Shown here: in pieces, positions 1-64,000 of the stretch
How positions within the stretch are numbered: the first letter of the stretch is position 1
Layout of the letters: each line of letters opens with the position of its first letter
DNA from: Doris montereyensis
Taxonomy: Eukaryota > Mollusca > Gastropoda > Nudibranchia > Dorididae
NCBI GenBank assembly: GCA_037039925.1
Contig: JAXRKP010001063.1
Coordinates: 1 to 64,000, forward strand
Direction of reading: 5' to 3'
Length of the DNA stretch: 64,000 bases
The notes under the pieces: model-generated
The model's database searches: none
What the model saw: the letters and a program-made list of their open reading frames with translations, nothing else
What the model was told of the DNA's origin: nothing
Translations under genes and position numbers: made by a program

Positions 1-215
1 AAATACAAGCAGTGAGGCAAGGGGCATGTCAGAAGTTAATGTAATGACACAAGATAATATGAAAGCCCCATAGGAACAAAGACGAGACAAACACAAGGAA
101 TAGACAGAAAAAAATCCAGGCCACCATGGGGATCGAACCCGCGACCTCTGCGTCGGCACCCATCGCCTCGCCATGGAAAGAAAGCGTGCTACCAATCGAG
201 CTAACTACGCTCCCT
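1..215 (-). mobile_element. tRNA-derived SINE, copy 1
   Basis: Reverse-strand copy of a SINE that occurs four times in the window. The head resembles a tRNA gene, with a pol III A box (TAGCTCGATTGG type) and a B box (GGTTCGATCCC type), followed by a unique body ending near the motif GCCTCACTGCTTGTATTT. It lies head-to-head with the next copy, so the two form a long near-perfect palindrome. The window edge cuts at or near its 3' end. Confidence 0.8.
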
Positions 216-223
216 AAAAAAGC

Positions 224-430
224 TTAGTTAGCTCGATTGGTAGCACGCTTTCTTTTCATGGCGAGGCGATGGGTGCCGACGCAGAGGTCGCGGGTTCGAT
301 CCCCATGGTGGCCTGGATTTTTTTCTGTCTATTCCTTGTGTTTGTCTCGTCTTTGTTCCTATGGGGCTTTCATATTGTCTTGTGTCATTACATTAACTTC
401 TGACATGCCCCTTGCCTCACTGCTTGTATT
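224..430 (+). mobile_element. tRNA-derived SINE, copy 2
   Basis: Forward-strand copy of the same SINE. The A box is at 229-240 and the B box at 293-303, so internal RNA polymerase III promoter elements are intact by eye. The first few bases of the head (GGGAGCG) are missing relative to copies 1 and 3. It is almost identical to copy 1, which suggests recent insertion or an inverted duplication. The reading frame across it is a shadow, not a gene. Confidence 0.82.
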
Positions 431-631
431 TATCTACGTCAGATTACTTCAGAGGCATACTATCTATTGTAATGTATTTATTCGTCAATGTTCAATGGTT
501 GTTTAAAATAATACTAGCGGTTTAGATCTAGAGAAAATTGTAATCGGGGCTACTGAGGGAACGAACTGTCAGTGAATATGACGGCTAGTCATGACTGGAT
601 TCGTGCGAAAGACCTTGCTAATGAAACTCCT
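431..631. other. No gene seen; stretch shared with the region beside SINE copy 4
   Basis: The stretch near 571-625 (GTGAATATGACGGCTAGTCA and onward) resembles 61532-61590, which also lies next to the head of a SINE copy. SINE and flank may therefore have moved or duplicated together. Nothing coding is visible. Confidence 0.4.
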
Positions 632-820
632 TTTTTAGGGAGCGTAGTAAGCTCGCTTCGGTAGCACGCTTTCTTTTCATGGCGAGGCGATGGGTGCCGA
701 CGCAGAGGTCGCGGGTTCGATCCCCATGGTGGCCTGGATTTTTTTCTGTCTATTCCTTGCGTTTGTCTCGTCTTTGTTCCTATGGGGCTTTCATATTATC
801 TTGTGTCATTACATTAACTT
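632..820 (+). mobile_element. tRNA-derived SINE, copy 3
   Basis: Third copy, starting with TTTTTTAGGGAGCG. The B box is intact, but the A-box region is altered (GCTCGCTTCGG in place of GCTCGATTGG). The 3' end stops after ACATTAACTT and lacks the GCCTCACTGC tail of copies 1 and 2, so it is 3'-truncated. Confidence 0.8.
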
Positions 821-3553
821 ATGATGCACTGGCCTATCAGCGTCTCGGCTGTCAGGTCGGCCGCTAGTCCGCTATGAGATGTTACTGTGTATGGGCCATG
901 GGATCAGCAGGGTCGGCAAAGTGTGACAAACTCCGACAAAATGTAGGATCAACTCCGATGAAAACAATTTAAGACCCGCAACTCCGATATCACAGTTCTT
1001 GACTAGATTTTAGCGGTTAAAACCTGCCTAAATCTAGCTCTAGATCCATCATAAATCGTGAAAGTGAAAGCGAAAGTCACATGATTAAGTCGATACGACA
1101 GCTTGCCGCTAGTGTGCAACACTGCATTGACTGAACACATCAACACTCCAAATAAACGGGGAAGTAAAGTGGAATGAAAATAATAAGCGTGCGCAACACA
1201 CTCACACACAAATGATTTTTTCCTTCTTTTTCTCCAGTTCTCTTCTGAACAAGGAACAAACTGTTCAGCTATGGTACAGAAATATGAGAAAGAAAACGGG
1301 ATAGAACAGAGAAATGTTCGGGTGACTCACCCTTCGTCAGCAACACAGAAAAACAGATACAATGTTGAACTAGTGAACGGAACTAGATCTAGATCTAGTA
1401 ATAATAGGGCTCAAAAGTCTCACGTCACTTCCCATAACAACATCGACGTCTGGTCCAAAATGGCGGCCATCATGCTGTTCTCTATATACGCTTTTATATA
1501 TATGCTTTCGCTTAATGCTTTGTACTAGGTTGCAATCCTCAGTCAACGTAATCAATTCATGGCCTACACTGGCGTATACCTTCTTGTCCTTTACATAATC
1601 ATCTACGTGATGAATTAATGAACCCAAATGAACTTATATTGACATTTTGCAAGGTCTTCTACGGAACCGGTGCACGGGATGGCGACTGCACCGTCTTCTG
1701 CCTACTATATCTCAATATATACCAATAACTAATGCTGTATTCTAATAAAATACGTTTTGCTACCAACAATCCCATCCTGTATACGTTTTATTTTAAGGAA
1801 TTCAGTTTATATTATATGCCTAACAATAATATTACTACTACACTGTACTTAGTCTAGTAAACACTACAGGCAGCTGTATTCACTGTATTGTATTGTGTAC
1901 ACTTTGCTCCCAAGGACTGAATATTTTTGTTTGTTTGTTTGAAATTGACCCTAACCACCACAAGCAGTAACCTCAGGGCGATTGAAGAGGGTACAGCAAG
2001 ATGCAAGACATTAAGATAAGGACAAACTATGTTTTGTTTCTTTTTTTAATCTTGGAACTAGACTAGATCTAGATCTAGATCTCTCTATACATAAATTCAT
2101 AATACTAACATAGGAATGTAGATTAGAAGTAATAGAAGACTATCATTCCATTCAATTGTAGCAAAGTTCATGTTCTTGGATATCTAGATCTACATCTAGA
2201 TCTATCTACCTGATGGTAGAATTTAAAAAGAGTGAAGGGAAAGAAATAAGACCTACCACAGTAGCTTCCTCCAACCGCCCACGAATGTGCGTGTCTGTGT
2301 GTCTATGAATTAATGTTATGGATATTATAAAGTCATTTATCTGTTATAATAGTTCAAGTAACGTTTCCTCAATCTACTTAATAAATTTTAAGAATAGGAA
2401 AGCAATTAAAAAACATTATCAAAATAACCACGAGAAACAATTGAGATATGGGACATGAATTTACATTTCCTACGACAGACGTTATCATCAAAATGTTGAG
2501 TTAATTAATAACAGCTTATTGACATAATGATATTATAATAATAATGTTAAGCAATAGAAAGAGGGGATTTGTACCAATAGAAAGAAGAAGAGAGGAACTA
2601 CATGAGATTTGTAGCACGTAGTAAAACCAATACAGAGAATAAAGAGTGAAGGAACATGAATGACTTTCATATCATATTCGATACATTATTAACTGGAAAA
2701 GGACAAAATAAAATGTTACGTCATAACATCTTTTTGTCTTTATTTTTAATTCTAATCTAGTTTTAAATGAGAATGAGAGTATATTATAATATATCATATA
2801 ACTAATATCAGTTATCAGCATAATCATAGGGTGTGAACTGGCTCAAATCTGGACTAGAAAAAAACACAACTTACCGGTAAGATTGTATGGTCTGCACAGT
2901 GATAGGATTCCATGTATTTTGGTAACTTATGACTTTAAACTACGTGTATTTTATGACAAAATAGTTAAAGTGTAAGAATGAAGTCATTCAAATATATATA
3001 TATATGTGATAAAAATTAAATGTATCATCATGAATAAAATTAAAATACACAAATAGCCTTCACTTGTAAACATTGGTAATGCATTGAAACTGAACAACAT
3101 AGTTCTAGTGTAATATCTAATAGCCCTATGTTTTCTTTTAGTCTTGTAATCATTTAATGTTATCCCTTTCATTTATGTTTTTCATTCATATACATAAAAT
3201 AAACAAATTATAAGAAGGGGAGAAAATTATATTACATGTTATTGTTACCAATACCATGACGCTTCTTTGTTAATTGATTGCATATCATTTTAATGTTATA
3301 TTTTCAACTATCAATTACTCAATTAACTTACACTTTTTACAGTTACTATTATAAAAACAATGAAACAAGCCTTTTATAACTACATATTGTTTTGCAACTA
3401 AAGTTACAACCCCAGCATAACAAGGGGGACATAGATCTAATATGTATAGTATAATAGTTTCTTATTGATTAATAATCAAAGATATAGGCCTACATATATT
3501 ATTTTATTATTGATTTAGTTACAGAAAGATAATTCTTCCCAAAAAAACAAATA
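821..3553. other. No supported gene; AT-rich non-coding stretch with dispersed short repeats
   Basis: Short ORFs here lack domain signatures and look random. Visible items are a GAAA-repeat motif at 1059-1078, several TCTAGATCTAGA-type runs (near 1383-1400, 2060-2085, 2180-2205), and a segment of about 65 bp at 2226-2290 that recurs at 63770-63830. The rest is AT-rich with no structure I could identify. Confidence 0.5.
1059..1078 (+). promoter_or_regulatory. GAAA-repeat motif resembling an IRF/ISRE site
   Basis: Reads GTGAAAGTGAAAGCGAAAGT: three GAAA cores spaced by two bases, the spacing bound by interferon regulatory factors in animals. Similar motifs lie upstream of several transposase genes in this window. 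No clear gene follows this one, so a function here is speculative. Confidence 0.3.
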
Positions 3554-3869
3554 CAGTAGTATCCGGTTAAACACACGGTGTTCGGGAGGCCCGGTAGCGT
3601 GCGTTTAGTCGTTTAGGAATTGCGTGCCTTTATAAAAAGTATTTTAAACAATACCAGTTACTTCCCTTTACTACGGAAAAGACTGAGTTGTTTCCCTTGA
3701 CCACACAAACTACGTATTAGGATGCCGTTATTGAATTCGAATTAGATATTACTAAATATTAGATCTAGATGGGTTTTTTTGTAATTTATATTATTTTATT
3801 CAACAGAGAAACCCAATAGAACCATAAACAAAAACACAGAGTACAGTACCATATATAGATCTAGTTTCC

Positions 3870-3902
<33 letters not shown>

Positions 3903-4359
3903 CATGCATTGGCGCCTAGCCTGGGACTACCTGTACTGAGATTTCCTAGCGCCTAGCCTATCATGACTCCTCCAATGAAACACGAGGACGTAGGAATCTA
4001 CGCATAACAACGCTACAGTGCTCTCAAACTCAAATCCACCCCTGCCCCGTAGGCTAGGTCTGTGTACACCAGTCGTAAATGAGACTAATGAGAGCTGATC
4101 AGTGTGCGTGTGTATCACATAGGTCTACACAAAGAACGGCGAGGGTTCTTGCTGACAGTGAGTGATGAGTGATGTAAGTGACATCCTCTGGCAAGTAATT
4201 AGTGGCTATCTGATCTATTTCAAAGCGTGCGGTTAGATGAGGTGGCGTGCGTTAACAGTATACTGATTCATTATATAGAAAAAAATCCGCCATAGTGCTC
4301 AGCCGTTCGTTAACACGAAGCGTGCTTTTATCTCGCGTGCGTTTAACCGGATACTACTG
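3554..4359. mobile_element. TA-flanked MITE (Tc1/mariner or Tigger-like)
   Basis: The ends are inverted repeats: CAGTAGTATCCGGTTAAAC at the left and GTTTAACCGGATACTACTG at the right. TA dinucleotides flank both (3552-3553 and 4360-4361), the target duplication typical of Tc1/mariner-type elements. It is about 806 bp with no transposase ORF, so it is non-autonomous. Internal copies of GCGTGCGTTTA lie near both ends. Confidence 0.8.
3872..3901. repeat. (GT)n microsatellite
   Basis: Uninterrupted GT dinucleotide run of about 15 units inside the MITE at 3554-4359. Confidence 0.95.
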
Positions 4360-4763
4360 TATGTAAATTGTAATAAGAAAAATAACAGAATTTCATCTTA
4401 AAATCCAAGTGATGTATGTTCATCTGACTTTTAACCATTTTGATATATTCAATCCTTTTCTATTCAAAATATCACAAATTATTAATAAGAACATGAAAAT
4501 TGAAATAAAATGTTGAGACAAATACAATTAAATAAAAAGAAAACACTGTGAATAGTGTGAACACAAAGTAGATAACACTTTGATTGCCAAGCTCTACGAG
4601 GCCTTATGGAGTCCCCATTACCAAGGGTTTGGGAAGAAAATGGGCAATACAGGGTCATTTTACCAACAACAAAAAAATGTATATATATCTCCATAAGTAC
4701 GCAAGATAGGTAAGTGATAATAATGTGATATTTGGATACCTTTCAGTGTTTCAGTGTATGGGT
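4360..4763. other. No feature seen
   Basis: AT-rich stretch between the MITE and the LINE tail fragment. The ORF at 4482-4694 has no recognisable signature and is probably chance. Confidence 0.5.
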
Positions 4764-4982
4764 TCAGATGCCCGAGATGATCTTTCTCCAGGATGCCCTG
4801 TCCTGACGTTTTCTGTTTCCTTCCAAAAATGTTAAATTTCTATGCTTCAACGTCAATGCCTCTTTTATATCTTCTTCCCACTTTCTTCGAGGTCTGCCTT
4901 TTGGTCTTTTACCTTGGGCTTTAGCACTGTATACTGATTTAGCTATTCTATTGTCATTCATTCTATTTACATGCCCAAACAA
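4764..4982 (-). pseudogene. LINE reverse transcriptase, C-terminal tail fragment
   Basis: Encodes about 72 residues beginning with a FGHVNRM motif, then a basic GKRPKGRPRRKW stretch and a closing DRASWRKI motif. This pattern (W/F-GH-V-RM, GRP-RW, DR--WR) is the usual extreme C-terminus of reverse transcriptases in several non-LTR retrotransposon clades. The catalytic domain is absent, so this is a 5'-truncated relic. Its upstream edge meets the repeat AAGGCCGTCTATA at 4981. The fragment at 26225-26594 is the preceding part of a similar protein and also ends at that repeat. Confidence 0.7.
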
Positions 4983-5064
4983 GGCCGTCTATATAGTGTA
5001 CCAGGCGAGGCGTGCTTACTAACTAGTAAGCACGCCTCGGTACCACTACCAGGCCTTGATGCTG
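4981..5064. repeat. Dispersed repeat AAGGCCGTCTATA ... CCAGGCCTTGATGCT
   Basis: The beginning (AAGGCCGTCTATA) and end (TACCACTACCAGGCCTTGAT) recur at 26591-26632. Here the two are separated by the perfect palindrome at 5007-5038, which is absent from the other copy. It may be a MITE or a composite repeat. Confidence 0.5.
5007..5038. repeat. Perfect 15-bp-arm palindrome
   Basis: Arms GAGGCGTGCTTACTA and TAGTAAGCACGCCTC are exact inverse complements around a 2-bp centre. The sub-motif TAGTAAGCACGCC also occurs in the repeats near 23970 and 47257, so the arm derives from a dispersed repeat. Confidence 0.85.
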
Positions 5065-5372
5065 GTAACGTCAATCTGCCTGACGCGAAGCTCGCCTCGG
5101 CCTGACGTCATTGTAACAGGCCGAATATTACATAGTATTTCCAACTGCATTTTTGCTGACATTAAGATTTAACTTGAAGCTAATTTGCTATTTAAGGAAA
5201 TTATGCTACAGTTTGAACTATATAGTGCCTTGATTTTATAGTAAAAACAGTTTTTTTGCACGACTATATTGACCTTCCGGGTACAATAATTATGAATGAA
5301 AAAAAGTCCAAGAAATGCGGTGTTTGGCTCTTTTCGTATGATTACTAGGGGTGTGCGAGTCCACTAATTTTG

Positions 5373-5462
5373 GACTCGAGTCTGGACTTGAGTCTTGACC
5401 AAAGACTCGAGTAATTACTCGAGTCTTTTTGTTATCCGGACTCGAGTAATTACTCGAGTAAT
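5373..5462. repeat. Subterminal ACTCGAGT repeats, left end of hAT
   Basis: Five ACTCGAGT octamers (itself a palindrome) plus an ACTTGAGT variant lie within about 90 bp, some as pairs separated by AATT. Subterminal repeats of this kind bind hAT transposases in known systems; that role here is inference. Confidence 0.75.
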
Positions 5463-6053
5463 CCATATTTTAAAAGTTGATTTTTAGTTGTTTTTATATA
5501 ATATAATTCCCTTAACCTATGGCGATTTGCTCGGTTTTTAATTTTATGTTGGGTACACGCCAAATCAAATCATTTGTTTACATTTTTGTACTTAAAATTA
5601 AATTATGAGATATAAATTGACTTGATGAAAGTATTATTAATTGTGAACCTCAGATTAAATTGGTACTGCTTTGTACCAATAGGCCTTGCCTTTTTTTAAG
5701 TATAGAGTTAAATCCTTTGCTTAATTCCTTGTAGGCCTACTGAAATTAAAATATGATTGAATTAATGAAATTATTGTTAACTGTGAACCTCAGAGAATCG
5801 CACTTCATGAATGAAGTTTGCTTTGTTCCATGTAATCATCGGTTCTTAACAGTTACCAGTCGATGTTTTGTTATTCTTTTTTGTTGTTTTTTTATTATTA
5901 TTTTTTTTATTTTTTTGTTTTTTTGTTTTTTTTTTGTTTTTTTTTGGGGGGGGTTTTTTATGTTTTGTTTTTGTTTTTTCGTTATTCTTATTTCAATTTT
6001 CTAAAACTTATTTTTCTTGAATTTTCTTTTTTTTTGTTTTGTTTTGTTTTGAT

Positions 6054-8899
<2,846 letters not shown>

Positions 8900-9557
8900 G
8901 AGAAACGGATTTTTGATATTACCTTATTTGGTAATTTTAGATGTTCACACTTTTCTAAGAAAACTGCACAATTTTACATCCATATTTGGGCATGATGTGT
9001 TTTACTATTCCGAGAGAGAGCGAGGGCTTTGTTTCTGAGTGCTTTTAATCTGTTCGATTTCGAAAACAACATCATCTCATTCTCCTGACCTAGATGGTCT
9101 TTGGGAATATACCAGAATGACTCTGCTGCAATAGACCTCCATCCAGGTCTGTCTTTCACTTTTTCTCAGTAGGGTCTTGAAGTCCATCCTTGTCCATTTT
9201 TTGATGCTGCCCATCCGATTCTTAGTCTGCCAGCCTCTTACTGCAAGAGTATTTTGAGTAGTCCTTGAAGTACCATCGTGGTGAGTGACAACAACAACAT
9301 CATTTAAGGCCAAAACAGACCAAAGCTGTGAGCTGAGCGGAAGCTACGCTGCAGCTAAGCTGTACAACAAGGAATATTCTTTGTTAAAGAATAACCAAAT
9401 AAAAAGCAGAGTCACACGACATTGCTCGTCTAAGACTGCTGCTTTTTGAATGAACAGTCTTTAATTAAAAGAGATTCTATTTCCATGGCTAAATCTGCAG
9501 CGTAGCATCCTGTCAGCTCACAGTCGTTGTCTATTTTTTGACTGTAATATTTTATGG
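8900..9557 (-). other. hAT 5' region with unidentified open frames
   Basis: Upstream of the BED finger on the reverse strand are two overlapping open frames (9077-9313 and 8974-9159). The protein they suggest is basic and contains GSIKKWTRMDFKTLL and DRPGWRSIAAES. I do not recognise it; it could be a transposase N-terminus or a second inserted fragment. Confidence 0.3.
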
Positions 9558-9644
9558 ACTCGAGGCCAAAAAGACTCGAGTCCTTCACTTTTGACTCGAG
9601 TCCAGACTAGCTGAAGCAATTACTCGAGTACTCGAGTCCGACTC
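9558..9644. repeat. Subterminal ACTCGAGT repeats, right end of hAT
   Basis: At least four ACTCGAGT octamers, two overlapping as ACTCGAGTACTCGAGT, mirror the array at the left end of the element. Confidence 0.75.
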
Positions 9645-9670
9645 GTTACTCGCACACCCCTAATGATTAC

Positions 9671-10397
9671 GCACTCTTTTTCAAAATGGCACTACAATGG
9701 CAGCGCCCACGAGAGGCTGAATTTTCAAAACCTCATCGATTTGATTCTACTGTCACTATCCAACTTCCAAGTTCGTCTTGATCTAGAGGCTTCACCATTA
9801 TACTGAGAAAAACTTGACTATCAGGTATGTAAACAAATGAATGATAATCTAATCTCCCAATCTATAATCTTCTTAGTCTTAAATCTAGAATCTAGATTTA
9901 GGCCTAATCTAGAATCTAGTCTACTCAAGTTCCTTTTATTTTTTAGATCCTCCCTCTTCATCAAATATTTTCCTTCTCCTGCCAAATCTAATCTAGAAGT
10001 AGATTCTAGATTAAGTTCTTAATAGGATTCTTGATTCCACCATCTAGATCTAGGAAGTGCTGACCGTCCTACACAGTAGTAGGCTCGTAGCTGAATCGCA
10101 CCTAGGAGCCTTCCCAGCCCTTCCTGTCTAAATCCCTAAGATAAGGGCATAACTCCGCAAATAAATGAGACTCTTACTTTTAAAAATCATACAAAGTCAC
10201 TAAATAAAGTTACAGCTGAAACAATGACTGATTATGATACAGAAAGAATAGGAGAATTTATATAAAATATATTCAGGTATAAATGAGGAACTACAGACAA
10301 TAAGACAGGAGATGAAATCATACACATGTGCAACTCACCATTAGTGAAATAGTACAAAATCCAATTTTATTTACAAACAAACAACTTTCCCATTTTT
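9671..10397. other. No gene; CTAGAT-rich stretch and 3' flank of piggyBac
   Basis: Between 9860 and 10050 there are many CTAGA/TCTAGAT repeats. Near 10143 the motif GGGCATAACTCC matches (inverted) the GGAGTTATGCCC near 39792, downstream of another piggyBac copy, so this is probably the piggyBac 3' end. I could not find a clean TTAA-flanked terminal repeat. Confidence 0.45.
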
Positions 10398-12527
10398 TCA
10401 CTGTTTACTGGCAAGTTCCTGGTGAAAGCTTGCAAAGCACATGCCCTTATGAAGGTGGGTCTTGCATATTGTGCACCCAAAGACAGTTTCTGATGTCCTA
10501 CCACTATTTGTTCTTTGCTTTTTTTTTAACACCAAAAGCAAGCAGCTTTTCTCCCGAAGAGCCGATCTAGCTTGTGGTCAGCACTCAGTGGTGTTCCCAG
10601 ACCAGCAGTGGCAGTGCAGTGTGCACACGTCTCTTCCCCTTAGACACATTGCCAGCAACTAAGCCGGAGCAAACATCCAGTCGAAACTGCAGCTGGCCGG
10701 CTGACGTTGATTCAAGGCAGGGGACGGTTGGCATTCTATAGAGGATCCAGGAATTCACGAGAAAAAGTTGTACATAAAACCACAAACAGTATCTCCACCA
10801 CTTCCGTCCTGACCGGCCCCACAGTAGTAGGCTCCGTAGCTGATCAGCCAGGTCAACCCCAACATGTATTGTCGATAAAGAGCGACAGGTCAGGAATAGG
10901 GTGCTCCTGGAAGCCACGGATGGTGCGCCGACGAACAGTTGTAATGGCCGGTGTTATGAGTTGCAGAATGGCCACTTTCCTCTTGTCGTGCCACACTGTT
11001 GCTGCTGTCATGTTTGGCCCCTTCCTCATGATTCGAACATCCCCTGCCTTCATCTTTCTTCGCCTTGTCGAGAGGGGCTGAGGCCACCCTTCCGTGATGT
11101 TCTGATCGTACTACAAGAGTATGTGTTACGATCCAGGAGATTTTCTGCAAGGGTCACACTTGAAAAATAATTGTCAAAGTAAAAATGATGCCACTTATCA
11201 AGGTAATGTTCTGCAACGTTCATCACCACATGGTGTCCAACCACGAGGCATAGGATTGTTAATTTTGCCTGTATAAAATACAGTGTCCAGCATGTAGCCG
11301 TGTTGGGATCAGCGACGCACCAAACCTTGATGCCCCAGGGTGTAGGTTTTCCGCATGTATTGCTTAGTATAGCCTGCCATCATAAGCAATCATGGCTTCA
11401 TCAATGCTGAGATTCCTCCCAGGTGTGTAGTGCTCACCCGTGCTGAAAATAAAGAGATAAAAACAAACAAAAACTTTACCACTGTGTTACCGATAACAAA
11501 TTTATCCTGAAAATTATTTTTTTTTTGGATTATATTATATTGGGGGAAAAAATGAAATCGACAATATAACATAACATGTAGATCTATATATTAATAATAT
11601 GATTTATACAGTATGAAATAGGTCTTCTAGCATTTTTATTCTTTCATGTTCCCATCTAGAGAGGATTATAATTATAATATGACCCTTACCCCAATTGTCC
11701 TCATACGCCACCATCCTTCCTCACAATTCTTCAACACTTACTCTCTCCCGTCCTCTTTTTTCTTTTTTTATGAATGCTATATCTCTATAAAAAGTTTTCT
11801 TACCTTGCTCGGAAATGCTCAATAACTGGTCTCACTTTTTGAAGAGGGGGTCATAGCCTCTTCACCTCTGGGACAGCCTTGGAGGACCGTCTAAGTGCAA
11901 GTATTGCACAATCTTTTTCATATCAGCTTTTTCCCATTGTGGACGCAATAACATCAACCCGCAGTCGATCATCCAGTGACCAAAAAATGTTGGTACTCTG
12001 GGAGATCATGGATCCCCATCATGATGTTGATGGCCATAAAACCTTTATGTCCTGAACAGTCACCTCCTTCCAATATCTGTCAGGTCTCCCCCTTTGCCTC
12101 CTGCTGTTGGGCCGCATGGCGGTTTGTCTCTACCACAATCTTTTCAAATAGTTCCTCAGTGAAGAAGAACAAAGAAAAAATTCAAATGGTGTAGAGGTGC
12201 AAGGGATATTATGTTTGGGTCCATGCTCATTTTCATGTAGATAAGGATTTATCTTCACTGGATTTACAGGAAATGTAGGTGGCATATGTTCCCATTCCAT
12301 ATCGCCTGCAGGTTCAGCAACATCATCTTCTCTTCTTCATCTAGATCTATGTCGTTTTCGGTCGGCTCACCAAAATGTTCTCATCGACTATCGGACTCAA
12401 CATTCTCAACACTGCTCGATGGTAGATCTAATGCTTCTCTTCCATTGATATCAACGGTAAACCGTATAAATCACGGGCCATAGACAGTCCCAGTCGCTTC
12501 TCTGAAGAGCTGAAGTACTTCTTCCAT
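10398..12527 (-). pseudogene. piggyBac-like transposase with intron, frameshifted
   Basis: Reverse strand. The start codon at 12525-12527 begins MEEVLQLFREATG, like the N-termini of related copies at 15232 and 37483. The core has STGEHYTPGRNLSIDEAMIAY (11.4 kb), HHFYFDNYFSSVTLAENLL (11.2 kb) and VGVDLADQLRS...KWWRY (10.8 kb), all typical of the piggyBac DDD domain. The C-terminus is a Cys/His cluster, CTICKTHLHKGMCF, ending in TGA at 10398-10400. An intron at 11443-11803 is supported by donor AG|GTAAG and acceptor TTTTCAG|C, which restore the frame. Several frameshifts in other places disable it. Confidence 0.85.
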
Positions 12528-12614
12528 TGTCAATTGAGGATTTTTTTTTCTTCAAAAATAGAGTCAAACTTTGAAACGATGTAGAAAATCAACCAGACGG
12601 AGTAGAACGATGTT

Positions 12615-12638
12615 TGAAAAGTGAAAGTAAAGCGGAAA
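12615..12638 (-). promoter_or_regulatory. GAAA-repeat motif upstream of piggyBac
   Basis: Contains GAAAAGTGAAAGTAAAGCGGAAA, four GAAA/GTAAA cores about 90 bp upstream of the piggyBac start. It resembles the IRF-like motifs in front of other elements here. Binding is unproven. Confidence 0.3.
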
Positions 12639-12759
12639 TCACGCTCTAACGAGAACTACAAACGAGAATCTCGTGTCTAGAGAAACGAGCAGCCGGATCT
12701 CTACTATTTTAGAGGTCTATTTATGCGGGCGCTACAGGCTAAAAATAAGCTGCATATGT

Positions 12760-13660
12760 ACATGGCAAAATTGAAGAGCAATCCCGCTGCTTACGAAGCA
12801 TTCAAGGTCTGAGCTCAAAAAAGACTAAAGGGTGTCGAGAGAGAAATCGGCTTTCTCAGAAAAAGCGCAGAGACATGTCCAGTCAAAAAAAGAGAAGGGG
12901 GAGAGAAAGAAATCGGGCCTACTAGTTAGTACTACTGGGAAAAAGCAGGACCAAAGGAAGACCAGCAGACAGCCAACCAACAAGAAGTGGTGGCCAAAAG
13001 GACAATAATAAGACAGCTGAGGCTAGGCAAATTATAGGCTCAGGAAGTTTTTCGGCACTTGTTTGGTTGTAAAATTTAAAAATTGTGAAGTCAGTTTCAA
13101 TGAAACGTGACAAAGAATTGACTGATGTAGGTGTACACTATTTCTCCCCAACCAAACGTAAAAACAGAGAACATAAAGATATGACTTAGTTTACGATCGA
13201 ATCAACAAATTACGATCAAAATGTGTCTTAGAATTAGAAGCCAAAAAGAAAATGAATAATGAGAAAATTAATTCAAACCTATAGCAGAACAAAAATCATG
13301 GAAAATGGAGTATGCGGAAAGATATTTTGAACAGAAATCACAGCATTTGCCATGCAAAAAACTATAAATCGTCATCTAAAAGAGAGAAAAGATTCTTAAC
13401 AAAAGCATGATCAATCTGTACAATGAATATATAGAAGACCATGCTCCTTGGTTTCCACGGCAACTTTTTTTAGGAGGAGACCTAGGCATGTTCTCTCGTT
13501 TATAAAAACTCCTTCAGGCAATGTCTATGCGAGGTGTGCCTCAACCCCATGTTGAAAGCAAAGGTTATGAACAGAATGTTGCCAGAGTGTGAGAGACTGC
13601 ATTCTTTGAAAGATATTGTGAGACAGACAGTGTGTGGCACATGAGTTGGAAGTTTTGGCT
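12760..13660 (+). pseudogene. Degraded coding-like stretch, unidentified
   Basis: Translation of about 12766-12950 gives a strongly basic Arg/Glu/Lys-rich sequence (for example ERNRLSQKKRRDMSSQKKRR). Near 13480-13660 a more ordinary stretch reads SFIKTPSGNVYARC and LNPMLKAKVMNRMLPEC, interrupted by stops. The pattern (basic N-terminus, then a Cys-containing part) recalls uncharacterised repeat-associated proteins in marine invertebrates. I cannot name it and some of it may be chance. Confidence 0.25.
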
Positions 13661-14284
13661 ATTCAAGGCCATAGAAAGGGAAACTGATGACAGGAAGCCT
13701 ATTACTATTAGTATTTATGGCACTCGGCAGCTGCACAGTCTGCTCCCCCACTGCAGATGGATTGAGAATGAGAAATTTAAGCTGCTTTTGTCAGTCTTGT
13801 GAGAATGGAGACTTTGTGAGTGAGTGGAAGAGTGTGAAAGATTAGGAGAACACGTGTAGATGAATTTGGCTGGAGAGTATATGGCCGATGATCTGTACCG
13901 TTTGGTGCTTATCCGGATAACTGGCCATATGGTGAAATTTTCTGGAGAGTATACTGTCGATATCATCGCCCTTGACACTTATACTACTTATAGGCTTAAG
14001 TCTCCTTGACACTTATACTACTTATAGGCTTAAGTCTGTCTTCCATTTGATAATGCTTTGTATTTTTAGTATGGTAATAATAATATGCACTTATCAGCAA
14101 AAATTTGGTAACAAATGAGTGGCCTCTGGCAAATACTGGGAGAGAGAGATGGTATTAAGTATTATACCAATAACTTTGTTCATCTGGTTTAATAAATATA
14201 TGTAATGAATGGTGAAAAATTTGTCTTTGTTTCCATTTTACTTTTATCATTTGTTTGTCCGTTTCAGATTGCATTGGCAGCATG
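13661..14284. other. No feature seen
   Basis: The only local structure is a tandem duplication of a TTGACACTTATACTACTTATAG-like unit near 13971-14037. Short ORFs show no domain signature. Confidence 0.5.
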
Positions 14285-14875
14285 ATGAAGACTACCGGAT
14301 GTTACAATGACACAAATTTGTGTCATTGTGACATCTGGAAGATCCATATTATGCTAAATGTATTAAAAGTAGAAGAGTTATTCATTGCATACACACAGTA
14401 AACTCTAGTAATTGGCTATGGATAAAATGTGTTCCCATGTAATTTGAAAAGTACACTAGTTGAAAGATATCAAAAACAAAATAGTGGGCATGGTTCTTCC
14501 GGACGTTATGATGACACAAATCATAGTCCATTTATCCTAGTAATTATGGTCTTTTCTGATTCACTGTGATATTCTTATCGCTATTGTTGCTGTTTTCATT
14601 CTGAGGTAATAAAAAATATTATAGTTTTAAGTGTTAAGGATCAATAAATTGTAATTAATTTGTGTCATCAGTAACGTCCGGAATATCAGCGGAAACAGAG
14701 AAAATCAAAGATAATACAATATCTATCTGAAAACTATCCCCAAACTTTTCTTTGCTATTTTTACAAAGCATGCTCTTTTAGATCCAGTGGGTTTTGAAAG
14801 AAAATCAAAGAAATAAATATTAAACTTGGTTGTGATGTTTTGGGGTTGACCTTTTGAGAATGGCTCATATAATAG
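14285..14875. repeat. Dispersed repeat with nested palindromes (CCGGACGTTAY-TGACACAAAT)
   Basis: A 22-bp motif (consensus ACCGGATGTTAC + AATGACACAAA) appears at about 14295 in forward and immediately again in reverse, making a 44-bp palindrome centred at 14316/14317. Another inverted pair of the motif lies at about 14497-14518 and 14662-14686. The end, GACCTTTTGAGAATGGCTC (about 14849), recurs at about 27910 in the related region 27113-27935. Confidence 0.6.
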
Positions 14876-14959
14876 TACTAAGTTCAAACAGTCCAGGCCA
14901 CAGTCAATAAATCCAAGAATGAATAAATATAATATCTAATATCCCCCCACCTCATCAAA

Positions 14960-15535
14960 GTGAATAACCTTAGACCTCTGCGTTGTTTAGATCATCCAAC
15001 GCCGTCCATTCAAGATTATGATGTAGATCTACTTCTCCTTCACCACTCCCCTCGTCATCCTCATCATCTTCGTCGTTCTCAACTACGAGATCGGCATCAA
15101 TTATCAATGTCCGGGTGGATCTACATTATCTTCATCTTCTTCATCTAAATTAAAAGTTAAAGGATTATAATCGTGACCGTGTAGGTCTTCGTCATCCGTT
15201 ACATTACGAAACAAATTCAACAGGTCGCCCATTGTAACGCGCGAGGTCGATTTTGGTAGAAAAAATTGTGTGTAAATTCAAGCGAGGATAGCTTCGCAAT
15301 GAAGCAACGAGAAACGAAAGGAAAGGAAAGCCCTAAAAATACCCGGATATGGCACTGTGTACAACAGAAGTCTCGTGAAATTATAATTGAACGAGATTTC
15401 CGGGTATTTATAAAGGTTTGAAATAACGAAGCCGAAAGTGCTACGTCACCGGGCGACTATGGGCGATCTAAGTAGGTGCACGGCTCTATCGAACGGGCGA
15501 TACGGGTGCTATAGGTGGGATTGAGTTAACCCATT
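14960..15535 (-). pseudogene. piggyBac 5' end: leader plus N-terminal coding fragment
   Basis: Start codon at 15230-15232 gives MGDLLNLFRNV followed by an acidic stretch (LDEEDEDN), the low-complexity N-terminus typical of piggyBac-like transposases; the frame then breaks and coding is lost at about 14960. The leader up to 15535 is an inverted near-copy of 37189-37482. It ends at TTAA (15536-15539), the piggyBac target, where another piggyBac-type terminus begins. Confidence 0.7.
15420..15440 (+). promoter_or_regulatory. GAAA motifs in piggyBac leader
   Basis: GAAATAACGAAGCCGAAAGTG, about 190 bp upstream of the start at 15232. The sister copy (37283-37303) reads GAAAGCGAAAGTG on the reverse strand. 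Confidence 0.25.
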
Positions 15536-15580
15536 GCAGCCTAAGCTGTGGATCTATTGTAACCGTAGGTACTCCAAACC
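15536..15580 (+). mobile_element. piggyBac-type terminus at TTAA
   Basis: TTAACCCATTGCAGCCTAAG matches the inverse of the end at 36411-36430 (CTTAGGCAGGAAAGGGTTAA) and the start at 37561 (TTAACCCATTGCTGCCTA). It abuts the previous piggyBac leader at one TTAA. No coding part of this element follows that I can recognise. Confidence 0.55.
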
Positions 15581-16218
15581 CGCCTCAAAACGGGTGAGCG
15601 AGCACTGAAATCGTCAAATTCGAGCGAACTTCACTGATTCAGAAAATAAAAAGTATTAAACCTTCAATGATGAGACCGATCTCATTTAAAGGAGTTTTCT
15701 TTCTTCTTTCATTTCGTCATATTTTCGTTTGTATGTGTTAATATTTGTTATGTTTTGTAACGTTTTGAAAAAATGTGTTTTTACTGCAAAACACGCAAGA
15801 AAATTCATGTTTTGAGGAACCTCACTTTTTCATATTCCCAGCAAGTCCGCTCCTCCTAAAGCTATTTGACAAATGTAGCACCATCCAGTAGAAAAAATGT
15901 CACTCTTTCCAATGGTTTAAATATCGTCTTTCTATCTTTACTATAAGTTGGCGAAAAATGATTTTTAAAATTTAAATCGCGAAAAAAAGTTTTCCTGGGG
16001 AAAAAAGGCAACTTCGTGGTCACCATATTAAAATTCAACCTTTTTCTACTTAAATTCAACGACAAAATCATTTGAAACTATGAGGTCTTATCTAAAAAGT
16101 CTAACTTTTACTCGATGTGCATAGCGTCCACTTTCTCTTTCTCCTCCGCCATTGGTAGTGACTGGCTACACTTGAGGGCTCTCATATTTTGATTTTATAT
16201 GGCAACTCCGATGTCGAA
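15581..16218. other. No gene seen; likely 5' flank of the next gene
   Basis: The stretch near 15563-15582 (GTAGGTACTCCAAACCC) recurs at 40271-40287 beside another copy of the unnamed element family. Otherwise unremarkable AT-rich sequence. Confidence 0.4.
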
Positions 16219-17810
16219 ATGGCCAACATCTTACATGAACTTGTAGGTAAGTGTCTTAAGATTTTTAGATTTGTGCATATTAGGAAAAGTTTAAATTATA
16301 TTTATCTTATTTTTTAAACCTGCATGAGTTTGTCAGAAGTTGTAGCGATCTCAGTTTTCTAGATCTACGACTCCGTTGACCAAGTTTATGAAGTCGCTCT
16401 TTTTTTTAGTCCTGTGAAGGAAATACGGACTGATGATGTCGATGATATGATATTTAAACTCAATATTTATAGTAATGGTTCATCAATATTATGTTTATTT
16501 AAACTGTATTCCATTCAAGAAGATGAGTGTTTTTTCACTTTTTCTGAATCGAGACATAATGGCTACCGGTACTGAAAGTTGGGTCTATCGGGTCTGAACG
16601 GAAGTGAAGATCTGTTGGGCAAATTCATTTTTGTTGATTGCATGGGTAGGAGGGTAATTTCTTAGTCTGATTTATCATGAATGGCTGTGTTTTATTTTTA
16701 TTTTTAAGGTAAATTACGATTGATTTGTTTATAATTGGCCCCTGCCACTTTATGTCAAGCCATAGAAACTCCATGGTTCTACGTAGCTTCTAAAATCTAG
16801 CACTGCAGTAAGCTGTGGAAAAACCCACTTTTCCAAATTGACTTATTTAATCTACAAAGGCTAATAGTAGCATATGAAGTCTTAAAATACTGAATCTAGA
16901 TACCGGTATCTAGTGTAGACTTGTCGGCTTACTAAAGTTAGAGGCATATCATATTATCAAGATTTAAACACTCAAATTATTATTTTTTTGCAGAGGATCA
17001 TGACTCGTAATTTATTTTGTATATTATTTTACAGCGGATGACAGCTGCCAAACAATGCTGAACAGGTTCACCAGACCGTGGGGTAGACGGCCAGATGTGA
17101 CTCCACCGCCCCTCACCAACAGACTACTTGTGCAGCTTTGGGACATCATGCTTTGCAATGGTGACGAGCAGAAGAAGGTAATTTTTATTATTATAACATT
17201 GTGGTTGGTGGTTGGGTGGAGAGGTCAGTAAGATGAACTTTGTGACACAATTCAACATGAAAGAAATAGATTTATAATCTATTTGATTAGTGGTCTTTCT
17301 TCTTCCTATAAGACCACAGCTTCAGTATTGAAGATTAATGTGATCGTGTGCTGTGTGGTTTTGGTATAACTGAGATATTAAACTATTAATATTAATATAT
17401 TCCATTACTTAGTTATTAAACACGTCTAACTATATTATTATAGATCTGATAATTTATTATTATTATATTATTACAGTTATTTATACCAGAAATGTTAACA
17501 ATATCTTAATCTGCCTAACTTGCTCTTAATTTAACATATGATATTTGCTTCTGCTACTATTCGGGCTCTTTCTTTTTCTATATAAAAAAGCCAAACAGCA
17601 GACCTCGTAGCACACCTCAAATCTCATAGAAACAAATTTTTGTATCTGCTATGAGGCATGTACGCTGAATTATCTTGAGTACATAATATATATATGCATA
17701 TTTTTTTCCTTTTGTTTTCCAAGGTTATTGACTGGTTTGGCTACCTCCACAGTGGCAACTCTGTCCTCCATCAAGCTTCTCCTGGTCCTCTGCGAAGCAT
17801 CATATATTGA
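16219..17810 (+). CDS. Three-exon small gene, N-terminal part of an unnamed mobile gene family
   Basis: Exons 16219-16246, 17035-17177 and 17724-17810 join in frame to 85 codons. Exon 1 is 28 nt (MANILHELV, then G|GTAAGTG). Exon 2 (acceptor TTTTACAG|CG, donor AAGAAG|GTAATT) carries RFTRPWGRRPDV and LTNRLLVQLWDIM. Exon 3 (acceptor TTCCAAG|GTT) reads VIDWFGYLHSGNSV and ends in TGA. Intron phases agree throughout. Two other loci (40861 and 42723) also start with a 28-nt exon ending G|GTAAGT, and 20591 has a RPW-P-LPYRLQQL exon, so this is one family. The stop in exon 3 may be native, or an inactivating change before the coiled-coil part downstream. Function is unknown; no catalytic motif is visible here. 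Confidence 0.5.
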
Positions 17811-17899
17811 CATATCGCAATGCTGTGCAGTTATTTGAGGGCCCATGGGATGTGGTGATTAGTTATTTAGATTTAATTTTGATTTCAATTTTATTTCAG

Positions 17900-19300
17900 A
17901 TACTCTATCAGCTGCCAATATTGACAGGAATATTTTGTTAGGTCAATACTCAGAATTTTCAAAACCCTTCAAATTTCAAACTTACAAACAGCATAGTTGT
18001 AGAATTAGACAAATTTCAAAAGAACAGAGATTTAATCCAAATTTTATGGCAAATTGGGTCTTTTACTTAATTAATGAGAGTGAAGCAAAGGAACAAGATA
18101 GTAAAGTCATTAAAAATCTAATCCAAAGATTAGGCAAATTAAGGACTAAAAAATTTGAACTGCAAACCCGAAAAAACCTGATAATTATCAAAAGTTTCTA
18201 GATGAAGAATTTTGCTTTAACGAAACAAATCCTAAACGTAAACAATCTAACCTTCCTAACAGTTCCATCAGTTCATCAAACAAAAGTGTAGAGAAAAAGT
18301 AACATTAGTAACAATAACCCTGTAGTCATTGAAAAGTCTAAAATGTGTAACACTGAAACTGAACTTTAAAAAATCAAAATAGCCAAGTTTGAAAAGGAAC
18401 TTGAAGATTTTAAAAAGTGAAAGAAGAGAATATGAATCTGAAAAGAGAGAACCAAAATCTAAAAAAGAAAAATTTCCAGAAACAGTATTGAATTAGCCAC
18501 CACCAGTTGTCATTTGCAAAATTCAGAAAGAAAAAGAAAAGTTGAAATTGACCAAAAAGATAGTGTCATTAATTATTTTAGAAGCCACCTTGGAAATAAA
18601 GAAAAGAAAGGTAAAAACTTTGAAGAAAGAAACAAAATTAGTCAATAAATGCAATGATAGTCTGAATGAAAAGATTTTCAAACAAGAAACTTCATGAAGT
18701 AGAAGTAAAATCAGGAGAAAATAATGCTTATGCAGATAATATTAGACAAGCTACAATTCTTTTACGGTCTGAAGCAGGAGTGGCTTCTCATAAAGTTAGT
18801 GAAGATATGAGAATAGTAGGTAAACATCTTTTTGATCATAACTTTGAAACATTGCTATCAACCCAAACATGCCTTAATATGAATGCTGAAGGTTTAGTTA
18901 TTTCAAATTTGCAAGTGGCAGAAAAAATATTAGATTCTAAAATATTACTCTCCATTTAGATTATGAATGGAACATCAAAAAGTAGTAAATCATCAAGTCA
19001 CCTTAGATGAGGAATCTAAATCAGTTAAAAATGAAATCTCAATCAAATTAAAACAGAACATGGTAGAAAGTCAACAAAAGAAAATTGACACGGCAGCAGC
19101 AGATTTAGAAAACATGGATAGATAACAAACGGAAGTGTTTGTGAAAGTAGTCAACAAGTAGGCATATTAATAAAAAATCTTTCAACAACTGGTAAATCTA
19201 AAAAACAAATAACAGAAATAATCAAAGTCAAAGATAAAATTCTAACTCTGTCAGGTACTCAAGAAGATTTAATCTCAAATTTAAAACAATTTTTTAATTA
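17900..19300 (+). pseudogene. Degraded coiled-coil plus core region of the unnamed mobile gene family
   Basis: Begins after a possible acceptor (TTTATTTCAG) near 17899. 17935-18201 is open and continues as Lys/Glu-rich coiled-coil-like sequence with stops to about 18660. 18666-18959 is open with YADNIRQATILL, EDMRIVGKHLF and STQTCLNMNAEGLVISN, then VAEKILDSK. From memory this order (coiled coil, then a core with a conserved invariant Ser-Thr-Cys-Leu region) matches large uncharacterised, multi-copy proteins of molluscs, cnidarians and echinoderms. In those proteins a conserved acidic DGT motif usually follows; here that region has decayed. Probably the continuation of the gene at 16219, on the same strand. 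Confidence 0.45.
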
Positions 19301-19750
19301 GTGTTTCTTTTTTTTTAGTCTGAAATAAAAATTGAAATTATGGGTCTAGTTAATGAAGTTTTATTTTGACTTTGTAACATATTTGGAGGCCTTTTTTTGT
19401 TTTATGTTGATAAATTCATATTTATTGGTGATATATCTGGTAGGGGAAAACTTTCTTGTGATAATTTTTTTTTTTACTGAATTTTTAAAAATTGTAAATA
19501 TTTTAATAAACTGAAATCATGTCATAACCAAGCCATTATGTGTAGTTATGTTTCTCTTTTGATGTTGCTTATCTAATCAGGAATGGATAGAGCTCCTTCT
19601 CCTCTTTCATTTGATACCAAGATCGACAAGATTGGTTAAAAAGTAAAGATTTTAAAAGGTTTTGAAATTCCCATTTTTTCTGTTTTTCGGCCCCATTAAC
19701 GAAAAACGTGCGAAATTGATTTCGCGGCATATTTTCTAAGAGTAAAGAGT
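19301..19750. other. No feature seen; 3' flank of the previous gene copy
   Basis: AT-rich sequence up to the long terminal repeat at 19751, with no coding signature. Confidence 0.4.
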
Positions 19751-20222
19751 AGTTATCCCAGACTACCGCTTAGCAGCGGGCTTAATTTGCCTTCATCGAC
19801 CGAAAATAAGGTCGTCTTAATCCCTCTATCTCTCTTTTAAATCAAACTCAACCTACACAAAAAACTACTAGGTTATACTTAAAGATCTGCTCTGTACGAA
19901 GATCTAAGCGGTTTTTACTAGTATATTAGTAGTAAAAGAGATATATAGCTCTTCAAAAATAGCTAACTTAACATTGTACATCGCCGTTTTCATCGCTCAA
20001 AAATGGCTGGCACACACTATAAATTCATGTGTTTCTCCAGTGCCTCGGCGTCGTTTGAACTTACCTATCGCTTTGCAATGAAGTGTGTTAAATTAGCCTT
20101 TGAATGAGCTTTCCTGTGCTATCAATTTCTCCAAGCTCCGATATCTATAAATAGCTTTAAACTTAGCGGAAAGTTGACCTATTTAGAGTCGGGAAAATCT
20201 GATCTTGCCGATTGAAAATGAC
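19751..20222 (+). repeat. Long terminal inverted repeat, left arm
   Basis: Starts AGTTATCCCAGACTACCGC and contains TTTTCGGTCGAT-type sequence (inverse: ATCGACCGAAAATAAGG). Near-identical, inverted, to 23195-23690. Confidence 0.75.
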
Positions 20223-20400
20223 TAAGAGTATTGTAAGTAAGAAAGATTTAAAAGATAGGAGAAAAAAAAAGCTGACATTTTAGATGCAATTATTTCAGAT
20301 GGTGGATTGTGTAAGACTAGAGAAGATTTGAATAACTTAAGGAAAAAATGGAACCGCAGAAAGTTTAAGAAATCAGATAAGATACAGGAAAATATTTTTG
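20218..20400 (+). pseudogene. C-terminal tail fragment of the unnamed family
   Basis: After a one-base shift it reads VSKKDLKDRRKKK then ADILDAIISDGGLCKTREDL, ending FG* at about 20404. The nucleotide stretch GTAAGTAAGAAAGATTTAAA also follows the C-terminal coding of the copy at 22618 (inverted), so it is the extreme C-terminus of the same protein. It sits directly against the left terminal repeat, as if internal sequence was deleted. Confidence 0.45.
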
Positions 20401-20590
20401 GATGAAAAAAGCTTAAAAGTAACAGGGACCATCAATACACTGTATACATGTAGTTGTTGATTGATAATATTGAATGATTTTAATTTTGTTATATATACAT
20501 GATGTAATTGTGAGTTCCTCGAGCTTGTGTAATTTTGTCTAAATTTAATATATTCCTTATTCTTTCTTTTCATTTTATGTCGTGTATCCG

Positions 20591-20749
20591 GCTGCGGGGT
20601 CGACTTTGAGAGACATTTCTATTACTACTATGAGCCGTCGTCCCTGGGATATACCATACCCAAAGCTGCCATATCGTCTGCAACAACTGATCTCACAGGT
20701 TTCAGCTGAATTTCACAACACAAAGATAAGGCAGGCGACAAACAGTTGA
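20591..20749 (+). pseudogene. RPW-type N-terminal exon of the unnamed family
   Basis: Open stretch with SRRPWDIPYPKLPYRLQQL, aligned by eye with exon 2 of the gene at 16219 (TRPW ... LTNRLLVQL). A closely similar segment lies at about 41885-42010. No partner exons are directly linked in this rearranged copy. Confidence 0.4.
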
Positions 20750-20799
20750 CCTATTAGCTCTTACTCTTATAATTATTATTTAATGTTTTCTGTTTTAGA

Positions 20800-21420
20800 G
20801 ACACAAGTACTAAGTAGGCAAAGTTTCATTGATTTATCTTACCATTTAACATTTTTATAATGAAAAACCTGATTTTTGCCAAAATATTTTCACGAGCGTA
20901 GTTATTAATTTTTTGCCCGCAACTCTGTATATTTAGTTCCTATTATGATTAAACCCACCAGAATTGTATTTCTTGACCCTCAAAGCATAAGTATAAGTAT
21001 GCAAAGTTTCATTGATGTATCTTTGCGTTTAAGATTTTTATGATGAAAAACCTGATTTTTGTCAAAATATTTTCCCAAGCGTAAATTACTATTTTTTGCC
21101 CACAACTCTGTTGATTTAGTTCCTATCATAATTATAACACCATAAATGTATTTCTTGACCCTCAAAGCATAAGTATGTGAAGTTTCATTGATGTATCTTA
21201 CCATTTAAGATTTTAATGATGAAAACCCCGATTTTTGCCAAAATATTTTCCCGCGCGTAAATTATTAATTTTTGCGCACAACTTTGTTTATTTAGTTCCT
21301 ATCATAATTAAAACACCAGAATTGTATGTCTGGACTCTCAAAGCATAAATATGCAAAATTTCATTGATGTATCTTACCATTTAAGGTTTTTATGATGAAA
21401 AACCTGATTTTTGGGGCTCA
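20800..21420. repeat. Tandem repeat, about 180-bp units, four copies
   Basis: Each unit carries GCAAAGTTTCATTGATGTAT, then a TTTTGCCAAAATATTTTC-type block, then TTAGTTCCTAT. Units start at about 20817, 20999, 21177 and 21353, a period of about 176-182 bp. The related locus at 42080-42350 has about one and a half units. Confidence 0.85.
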
Positions 21421-21989
21421 AAATATCTTCCCGAGCCCAAATTATGCTTTTTGCCCGGTTTGGTGGTATAATAATTCAGGGAGAATATTTCTTCTATGTC
21501 TCTGAAAAAAATTGGGCTAACTGTCTGGCACCATATCTGCATTTAAGGGAAATTATATGGTCTTTCTATGATTTATGGCATGTTTATGTACTCCCAAAAA
21601 ATGCCATTTTTTGACAATTTTGACCAAAATCATGTGTCGCACAATGTATTTTTTCTCTATTTTGGTGCTGTGTCACAATAAATATGTGAAAGATAACAGT
21701 CTCATTGCTTGTTTTTTTGCTTTTCTATGTGTATGGCTGACGTATGCATGTAAAGTATTTAACTACTCAAAAAGAGGCATCACTAAACTTATTGTAGTAA
21801 AGGAAAACTAGTCCTTTGATGTTGTCTTCCGTGAGTCTCCGCCTTCTAGAAGACAAAACAAGATTGTACAAAAGAAAAACCCCGCCAGCATCAGCTGACG
21901 AGCATGTTGAGAAGGCGTACCAGGACGCCAGTGCAGCGAAGGCAGGAACATGATCTGCCGCAGACTTCCAAAAAAAGGTCAGATCAATG

Positions 21990-22370
21990 TTCCCAGTAAC
22001 GGACTTCTCACTGCAGTGGGCCCCAGTTTCTCAACATATCTCCTCAACTCATGCTGGGGAAGATCAGCAAAGTCCGGAATAGCGGTGTATTGAGAGATGT
22101 CACAAGACATAAACGGAATGTTCTTCGGGTTGAAAATCCTAATCTCTTTTAAAAAATTGACACCAGGCTGCCCTTCCTTCGACATGCCCTTTCTTGCAGT
22201 AGCATGCCAGAACATGGCATTAAATGATAGAACAAACTTGTCAGCTTGGCCAAAAGGTTTCTGAATGATTCTCCCAGTAGGTTCAGGATGTGCGACATGC
22301 ACGTAATGTGGGTCGATTTGGGGGAATAAGCCCGCAAAACATCAGTGTATGCCTGGAGATGAAAAAAATA
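21990..22370 (-). pseudogene. hAT transposase middle fragment (CGGBP1-like family)
   Basis: Reverse-strand reading gives STHITCMSHILNLLGESFR, then in a shifted frame KPFGQADKFVLSFNAMFWHA and NFLKE...NPKNIPFM. This H-I-C-x-S-H-I-L-N-L pattern followed by FVLSFNAMF is typical of the central region of hAT-like proteins related to CGGBP1. Both ends are missing; one frameshift is visible at 22.26 kb. It complements the N- and C-terminal pieces at 25.3-25.8 kb but lies on the other strand. Confidence 0.6.
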
Positions 22371-22617
22371 AAAATCAAGATGCTTGAATGAAAATCCTTT
22401 ATTTGATAAAAATGTGTTCACATTTTGTTTGAGATTAAGAAACAGAAAACTGAGCGCTTTAAGCATATATATGCTAAGGCAACAAAAGCATTAAGCCAAC
22501 CTACTATTACCAGCAGTGAGCCATTAGCGCTAATTGGAATCCACATCCCCCCCCCCTCCCGGCTATACAGTGCTTTTAGTCCTATCTTTTAAATCTTTCT
22601 TACTTACATCTTTCTCT

Positions 22618-22940
22618 TATTCTCCTGCATTTTGTGTTTTACTTTCTCACGAACCTGGGCTTCACAATGTTTACTTTGTAACACTAATTTTCTGAATTCT
22701 TTTTTTTGGCTGCCTCTAAAATTTTATTTTGCCTTTTTTCACGCAAACTACAAACCAATGTACAGTCTTATTAATATTATGCTTCCACATATTGTCTAAT
22801 TCTAAATCACCAAACAATCGTTCTCCAGTCAAATTTGTCAACAATCGATAAGCAAATGAATTGGGTCATATTATGTATCTTAATATTTAAAAGAAAATAG
22901 AGGAAATACTTACCACACATTTCAAGAAGATCATATCCAT
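22618..22940 (-). pseudogene. C-terminal domain copy of the unnamed family, degraded
   Basis: Reverse strand, start at 22938-22940 (MDMIF-like after a base change), with the G|GTAAGTATTTCC donor still present. Downstream parts match the better copy at 42346-42723, including MTHLL, LTGERLF and the basic KVKHKMQENKRK end, but with several indels and a missing central segment. Confidence 0.55.
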
Positions 22941-23033
22941 TTTTGAATGAGAAAAGAAGTTTATCTAGATCTAAAATCGGAATGAAGTAGAGCGGGAGAG
23001 TGGTGTTGTTCTGGTGCTGATCGCTAGGCAGTC

Positions 23034-23063
23034 AGTTTCAAAGTGAAAGTGAAAGTACTGAAA
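23034..23063 (-). promoter_or_regulatory. GAAA-repeat motif upstream of the 22.9-kb gene copy
   Basis: GTTTCAAAGTGAAAGTGAAA followed by GTACTGAAA: GAAA cores at two-base spacing about 100 bp upstream of the start at 22940. Conserved in the copies at 40736 and 42818. Confidence 0.35.
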
Positions 23064-23194
23064 TCTCGAGAACGGGCGTAAAGGGAAGGCACTACATTTG
23101 CTTTCATAGATGGCGCGACGCGTTGATTCAACCAATCATAGTCATTTTTGGACATGATAACCGGAAGAGGACACTGTATTTGAGGATATAAATT

Positions 23195-23690
23195 TCTTAG
23201 TCATTTTCAATCGGCAAAGATCGGATTTTCCCGACTCTAAATAGGTCAACTTTCCGCGAAGTTTAAAGCTATTTACTATTTATAGATATCGGAGCTTGGA
23301 GAAATTGATAGCACAGGAAAGCTCATTCAAACCAAAGGCTAATTTAACACACTTCATTGCAAAGCGATAGGTAAGTTCAACGCATCGCGCGAGGCAATTG
23401 GAGAAACACATGAATTTATACTCTATAGTGTGTGCTAGCCGTTTTTGAGCGATGAAAATCGGCGATGTACACCGTTAAGTTAGCTATTTTTGAAGAGCTA
23501 TATCTCTTTTACTACTAATATACTGGTAAAACCGCTTAGATCTTCGTACAGAGCAGATCTTTAAGTATAACCTAGTAATTTTTTGTGTAGGTTGAGTTTG
23601 ATTTAAAGAGAGATAGAAGGATTAAGACGACCTTATTTTCGGTCGATGACGGCAAATTCGCCCGCTGCTAAGCGGTAGTCTGGGATAACT
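23195..23690 (-). repeat. Long terminal inverted repeat, right arm
   Basis: Inverse of 19751-20222 and same orientation as 39839-40265 and 43010-43458. Ends TAGTCTGGGATAACT. Confidence 0.75.
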
Positions 23691-24955
23691 AGTAATAATA
23701 TAATAATGATTAGGAAATCTAGATTTTCTAAATCTAATACATAATCTAGATCTATACAGTATGTAATATTAATTTAGGTTTTTAATCGCTCGCAACACAG
23801 TTGAATAGATCTAGGTCTAGTTTGAGCCGCAGACCACTCCTCGCTCGCCAACCACGCCATGCGGCTTCGCGATGGGACCAAAACATTGTTGACCCAATTC
23901 CGGGAAGCTGGCCTGTTACTACTGTTACTAAAGTGTTACTGGTGGTAGTGTTAGTAGTAGTAGTGTTAGTAAGCACGCCTCGACCTCAAGCTTTGCCTCA
24001 AGCCATCAGGTTTTTTTTATTGTACTGAACTACTCTGTTTCTAACGCATTCCGGTAGTTGATTTGTCTACATTCGCATTTTCTGTACTGACTGATTATTC
24101 AGTTTTGTTTTGTTTATTTGCTGATTTTAGTTAGGCCTGTTTCGAATGTTTCATATAAAACAGTTTACTTGTGTAAACAATGTTTTCTGACGAGTCGGTT
24201 TATAAGCGTGTAAACTGTATGCTCAATATTTAGCATATATCTTATGCTTATTGTTATTCAAATGTACAACACTCGACGGAAGGAAACACGGAAGCCTTAC
24301 GGCAATGCCATAGACAAGCTAGAGCTATTCGTGGGCACGGCAACAATGAGGACATGAAGACAGCAATTTTTGCCAGCTTGTAAATCATGTAACAGTAACA
24401 TGGCTACTTTACAGACGACAACCCTCAGCATCGGGACTGCCCGCCTGGCATCGACAAATGATGATCTTCTATGCTGTTGAATTATGTACTTCATTCTCAT
24501 GACTTTTCCTCCTCAGAATGTAATTATATATGGAAAATACTCCTTATAAGATACTATCAATAACACGCCTAAATATTGACATTGTGCAATAAAATTTTGA
24601 GTTGCGGAAATACAAAATTGCTTTTTTTCTCAAAACTAGTTTTTTTTTTGTATACTTTTCGCTAAAAAGTAAATGTTAAAAAACTTACTCTTAGATTTGA
24701 ACCAAATTTGGTGTATAACTTCTTTATATGTGCGCCTAGTTTGTATAAGAGGCTTTTTGGGAAATAATTGATGATGATAGGGATGTTATTGTTATTAATG
24801 ATTTGGTGTAAAAAAAATGGAGTTTTGGGGATTTTGAAAGTTGATTTTTTCTCAGTAAGTAGATCAAATATCGAAAATCTGGTCTATTACTAGTACAACC
24901 AAGACAGTCCTCTTTACTACCTGTATCTCAAATTTGGTTGACTTTCCTTGGTCTG
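23691..24955. other. No supported gene; one dispersed repeat
   Basis: 23875-23986 shares ACCAAAACATTGTTGACC, GGCCTGTTA and AGTAAGCACGCC with 47213-47275. It includes a GTTAGTAGTAG-type run. The remainder has no recognisable coding or RNA signature. Confidence 0.5.
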
Positions 24956-24996
24956 TCCGCGGAAAATCGCGGCACTTGCAGCCGCGATTTTTCGGA
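24956..24996. repeat. Hairpin upstream of CGGBP1-like ORF
   Basis: GAAAATCGCGGC and GCCGCGATTTTTC form a stem with a short loop, with an added TCCG/CGGA clamp and a three-base bulge. May be a subterminal structure of the hAT element whose N-terminal exon starts at 25269. Confidence 0.6.
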
Positions 24997-25268
24997 CTTA
25001 CCGCAACGGAACAGCAATTTTGACAAATGCCAGCGATTTTTTTGCATTTTTCATGATTTTTCCCTGTTATGGAGTCGTATATATGCTAAACATGGGAAAA
25101 TGCTACTGCCACTTCCACGCAACACTATTAAAATTTCATGAGTAACTTCCTTGACAACACAGGAAGTAAATAATTCATTCTTTGTTTAAATTTAATCTGA
25201 TTGACTCAACCTGCATCTCTTCATCTCGATCAAATTTACGCTATTGACTATTCTGAGTATCAAACACC

Positions 25269-25462
25269 ATGCCTAATGATACCTCAAAGAAAGGCTCTAA
25301 GACTACAGCCCGGGACCGTCATAGGCAGTTTCTAAAGACTACTTATGTTTCTAGTAGTAAATTGTTTTGCGATGCCTGCAACATCATTCTAGACCATCAC
25401 AGAAAATCATCTGTGGATAATCACATGAGGACTGAAAAGCATGCCGAGCGCTTAGACTTAGA
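25269..25462 (+). pseudogene. CGGBP1-like zinc-finger exon of a hAT element
   Basis: Begins MPNDTSKKGSKTTARDRHRQ, with a zinc finger in the pattern KLFCDACN...RKSSVDNHMRTEKH (C-x2-C then H-x4-5-H). This matches the BED-like DNA-binding finger of CGG triplet repeat-binding protein 1, a protein known to derive from hAT transposases. The exon probably ends at 25462 with a GA|GTAAGT donor; the TAA just after is then intronic. The next recognisable part is the C-terminal hAT piece at 25642, so the middle of the gene is deleted. It could be a young host zinc-finger gene, but the adjoining dimerisation remnant favours a deleted transposon. Confidence 0.6.
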
Positions 25463-25641
25463 GTAAGTTAGGCTAAATTTAAATCTAACATGAATTGCAC
25501 AAATATCACCCAATCACCTTGGACTTGGACCCCAAGCTGTGAAGAATCATTCCACCACTTCCATAGACCCGGAGCTTTTTGGACGTCTTGCGAGGAACAA
25601 CTTCCCACCCCATCAAATTTGGCATTGCGTTATAAATGTAT

Positions 25642-25790
25642 ATGTATGCCACTGTCAATTCAGTAGATGCAGAAAGAGCTTTCCTCTATAATTTAATATT
25701 AAGTGACAGAAGAAGAGGGTTAAATTTAAATGAAGAGTCTTCAGAGCCTTCTCTTCCTGTACTACAACAAATTTGTTGGGAATGACTTTC
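25642..25790 (+). pseudogene. hAT C-terminal dimerisation remnant
   Basis: Reads TVNSVDAERAF then LYNLILSDRRRGLNLNEES, the S-x-D-A-E-R-x-F signature of the hAT dimerisation region, and a frame-shifted LFLYYNKFVGND tail. It belongs with the finger exon 180 bp upstream. Confidence 0.65.
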
Positions 25791-26224
25791 TTTTGTAGTG
25801 TAGTTGATCTCATCTCATTATAAACCTTGAGTCTTCCAATATAAATATATAATACTCGTAAGCTCAACATTGAAATACAAAGGATTTTTATTCGGGTGAA
25901 GTTTGGCTCTGTAGACTCTCTTCATTTAACATCTCTTAATTATAATTTCATATTTTTTTTGTACTTTATTTTGTTTTCTTTTACTCCCATTCGGAGAATG
26001 GATGTTCTACTAGTAAGTTAGAAATAAATATTAAAACAAGAAATAATTGTTAATATTTTGACTTTAGCGATTTGAAAAACATAAACAAAATCCAATATGG
26101 CCACTGTTACCAAGGCAACCAAAAATTCAAGCGACAAAAAAAACTATTCCATTTCAATCACAGCATGATACCCTTTGTATGTGTGAAGTTTGAACATTAT
26201 ATGTCTTGTATTGAGTATTTTCCT
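25791..26224. other. No feature seen
   Basis: AT-rich sequence ending with a run of cytosines at 26240-26253 inside the next fragment's start. No coding signature. Confidence 0.5.
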
Positions 26225-26590
26225 TCTTGGCTGTAGTCGTCCCCCCCCCCCCCCAACTCAGAGGGAAAAAACTAAGAGAAGAAATCAGCCAGAGAATAAT
26301 CAAAAAGGTAAGTGCAATATTTAACCATCTAGGAAAGGCATTTGTAGGTAAGCAAGAATTGTCGACAAAACCAAAATGGTACTACAAATACAATACAGTT
26401 TATTGTCCTAATCTCATCTATGGCTGGCATGAAAACCTGGACCTTAGATAGTAGATGATACAGTAGAGTACAGGCAGCTGAAATGAAATATATCAGAAAC
26501 ACAACAATAAGAGTAAGAGATCAAAGCATACGGCATAAAAACTAAGATTTTTACTAAGTAAGAAACAAATCAATTGAGATGGTTTTCCCC
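26225..26590 (+). pseudogene. LINE reverse transcriptase, C-terminal region fragment
   Basis: Reads ISQRIIKKVSAIFNHLGKAF, then KYNTVYCPNLIYG, then after a frameshift VQAAEMKYIRNT and ends NQLRWF. The order (R---A-F--L, LIYG-E-W, Q-AEM--LR, LRWFGH) is the C-terminal half of a non-LTR reverse transcriptase, downstream of the catalytic site. It stops at LRWF exactly where the AAGGCCGTCTATA repeat starts; the LINE fragment at 4764-4982 starts at FGHVNRM next to the same repeat. Confidence 0.6.
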
Positions 26591-26660
26591 AAGGCCGTCT
26601 ATAACCTACCTACCACTACCAGGCCTTGATGCTGTTTAAACATGGCGGCACTAACTAACA
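26591..26660. repeat. Dispersed repeat AAGGCCGTCTATA, second copy
   Basis: AAGGCCGTCTATA ... TACCACTACCAGGCCTTGAT, matching both outer parts of 4981-5064 without the palindrome in between. Confidence 0.5.
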
Positions 26661-27112
26661 ACAGGCCAGCTCTTGCTAGGCGGGTGGGGTGTCAGTGCCA
26701 GGCCTAGACCTAGTCTGGTTCGCGTTACCGGTACTCAACCTGCGACTGCTACCATTACGGTGCAAAATATTCTTCCACGTTTAATTAATTAAATCTAGAT
26801 TTCTACATCTAGCAGATTTTTAAAACAATGGAGAATGATTGACCAGAGAGAGAGAGAGACAGACAGTGACACACAGTTCACACACACACACCATGCTACA
26901 CTACCACATTATAATTTTGTTGTGAAGAACAAAACACCATCGCAAGTTTGAAGATTGGTTCTAACACTTTATTTTAAAATTCCTGTAAGACAGAGGAATA
27001 AAATTCCATAGACAGTACATAGAAAAGGGAAAAGGAAATGCTAGTAGCAGTAATTACATTACCGTACAACAAAGGTTATAGTAAAGACAGTTATATATGT
27101 TGTGCCTCAGAA
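26661..27112. other. No gene seen
   Basis: Contains a short GA run (26847-26858) and CA run (26878-26891). No coding signature. Confidence 0.5.
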
Positions 27113-27935
27113 CTAAATTTTAGGCTTCTGGACGTTACATTTACATTTTCGTTCCGTTCTTCCGACGTTATCCAAACTGACAGATGACACAGACCGAACT
27201 GTAATCTTTTCACTTGAAATTTGAAACAAGTACGTACATTGAACGGCTCTTGCATGAACAAAGACAGAGGTCATTTCCGGATTCACTAAAAACATTGACT
27301 CGGTTAAGGAAACGAAAGTAAACGATGGCAAGTAGTTCTTCCGTACGTTACGAATGACATAAAATGAAGAAGTTTCTTTAAAAAGGCTCTTACTCTCCCA
27401 ATAACGTTTGAATTCAGTCTGAATTAACAGAAACGCATCATATTTAATGCATACATCGTGTACAAGTATTGGAAAGCTAATGTGGTTTAATCCGTTTATA
27501 TCACTGCAGACATGCCCTGCTAAAAATCGGTCTCTTGGTGACACAAATAATAACGTACGGAAGAGCCACTTAAATCGTGTTGTTTATTAGTTCAGTTTGT
27601 GGCATAAAAGGGTACAATTCAACCATCTTTGTTCAGAAATGTATGGTTTTGTAGACAGAAAACGGCACATTTTGTAGAAATAACCACACATGAACACTCA
27701 TATTTTGTGTGACGCATTTTTTCGCGAAAAATGTCAGGGAAACAATGGAAAATTATATAGTTTTATATTGTAAACTTGTAATTGTACCAAACTGTGTTTA
27801 TTATCTCATCAATATGTATGTCACCACGATGCACATCACTTTTTATTCAGAAACAAATTTTAAAGATAGAAAAAAGTACTTTGAATTGGCTTGTCGGGGC
27901 CTATCACGACCTTTTGAGAATGGCTCTTATGTGAT
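27113..27935. repeat. Dispersed repeat related to 14285-14875
   Basis: Carries CTTCCGTACGTTA-type motifs (about 27128, 27155, 27340 and inverted near 27553) and ends with GACCTTTTGAGAATGGCTC at about 27910, as in the 14-kb copy. It includes a 143-codon reverse-strand frame (27113-27544) with no domain I recognise; its length may simply reflect low stop density. Confidence 0.45.
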
Positions 27936-27959
27936 TATATTATAAATCCATTATCTTCA

Positions 27960-28609
27960 GTTCTGGCTGACAATTAAATAAAATGGTGATGCAGTGCAAG
28001 TAAAATATTTAGTACACTTCGGTAAACAATGTGAATAGAATAGTGTAACATAATGATATGCAGCAGTAATGAAATATTGATGATATATCATTCAATTAAA
28101 ATGATTAAAAAAATAATGCAAACAATAAATACATTTGGAACCTAAGACTAAGAATGATTATCAACATTCCCTATATTGACAATGCTGAGGAATAACAGTT
28201 TCATAAATCATATATGGTAAACTCTTAATTCATCATTCAAAATGTCAAACATACATTTCTTTGTAGTTTCGGTAAACAATATTGTAATATTACTGATAAT
28301 AATATGCAGCGAAATAATGAAACATTGATGAAATTCAATTTCAATCTCATATTCAAAACCATAGGGGCATAAAATTCCACAACATAGACAGTGACAGTAC
28401 ATTATAGATTCTGTAATAGGGGTAAAAAAGGTCGCAAATAATTTCGATACAAAGGCTTAAAGTTATAGTTCATAGTACAGACATTGATTATAAATCAATA
28501 AAAAGAAAACAAATCCCATCCATTTCACATTGAAAAATAAAATAATGGCGGTGTAGTGCAAGTAAAATATTTGGTACACCTTGGTAAACAATGTGAATAA
28601 ATTTAAATC
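27960..28609. repeat. P-like element 3' region, partly duplicated
   Basis: Shares TGCAAACAATAAATACATTT, CATCATTCAAAATGTCAAAC and GGTAAACAAT segments with 31428-31620, the sequence just beyond the P-like transposase stop. Parts appear two or three times, so the region is a duplicated 3' end. The hAT at 28618 is inserted into it. Confidence 0.5.
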
Positions 28610-28617
28610 ATTACTAC

Positions 28618-31419
28618 CAGTGGCGGATCTACACGAGGACATAGTTGGACACTGCCCCCCACCTATTCCACAGCCTCCTCGTTGTGTGTTTATTTATAAA
28701 ATAATTCTTATATTAAAGGAATAATATTCTAAACAACTGCATTTAGTAGGCGCTTGGAGGACAGAGACCCAAAGCGCGAAGCCCTCTTCCCAAGCTTCTC
28801 TGCTGGCAGAGGGTAGGGTGCGGCTGGGGGGAGTGCGAGTGCGAGGTGGAACCACTTGCCACGCATGGGCCGTCAGTCCAGAGGATTATTCCATTAGAGA
28901 AAGGGGGTGGTAGGACTAATGGTTCGGAACTCTCCTGCCGACTCCTGCGCAAAGCAATGAGGGACAGAGCGCGGACGTGTCCCAAGTCTCCGGCTGCACC
29001 CCTCCCCAAATTGCATGCTTGTATCAGAGAAATGGTTCCGTCTCATTCACGGAGAGAAGGAGGGGCAGGGTTTCTGGCGAATTTACAGTAGAAAGCAAAG
29101 CTGGGGCCTGGGACACTGTCCGAGCGAATGGCCCATCTTCATTCCTTGTGCCAGGGAGCGAGATCCGAGATTCTATTTTTAGGCAGCACAACAGCACAAT
29201 AATTGCACTGCGTGCTGTCATGTTGCTTATTGTGTGTTGTTCCTTGTGCTGCCGCTACCCTTTTTACTCTGTGTAGATGTGATACAGCTAGCAATGAACC
29301 ATGTGGATTTCTTGTTGCAAAATGTTTTCAAGTTCCCAAAAAAAGACGAAGAGAAGTTGCTTATGAAACGTTTAAGTTTAAGTCCCCATCAATCGAAAGA
29401 TCTGTCATTTCTTGTTTTGATGGGAAAGTAAACTGGAGACATTTTAAAAACGTCTTTGTATGAAAGCGTAAAGTGGCTGACTATTAGTGTGGAGAAAAGG
29501 CGTCTGTTTGTTTCTACTGCTTGCTGTTTGGGAGACAACAGTGTTTGGACCACTACTGGTTATGCAGGCGTGAAGCACCTAAAAGAAAAGATAGAGAAAC
29601 ATCAATGTGGGACAAGTCACATGAACAATGCTGTCAAATTCCACGTTTGGAACTGTAAACATAAAGGGGAATCGATTCGAGTCGTCAATTGTTGACACAA
29701 AGGCACAATGAACAGGTGTCTAAAAATCGTAAAGTCCTCGACAAAGTGAGATTGTATAAAGTTCTGTGGTACACATGAACTTGCACTGAGGGTCGTGACA
29801 GACGGCGTCTTCCTGCAATAGAGGCGTGTTTCTGGATTTAATCAATTTGCTGTCTGATGTAGAAACTTTGAATCTGACGTTGAGTGAAGGTTCCACTAGT
29901 TCAACTCAAACTCATTTCGTACACTTCAAAACGTTCAAATGAACTTCTGCAGTGTATTCATGACGTCCTATCTGGAGGTTTTCTGAAGAATTGGATTGTG
30001 CGAAATTTGTTAGCATTCAAGCTGACGAAACTACAGACATTTCTAACACAACGCAGTTTGTGATCATATTACGCTTTCTCAAAAGAAATAGGCCTGTTGA
30101 ACGATTTCTTACATTTGTTAATGTCAAAGACCGAAGTGCAGCTGGACTTGGTACTGTTCTAAAGGAAGGGCTGAGGACATTTAAACTCGAGCAGAAACTG
30201 GTAGCCCAAGCGTGCGATGGAGCTTCTGTGATGAGTGGAAATAGAGGTGGGGTGCAAGTGTTGATGAGGAATATCCATTTGTGTATTTCATTCATTGTGC
30301 GACGCATCAGCTGAACTTGATTCTGAAAAATGCGTGCAGTGCATCAAAGCAAGTCCGGATATTTTTTCATTCCTGACAGCATTCTCATCATTTTCTGTAT
30401 CACCCAAGCTTGATTTGACATTCTCCAATCATTTCTTTAACCACGTCTTCCTCGCTTTGAAAACTGTTCAGGAAAACAGAGAAGTTTGTGGGCGTGTTTT
30501 GCTCGCATAGTTGAAGATGACAGTTGGGATGGCACTACTGTGGGAAGGCAAACGGTTTTGAAAGGCTATTTGGAAGACTTTTCCTTCTGCTTTTTCTGGC
30601 ATTCTTTTCAAAGTTTTTCCAAGTCAGGTAGAAATACTCTAGCACTCCAAAGTCGTGCTTCACATACGTCCACAGTTGAACGTGCACTGTTTGAGTTTCG
30701 TGAGACAATAAGTCAGCTCAGAGAAGGATGTGATGAGCTGTGCAGTACCATCGAAACATCGCACTCACAGCAAGCTTGAGCGTTTGAAGCAGGACAAAAC
30801 GGCGTTGTCAGCTCTAGCCAAGGAAGCATGTGACACGATCGCAGTGCAAATAAGTGATCGCTTTGGCAACTTCAAGCTCATACAAGCTCTTGCTGTTGTT
30901 GATCCCGTGAATTTTACAACCCCCACATTTTTTGGACAAGTCAGAATGTGTTGGAACAATTTGCCAGTACTATCCTTTCATTATGAAGAGAAACTTCTAT
31001 CTGAACTTGACGTCTTGTACTCCAACAAAACTCTTCATTCTCCCAAAACAGTCACCGAGTTATATACTCTCCTTTATTGAATCCAATCTGGTAGATTGTT
31101 TGCCAACTGTGACAGACATTGTTCGTATTTTGCTGACTATTCCTGTGACCTCAGCAGAGAGCGAAAAAGCTTCAGCACATTAAAGAGGATAAAACTTATC
31201 TGAGAAACACCATTGGACAAGACCGTCTAAATGCGCTGACAGTTCTGTCTGTACATAAAGAGCTCATAGGAAGCTTGGACTCCCTGAACCAACGGGTCAT
31301 CAACAAGTTTGCACAGCAAAAGACGAGGAGAACACAGTTTTTGTACAAGAAGAGGTAGGTGAATAAGCCTATTTTCTGCATTGTGTCCACCCTCACATTT
31401 TCGTCTGGGACCGCAACTG
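28618..31419 (+). mobile_element. Complete hAT DNA transposon with TTF-type/DUF4371-like transposase
   Basis: Left end CAGTGGCGGATCTACACG and degraded inverse right end GACCGCAACTG. An exact 8-bp target duplication, ATTACTAC, flanks both (28610-28617, 31420-31427). Length about 2.8 kb. The repeat sequence on both sides is the same P-like element, so the insertion is later than that element. Confidence 0.88.
29290..31358 (+). pseudogene. hAT transposase (ZMYM/THAP0-like type), frameshifted
   Basis: Domain order by eye: a TTF-like zinc-binding segment at about 29456-29645 (WLTISVEKRRLFV...WTTTGYAGVKHL); a frame-broken segment with KVLDKV, GTHELALRGHD-type residues; the catalytic start at 29990 (FVSIQADETTDISNTTQFV), then LVAQACDGASVMSGNRGGVQ; the C-terminal dimerisation signature TIPVTSAESE with a shifted continuation RIKTYLRNTIGQDRLNAL to about 31358. 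This is the hAT type found in ZMYM1-like and THAP0-like proteins. Six or more frameshifts inactivate it. Confidence 0.85.
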
Positions 31420-31427
31420 ATTACTAC

Positions 31428-31600
31428 TAATATGTAGTGAAGTTATGAAATACTGGTATGTTATGAAAAATGATAAAGAAAAAATGCAAACAATAAGTAC
31501 ATTTAGAACCTAAGGATAATCATATTCATCAACACACCCTAAATAATATATGGACAATGACAGTTTCATAGGGCCTATTGGTAAACTCTTGATTCATCAT
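31428..31600 (-). repeat. P-like element 3' untranslated region
   Basis: Continuation of 27960-28609 across the hAT insertion; lies immediately downstream (reverse strand) of the P-like transposase stop at 31601. Confidence 0.5.
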
Positions 31601-33365
31601 TCAAAATTTCAAACATTTCTTTGAAGTTTGCTGTGAAGAATGACAAGTGTCATTAACTTTCTTGGAGTAGTTATTTAACAGAATGTTAACAAAACTAACC
31701 AGGCATGATTTGAACATTATTTGATTTGAACATTGACATTTAGAACAGGTAGAGAAAATTTCATTTAGATTTTCCTCTGCCCAATACATTTCATTTAGTC
31801 TGATCAATGTCTGAGTTTGATTTGACAGGGACAAAAACTTATTCTCCATAAAACCAATAGCTACATTCATGATTGAAACAGCAATCTGAAATATGCGTAC
31901 AAGGATGGGAGATGGGTAGGTGAGACCACCACGATTGATGTTTTCAAAATAATCCAAAAATTCTTTTTCAATAGAAATTTCAAGGGGCTTACGTTTGTCA
32001 CCAATCAGTTCACAACATTTAGAACAGTTTGCTTGTGACATTTTCTTCTTGGCTACATAACCAGCAACATATATTACAACACTCAATGAGTCATCCTTCA
32101 CCTCAATTCTTTCAAAAGGAAAATCATTTGTAAATATTTTATCATTTTCAAGCAAAGTCTCTGAACTAAATTCTTGGAGAAAGTCTTTGATAGTAAGAGG
32201 AATAGTTCCTTTTGAAAGTAAGGGATTTTTTAACAGTTCTTTAACAGTAAGCTTTTTCATTTTGAACATCTTCTTCAACTGAAATCAAAGTATTTCCCCC
32301 AAACTGTTGTCGATACTGACCGAATCGACCTTCCAAATTGTCAGTTTGAAATTTACCAGACAAAACAAACTTAAAATTCAATGACTGCAAAAGGTATATG
32401 GTATGAGAAGGACAAAACAATCCAAAGTGTGGGTCAAAGCTAAAAATATGTCTTGAGACAAAAGCCCTCTTTAGAAGTTTTATTTTTCTCTTGCCACAAT
32501 CTAAGCCATGCAGACATTTCAGACAGCCAAGAGTCTTGAATCATCACATGAAAACAATGGGGTTGCAGAAGGTTTTCTTTTGTTTCTTTCATAGTAGGGG
32601 TGATGAACATTAACTATTTCCACCAATGGCTGACAATTTCTAAAAAATGGACAGTGCCTTCCCCAAGAAATAAATTCAGTGTGGTTAGGCCAACAGTTTT
32701 CAAAACTTTTAAAGCTAAATTGATTTTCTCTTCTGTCGCTCTAAGGAATTGGGGAAAAGAGCTTTCCATGACAAAACAGGTGCTTCCTTGAGAAGATTGC
32801 CTTCTCAAGTCTACACAAAGCGTTCAAATCAGAAAATGAAGCCTGAAATGTGACATCTTCATTCACCCACTTAGGATAAGATAAAGTCTGCGAAGAATTT
32901 TTACATTCAACCAGTTGCTTCTAATAGACTTTAAACGGTGAACTGAGTCAAAAAGAAGAAAGATTTTATAATTCTGATTCACAGGATTATTAAATTTAAT
33001 AAACAACTTTGAATCTGTGCCTTCTGTTAGAAGGAAAACATTTTCCTATTAATTCTGTTGTTGTCTGAAATTATACTAACTATGTTAAAGCCAGCTTCAC
33101 AGACATTTTCTACAACCCTTTTAGTAATTTCTAAAAGATATGCAGATGTCATCTTATTGACAGGAAACATTCCAACAACTTGTTTTTTTTTATCTGACAT
33201 CAAAGTCAAAGATGAAATCATGAAACACTGAACAGAATTAGCCAAACTATCTGAATCATTGGATGCCTGTCCAATGCGATGTCCACCTCTGTATGACAAT
33301 TTTGCCGTTACATGAATTTCATCAATTAAAAGATTGACAGCAAAATCTTTAGGGACGATGCTATT
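31601..33365 (-). pseudogene. P-element-like transposase (THAP9 type), C-terminal two thirds
   Basis: Reverse strand. 33365-33060 has the RNase H-like start NLLIDEIHVTAKLSYRGG and VSIISDNNRINRKMF. 32950-32610 has the LFDSVHRLKSIRSNWLN segment and FLEGEGTVHFL-like sequence. 32400-32290 has TDNLEGRFGQYRQQFGGN, equivalent to the D-LE--FG--RQ motif of P/THAP9 transposases. 32278-31601 is a clean 225-residue frame with YVAGYVAKKK and Cys pairs (CSKCCELIG). Two or more frameshifts separate the parts. P-type transposases need GTP and a THAP DNA-binding domain; the latter is at 36646-37065. The segment between was split by later insertions. Confidence 0.85.
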
Positions 33366-33778
33366 TTCACCGACGGTGATAATAGTTTGGTAGGCTATTT
33401 TCACCGTACGGTGATAATAGTTGGGTAAGTTATTTTCACCGTATGGTGAGTGTGAAGTATGGTAGGGTGTTTTCACCCGAACTGTCACATTATTATATTA
33501 TGTTGCCTAGATGTTTTAGACCCTTAGATAACTTATAATACCTAAATTTTACATGTTAGTGATATTTTGCCTTTCTATGTGTTTTACTTTTAAAATGCTG
33601 TTATTATTTACTTCTTATATTTTATATGAATTATAGTGGAAGAATGAAAAGGAAACAGAAGCATGAGAGGAGTAGAGAGGGATTGACAGTTGTCAAGTGC
33701 AAACAAAGAGGTGTGTGTGTGTGTGTGTGTGATATGTGCGTGTATGTATGTATTGTATGCCAATCAACTTTGGCAATA

Positions 33779-34274
33779 CAGTGCAATCCCCCGATAACGA
33801 CATCTCCGAATAACGCCAATCCTACAATAGCCAAATGGATCCTTGGTCCCGATTTTTTTGCTATACATGTATATCATTAGTAAAAAAAACCTCCGAATAG
33901 CGATGCGAAACCTCCCAATAACGACATAAGTCTAGCCGTAAACACTACATTTGACATGAAAATTTGATCAATATTGACAAAATTGAGACGTATTCTTAGC
34001 AATGAAAACACTTCTTTTTCGGCCAACGTGTGAGATTATTTCTCCATCTCTGAGGGTACCAAGACCGTGACAACCAGCTAGTAAACCCATCTGCTGGCTC
34101 TACCAACCCCACCCCCAAACACCGGCCCTTTTCAGGACCCCACCACATCTTCCCAATTGACTAGCCTCACTCGTAACACCCCTTTTAATCACATTTTAAA
34201 AATTCTGAACAACGACATCCCCGATAACGACATGATTGTTCGGTACTAGCATGTCATTATCGGGGATTGCACTG
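33779..34274. mobile_element. Tigger/pogo-like MITE
   Basis: Begins CAGTGCAATCCCCCGATAAC and ends ATTATCGGGGATTGCACTG, with TA on both sides (33777-33778, 34275-34276). Internal repeats of CGAATAACG/CCGATAACGACAT near both ends. No ORF. Ends and target fit the pogo/Tigger branch of Tc1/mariner. Confidence 0.85.
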
Positions 34275-34997
34275 TAGTAAAATTCCTTTTAACGACGTTG
34301 TAAAAGACTTAGGGTGTTCATTGATTCAGATCTTTCCTTTAGAAGTCAAGTAAATAACATCATCAAAAAATGTATAAAAATAATAATAAATCTTTTTGTC
34401 CTTTTCAGGCAATTCATGTTAGTTAGGTTCACATAAATCATTTTACACTTCACAATCCACATAACAAAGCGAACTAAGGGTGATAATAATGACGATGGTA
34501 AAAAACAACAAACAACAAAGATAGCAATGACAACAACAAAAGTTAATCACAATAATAGTGGTGAACATAGTAGTCGCAGAAGTAGTACTAGCATTCGTAA
34601 TATTTCTAGTAGTTGCCAACATTATAATAGATGGTGAAATGAACAGGCAAAAATATCATAGTAATATAAGTAAAAGTAGATACAGAAAATAATTACACAA
34701 TTTGAGGATTTACATTTCCCCCTCCCTCCCTCTCTCTCTCAACCGGCATTCCATCATCAACCAAGACAACCATGATAATGATATTATAATATTGTCAATG
34801 TTCTGCAGAGATTTTGATGATTTATATATGATTTTGAACAGACTTTATAAAATACGACACTTCTTGTCTGAAGAAGTATCCTCCTTGTGAATTCTCTTGT
34901 CTTGTCAAATCTTGACTATTGCAATGCACTTTTGGCCAATATTTCAAAAGATACAATGAAGTCCCTCCAGTCACAGTTTCTTTCCCGGCTTTTGATT
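34275..34997. other. No gene; interior of the TTTTCACCG-bounded insertion
   Basis: AT-rich low-information sequence with CAACAA-rich and CTCTCTC tracts near 34500 and 34725. Nothing coding. Confidence 0.5.
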
Positions 34998-35054
34998 GGC
35001 TGATACATACGGTGATAATAGCCTGGTATATTTTCACAAATGCGGTGAAAAAAT

Positions 35055-35394
35055 AGTCACTCGAAATCTTTATCATCCAAATATTTCATTTCATTTAACA
35101 AAAATGTTTTGCCTAGTAATCCATCTTTTATAGTAATAGAACTAGATCAAGCACATTATCTTGTGCTAGGCAAAATCAAAAATGTGTCCCTTAATTTTTT
35201 ATATATTATGCTGATAAGGAATTGAAAAAAATACAAAAGGAAGCAATAATACAATTTGTTGAAAATCTGCGCTTACAAGGAGCGGTACGGATCAATTTCA
35301 ACAGTTCAATAAAAAAATCAAACATAACATTAACAACGTCATTGCTTTCTTCATCCACATTTTCCTCACCAATTCCAGAAAATATATGGCTTGA
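35055..35394 (-). pseudogene. P-like transposase, segment between THAP and catalytic domain
   Basis: Reverse strand reads NVDEESNDVVNVMFDFFIEL, then RDTFLILPSTR and GLLGKTFLLNEMKYL, matching the helical stretch and L-P-S segment that precede the IDEIHV motif in P-type transposases. It continues the gene at 33365 across the insertion and is cut on its other side by a piggyBac fragment. Confidence 0.6.
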
Positions 35395-36430
35395 TTAAAC
35401 AGCTGTGGTACCATAAGGCCGAACCGGAAGGGCTGGTCTTTTCCAAAGGACAGTAGACAGAAGAAAGGGAGGTGAGGATGAAGCAAAAGGGGAAATTAGT
35501 TGCCGTTCAGTGGACTGATAAAAGACAGGTGAGCGTATTATCCATGAACAACAACCCAAGAATGACAACTGTCACTCGTCGCGCAAAAGGAGGGCCTGTT
35601 GACATACCAATTCCCACTCCAGTGTCCTCTTACAATGCTGGCATGTTCGGTGTGAATCTCAACGATCAACATCGGGCTTATTATCCTGTTGGGCGACCAG
35701 GAACAAAATGGTGGAGATATTTATTCAACTACCTCATCCAAATTTCCGTCATCAACTCGCACATTTTGATGAGGCAAGCTCGCCCGACGATAATCGGTAT
35801 TCAACTTCTCAAAACCATCTGCAGTTTCGGACACAAATGGTCAAATCTCTTATCGCCCCAGGAAACAATTCCAGAAGAGCTCCAGATGCTCCAACTGTTG
35901 CTGGGCAGCTCAGGCCATACAGTGCTGACCATAGCCTGTGCAAAGATGCGTGGCAGGAAAAGAAGATGTTTTCAGTGCGCTGAGGATGGTAGCAAAATGC
36001 CCAGTGGCCGCACTCGAAACGATCACCGGTTGCCCGCTTTACAATGCGCATCTTCATGGAGGCAAATGTTATTCAAAATTTCATGAAAATTTGAAACATT
36101 GAGGACATAAACATTTTTAAACAATGAAGATATTGTTGGATGAGACTCGAAAACGTTGTGTTGTGTAGTTTCACTTGGATATTAAAAATAAATTTTGGTT
36201 AAAAACTTTATAAAAGTGATTATTTTCTGTAAGTATATTCAATTACCTATTTTTTTATGTATTGTTTGTTGGATAATATTTATATTTAGGGGTCTAAATC
36301 TTTTTTATTTCTGAAACACGTCTAGTGGTGAAAAGAGTTATTTCCCTTTGTAGGCACAGGATTAACATAGCTGAAACTAGGTTAGGCACACAGACATGGT
36401 CAGGGGATCGCTTAGGCAGGAAAGGGTTAA
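35395..36430 (+). pseudogene. piggyBac-like transposase C-terminal half with 3' terminus
   Basis: From 35420 the frame reads RPNRKGWSFPKDS, then VAVQWTDKRQVSVLSMN, GVNLNDQHRAYYPVG...KWWRYLFNYL and ends with a Cys/basic region (RKRRCFQCAEDG). The canonical G-V-D-L-x-D motif here is GVNLND, an apparent loss of the catalytic aspartate. The 3' terminus CTTAGGCAGGAAAGGGTTAA ends at TTAA (36427-36430). The 5' half and left terminus are missing. Located inside P-like coding sequence and on the opposite strand. Confidence 0.8.
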
Positions 36431-36645
36431 CCACAGATCCGTGAAAAAGTCACAATTTATTTTTACACTGAAACAAATTTCAGGTCCACTGAGTTCATTT
36501 AAATCCACAACATACAAAATTACACAGTTGTCTTCCACAAGGCAGTATATTTTTCTGTTGCACTTCCTTCCAGCTTCGAATATTGGTCTGTAGATTGTCT
36601 TTTAAGTCAGAAAACGACAGAATTTTGCCATTGTCCAAAAAATTC
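36431..36645 (-). pseudogene. P-like transposase, post-THAP linker
   Basis: Reverse-strand frame from about 36645 gives NFLDNGKILSFSDLKDNLQ then IRSWKEVQQKN and ends where the piggyBac terminus starts. It lies between the THAP domain and the segment at 35394, so it is probably the coiled-coil linker of the same gene. Confidence 0.45.
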
Positions 36646-37065
36646 TTAAAAAGGATTCTTCCTCTCTTTGGCACAACTTCCGTCTCTTTCTATTTGGACT
36701 TTGCCTTTCACTTTCACAGCAAGGTGTTGATGACAGGAATGAAGGCAAATTTGGAAATAATGAAGGGCAAGCGCCCACTTTAAGTTTGCCCTCTGTCTTG
36801 AAATTTTCACATCTGGATGTCCATCTTTTCCTGTAAGAATATCAAATCTTACGATATCACTTTCATGAAAATGTTTTTCACACACTACTGAATGTTTGGT
36901 GACAGTGACAGTGACAGTCAAGTCTTCTCTCTGAATTTTCCTAACCCAAATGTCACGTTCCTGTGGGTCCTTTGGAAATGAAAAACATGACAGAGACTCT
37001 TTCTGGGTCTCATTCACTCGTTTATAGTTAGTATCACAACCAGGAATACAACATTTGTTGATCAT
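36646..37065 (-). pseudogene. THAP zinc-finger domain of the P-like transposase
   Basis: Starts at 37065 with MINKCCIPGCDTNYKR, followed by FSFPKDPQERDIWVRKI and VVCEKHFHESDIV. This is the C-x2-4-C, then W, then C-x2-H pattern of THAP DNA-binding domains, ending with a Phe-rich box. THAP domains recognise P-element ends. The frame continues into linker sequence and is in the same orientation as the catalytic parts at 31.6-33.4 and 35.1-35.4 kb. A (TGACAG)n-like run (36895-36920) encodes TVTVTVT. Confidence 0.85.
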
Positions 37066-37184
37066 CCTGCAAGTTTGTAGTATTTTTTCGCAATGTCCAG
37101 CGGTTGTCAGTGCCTGAAAAGAAAAAGAAAAAACATCAGATTAAATTGTTTCACCTTAAAATAAGTTAAAAAAGGGTTTCGATC
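37066..37184. other. P-like element 5' flank
   Basis: Between the THAP start codon and the TTAA at 37185, where a piggyBac 5' end starts. The P-element terminal repeat was not found. Confidence 0.3.
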
Positions 37185-37560
37185 TTAACTCAATCACTCA
37201 ATCCCACCTACAGCACCCGTAGTCGCCCGTTCGCTAGAGCCGTGCGCCTACCTAGATCGCCCATAGTCGCCCGGTGACGTAGCACTTTCGCTTTCGTTAT
37301 TTCAAACCTTTATAAATACCGGAAATCTCGTTCAATTATAATTTCACGAGACCTCCGTTGTAGGTGCCATATCCGGGTATTTTTAGGGCTTTTCCTTTCG
37401 TTTCTACGTTGCTTCATTGCGAAGCTATCCTCGCTTGAATTTAGACGCAATTTTTCTACCAAAATCGACCTCGCGCTTTACAATGGACGACCTGTTGAAT
37501 TTGTTCCGTAATGTGACGGATGATGGAGACCTACACGGTCACGATTATAATCCTTTAACT
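37185..37560 (+). pseudogene. piggyBac 5' end: leader and N-terminus
   Basis: Starts at TTAA (37185-37188). The leader up to 37482 is an inverted near-copy of 15233-15535. Start codon 37483 gives MDDLLNLFRNVTDDGDLHGH then DYNPLT, interrupted at 37561 by another TTAACCC terminus. The start is chosen from conservation with the copies at 12527 and 15232. Confidence 0.7.
37283..37303 (-). promoter_or_regulatory. GAAA-repeat motif in piggyBac leader
   Basis: Reverse strand reads GAAATAACGAAAGCGAAAGTG, with GAAA cores at two-base spacing, 180-200 bp upstream of the start at 37483. Confidence 0.3.
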
Positions 37561-39604
37561 TTAACCCATTGCTGCCTATTGCGACCCAATGCGACGGCAA
37601 AAAAATGCACTAAGTAAGAATAATAAGATATGCCTATTGCGACCGAATGCGGGCGTAATCATACACTTCATACAGTGTAGTAGTAGAATCGCGTAAAGTA
37701 TCGTACTCATCTATTTACCAGCAGTTTGAAATCGCTCTTCAGAGGGAGAAAGCTAAGCTTTATTTTGGTATGCAGTACATTGCATTCGATCAACTGGTTC
37801 ACGAGTTACGATTTTTTAAAGTTTACTTGATCTGTTTCACAAATCTAGCTTCGATTTTACAACCTTTGAGCACGATGGCGTTTCAAATACTAGAAAACTG
37901 GCTTACACTATAGATCTTCAGGCCGACACTGGAAAAGAAGGAAATAGGCCTAGGCCTAATGTATTGTAACGTTAGGTCTACATCTAGATCTAGACGATCT
38001 AGAAAATGATAACGAATCTGACATAGACATTACGCCCAACTTGTTTGACTTGGCTGACGATGAGATTGGTGATGACAATGAGGTGGGAATGAAAACACAG
38101 ACTGGTCTGATGAAGTAACTAACATTACTGTGGATGATTTTAGTGAATATTCACTATTCAGGGCCTGTCTATGATCTTCCAGAAGATGCATCTCCCTTGA
38201 CTATTTCAAACTTTTCTTTAGTGACGATATAATGGAAAATATGGTCACCCAGACCAATCTCTATGCTGAACAAAAGCAAGAAGCCAATGGGGCGAGGGAT
38301 CCATATTGGAAACCTTGCACTTTGGAAGACATCAAGAGGTACCTCTACATAAATATTATGTTTGGGTATCACAAAATGCCAGAATTACGGATGTATTGGT
38401 CAGAAGACAAGACTCTACGCGTGGAAGCAATCGCTGATTGATTGTGGATTGGGCCGTCAACGGTATCAAAAGATACATCACAATATTTTCACCTCAACGA
38501 TTCCACGAATCTACGTCAGCGTGGGGAATGATCCCCTTTTCGAAGTACGTCCCATCATCGATGCTATCCGTGCCAAGTGTTCATCCCTATACTTACCTGA
38601 GAGGGAAATCAGCGTTGATGAGGCCATGATTGGCTATACCGGCGACTACACTTCAAACAGTTCATACGGAACAAGCCGAGCCCCTAGGGAATAAAGATTT
38701 GGTGTGCTGCGGAAGCTAAAAGTGGCTACCTCTTGAATTTTCTTTTCTACACTGGAAAGGACAATGATCCAATGCCTGGTGGTGTGGGACATCATGTCGT
38801 GCTAAATGTGGCATTCCAATACCTGGATAAAAAATCACAGTCTCTACTTCGACAACTATTTCTCCTCCGTTAGGCTCAGCGATGATCTCATGGCTCATCA
38901 CACATACAGCTGTGCCACAACTAGGCCAAACAGAAACGGCTGGCCATTCAAAAATGCCCAAAACAAAAGCGCGGCGATGTGCGGATGAAACAATGGGGGA
39001 ATCTCGTCGCCACCCAGTGGACAGATAAGAGGCAGGTCAACCTACTGTCCACCAACGTTGATCCAGTCATGACAACGGTCAATCGACGTACCAAGGATGG
39101 TGTGATTGAGCAAGCTATTCCACAACCTGTGCTCACAGTCACATACAACAACTTCATGGGTGGGGTAGACCTTGCAGATCAGCACAGATCATATTACCGG
39201 ATCGGCCGTGCCGTAAAGAAATGGTGGCGGTATGTTGTGTGGTTCACTATGCAGATCAGCATGGGCAACGCTTCTGTGAGCTGGAAACATTCTCTCTTCA
39301 GACTTAGTGTTGCTCAGGACTTGTTGAAATCCTGCGGTACCAAAAATACTTCAACTAATGGGACTCAACCTGCAGTCAGGGCCCTGGCCGCTCCACCATC
39401 CAGTCATCATCTGGACAAGTTCCCAGGCCGTCACAGACGGTGCTTTCAATGTGCACAGGATAAGAGGAAAACTGCAGCGGTCGCACTCCAGAAACTATAT
39501 ATGGTTGTTTTGTCTGTAATGTGCATTTGTGCAAAGGGCATTGCTATGCCAAATTCCATGATGAGCTGGCACAATAAAGAAATAATAGAGGCAAAATTGC
39601 CTTG
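37561..39604 (+). pseudogene. piggyBac-like transposase
   Basis: TTAACCCATTGCTGCCTA at 37561 is a piggyBac terminus. Acidic coding (LENDNESDIDITPNLFDLAD) starts near 37990. The core follows: MVTQTNLYAEQKQEANGARD, LYINIMFGYHKMPELRMYW, ISVDEAMIGYTG (first catalytic Asp), NHSLYFDNYFSSVRLSDDL, then from 38979 QWTDKRQVNLLSTN, GGVDLADQHRSYYRIG (Asp present) and KWWRYVVWF. It ends with RRCFQCAQDKRK and a stop at 39603-39605. About five frameshifts or stops disable it. 38979-39605 is a clean 208-codon frame. Whether 37185-37560 and this part were one gene interrupted at 37561, or two elements, is unresolved. Confidence 0.85.
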
Positions 39605-39838
39605 ATTTCGGTGGAAAAATCAAAATTTCTGACTTCAGAATTTTTTTTACCTACTTATTATTCATCTGGGAAATTGAGATGGTGTGTTTATGAAAGTACA
39701 ATCATTTTGTGATTTTTTGGTACATTTTCAGAGCTTTTGGAGCTGATTATCATATTTTAAATGCCATTTTACTTTTTTAGTTCGAAAAAATTTGGAGTTA
39801 TGCCCCTTTGCTTAGGCACATACACTGTTACTACACTC
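39605..39838. other. piggyBac 3' flank
   Basis: Contains GGAGTTATGCCCCTTTGCTTAGG-like sequence near 39792, similar to the flank of the 10-kb piggyBac. The terminal TTAA is lost at the junction with the long repeat. Confidence 0.4.
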
Positions 39839-40265
39839 TAAATAGGTCAACTTTCCGCGAAGTTTAAAGCTATTTATAGATATTGGAGAAATTGATAGCA
39901 CAGGAAAGCTCATTCAAAGGCTAATTTAACACACTTCATTGCAAAGCGATAGGTAAGTTCAACGATCGCGCGAGGCAATTGGAGAAACACATGAATTTAT
40001 AGTGTGTGCCAGCCGTTTTTGAGCGATGAAAATCGACGATGTACACCGTTAAGTTAGCTATTTTTGAAGAGCTTTATCTCTTTTACTACTAATATACTAT
40101 AGTAAAACCGCTAGATCTTGTTACAAGCAGATCTTAAAGTATAACCTAGTAGTTTTTTGTGTAGGTTGAGTTTGATTTAAAAGAGAGATAGAAGGATTAA
40201 GACGACCTTATTTTCGGTCGATGACGGCAAATTCGCCCGCTGCTAAGCGGTAGTCTGGGATAACT
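39839..40265 (-). repeat. Solo arm of the long terminal repeat
   Basis: Same orientation as 23195-23690 and 43010-43458, ending GTAGTCTGGGATAACT. No matching left arm is present. Confidence 0.75.
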
Positions 40266-40620
40266 ATTACTAGGTACTCCAAACCCAAATTGAATTAATC
40301 AGAAAAAGATTATCCAATGTAGATATCCTGAAAGAGTTTTTTATTCTGATTTAAATGATACCAAAATCAACATGATGGGTTTATTTTCACGGAAGTTATG
40401 CCCTTTTGAATTTCGCGCAAAATGGGTCAAAATATGGTCTGGCGATTTACGACTCAAAAGGCCATTTTCAGACCGCTATTGTATAATAACAAATTAAGCT
40501 AACCCCTTGAGAACCACTAAAGTAAGAGATAATGTTGCTGACAGTCAGTGACAGTAGGTCCAATTTTTTTCAGGATGCCTGAAAGTATACTTTTTAAGTT
40601 ATACTAGATTTATATACTCG
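40266..40620. other. No gene seen
   Basis: Starts with TAGGTACTCCAAACCC, shared with 15565. Contains GGAAGTTATGCCC near 40388, related to piggyBac 3' flanks. Nothing coding. Confidence 0.4.
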
Positions 40621-40735
40621 AATACAGTGTCCTCTTCCGGTTATCATGTCCAAAAATGACTATGATTGGTTGAATCAACGCGTCGCGCCATCTATGAAAG
40701 CAAATGTTGTGCCTTCCCTTTACGCCCGTTCTCGA

Positions 40736-40767
40736 GATTTCAGTACTTTCACTTTCACTTTGAAACT
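40736..40767 (+). promoter_or_regulatory. GAAA-repeat motif upstream of the 40.86-kb gene
   Basis: Reads as its inverse CAGTACTTTCACTTTCACTT then TGAAAC, about 100 bp upstream of the start at 40861. Same motif as at 23034 and 42818. Confidence 0.35.
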
Positions 40768-40860
40768 GACTGCCTAGCGATCAGCACCAGAACAACACCA
40801 CTCTCCCGCTCTACTTCATTCCGATTTTAGATCTAGATAAACTTCTTTTCTCATTCAAAA

Positions 40861-41254
40861 ATGGATATGGATCTTCTTGAAATGTGTGGTAAGTATTTCC
40901 TCTATTTTCTTTTAAATATTAAGATACATAATATGACCCACTTGTTGCTTCGATTGTTGACAAATTTGACTGGAGAACGATTGTTTGGTGATTTGGAATT
41001 AGACTATGACATGCATGAGCGTAGAAGAGCTAATTTACACTTAAGGTCCACTATCAGTATGTGGAAGCATAATAAGACTGTACATTGGTTTTGTAGTTTG
41101 CGTGAAAAAGAGCAAAATACAATTTTAGTGGCAGCCAAAAGAATTCAGAAAATTTAGTGTTACTACTGTTACAAAGTAAACATTGTGAAGCCCAGGTTCG
41201 TGAGAAAGTAAAACACAAAATGCAGGAGAATAAGAGAAAGATGAAACCAAAGTA
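40861..41254 (+). CDS. Unnamed mobile gene family: first exon plus C-terminal domain
   Basis: The frame 40861-41157 is open. The first 28 nt (MDMDLLEMC + G) end in a strong donor G|GTAAGTATT at 40889, so exon 1 probably splices there and the read-through to MTHLLLRLLTNLTGERLFG is either intron-spanning coincidence or a fusion made by internal deletion. The downstream part has DYDMHERRRANLHLRSTI, MWKHNKTVHWFCSLREKEQN and (frameshifted after 41150) the basic tail VREKVKHKMQENKRK. I take this as the C-terminal domain of the uncharacterised invertebrate repeat family also seen at 16-19 kb. It is nearly identical to the inverted copy 42346-42723. Confidence 0.5.
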
Positions 41255-41860
41255 ATTTCCCAATAGGGACCACTACGAGACAATAGCTCGACGCAATATT
41301 ACACCGTTATTAGATCTCAGATCGAAAAAAATATTTTTTGTTGTTGATTGTCTCATGGTATTCTCACTCTCATTTAGAGTTACCCTATGATTTTTTTCGT
41401 GTCTTTTACAGAATATATGGTGGTAGGAATACGTTTCTTTCATGAATCCAAAAAACGGCGCTTCTACGCATTTTTCAACTGTTTTTTCAGCTCTTAATGT
41501 GTGTTCATTTGGTATCAATTTGTTCCATAATAACGAAAATCTGAAACCTCCCTCACGTGATCACTGCAAAGATAAAATATTTAGGACTCGCCAAATTTTC
41601 TTTGAACAATTCTCTTCCACATGGAATTAAAGAAAACAGAATAAAAGGTCGTTGTCTAAATTTAATAAAAGAGGAAATGTGGTCTGTCTGGATTGCTGAC
41701 GTTCACACCCAAAATATTTAAAACACACAAATTTTCAATATTATGTTTTTCATATCTGCGATGTCAAAGTCGTGATTCATCAATTAGACGGAACATTAGT
41801 GAAGAGTTCAAGTTATCATTGGGTCGACCTGCCATATTGTAATTGTGAGACTCGATATCT
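41255..41860. other. No gene seen; spacer between inverted copies
   Basis: AT-rich sequence without recognisable coding or repeats; it separates the two inverted gene copies. Confidence 0.4.
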
Positions 41861-42349
41861 AAATTTAATATATTACTATTCTTTCTATGTATCCGGCCGT
41901 CGTCGTCCTGGGATATACCATACCCAAAGCTGCCATATCGTCTGCAACAACTGATCTCACAGGTTTCAGCTGAGTTTCACAACACAAAATAAAGGCAGGC
42001 GACAAACAGTTGACCTATTAGCTCTTACTCTTATAATTATTATTTAATGTTTTCTTTTTAGAGACACAAGTACTAAGTAGGCAAAGTTTCATTGATTTTA
42101 TCTTACCATTTAACATTTTTATAATGAAAAACACTGATTTTTGTCAAAATATTTTCTGAGCGTAGTTATTAATTTTTTGCCGCAACTCTGTATTTAGTTC
42201 CTATTATGATTAAACCCACAGAATTGTATTTCTTGACCCTCAAAGCATAAGTATAAGTATGCAAAGTTTCATTGATGTATCTTTGCGTTTAAGATTTTTA
42301 TGATGAAAAACCTGATTTTTGTCAAAATATTTTCCCAAGCGTAAATTAC
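41861..42349. repeat. Copy of 20530-21100 (RPW exon plus start of the 180-bp tandem repeat)
   Basis: Shares CTGGGATATACCATACCC, GCTGCCATATCGTCTGCAAC and the GCAAAGTTTCATTG units with the 20.5-21.4 kb region. The tandem array is shorter here. Confidence 0.7.
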
Positions 42350-42723
42350 ATCTTTCTCTTATTCTCCTGCATTTTGTGTTTTACTTTCTCACGAACCTGG
42401 GCTTCACAATGTTTACTTTGTAACACTAAATTTTCTGAATTCTTTTTGGCTGCCACTAAAATTGTATTTTGCTCTTTTTCACGCAAACTACAAAACCAAT
42501 GTACAGTCTTATTATGCTTCCACATATTGATAGTGGACCTTAAGTGTAAATTAGCTCTTCTACGCTTATGCATGTCATAGTCTAATTCCAAATCACCAAA
42601 CAATCGTTCTCCAGTCAAATTTGTCAACAATCGAAGCAACAAGTGGGTCATATTATGTATCTTAATATTTAAAAGAAAATAGAGGAAATACTTACCACAC
42701 ATTTCAAGAAGATCCATGTCCAT
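42346..42723 (-). CDS. Unnamed mobile gene family: first exon plus C-terminal domain, best copy
   Basis: A 125-codon open frame on the reverse strand: MDMDLLEMC, LTNLTGERLFGDLELDYDMH, MWKHNKTVHWFCSLREKEQN, then VLQSKHCEAQVREKVKHKMQ and NKRKM*. Lys-rich and helical at the end; one Cys pair; no signal peptide or membrane segment. As in the sister copy, G|GTAAGT follows codon 9, so the true product may be spliced. The related genomic copy at 22.6 kb continues (one base shifted) into VSKKDLKDR, which suggests the M* end is a truncation and the natural protein is longer. Function unknown; a DNA-binding role for the basic tail is only a guess. Confidence 0.5.
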   Translation of the reverse strand: MDMDLLEMCGKYFLYFLLNIKIHNMTHLLLRLLTNLTGERLFGDLELDYDMHKRRRANLHLRSTINMWKHNKTVHWFCSLREKEQNTILVAAKKNSENLVLQSKHCEAQVREKVKHKMQENKRKM

Positions 42724-42817
42724 TTTTGAATGAGAAAAGAAGTTTATCTAGATCTAAAATCGGAATGAAGTAGAGCGGGAGAGTGGTGTTGTTCTGGTGC
42801 TGATCGCTAGGCAGTCA

Positions 42818-42847
42818 GTTTCAAAGTGAAAGTGAAAGTACTGAAAT
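42818..42847 (-). promoter_or_regulatory. GAAA-repeat motif upstream of the 42.7-kb gene
   Basis: GTTTCAAAGTGAAAGTGAAA followed by GTACTGAAA, about 100 bp upstream of the start at 42723, as in the other two copies. Confidence 0.35.
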
Positions 42848-43009
42848 TAGTGAAATCTCGAGAACAGGCGTAAAGGGAAGGCACTACATTTGCTTTCATA
42901 GATGGCGCGACGCGTTGATTCAACCAATCATAGTCATTTTTGGACATGATAACCGGAAGAGGACACTGTATTCGAGTATATAATTCTCTTAGTCATTTTC
43001 AATCGGCAA

Positions 43010-43458
43010 AGATCGGATTTTCCCGATTCTAAATAGGTCAACTTTCCGCGAAGTTTAAAGCTATTTATAGATATCGGAGCTTGGAGAAAATTGATAGCAC
43101 AGGAAAGCTCATTCAAAGGCTAATTTACACACTTCATTGCAAAGCGATAGGTAAGTTCAACGCATCGCGCGAGGCAATTGGAGAAACATGAATTTATAGT
43201 GTGTGCCAGCCGTTTTTGAGCGATGAAAATCGGCGATACACCGGTAAGTTAGCTATTTTTGAAGAGCTATATCTCTTTTACTACTAATATACTAGTAAAA
43301 CCGCTTAGATCTTCGTACAGAGCAGATCTTTAAGTATAACCTAGTAGTTTTTTGTGTAGGTTGAGTTTGATTTAAAAAGAGATAGAAGGATTAAGACGAC
43401 CTTATTTTCGGTCGATGACGGCAAATTCGCCCGCTGCTAAGCGTAGTCTGGGATAACT
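43010..43458 (-). repeat. Long terminal repeat arm, right side of the 42-kb copy
   Basis: Matches 23195-23690 with small indels; ends TAGTCTGGGATAACT. The coding copy at 42346-42723 sits just inside it, as in the 22.6-23.7 kb locus. Confidence 0.75.
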
Positions 43459-43621
43459 AGTATCATCAATATACTTAAAAACAATTTATTACTATATTAC
43501 AACATCATTGATACTACTCTATTTTTCTCAATCTTTAGGATATCAAAGTTTAACTTGCAAAAAAATAATATTTTCTACATTCTCATGATATCTCTATTAA
43601 TGCAATAAACATATTCCACAG

Positions 43622-45344
43622 GACCTGGTAAAGCTATTCGGAAAACAGGCCTGCCTATACATGAGTGTGGATGATAAAGCTCGTGTCCCCATTGGCCTCA
43701 CGGCGGCTAACAAACAGTCTCCTCTAATGATGCATGTTGACTATAAAGTCCGACTTCAGATCACGACTTTGTCAAAGGCTCTGGACACAAGCTAATTCCC
43801 TCAGTCTATGCCATATGTGAGATAACTGAGGATGGCACTGTCAGCCACAAGGTCCTATGACCATCAGGATCGATCTGGCAAACACGATGGATCTTCAGCC
43901 CAGAGCCACAACAAAGACTTTGAAAGAATCATGGATGCAAATCCAGAATATCAAGCCCATCTTGTTGATGAGTGTCGATGGTGGACCTGATGAGAATCCA
44001 AGATTTCCTAAAAACTCTGGCGTATGCAATTGCCAAGTTTAAAAGTATTCCTTGATTTCCTTGTCATGTCAACATGCCTGGGAATTCCGCTTTCAACTTT
44101 GTTGAAAGGCGCATGGCCCCGCTTTCAAGAGCTGGCTGGAGTGGTACTGCCTCACGACCATTATGGAAGTCACCTGGACGCTGGAGGAAAGACTGTGGAT
44201 CCTAACCTAGAGCGACTCAACTTTCAGCATGCCGGGGAAACACTAGCAGAGGTCATATTTGTAAATTAAATCATTACTTTGCATCTTACTTATGTCTTAA
44301 ATTATTATTAATTTGAATAAATGTATACTTTTAGTTGTAACATGCATCTAAATTAAAACTTGAAAGAAAGTATATATTTTTTTGATTTTTCAAAATGAAT
44401 GAAACACCATTATATAGATAAAGCATCACTTTCTTTAATAATGTTAGCCTATGTATAATTTCTTATGCATTACTTTCTCAGATCTGGTCAGCCTGCACCA
44501 TCGCAGATTTTCCTGTCAATGCTGAGTATGTTGCGCCTCCGCCCACCAAAGGAGAAGAGGATGAGGAGCTTGGTATTGACTACCACTGGGCAGCGCAGCA
44601 TGTAAGGCATGGACAGTACTGCCTTATGATTGCCAAGTATGTTTAAATTACATTCTGACTAAGACATGTATTGCAAAATTTGCATTTTTATGTTTATGTA
44701 TTGAAAATCTTTTAAGTCTGAAAACCCAGACATTGCAAACACACTATATGGATAAATAAATATGTAATATTAATATAGTTTGTAATAATATGAAATATTG
44801 TTGCTTTTTCTTAGATGCGGCAACACAAACTGCTGCCATCCCTGGCTGACAAACTGGCCTGAGGTGATACCAGGCATGTTCGTGCCTCCTCCCAAGCAGG
44901 TTGTGAGGGAGCATCTGGGCCAAGCAGAATCTCACCGCCATCAGCAGAGCCAAATAGAAGTGCCAGGTGGATGAACTTGACAGAAAACCTTGCCCTGACC
45001 ACCTTGAAGGTTCCAGGTGAAATTATAGTTGTTGTATTACTTACATTTTTTTATTTACATATTTGATGATTTTTAAAGTGCTTGAATATTCTCATTCTAG
45101 GTGCTTTTTGGTGCATGATCATGATGTACATACATCTTTTTATGACTCTTATAAACTAGAAAGTATTTTAAAAAATGTTTTTTATTCATCAGGTTATGAG
45201 GACACTGCCATGCCATTTGATGCCTTTTGCCTATCGCTAGTGAAGAAGGGGACACTGGCGAGGAGATGCTGCAGTACATACTTTCCCAGTATTGCAGCAA
45301 AGAACCGCCACCAAGCTGTACATTCTGCTGCTGAGGAAGTGTGA
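43622..45344 (+). pseudogene. Four-exon DDE-like gene of an uncharacterised family
   Basis: Exons 43622-44251, 44482-44636, 44815-45016 and 45193-45344, with donors GAG|GTCATA, AA|GTATGT, CAG|GTGAAA and acceptors CTCAG, TTCTTAG, CATCAG. Spliced reading gives YMSVDDKARVPIGLTAANKQ, SVDGGPDENPRF, FNFVERRMAPLS and AGVVLPHDHYGSHLD, then AAQHVRHGQYCLMIAKCGN with Cys residues, and near the end GTLARRCCSTYFPS. The Asp in VDD, the Asp in VDGGPDENP and the Glu in ERRMAP could be a DDE-type triad. I recall this motif set from multi-copy unannotated proteins in molluscs and other invertebrates. The 5' part is missing (cut by the terminal repeat at 43458) and exons 1 and 3 carry frameshifts. Confidence 0.6.
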
Positions 45345-45389
45345 GAGGGGGGGGGGCTGAAAATCCCCCAAAAAGTGTGATATTCATAT

Positions 45390-46415
45390 TTGAACAGCCC
45401 CTAACCAAAAACAGAACCACCTCTATATGTCACTGTAGCTTTCACATAAATTTCATCAATGATTAAAATAGTTCCTATTTCTTTCATCCATACTGGAAAA
45501 AACTGATAAAAACATGTTGTCATCACTAGTGTTCTTGGCATTGGAGGTAATCTACTTTAAGTGTTTAAGGTACTTATTGATGGAAGCTGTAATGATTCCT
45601 CAGTTGAAGATACAAACTTCTTGATTGGTTCAACCATGTAAAGGCAAGAAGATAACTGTGAGTGTAAACACGATTGTTTTTGGGGGCATTTAATAATGAA
45701 ATGTTGCGGTTGATGAAGTTAAACTTTGTCGTTTTCACAATCATGAGCAGTTGAAACAAGCCTAACATTTAACAATTTCATCAAATTGACTCCACGTCTG
45801 CACTGTTTTGAGGAAATTATGGTAAACACGAAGAACATTTTTATAGGCTTCGTATCGCAAAGTAAAATGTTCACAATCCTCATCCATGGAAAAATAAACA
45901 CAGAAGTCAGGCACTGGCCCAGTCCAACCTTCACTGAAAAACACATAAGTGTTAGTATAAAAGAAGTAACAAAGCCTTTTTTGGCAAGCCGCTCTTGAAA
46001 CAATTTGTCAAGATTGTCTGCACACAATGAATCACGTCTCAGAAATTCAATTATTTCATCAATGTCAACAGTTCTGGATTCCACAGTTGATTTCTTTGTA
46101 CCCTGTGGAGTCGTGCTGCTCACTGGAGTGGGGGGTGCACGAGGGCGGAATGTTGAGAAAAACTGTTAGTGGAATTGCAGGTACTTCAAACCGACTTCCA
46201 GGAGGCCGAAGTATGGGGACATCAACTGGCCAGTGAATTGTACATACGCCCATGTTACCAGTGATATTTTCAATGGCAAGTTTATTGGGAAGGCAAGCTA
46301 ACCATTCACAGCATTTTTCATTGTCATTTGGAAAACCATAAATGGCAAATTTCTCTTTGGATTGGTTAGTTCTGTAACCAGTAGTGCAACCTACTACACA
46401 ACACTTCCTACCCAT
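45390..46415 (-). pseudogene. Second P-like (THAP) transposase, N-terminal half
   Basis: Start at 46415: MGRKCCVVGCTTGYRTNQSK, FAIYGFPNDNEKCCEWLACL and VCTIHWPVD, a THAP domain. Then a Ser/Pro linker, VDIDEIIEFLRRDSLCADNL and KLFQERL (46.0-46.1 kb), FFVFTIISSKQCRRGVNLM-like sequence, and LNQSRSLYLQLRNHYS (45.6 kb). Near 45470-45390 the frame gives LIIDEIYVKATVTYRGG, the RNase H start motif also seen in the 33-kb copy. Everything beyond this is missing. Not the same subfamily as the 31-37 kb copy (domain sequences differ clearly). Several frameshifts. Confidence 0.8.
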
Positions 46416-46609
46416 TTTAATAGGAGCAACAGCCTATTAAAGTCTAATTTGGATTAACTCTAGATAACTGGGAATAAAGAAAAGAGCGATTTCATGATTT
46501 GACTTGAAATTAAATGATGCTTGCAGCTACTGCTGGATCTAGATCTATTTCACTCTAAATCTGATACTTTTAATTAATTTGATTTTGTGATTCACATAAA
46601 AAAAAAACT

Positions 46610-46705
46610 AAATATTAGGCCTACATACTGTATCGATCTAATCTAGATTCTAGATCTAGAGATCTAGATTATCTCTATCTAGATCTAGATTAGATATAGA
46701 TCTAT
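46610..46705. repeat. Degenerate (CTAGAT)n tract
   Basis: Many overlapping CTAGAT/ATCTAG hexamers, the densest block of a hexamer type scattered throughout the window. Confidence 0.75.
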
Positions 46706-46971
46706 ATAAGGTCTCGTTCGTAAAAATAAATTACTCTGTTCACTGTCAAAGTCTAGATTCTAGATTTTAGATAAACCCTAGAATTCTATAATAAGAACTA
46801 AAGCTTTGAATTAGAGCAGAATGTAGATCTAGATCTTGATCTAATCCAGAAAAATAACACAACAAACTTCAAATCACAGCACAGCACATGATTGCAGCAA
46901 ATAGAAATCCGTCGTGAAATACGCAGAGAAAACAAGAAAATTAGAAAAGGCCAACTCTAGTCTATTCTATC

Positions 46972-46990
46972 ATCACTTTCGACTTTCGAA
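46972..46990 (-). promoter_or_regulatory. GAAA motif pair upstream of the P-like gene
   Basis: Reverse strand reads CGAAAGTCGAAAGTGATG, about 560 bp upstream of the start at 46415. Spacing is three bases rather than two, so it is weaker than the other GAAA arrays. Confidence 0.2.
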
Positions 46991-47212
46991 TTGGGTGTCC
47001 GGAAGTAGCATTTAACTACTAGAACGATACTCGGAAAGCAGTATTGATATTCATCGCCTCCACGTAAAAACCACTATAACCGAGAGGCAGAAGGTATCGA
47101 ATATTTTTTTTGATGTATCGTCTTGTTGACATCATTCCCATGCACAGTCTGTCGCTTCACGTCTTGTCAGTCACGTGTAAATCGAGATGAGACCATAGGA
47201 GTTAATATTAAT

Positions 47213-47275
47213 AGGACCAAAACATTTGTTGACCTAATTTCGGGTGACTGGCCTATAGTAAGCACGCCCCGCTTG
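47213..47275. repeat. Dispersed repeat shared with 23875-23986
   Basis: ACCAAAACATTTGTTGACC, CTGGCCTATAGTAAGCACGC and a CTTGAGGTCGA end correspond to the 23.9-kb copy. Confidence 0.6.
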
Positions 47276-48040
47276 AGGTCGATTATGTGCTGCTTATGTT
47301 TGTCAAATAATTCAGGTGGTTGTCATTGTGTAATTGAAAATTTATAGTTAGCGTTTTGAGAAAGAGTTACATTTTTTTCTTTTGTAGAAAATAGAAATGG
47401 GAGGTTATGAAGCCCATGGATTCATAAGGAAATAAATTTACAAACCCTTCTTGGAGCAGTCCTGAACTAAATTCTGCAAGGCATTTTGAGTCGCTTTGAA
47501 ACATGGTTCATACACTCTTCTTTGACAATAGCCACATCTGGTCCATATACTACAGCTTCTATCATGCATGATGTACCTAAAGATCATGCATTGTGTTGTG
47601 ACTGCCTAATCTCATCGAATTAGGCAACATGCTTACAACAGATTAGTCTATAATACGGCTGTCATGAATTATCAATTATGTAAAAATAATTTGTTTACTC
47701 TTATATTACATGACAACAGTAAACTGGTTCCATTTTTTTTATTATATAAGTCTAGTTTTATCCCCAACCGTGAGCTTTCACTTTCTAAATATAATGATAA
47801 TGTAAAGGGGGGGAAATAGACGACGATGATAATGACAAAAGCAATAATCCTAATAATGTAATGATCAAATAATTATAATAACAGTGCATCCCCTCCAGAG
47901 CCATAAATCTTCTCTGTGTGTTGATTTCAATTGATCAGCTAGAAAAAGTAATTTGTAAGAAGAAATTATAATTTGGTAATAAATAAAACTCACCCGTGCA
48001 ATTGATGTTACATTTACACAATTACTTACTCTTACTCTTG
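47276..48040. other. No gene seen
   Basis: AT-rich stretch without recognisable coding, followed by the Mutator-like remnant. Confidence 0.45.
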
Positions 48041-49042
48041 TCGTTCTCTAAGCCATGCGTCATACAGATGAGGATTGTTAGCCTTCTGCCATCTTTCCAG
48101 TTGTCGCACATGCTTGATAGAAGGCACTAACGACGTGAGCATCAACTACGAATGCAGTGAGGCTGTCGATGGCACATCCAATTCCAATAAGAGACGAAAG
48201 GCCCCTCGTCATCCATGTTCCGTCAAAACTAACGACGACGTTTAGCGGTTCAGTGTTGTCGATGGTGATATCCAGCTGCCGTTGGTGTTCTTTTTCACTA
48301 CCGCTACTGTCTTACTAAATATCTGTTGTGACACTTCTACATTCAGACCGTAGATGTCTTCGGCGTGCTTCGTGAAGGTTTTCTTGTGGGGGGATGGCAT
48401 AGAGAGTGTCTCTCAGAAATTAGAAAGTTTGAGGGGTCCCATATCGCTCTTGAGGCAGGCTACAACAACTCCTGTGTTAATATTGAACGGCTTAGGGTGC
48501 CCTGACGCTGACATGTCGACATCTGATGTATATGTGGAGGCCACAATGCAATCACAGGCCTCAAGGCACACAGCGAATCCTTTGCACTTAACACAGCATT
48601 TCACTTTAGATCTGCAACCAATCTGAGGGCACTGAAAAAGTAACACAAACGATGTCAGCATGCTGGCAGCACAAATAGTCTTGGTGAGGCCACCGTTTGA
48701 GTCCATGGTCATCTTCGTCATGTTGTTCATTGACCATGGTAAGCTTCTTCTCAAACCTGGTCTCAGAACGATGAACTGGTGAAGGAGGATCGAATGGCAG
48801 TTCACTGGTGGGGATATCCAAATGATCAGAGGATGCAGAACTAGAGCTAGATCTAGATTCCTAAGCCCAAACCTGGAGCATGGTGGGGAGCCACCATGTG
48901 TTCCAGAGCTGGTGGATGGTTTCAATCCCAAGTTAGATTCAGTTGCTTCCTGAGACGGAATATCTCCTGAATCCTCGGTCCAACGCTGTTTTCTGACTTT
49001 AGCCAGATTATTGCTTTGAGCTGTTCGTGAAAGCCGAGGCAT
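48041..49042 (-). pseudogene. Mutator-like transposase, N-terminal half
   Basis: Start at 49042: MPRLSRTAQSNNLAKVRKQR, a Ser/Thr-rich stretch, then a Cys-rich segment (CPQIGCRSKVKCCVKCKGF with C--C--C pairs near 48.6 kb) and NINTGVVVACLKSDMGPLKL. After a frameshift at about 48413 it continues KTFTKHAEDIYGL and, near 48160-48250, LNVVVSFDGTWMTRGLSSL, then IGIGCAIDSLTAFVVDAHV. The SFDGTWMTRG-type Asp motif and the order zinc-binding, GLK-L, SFDG-W-KRG match what I know as the Mutator-like transposase domain in metazoan repeats. The C-terminal half and the ends are not present. Confidence 0.7.
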
Positions 49043-49824
49043 TGTAAGCTAATTCGTAACAAATAATAAGAATATAGAACAAACCTGAAGAATAAATCGC
49101 AATCAATCGTAAAATACGTTTGCACTAGGCAGAGTTGTAATCAAAATGAAAGCAAGGAGTTTGTTTACAAACAAGACATATCCGAACGCCTGCGCATGCG
49201 CCGACGCTATTTGACCTGCAATATCCATGCAGTACGAATGCACTGTAACATTACCTTGACCGAGAGAGTTCAGAGGTGGGTCAAACTGTATAACAGCTGA
49301 TGTCATCTGAAATTCTTCTTTAGGTATGAAAAGTTTCATGAACAGGGGTTCATGGTGTTGTAGCATCGATACCAAATCTACTATATATATCAAAGGGAGA
49401 GGAACTCCCCTTTACATCGATACTATACACGACAGCCATTCACTCCCATTTCATTTTCAAAATTAGGATGAGCAAATTTATCCTGTTTTTGATAAAATGT
49501 GTAAATTTTTGTTCTAGGGCAGCATGTTTAGAGGGGTAAAAACCTCATTTATAAACAGTTTTCATGTTTCGTACTATTACTATTACACTAATTACAAATT
49601 GGTTCTAGAAGAGTCATATAACTCATAGCATATGAAAATGATAAAATCTTATTTTGACCCACTCTTCGAGATTCAGCTGCCGCCCTCCCCCTCCCCCCTT
49701 TTTAACGAAGAATTTAAGTTTGCCATAAAACATAAAACACGCAAAACTTCAAAAAAAGAAATACATGTATTGAAAAATATTTGGAAATCAAAATTTTAGG
49801 GGCGCATGGCGTGGTATCAAAAAC
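49043..49824. other. No supported feature
   Basis: The reverse frame at 49103-49393 has no known motif. AT-rich remainder. Confidence 0.4.
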
Positions 49825-50046
49825 ATGGCCTCAGTGAATAAGGTTAGCAGCTCAAAGGCAGACAATCTTACCTTAGATGACTTGGATGAAGAATTATTAT
49901 CGGACTCCTTCAATACATTGTTCACTCGTTTCGATAAAAACTACAATACTACAAACATTGTAAATAACATAACACATTCTTTAAGCTATACAGAATCACT
50001 AACTATTGACCAAGGCTCAGTGAATAAACTTCTCACGTGCAGCTGA
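49825..50046 (+). CDS. Short unidentified ORF abutting the Gypsy remnant
   Basis: Encodes MASVNKVSSSKADNLTLDDL, then acidic and Asn-rich sequence (about 73 residues). The first 70 codons look polar and disordered. It runs into the Gypsy RNase H end at about 50037, so it is truncated by that junction. It may be the N-terminal exon of another mobile element, or chance. No homology recognised. Confidence 0.2.
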   Translation: MASVNKVSSSKADNLTLDDLDEELLSDSFNTLFTRFDKNYNTTNIVNNITHSLSYTESLTIDQGSVNKLLTCS

Positions 50047-52317
50047 CATTGGTGGAATTCCTTTTGCAGGGTTAAAAATATATTTGAGAGGCTGATGATC
50101 AGTAATGAGCGTGAAGCGTTTACAACATAAATAATTGAAGAATTTCTTCACAGCCCAAACAATTGACAGTGCCTCTTTGTCCAGTTGAGAATAATTCTGT
50201 TCAGTCTTGTTAAGTGTCCGTGAGGCATATGCGATCGGTCGCTCTTCCCATTGGCTATGTGTGACAGAACAGCTCCGATTCCATATGGTGATGCATCTGT
50301 GACGAGTCTCATAGGAAGATGTGGATCATATCTTATCAAGACTTCATCCGATATGATCAATTCTTTGATTCTGTCAAAGGAATCTTGACAGTCGTCAGAC
50401 CATGAATAGCATTTGGCATCTTGTAACAGATTGTACAGAGGTTTAGCCACTGACGCAATGTTGTTGAGCCATTTATGGTAGTAGTTTACAAGTCCAAGGA
50501 ATGATCTGAGTTGAGACTTGTTCTGAGGTATAGGGACGTCTTTAACACTATTAACAGCATTTATCTTTTCTTCTGTCTTATGCAGACCATTGGCTGTGAC
50601 CTTTATACCACAAAAGATGACCTCTGGTTGAAAGAACTTGCATTTCTTTGGTTTGCTTGCAAGCCATAGTCTTGCAGTCTTTGGAGTACCCTTTTCAATA
50701 TTTGTTTGATGCTCTTCTTTTGAGTTTCCAGTGATGATCATGTCGTCCTGATTACATTGGACTCTGGGGATACCTTGGAGAATAATATCCATTGTTTTCT
50801 GCCAGATTGCTGGAGAGGAGGTTATACCAAACGGTAGTCTGTTATAACAGTAAAGTCCTTTACTGGTGTTAATTTGCTGTTATTTCCTTAGAATGATCGT
50901 CAAGAGGAAGCTGTAAATATGCTTGATGCAGATCTATCTTGGAAAAAGTTTTGCCTTGTTCCAAATTCGCTAGCATATCTCCCAATCGAGGTAAGGTGTA
51001 ATATTCAATATTCAATGCAGGGTTTACCGTTATCTTAAAATCTCCGCAGATTCTGACATCTCCGTTACTTTTCAATACAGAACAATCGGGGTTGCCCATT
51101 CACTAGATTGAAGTTTTGATATTATTCCTTGTTTCTCCAGGAGGTCCAGTTCCTTCTCTACTTTGGCTTTCAAGGCATAAGGGATGGGTCTTGCCTTGCA
51201 GAATTTTGGATGTGTCCCGTCTTTGATACTAAAGGTACCAGATAGTCCCTTGACCGTGCCCATTCCTTCAGAGAAGACGCCTGAGAACTTTGATATTAGA
51301 CGTTTGATGTCTGTGTCACTTGTCTGGATTTGATGAATATTGTGCCAGTTGAGTTTGAACACAGATAGCCAATTCCTTCCAAATATTGGATTGCTTCCCT
51401 TTCTGAGGATGAGGAGTGGTAGTATTTCCTCTTGACCATTCTTGTATACATTTACCATGACTTGACCCATGGGTTGAATGATTTCATTTGTGAATGTACG
51501 CAGTCTCATGTTGGTCCATGACAGGTCTGGTTCTTTCTTGAAGGTCTTTCGGTAGTCTTCAATTGTCATGACTGATATTGCAGAACCTGTATCGAGTTCC
51601 ATTTTTGTGGCAATGTTGTCAATTTCTAATTGGACCATTATCTTTGGAGTCTTATGTTGAATTTGGAACATCTCCAAAGTAAAAGAGTCAGTTTGTTCTA
51701 GATCCAACTCATGAACATTTTTTGATACAGATCTTGGCTTAGATCGGTAACCCGAATTCCGTTTGAATTGCTCGTTTGCTTGAGTGGATCTGCATACGGA
51801 CTGTATGTGTCCTTTCTTGTGGCACTTCTTGCAACTTGCTTCTCTCCAGAAACATTCTGTCCTCCTGTGGTTATTTGTACCACAGGATTGGCATGGCGGG
51901 TAGTGTGTCTGTTTTGGCTTTCCTTGCGGTGCTGTCGTTATCTTATGAACGGCTGAACCACCGCGTCTCTGTGTGCCGTTTCCATGGCAAGAGCCAATGA
52001 TGTAGCATTCTCTAATGTCAATTTGTGTTCTTGTAGGAGACGTTTTTGTGTTGCTTCGTCTTTAAGGCCGCACACAAATCTGTCACGTAGAGATGTTTTC
52101 AAATTATCTCCGAAGTTGCAATGTTCGCTGAGTCGCTTTATTGCTGTAATGAATTCTGATATGCTTTCACTTTGCTCTTGATTACGCCTATGAAACTTAA
52201 AGTGTTCAACTATCTCTAGCGGTGGTGGGCAGAAATAGTTGGTGAGTAGGCTGCAGAGGGTTTCGTAGGATCAACATCCAACCTCGTTGGTTTGAGCAGA
52301 GAGGGAATTTTATCCAT
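50037..52317 (-). pseudogene. Gypsy (Ty3-like) gag-pol, missing integrase and 3' LTR
   Basis: Start at 52315-52317 (MDKIPSLLKP). Gag includes FHRRNQEQSESISEFITAIK and LRDRFVCGLKDE (52.0-52.2 kb), then two CCHC knuckles at about 51780-51900 (CQSCGTNNHRRTEC, CKKCHKKGHIQSVC). A protease follows with MELDTGSAISVM, then the reverse transcriptase (FSKIDLHQAYLQLPLDD) and a degenerate catalytic box, NQDDMIITG instead of the usual Y-[LVM]-D-D. RNase H begins LVTDASPYGIGAVLS and ends LKYIFNPAKGIPPM near 50040. No integrase or 3' LTR follows. At least five frameshifts. The Copia element at 52338 is inserted just upstream of its start codon. Confidence 0.88.
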
Positions 52318-52332
52318 GATAGATTTGATGTA

Positions 52333-52337
52333 GATTC
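52333..52337. repeat. Target duplication of Copia (left)
   Basis: GATTC directly before the 5' LTR; repeated at 57312-57316 after the 3' LTR. Confidence 0.9.
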
Positions 52338-52605
52338 TGTTAGGATGTATGGACTATGTATCCTGTATGGGTGTTATAATTGTTACCCTGTGTGTATACT
52401 TTATTGTTTATTCTAATCACTCCAAGTGTAGCTCTTCTACCCATAAAATGTATGAATTTTGGATTGTTGTTATTGTAACTGTATCCTTTTTTTTTCCGGT
52501 TTCTCCTACAAAATTGTAGATGTTTGTCCTTTGCTCAATAAAAATGATTTAGATCTCAATCCGTGTCCATCAGTTTCTAGGATGGCGACCCAGCCATCCT
52601 TTACA
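52338..52605 (+). repeat. Copia 5' LTR
   Basis: Begins TGTTAGGATGTATGG and ends CATCCTTTACA. Contains a TATAAAA-less promoter region and AATAAA at about 52537 as a plausible polyadenylation signal. The gag start codon (52582-52584) lies inside it. Confidence 0.93.
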
Positions 52606-53420
52606 GGTTATGGGCCCAGGAACACCACCTTCAATGGTGATGAGAGACGCTACGAGCTATGGGAAGCGAAGTTCCTTACTTTTATGAGGATACGTGGTTT
52701 GTATGACGTCCTTAAAGACGTCGACAATGATGCTGCTCAGACTGCCGAGATCGATCGTAGTAAAAGCGAAGAAGCGTATGCCAAGCTAGTTCAACTGCTC
52801 GATGACCGTTCCCTCTCTTTAATATTAGGGGACGCGAACGGTGACGGAAGACAGGCCTTACGATCCTACGGTCACACTACCGGCCGAAAGGCACAGCAAG
52901 GATAATTACGCTGTACAATGAATTGACATCGCTTGTTAACCATCCTAATGAGTCAATCACCGACTACATCATCAGAGCAGAGACGGCATCATCGGCTCTC
53001 AAGCAAGCTGGAGAAAATATAAGTGACTCACTTCTAATTGCTATGGTGTTGAAAGGACTGCCTAAGCAATATCAACCATTTATTACAGTGACAACTCAAC
53101 GAGAGAAATCACAGTCGTTTGGGGAATTCAAGAAAGTCTTCGAAATCAAGAGGAAAACGTTCAACTTCAAAGTGACATTTCTGTCCTTAGCATACATTCT
53201 CGACTTACAAACGCCCGTACCAGAAGTACGATGATTCACACCGTCCACTACATGCTGCCTCATCAAAATGGTGTACACATTGCAAATCAAATTCACACAA
53301 CACCAAACAATGCAGGAATCTACAACAAAGATGGTGTGAAAATTGTAAATCAAAAACTCACGATACAGCATTTTGTCGGAAAAATAGACACAAAACTTCT
53401 GCCAAAGCCTTAGCACATGA
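52582..53420 (+). pseudogene. Copia gag with two zinc knuckles, frameshifted
   Basis: Starts in the 5' LTR (MATQPSFTGYGPRN), then FNGDERRYELWEAKFLTFM and a helical capsid-like region. A shift near 52905 leads to LTSLVNHPNESITDYIIRAE and LLIAMVLKGLPKQYQPF (UBN2-like capsid). Another shift near 53225 leads to two CCHC knuckles, CTHCKSNSHNTKQC and CENCKSKTHDTAFC (about 53270-53390). The protein coats the particle and binds RNA. Two frameshifts break it. Confidence 0.85.
52606..52619 (+). promoter_or_regulatory. Copia-type primer-binding site
   Basis: GGTTATGGGCCCAG immediately follows the LTR. This is the same site used by Drosophila copia, which primes from an internal fragment of initiator tRNA-Met. 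Here it is also translated, as part of gag. Confidence 0.8.
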
Positions 53421-53537
53421 AAGCGAAAGTGATCAAAGTAAAAGTGCATACTATCACTTTTCCGTCAATCATTACGACGACTCAAAAATCACCCCAATGT
53501 CAACGATGCAAACCGTGGACCTACGAAAATCAGTGAT

Positions 53538-54940
53538 ATGAATCACCCCAACAACATAATACTTGTCGACAGTGGAGCCTCGTGCCACATAATCAACGAC
53601 AAAAGAAAATTCGTCAATTTTCAATCATCATTTCTACCTGCAAACCACACAATCGAGTTAGCAGATGGCCGACGGATTAATAACCTTGCACAAGGCCAAG
53701 GAGATGCCAAAATTTCACTTCGTGACACCAATGGTGTGGATCATGATGTTATTTTAGAAGATTCATTATTTGTGCCTATTTTTACTCAGAATATATTCTC
53801 TGTATCAGCTGCAATGGAGAAGGGAGCTGATTCATCTGTGATTCAATTCAATAAAAAAAGTGGATTATTATCATGTGGAACTTCACAATTCAGGATAAAT
53901 AAAAAGGGCAATCTTTATTATTTAGATCTATGTGCCCATACTACAAAATGTGCCACTACTAATCACCAATGTTCAACTCGCACACACAATAAATGGCACA
54001 AAACAATGGGACATTGCAACTTCGATGATATTCTGAAACTTGAACCAGTGGTAAATGGCATGAAAATCTCACAGAAAACCAACATTAAGAATATGAAGTG
54101 TGAGACCTGCGTCCTGTCGAAGATGACCCAAAGCAGGAATAGAAACCCTGGTAGCAGAGATGTTAGAGCAAAAGAAACATTTGAACTTGTTCACTGTGAT
54201 CTAGCTGGACTGATCGATCCTGCTGAAATCAATGGATTTAGATACGTTATGATTTGTGTTGATGATTTTTCAAATTTAACCAATGTTTATTGTATGAAAA
54301 ACAAATCCGACTCAGTCAAAGCCTTCAAAATGTATCTGGCAGACAATGCTCCATTTGGCAACGTAAAAAGACTAAGAACCGATGGAGGTGGTGAATTTAT
54401 GTCTGAAATGTTTGCAAGTTTGTTGATAGAAAACAAAATTAAACACGGAACAAGCTGTCCATACAGCCCCCCATCAAAATGGGACTGCTGAACGTCACTG
54501 GCGTACAATTTTTGAAATGGCCAGGTGTTTACTGCAACAATCAGGTTTACCGAAAAACCTTTGGTCTTATGCTGTTATGGCATCTGCCTATACTAGGAAC
54601 AGGTGTTATAACAACAGGACAAAGAAAACACCATTTGAAATGGTTACTTAACAAAAACCAAACATTTCTAACATGCACCCATTTGGTACCACATGTTATG
54701 CCTACATTCAAAATCCAAAGAAGTTAGACAACAGAAGTGAGAAAAGTGTATTTGTGGGATATGACAAGCGTAGCCCAGCTTACTTGATTTATATTCCAGA
54801 GAAAGGTACAGTCAAAAAGGTCAGAGTTGTAGAATTTAGTTTCGAACCCCTGCTACTAATGACCAAGCAGATGAATATGATGATGATCAGAATGTTACTT
54901 TCATCAGACAACCACAAAATGACATTCGTCCTGCTGTAAT
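53538..54940 (+). pseudogene. Copia protease and integrase, frameshifted
   Basis: Protease active site VDSGASCHI (about 53565). The GAG-pre-integrase zinc motif follows: HKTMGHCN...CETCVLSK (about 53995-54115). The integrase core has HCDLAGLIDP and VMICVDDFSN (first Asp), then LRTDGGGEFMS (second Asp), then after a frameshift near 54476 QNGTAERHWRTIFEMARC (catalytic Glu). Downstream are FGTTCYAYIQ and SVFVGYDKRSPAYLIY, the usual spacer before reverse transcriptase. 53538-54491 is a clean 317-codon frame. Confidence 0.9.
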
Positions 54941-54941
54941 A

Positions 54942-56748
54942 ATGCAGATGACAAGAAACAACACATTTGAACCCTCAACTGACCTGAACATGTCAGATGA
55001 AAATTGGACAAATAATGATACACTTGACATATCAGTGCCTACAAACAAGTCAAATGAGAGACCAAATAGAAACAGGTCAAAACCTAAATATTTGGATGAT
55101 TATTACATTGAAAATGAAGTTGATGATCATTTATTGAATGTACTTGTTCCACATTATTGTTTTGTTGTAAATTATATCCCTACAACCTATAGCCAAGCAA
55201 TTTTTTGTCTCTCTGCAGGGAAATGGCAAGAGGCAATGAATGGAGAAATGCGTGCTCTGAGAGAGAATGACACCTTTGAGCTTACACCTTTACCTCCAGG
55301 CAGGAAAATAGTGGGAGGAAGATGGGTTTACTCATTGAAAGAAAATCCTGATAAAGAAATTGAGCACAAAGCAAGATTTGTAGCTAAGGGTTACTCTCAA
55401 ATCCCTGATATTGACTATCAGGAGACATTCTCTCCCACGGCACGCATGACCTCCATCAGAACTCTAATGCAATTAACTGTTCAGAATAATATGACTGTTC
55501 ATCAGATGGACGTGAAAGCTGCATTCCTAAATGCTCCCATTGACAGAGAAATTTTTATTGAACAACCCAAAGGTTTTGAAATAAAAGATGACACTGGCCA
55601 AAGGCTAGTCTTCAGGCTAAAGAAATCTTTGTATGGATTAAAGTTAAAGCAAAGTGGGAGAAACTGGAATCACTTTACATGTTCATCTAACTGAACAGGG
55701 ATTTTCTCAGTCATTGTCTGATCCATGTGTTTATGTGAAGCCAGATAACTCTGTCAAAGAATCTGATGAAAACCATTTGATCCTCATTGTATGGGTGGAT
55801 GACTTGCTTATTGCATCTCAAAACAAAGAAGCAGTGGAAAATGTCAAAAGCAATCTAAAAACAACGTTCCAAATGAAGGATTTGGGAGAACTGTCCTATT
55901 TCCTTGGAATTGAATTTGATCAAAGGAAAGATGAAATTTCAATTACAATGTCTCAAAACCATTACATTGAAAAACTGCTTAAAAGATTTGAGATGGAAAA
56001 CTGCAAAGCCAATTCAAATACACCCCTGGTGAATTAAACACCAATAAGCTGAATAATGAGCTATGTTCTGAAAAAGATGCAAGAAAATACAGGGAAATCA
56101 TTGGTGGATTGATTTATAAATGACAGCCACCAGACCTGATCTTTCTTTCATAGTAACCAAATTATCCCAGTTCATGAAAAACCCAGATACGTACCATATA
56201 GTTATGGCCAAACATGTTTTGAGGTACCTCAAGGGTACAGCAAATCAAAAATTGACTTTTAGAAAACTAAATCAACCACTTGAGCTGATTGGTTTCTGTG
56301 ATGCCGATTGGGCAAATTCAGAAGATCGGCGCAGCATAACCGGAATGGGTTCGAAATCGGACATGGTGGTCCATTGATTTCGTGGAAATCAAAAAAGCAA
56401 CAAACTGTAGCACTATCTACGTGCGAAGCTGAATATATGGCTCTTACAGCTGCAACACAAGAGGGAAAATTTCTTTGCTCATTACTTAAGGACATGACAG
56501 GGCAGGAAATAAGCAAATTTTCAGTCTATTGTGACAATCAGGGTGCGACAGCATTAGCCAAAAATCCTGTCCACCATCAACGTTCCAAACATATTGATAT
56601 TAAGTATCACTTTGTGCGGGATGAAGTTTCCAACGGTAAATTGAATTTGCTTTACATCCCCTCAGAGGACAACCTTGCAGATGTCTTTACAAAATCAGTT
56701 GCTAAGGCCAAAAATAGCAAATTTATTTCCATGATAATGGGCAATTAG
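54942..56748 (+). pseudogene. Copia reverse transcriptase and RNase H, frameshifted
   Basis: 54942-55694: WQEAMNGEMRALRENDTFEL, KIVGGRWVYSLK, HKARFVAKGYSQ, VHQMDVKAAFLNAPI (first catalytic Asp) and SLYGLK. After a shift, 55654-56037: VWVDDLLIAS (active-site DD) and MKDLGELSYFLGIEF. 56120-56748: RPDLSFIV, VLRYLKGTANQKL, FCDADWANSEDRRSITG (RNase H Asp), then after another shift TVALSTCEAEYMAL (Glu) and SKHIDIKYHFVRDEV, ending in a stop at 56746-56748. Three frameshifts. All catalytic residues of RT and RNase H that I can check are present. Confidence 0.9.
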
Positions 56749-57049
56749 ATACTGGTATAGTAGTAGTAGTTCTTTTAATACCGGTATGATACTGCTCTTT
56801 AAATTTATTTTTTATTGTTTTGGTTAAGAGATCTAATCAATGAATCTTTATAAAAGTTTCACAATTAAAAAAAAAAAAAATTAATGTTGTGTACTGTAGT
56901 GTCAATTCTTAGCAGTAATCGTTATTTGAAGTAAAATTTAGTATTCACTCTTTTTATTGAGAATACTGTCACTGTCATTGACTGTCGACAATGTTAAGTA
57001 AAATTTTAAAAATTGATAAATCAAGCTCACAGGCTAAAATTGAGTGGGG
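56749..57049. other. Copia 3' untranslated region and polypurine tract
   Basis: Ends TTGAGTGGGG (57040-57049), a short purine-rich tract just before the 3' LTR, the usual plus-strand primer. A poly-A run lies at 56868-56880. Confidence 0.6.
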
Positions 57050-57311
57050 TGTTAGGATGTATGGACTATGTATCCTGTATGGGTGTTATAATTGTTATCG
57101 TGTGTATACTTTGTTTATTCTAATCACTCCAAGTGTAGCTCTTCTACCCATAAAATGTATGAATTGGATTGTTGTTATTGTAACTGTATCCTGTTCTTCT
57201 TCCAGTTTCTCCTACAAAATTGTAGATGTTTGTCCTTTGCTCAATAAAAATGGTTTAGATCTCAATCCGTGTCCATCAGTTTCTAGGATGGCGACCCAGC
57301 CATCCTTTACA
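57050..57311 (+). repeat. Copia 3' LTR
   Basis: Starts TGTTAGGATGTATGG and ends CATCCTTTACA. Compared with the 5' LTR it lacks a TTATTG segment and a few bases, and has several substitutions. Followed by GATTC (57312-57316). Confidence 0.93.
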
Positions 57312-57594
57312 GATTCTAGATCTAAAATAATTCTTGGAATTGATTTGCAGACCTGATGCCATTCTTTGTGCAGAGAATAAGTTGATTAAATTGATGTAAC
57401 AAGGGTGACGTGAGTAGATAAAATAATCCAGGCTTTAATCAACTTAAAACAAAGCTTAGATTCAAACAATAGAGTGTGGTGAACTGAAAATCACATACAG
57501 GAACAGGAAGTCAATACAGAAACAGGAAATGGGAAAATAAGGAGAATTGTCTATAGACACCACAAACTGCAATTGTTCAAGTACAATATTATTA
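57312..57594 (-). other. Probable Gypsy leader / 5' LTR remnant
   Basis: Sequence on the far side of the Copia insertion; on the reverse strand it leads into the Gypsy start at 52317 once the insertion is removed. It contains no coding motif. A second LTR copy is absent, so the LTR boundary cannot be set. It ends where LINE coding starts. Confidence 0.45.
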
Positions 57595-58472
57595 TAACAA
57601 ACACCCAACTGGTATTATGGATATCAGATTTTCTCACCAACCGATCACAACGGGTATTAGTAAACTAATCTTCCTCTAAAGAGATAAAAACCAATGCCAC
57701 AAGGATGTGTTTTTTATCGTCTTTACTTTTTATCTTATATACCAATGACTGCAGAAGAAATTATGGAAATAGATTTATCGTTAAATTTGCTGATGACAGC
57801 GTGTTGCTATCAGTTGGATCAGAACATGAACACGGTCCTGTATCTCATGAATTTGTCAAATATTGCGGCGACTCTTGCATGGAGATAAATTTGAAAAAAA
57901 ACCCAAAGCAAATAACAATTAACTTTAGACGAAAACAAACCCCTTGCACTGACACTATTAATATTATCCATGGAACGAAAATTGAAAATGTAAACGATTA
58001 TAAATATCTAGGCATGATCTTTGATGATAAGTTAAAGTGGGACAAAAATTGTGAATCGATTTGTAAGAAAGCCCAACAACGGGTGTATTTTCTTCGAAAA
58101 ATCAATTCCTTCTCTCTTAATAACATCTTTGAACTATGTTATAACTCTTGTATTGAAAATGTATTGTCGTTCTCCATTGTTTTTTGGTACCAGAACGCAT
58201 CGTGTAAGAACAAAAATAAACTTCGTAAGGTTGTCGATTTGTGTTCACGAAGCATTAATGAGCGGCAAAGGAGTCTTTGTTCATTTTGTGACCAACAAAC
58301 AATGAAGAAGGCATTTGTGATCTTGGATGACAAAGATCATGCACTATTTTGCAAATTTGAAAGCTTGAAATCAGGAAGGCGGTATCGATGCCCATTGAGC
58401 AGAACAAATCCATATCGATTCTCCTTTATTCCATCTGTCATCAGATTAATGAATAAGATTCAAGAGAAATGA
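57595..58472 (+). pseudogene. LINE reverse transcriptase, C-terminal part
   Basis: Starts mid-domain with LVLWISDFLTNRSQRVLVN, then a stop, then PQGCV...LLFILYTNDC and FIVKFADDSVLLS, the catalytic F/Y-A-D-D box. It continues NDYKYLGMIFDDKLKWDKNC, a characteristic motif, and ends RTNPYRFSFIPSVIRLMN and a stop at 58470-58472. After 57705 the frame is intact for 255 codons. Clade is probably Jockey/CR1/Rex-like; the endonuclease is missing (5' truncation). Confidence 0.85.
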
Positions 58473-58670
58473 TAACTCTGCATAGATATTTAAACACGTT
58501 TTTCTCTAGAAGTGGTTCAATATTATTTTCTTCTTTCGCTCTCTCTCTCTCTCTCTCGACATTACAATTTGTACTTCTTATTAATCTTATTCATGTGTAA
58601 ATACAATGTACTTTTGTTATATGTTTCATCCAGGCTGTGTGACATTTTGTCATCTTTTAAAATTATTATC

Positions 58671-58790
58671 ATTATTATTTTTATTTATTAATTTTTTAAA
58701 TTTATTTACTTTTTATTTATTTACATATTTGTTTATGTATTTATTTATTTATTTATTTTCTTATTTATTTTGTATTATTATTTTTTGTAT
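58671..58790. repeat. (TTTA)n-like low-complexity tract
   Basis: Imperfect run of TTTA/TTTAT units in the 3' part of the LINE. Confidence 0.85.
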
Positions 58791-58920
58791 CTGTGTATGG
58801 GAAAAGTGATTCTGGTCAATGGTAAACTTTATATTAGATTTTGTGCTTTGTAATTTCATTGTGTGGAGATGAATAATTGCCCTTCGGGGATGATTAAAAG
58901 TATTTTGAATTGAATTGAAT

Positions 58921-61300
58921 TACCACGGCCAATCTCGTGAGGTCTAATCGGGAATACCCGAAACGAGCTAAATGCCCCTATAGTTTTAGTTTTACATTTT
59001 GATCCATATTCATGAAATTTAATTTAGATCTAGTATATTTGTGAAGTCTGTTTTCAATTCTCAAATTCTCTAACAAATTATTAAATGTCTCAACCTTACT
59101 ACAAACAAGTTCAAATTTATTCTTTGTTTTCATGTCCTATTTTTTCAACTCGTTCGTTGGACAGAAGAACATCTTCATCCAGAACTAGAACCTGATATAA
59201 ATAGATCTAGACACAGGGAGATACAACATATTTATTTACAAGAGTGATATAAAAACCTCAATTATTAATTATATTCTATGGCAAGATAGTCGGACTTGAG
59301 CATTCTACTAATTCTAGATTTCTTAAGTTCGAAAGGGTGAAAATACAAGCAATCAAGAAAAAGTAGATCTAGCGTTCTGCTCTCCCGGCTGGCGCTGGGA
59401 TAAGTCGTGAAATAACACGCATTGGATGTCGAAGATGCCATAGCAACTATTTCTCCACAATTTTATGAATATGAAGATGTATATCTAAATAAATTTAGTC
59501 ATATATGTTGATTCGCATCTTTAAATAGATAACATTGAAGTGTTAAGTCAGCGCATACGTCTTCTGCTGTCACTATACAATGAATAACATTAGTAAAAAA
59601 CAGCCACGCAAAAGAGTTACCACTAATCTGAGAAATCGCGCAATGTATCATGGGACAGATTGGCAGTATGAGCTTGAGGCGACGCTTGCCGATGACATTA
59701 ACAAAATTCAGACCTCGGCCCAAGCAGTCAGACGACAAATAGACAAATCGATACTTATTCGCATTCAAATTTGACCTTTTGCTGACGTTTGGGCACTGTT
59801 TGAGTCGTTCACTGTTACATATGATATATTATGTAATAATCTCAATGCAAATTGTCGAACTTCAGAAATGATTTTAAAATTCTTCAAGTTCAAGGAGGCC
59901 AAGCACAAAACATGTCATCCTTTAATTAACCCTGGATGCATGGCAAGAGACATTTAAAAAATTGGAATTGTACTGGAATTGGAATATAGTTATTTAAGTT
60001 ATAGCCTACTATCGGCCCAAATAGCCCAGCACCTTACATCACTCAGTATTTCATTCGTTAGATTATTTCACCAAATATCCCAGCGTTGATGGACTCTCTG
60101 TACTCAGTATCGACATCTGTTTTGCCGTTGTATAAAAATATAAAAGACATCCTTTGAAATACCATCCTCATCCGTCTTGTATTTGTACAACTGACAAATT
60201 GTGAGGAGCGGAGAGGGAACTGCATCCATTATGTCATCTCCACTCCTCCAAACACACTGTTTACAACCTAGCGCACCCAATACATTTCCAAAAGATTAAA
60301 ATCGCCAGTCACTAAAATGGGGGTACAAAAAGAAGAGACAGGGGAAAGAAGGTGAATGATATTATTTGATAGCAAACCCACTCTGTTTGCACCCTAACAC
60401 TACACTAACCCTATTTTTATTTATACGTAGGCACGGGAAAGTGTCATAGCTAGCAACAACATAACTTGTGCCACTGAACATCACTTTTTATCTTGACTAA
60501 ATCTTTTTATTTCAATTTCAGTCTTACCATATTCTTCAATCAGTCACAAACATGAATGAAAGTAACACTGAATTGAATAACAGTAACAGAACAAATAGTA
60601 TTTGCATATCATTAAAATAGTTTTATTACTTATTACATATTCTTTTCTTCAATTTTTGTTGTTGTGGAAAATAAAGATTATAAATAACACAAACAATTTA
60701 TAAGACAACTTGTTACTGTTACACTTACACTGGTAATTAATTTCCTGTAATGTTTTCCTTCAAAATAACAATAGACTATATAGAGCAAAAAAAAATAATC
60801 ATTCGGACAAATAAATTGGAATAATAAATGACTTCAACACATAAAAGTAAATTTGACAATCAAACAACACTTTACCGATGCTAGATTGTGTTTCAGCCCT
60901 AACAAATTACAGATGGGAGGGTTTCCTCACGACCTTGTCTTTACAGCAAGCAAGCAATATCCCACCACTTTACAACACAGCTTGTATCATGTATATGGCA
61001 TGCTAACAAAATAACAGGACAAGTATATATATTTCTTCTATATTTATATTAACGTATAACTGGGACTTAGAATATGATTCATGTGAGTGTTAACTGGGGG
61101 TGGGGGTGGAGAGTTGTTGATACATCAACATGTTACATTAATATCGATATGCCATACGGCCTTATTGAACATGTGTGCAATAATTCATGTTTCAAGTCAT
61201 TTGATCGAAAATCCTTGAATTGAAGTTTTTTTCTTCTGTAAAATTTTATTGATGGGGGTTACAGGGTTGTTGTACTCGGACGACAACATTAAGTGTAAAG
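58921..61300. other. No supported gene
   Basis: One open frame at 59580-59774 (MNNISKKQPRKRVTTNLRNR, then a short amphipathic stretch ending in TGA; 64 codons) is not recognised and may be chance. Elsewhere I see AT-rich sequence with no repeats, RNA genes or coding signatures. A G-rich run (GGGGGTGGGGGTGGAG) lies near 61095. Confidence 0.45.
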
Positions 61301-61303
61301 GCA

Positions 61304-61526
61304 AACAGTGAGGCAAGGCGGCATGTCGAAAGTTAAGGATAATGACATTAAATAACTTTAATTTTAATGCCCAATTGAAACAAAGACGAGACAAAAACAA
61401 GGAATAGACAGAAAAGGTCTTTGGGCACCATGGGGATTGAACCCGTGACCTCCCCTTCGCCCCCATCACATCACCATGAGAAGAGATTCTGCTACCAACC
61501 AAGCTTACTATGCTCCTTAAAAATGG
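61304..61526 (-). mobile_element. tRNA-derived SINE, copy 4 (diverged)
   Basis: Reverse strand: the head reads GGAGCATAGTAAGCTTGGTT, the B-box region GGTTCAATCCC is one base from that of the other copies, and the body and tail (AACTTTCGACATGCCGCC, TTGCCTCACTG) match with many differences. Older than copies 1-3. Confidence 0.75.
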
Positions 61527-61999
61527 TCCGTGAATATAACTGCTGCTAGTACTAGTAGGTATGATTGGATACGTGCCACATCCTTACTGTCATGGCTAGA
61601 TCAGTGCAGGTCCGGCTATGATATTTTTGGTATGTTTTTGTATATAGCCTTGAAGAATCATGTGTATGCATTTCAAAATCATTTGTTGTCTATCTTCCTC
61701 ATCTACACTAAAATGGACACTAAAATGGAAATTAACAAGACTTTAATTTTAAAGCACAGTAAAACCGTCAACTAAATCTAACAAGGAATTGTTTCAAATT
61801 AAGGTATAGAGTAGTGAATATATAATTATTATTATTGTTCTTGTTGATTTTGTCATGGTTGTTATAGCTGTTGTTATTGTTGATGTATGTGAAATTTTCC
61901 AAGTCCATTTATGAATAATACTAATACACGTTTCACGTTTCATTCTTGCCACTTCAGAGCCTTGTCCTTGACTTATGCTGTGTATGCATTTGCATTGTA
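61527..61999. other. SINE flank; no gene
   Basis: 61532-61590 resembles 571-625 next to SINE copy 3. The remainder has (TATT)n/(TGTTGT)n-like low-complexity sequence near 61830-61885. Confidence 0.4.
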
Positions 62000-62455
62000 T
62001 CTAGGTGGCTATGTTTGTGTATGCATGTGAGTGGGTATGCATGTCTGTATGAAAGAATATAAGCATGTATGTATTTATGTGTCTTAATTTGTCTTTGTGT
62101 CTAGGTGTCTGTGTGTCAGCGTGTGGAAGTGTGAGTGCATACTTGTGCATGTGTGTGTGTATTAGAGTGTGTATGTGTATCTGTCGGGGTGTATACGTTT
62201 TAGTGCGTATATCTGTGTGTCTGTGTACCTTTATATCCCTTACTGTCGTATATAACTGTGTTGTTTTCATGTATATCTGTTCATATACATATGTATATTT
62301 TATATATGTGTGTGTATGTGTGTTTATGTGTATGTATTCACTTTATATGTGTGTATCTATATATGTATTTATATGTGTTTATACATATATATGTATATAT
62401 ATATATATATATATAGGTATATATATGTGTAAGTAATATATATATGCACACACAC
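62000..62455. repeat. GT-rich low-complexity tract with (AT)n
   Basis: Long stretch of TGTATGTG/TGTGTAT variants, then an AT run at about 62390-62435 and (CA)n at 62446-62455. Frames in both directions are artefacts of the repeats. Confidence 0.9.
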
Positions 62456-62620
62456 ACCCGAAAGCAGCAAAGTAATGAAAATTAGTATATTTGTATCATA
62501 CTAATCAATTTGGCATATCATTATATAATTTTATACTGTTGAATGTAAAGCGCCATATTTCATGGACACTAGGCGCTACATCAACAAATTATTATTATCA
62601 TTATTATGGTGAAATGGGAA

Positions 62621-62789
62621 TTTATGTAAAACTGAAAACTCTTTAAAACAAATGACCTGGTTACAAGTTTTTTTATACTTGTCTGGTAAGGGCAAAAAAA
62701 TTGAGGGTGGTCAATGGACAGACAAGGATACAAATTTATAACCAGGTGATTTGTTTTAATTTTTATTTATGTCCTCAGTTTTACATAAA
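62621..62789. repeat. Fold-back (imperfect inverted repeat)
   Basis: The left arm (TTTATGTAAAACTGA, TTAAAACAAATGACCTGGTT, ACTTGTCTGG) pairs with the right arm (inverse of CAGTTTTACATAAA, AACCAGGTGATTTGTTTTAA, GACAGACAAGG) around a spacer of about 30 bp containing GGGCAAAAAAATTGAGGGTG. Size about 170 bp. Could be a MITE or another fold-back element. Confidence 0.75.
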
Positions 62790-64000
62790 ATTGAATGTGA
62801 CTGTGAGAAATAAGAACACCCAGAAACCATGAAGTTTCTTTAACACTTAGGTGATGAGCACCGGGCAGGGTGACCATCGTTGTCACGAAGACCCGAAGGC
62901 ACACCGAAAACGTCTATGCAAACAAATGCCAGAAGGATGACAATTGTGAACAAAGTGTTTCCCCATTCCATTTGTTTGCAATCCTATGACTATGACCACT
63001 ACCGTTGATCGCTGACTAGAGCGGCTTATATAAAGCCTTCATATTAAGTAACAAATGACCGACTTACATTGTTTTCTATTTCTATATATATATATGCTTT
63101 GATATCATTGGTGTTGACAATCACTGTGTTCGTTAAAAACAACCCTGATTAAGTATCCGTCTTATATTGCTGTTGACATGCTTTGCACAGACTTCATGTC
63201 TACTTGATTGAGACACATACCGCTTATCATGTTGTAGTAACATTACCTTACATAGTCATCCCGAAAGATGGGTATGAAATGTGGACTGATACTGATAGTG
63301 ATACACATTCTCTAACTCGTTGGGTTTTTCTAAGTAGACAAATTCTATCCACCCATATTACTATTATAACCTGCTCAGAACAACCATCTGTCCATAACGA
63401 CGAGGTATACTCATTGGTGGTCGTTATGAACAGGTTATGATTAATTGAAAAGATTACAATTACATCTGCAGTTGCCATTGTGACCTGGCATTTAGGGGGA
63501 AATCTTGGTGGGGTTTTTTTAAGGGGCATTTTATATAATATAGAAAAAAATTGATTTCACAAAGATTGCAGTTTGCAGGCATTTAGGAGAAATGGGCATT
63601 GAGGCAGTAACTACTGTAGTTGGAATGCGATGGGTAACATTTATTGCATATTATTAAAACAAATTTTACAACTCTAAATAGGTTAAAGCTTGGGCCCTGG
63701 CCAAATTTCTAACAAGATTCTAAAGCATAAGGGTGAATTAAGAGGAAACAGTAATAATAAAAGGTTAGACAAAGAGTGAAAGGACAGAACTAGGACCTAC
63801 CAGCAGAGCCCACCAACCTCCCACATTTGTATCAGGAAAAGGGGGAAGGAAAGCTGTTTTCCTCCTTGTGGCTCAGCACTTTAAATTTAAGGAGCATGAC
63901 AAACATAGTCTTAGAACTTTAATTTGGCCATGGTTATCTTATTCACTAGCATGATGCTATTCATCAGATAGTTTGAGAGATACTGCCCTTGAACTTTTAT
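62790..64000. other. No supported gene
   Basis: Frames at 63183-63440 and 63248-63529 lack recognisable motifs. 63770-63830 is a dispersed segment shared with 2226-2290 (AGTGAAAGGACAGAACTAGG type). Nothing else stands out. Confidence 0.45.

Follow-up and report, generated by a model that had tools for sequence, protein, structure and literature searches.

Remains of transposons with a predicted Hermes-like core in the genome of Doris montereyensis

Gene pieces and arms in the window

The window analysed here, a 64,000-nucleotide stretch of a Doris montereyensis contig, holds short exon-like starts, scattered coding pieces and long inverted arms, which raises the question of whether they derive from one kind of mobile gene, and of which kind. 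The original prediction was an undescribed mobile gene family with a 28-nt first exon and terminal inverted repeats of about 480 bp. A mobile family is supported, and it is very probable that the pieces are the remains of cut-and-paste transposons with a Hermes-like predicted core, mobilised in trans and with arms of secondary origin.

Exon-like starts of 28 nt ending G|GTAAGT can be read at 16219 (+), 40861 (+) and about 42723 (−), with a degraded one near 22940 (−), all as first reported. The starts at 40861 and 42723 are nevertheless not independent genes at separate loci but two arms of one inverted duplication (repeat search, self-BLAST, blastn). The copy that begins at 16.2 kb has the following features.

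16219..16246 (+): first exon, 28 nt, of a decayed family member; MANILHELV plus 1 nt, donor GTAAGT
17035..17177 (+): RPW exon, N-terminal domain; tblastn with P0081, P0093 and P0095 at E 0.002-0.003, blastp with P0081 at 0.002
17875..18153 (+): second N-terminal segment; tblastn with P0094 at E 1.4e-5 and P0092 at 1.9e-4
18154..18690 (+), limits approximate: coiled-coil stretch, frames broken by stops (three-frame translation), placed where the predicted models have their coil
18693..18941 (+): core domain, initial part preceding the catalytic strands; tblastn with P0075 at E 1.1e-13 and P0051 at 3.5e-13
18976..19008 (+): VNHQVTLD, a small part of the second core strand; short tblastn match with P0028 and P0012
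19128..19286 (+): C-terminal end, brought next to the preceding pieces by internal loss of the catalytic core; tblastn with P0039 at E 1.2e-4

These E-values come from small local databases and relaxed tblastn searches, and those of the RPW exon are individually weak, yet the exon stands in order with the later pieces; the family pieces are collinear on the plus strand from 17025 to 19286 (tblastn). The exon at 16219 runs in phase into that at 17035, giving ELV-A-DD, which by eye resembles SLVDDD of P0077. The interval at 17.9-19.3 kb, first taken for a coiled-coil and core part, does contain the coil and the start of the core, but it also includes the N-terminal half and the C-terminal end, the catalytic part being missing between them (tblastn). 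Relaxed tblastn gave no convincing match in this copy to the second Asp, the CxxH motif, the insertion domain or the Glu section, and its sequence, broken in several frames, fits best a relative with an internal deletion. A pair of possible termini at 15889 and 19738, in which 12 of 16 end bases match, was rejected; it has no target-site duplication (TSD), and chance pairs reach 11-12.

The remaining pieces belong to a 2.87-kb element of the source genome, characterised below, whose positions were assigned by blastn.

19750..21762 (+): copy 1, left half; element 1-487 then 1099-2637, with the C-terminal piece, an RPW-like piece and 176-bp repeats
22574..23691 (−): copy 1, right half, inverse; element 1148-935 and 887-1, with the degraded exon 1 near 22940
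39835..40266 (−): 5' end fragment; element 440-1
40606..41246 (+): copy 2; element 479-1118, with the 28-nt exon at 40861 and MWKHNKTVHWF (also by translation)
41896..42358 (+): copy 2; element 1515-1979, with an RPW-like piece and repeats
42346..43459 (−): copy 2, inverse; element 1118-1, with exon 1 near 42723 and the outer 5' end

Both C-terminal motifs that had been noted are encoded, MWKHNKTVHWF at about 41059 (+) and 42517 (−) and DGGLCKTREDL near 20300 (+). The arm end AGTTATCCCAGACTACCGC is likewise present, at about 19751 (+) and as its reverse complement at 23672 and 40247 (repeat search, self-BLAST), with a shortened variant at 43444, and the arms are 91-94% identical across about 430-490 bp (self-BLAST). 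The RPW exon proper can be read in translation at 17035-17177, where it has the weak protein matches given above. The RPW-like piece at 20591 and 41890, which had been equated with it, lies downstream of the C-terminal piece and reaches the protein family at best with E = 0.12 in a small local database, so the sameness of the two is not demonstrated, and the piece was dropped as a candidate N-terminal exon.

The window copies of the 2.87-kb element are rearranged or nested, with several 5' ends, and no TSD was found at any of them, which argues that their long inverted repeats are secondary. When the window was scanned for TAG..CTA units flanked by perfect 7-bp TSDs, one weak pair only was returned; pairs that combined at least 10 of 16 matching end bases with a perfect TSD numbered zero in the window and in 19 of 20 shuffles, and two in the remaining shuffle. 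Pfam scans of the small window pieces and scans of viral contigs gave nothing informative.

Two elements in the source genome

The arm is repeated beyond chance in the source genome (513 Mb, 3,500 contigs), with at least 42 matches to the 478-bp arm, a lower bound from the 40 of 63 candidates that were scored. Twenty of these loci were taken at 10 kb each; one of them, L016, has no left flank because the element abuts the contig end. Each of the 20 has a single arm, apart from L023, where it is repeated in direct order. After the arm, on the same strand, most loci carry the exon-1/C-terminal piece and the RPW-like piece, both of which are missing from L014. Aligned to L012, the loci define a sharply bordered unit of about 2.87 kb, the left end being TAGTTATCCCAGACTA and the right end, reverse complemented, TAGCTGTTCCAGACTA, alike at 13 of 16 bases when counted by eye. 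Both ends are present at 19 of the 20 loci (L014 lacks the right end; L023 was judged on a longer stretch of its contig). The 480-bp terminal inverted repeats cannot therefore be kept as a family trait: only the rearranged window copies have them, and the other end of the element differs.

A perfect 7-bp TSD flanks 16 of the 18 copies with readable flanks, a length fixed post hoc, once the ends had been inspected, and with a second, false left start in L012 dropped from the table. The flanks of L026 match at six of seven bases within an AT repeat, and those of L028 at two of seven, with no TSD. Target sequences vary between copies and follow the pattern nTnnnAn: among copies with at least six of seven matches, position 2 is T in 17/17 and position 6 is A in 16/17. 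Complete, uninterrupted copies (15 of the 20 loci; L014, L016, L023, L024 and L028 were excluded, being incomplete or interrupted) measure 2,829-2,949 bp and are 95.6-99.2% identical, with a median of 97.6%. In all 15 the EAQV and DGGL parts do not share one open frame, frames being read unspliced, so that a defective unit mobilised in trans is the most likely source of the family's spread. Two further loci (L034 and L035) hold element positions 1-222 only, have no family-protein match in the 6 kb read at each, and look like one insertion within duplicated or allelic DNA. Among the loci reached through arm matches, no autonomous element with AGTTATCCC ends was found.

A gene-bearing element of 5,769 bp is nested inside the 2.87-kb copy at L023 (C2691:183547-189315). 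Its ends, TAGGTACCACAA, match at 13 of 16 bases, and its TSD is CTCACAG; the host copy has its own TSD, ATCAAAT, and at 18 of the 20 loci the target can be seen uninterrupted, allowing two mismatches at most. The gene accounts for the family protein all the way from RPW domain to C-terminus, and its frame breaks at the GERLFG motif, beside the predicted catalytic Glu, so this copy is probably dead; no copy with both intact ends and an intact gene turned up among the loci reached through arm matches. Members of the lineage end in TAG...CTA with short inverted repeats, and their insertion duplicates seven target bases of the pattern nTnnnAn. The probable kinship of the 2.87-kb and gene-bearing elements rests on these ends, on the TSD pattern and on the C-terminal gene piece of the 2.87-kb element, which is 44% identical to P0001 and P0002, rather than on shared terminal repeats.

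The protein family and its predicted fold

A composite of the window pieces matched the C-terminal part of P0001 and P0002 (E 4.5e-21 and 8.7e-19), and a further relative of these two lies at L023, the seat of the 5,769-bp element. The core and C-terminus encoded there, used as query, found 88 proteins under a limit of E<=1, with no match weaker than 1.9e-8. Those named at NCBI come from Aplysia, Elysia, Plakobranchus, Gigantopelta, Littorina, Nucella, Mercenaria and Lineus (gastropods, a bivalve and a nemertean) and are called uncharacterised or hypothetical. By sequence, the gene-bearing member encodes a protein of the same family as these predicted proteins, which are near 1,000 residues long. 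The full-length P0092, P0093 (a predicted Plakobranchus protein), P0095 and P0096 unite RPW-type domain, coil, core and C-terminus in one chain, and the supposition that the pieces form one protein is thus borne out (blastp/tblastn, full-length members), exon 1 fitting by phase. The relatives found so far are mostly in snails.

A second, alignment-based search added 14 new proteins among its 19 matches; one of those gained is fungal, P0104 of Lentinula, which aligns to the family over 548 columns (probability 97%, E 5.6e-11); its CxxH-like CMHK is left unpaired with the family CxxH in that alignment. Pfam annotation is empty for 87 of the 88 homologues, the exception being P0077 (PF07496), and the Pfam cut-off was reached by none of ten proteins scanned directly, nor by ten in a second scan, some shared with the first. 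An NCBIfam scan of five proteins gave nothing informative, and a PDB sequence search with the family profile gave one chance match (E 0.21).

The N-terminal region is predicted to be all-helical, an RPW domain and a second helical unit leading into a coiled coil, and several members show by eye a CxxC pair ahead of the coil. The catalytic core is predicted to have the RNase H fold that the original prediction had proposed to look for, split by a large helical insertion like the one in Hermes. Of solved structures, that of this hAT transposase comes closest to the predicted one, a kinship that the sequence profiles tried did not reveal; the P element transposase also appears among the structure matches, weakly, and much more weakly than Hermes in the same lists. 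The earlier impression that no named superfamily fits accordingly survives at the level of Pfam cut-offs in the proteins scanned, but not at the level of predicted fold.

The candidate catalytic residues are conserved. Counting rows with a letter among 52 in all, in the numbering of P0003, D383 is conserved in 38/39, D467 in 45/46, C499 in 45/47, H502 in 46/47 and E771 in 48/48. C499 is the only Cys column at least 85% conserved with at least 30 rows, in a count on P0003, which is without the RPW part. The order D, D, CxxH, E is that of Hermes, and E771 falls within one residue of the catalytic E572 of Hermes, as reckoned from the alignment and the structure-match coordinates.

It is possible on this model to outline how the elements moved. 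The N-terminal part may bind the transposon ends and the coil or C-terminus may oligomerise, while the DDE site would excise the element, probably in the hAT manner that leaves hairpins on the flanks, and would join it to target cuts staggered by 7 bp. Both the 2.87-kb element and the copy at 16.2 kb would be internally deleted passengers mobilised in trans, and the window copies with 480-bp arms would be later rearrangements that united several 5' ends.

Relation to hAT and other known transposons

The family is probably one of divergent hAT-like DNA transposons, too different in sequence to be recognised as such, and since hAT features are present in part and absent in part it is called hAT-like by structure rather than filed as a hAT member. 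There is an even chance that it is a plain hAT subgroup, akin to the 'hAT7' of rust fungi, that has diverged past sequence detection. The predicted Hermes fold with its insertion domain and the CxxH and DDE residues favour this reading, but neither PF05699 nor any other hAT Pfam model appears at E<=10 among the matches of nine members and P0104, unlike the window's ordinary hAT, which matches PF05699 at 2.2e-20 and Hermes at 3.8e-9. Searched with 52 members, the best 25 of 133 families listed likewise include no hAT Pfam family, and hhalign of the family against the window's single hAT fragment was uninformative (probability 0.2). A BED-type zinc finger at the N-terminus is common, though not universal, in hAT transposases; none was matched here in a scan that included P0092, P0093, P0095 and P0096 with their full N-terminus. 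Parts of the literature help the subgroup reading, in that hAT families with 5-, 6- and 7-bp TSDs are described (PMC12730594) and nTnnnAn mirrors what Hermes prefers, T as the second and A as the seventh of eight bases (PMC8721813). The same account of fungal hAT7, however, classes it by transposase similarity and groups it with Ac/Tam3 (PMC12730594).

A separate superfamily beside hAT, common to animals and fungi, has a little less than an even chance. The alignment of P0104 over 548 columns without hAT domains and the 7-bp TSDs of two element families, both of the source genome, speak for it, whereas the predicted structure is closest to hAT and the CMHK of P0104 is not paired with the family CxxH. 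Its fuller form, a sister of hAT that has its own N-terminal DNA-binding domain and a stagger fixed at 7 bp and that molluscs, nemerteans and fungi share, is a tentative proposal and slightly less probable again. If true, such a superfamily would have been overlooked because its transposase stands in databases only as uncharacterised proteins without a Pfam match. The originally predicted foldback-type transposon, defined by its ~480-bp terminal inverted repeats, is highly improbable and at family level already refuted: the window copy at 19750-23691 has such arms, but none of 20 loci has an arm in inverse order, 19 have a different 3' end, with a perfect TSD there in 16 of 18 readable cases, and the window copies have no TSD.

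Under the hAT-like reading, a large group of 'uncharacterised' animal proteins gains a likely mechanism and place, and hAT-fold transposases are suggested to reach well past sequence-profile detection. No description of the lineage was recognised in the open-access literature searched, and it may be undescribed.

Among known systems, Dada shares a 6-7-bp TSD, a large multi-exon transposase and a C/DxxH type of motif, but in the description consulted it has DxxH, conserved zinc fingers (CCCC N-terminal, CCHC C-terminal) and small RNA gene targets (PMC3706591). The present family has CxxH, with C499 in 45 of 47 rows, and, by eye, the CxxC pair ahead of the coil in several members. The hAT7 of rust fungi shares the 7-bp TSD and is set apart by its similarity class and Ac/Tam3 cluster, at least as far as that published account goes; 7-bp hATs being already on record, TSD length alone is not new (PMC12730594).

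Hermes and other hAT elements are likest in the predicted RNase H core with its large helical insertion domain, in the order D, D, CxxH, E, in short terminal inverted repeats and in a T near the start and an A near the end of the TSD. The present family differs in a TSD of 7 bp rather than 8, in matching no hAT or BED Pfam model, in its RPW/helical N-terminus, long coiled coil and length of about 1,000 residues, and in a Glu motif that is mostly GE..FGDLD against SERTFS. With T...A target symmetry in common, a stagger of 7 bp against one of 8 bp offers a natural comparison for how the transpososome spaces its two cuts.

Transposon and retroelement remnants in the window

Several pieces of other mobile elements are scattered through the window, assigned by Pfam scan or by eye, the latter from the ORF list in the case of the reverse transcriptase frames.

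Other coding remnants in the window
6054-6656, minus strand: ordinary hAT transposase, C-terminal part (PF05699 at 2.2e-20; Hermes at 3.8e-9)
21780-22420, minus strand: broken transposase-like frame within copy 1 (19750-23691), by eye
35457-36086, plus strand: second piggyBac-like piece, by eye
36646-37140, minus strand: THAP domain (Pfam scan, 1.5e-15)
38925-39605, plus strand: piggyBac-type DDE_Tnp_1_7 (Pfam scan, 4.3e-12)
50148-52061, minus strand: Gypsy-like reverse transcriptase frame, apparently broken
53442-55694, plus strand: Copia-like reverse transcriptase frame, apparently broken
57669-58472, plus strand: LINE-like reverse transcriptase frame, apparently broken

The frame within copy 1 reads by eye as hAT-like, with C..H and SSRRRRLTEDN motifs; the one piece of it scanned against Pfam returned no match.

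Self-BLAST also detected a separate repeat, present at 15153-15526 and inversely oriented at 37196-37562 (92.6% identity), as well as a 431-bp palindrome at 1-431 that is 97% identical to its own reverse complement and to which 61296-61526 is related.

Tandem units and short insertions of the 2.87-kb element

Within the 2.87-kb element, a unit of 176-183 bp is repeated about four times in tandem in the 3' half (2142-2833 of locus L012), and it is possible that these units are binding sites. At two further loci, on two contigs and at the same site, the inserted DNA comprises only positions 1-222 of the element (L034:233-454 and L035:189-410), with flanking bases repeated at 6 of 7 positions as counted by eye. 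This insertion was perhaps a one-ended event.

Features of the family proteins

Several members of the family (P0003, P0004, P0007, P0014, P0092, P0095, P0096 and P0097) show, as read by eye, a CxxC pair directly before the coiled coil; this pair may perhaps form half of a metal site. In the family's fungal relative from Lentinula detonsa (P0104), a long insert separates the second Asp from a CMHK (CxxH) motif picked out by eye. The distant member P0098 carries near its N-terminus, at residues about 60-68, a DVECNPGP stretch that resembles a 2A ribosome-skipping peptide.
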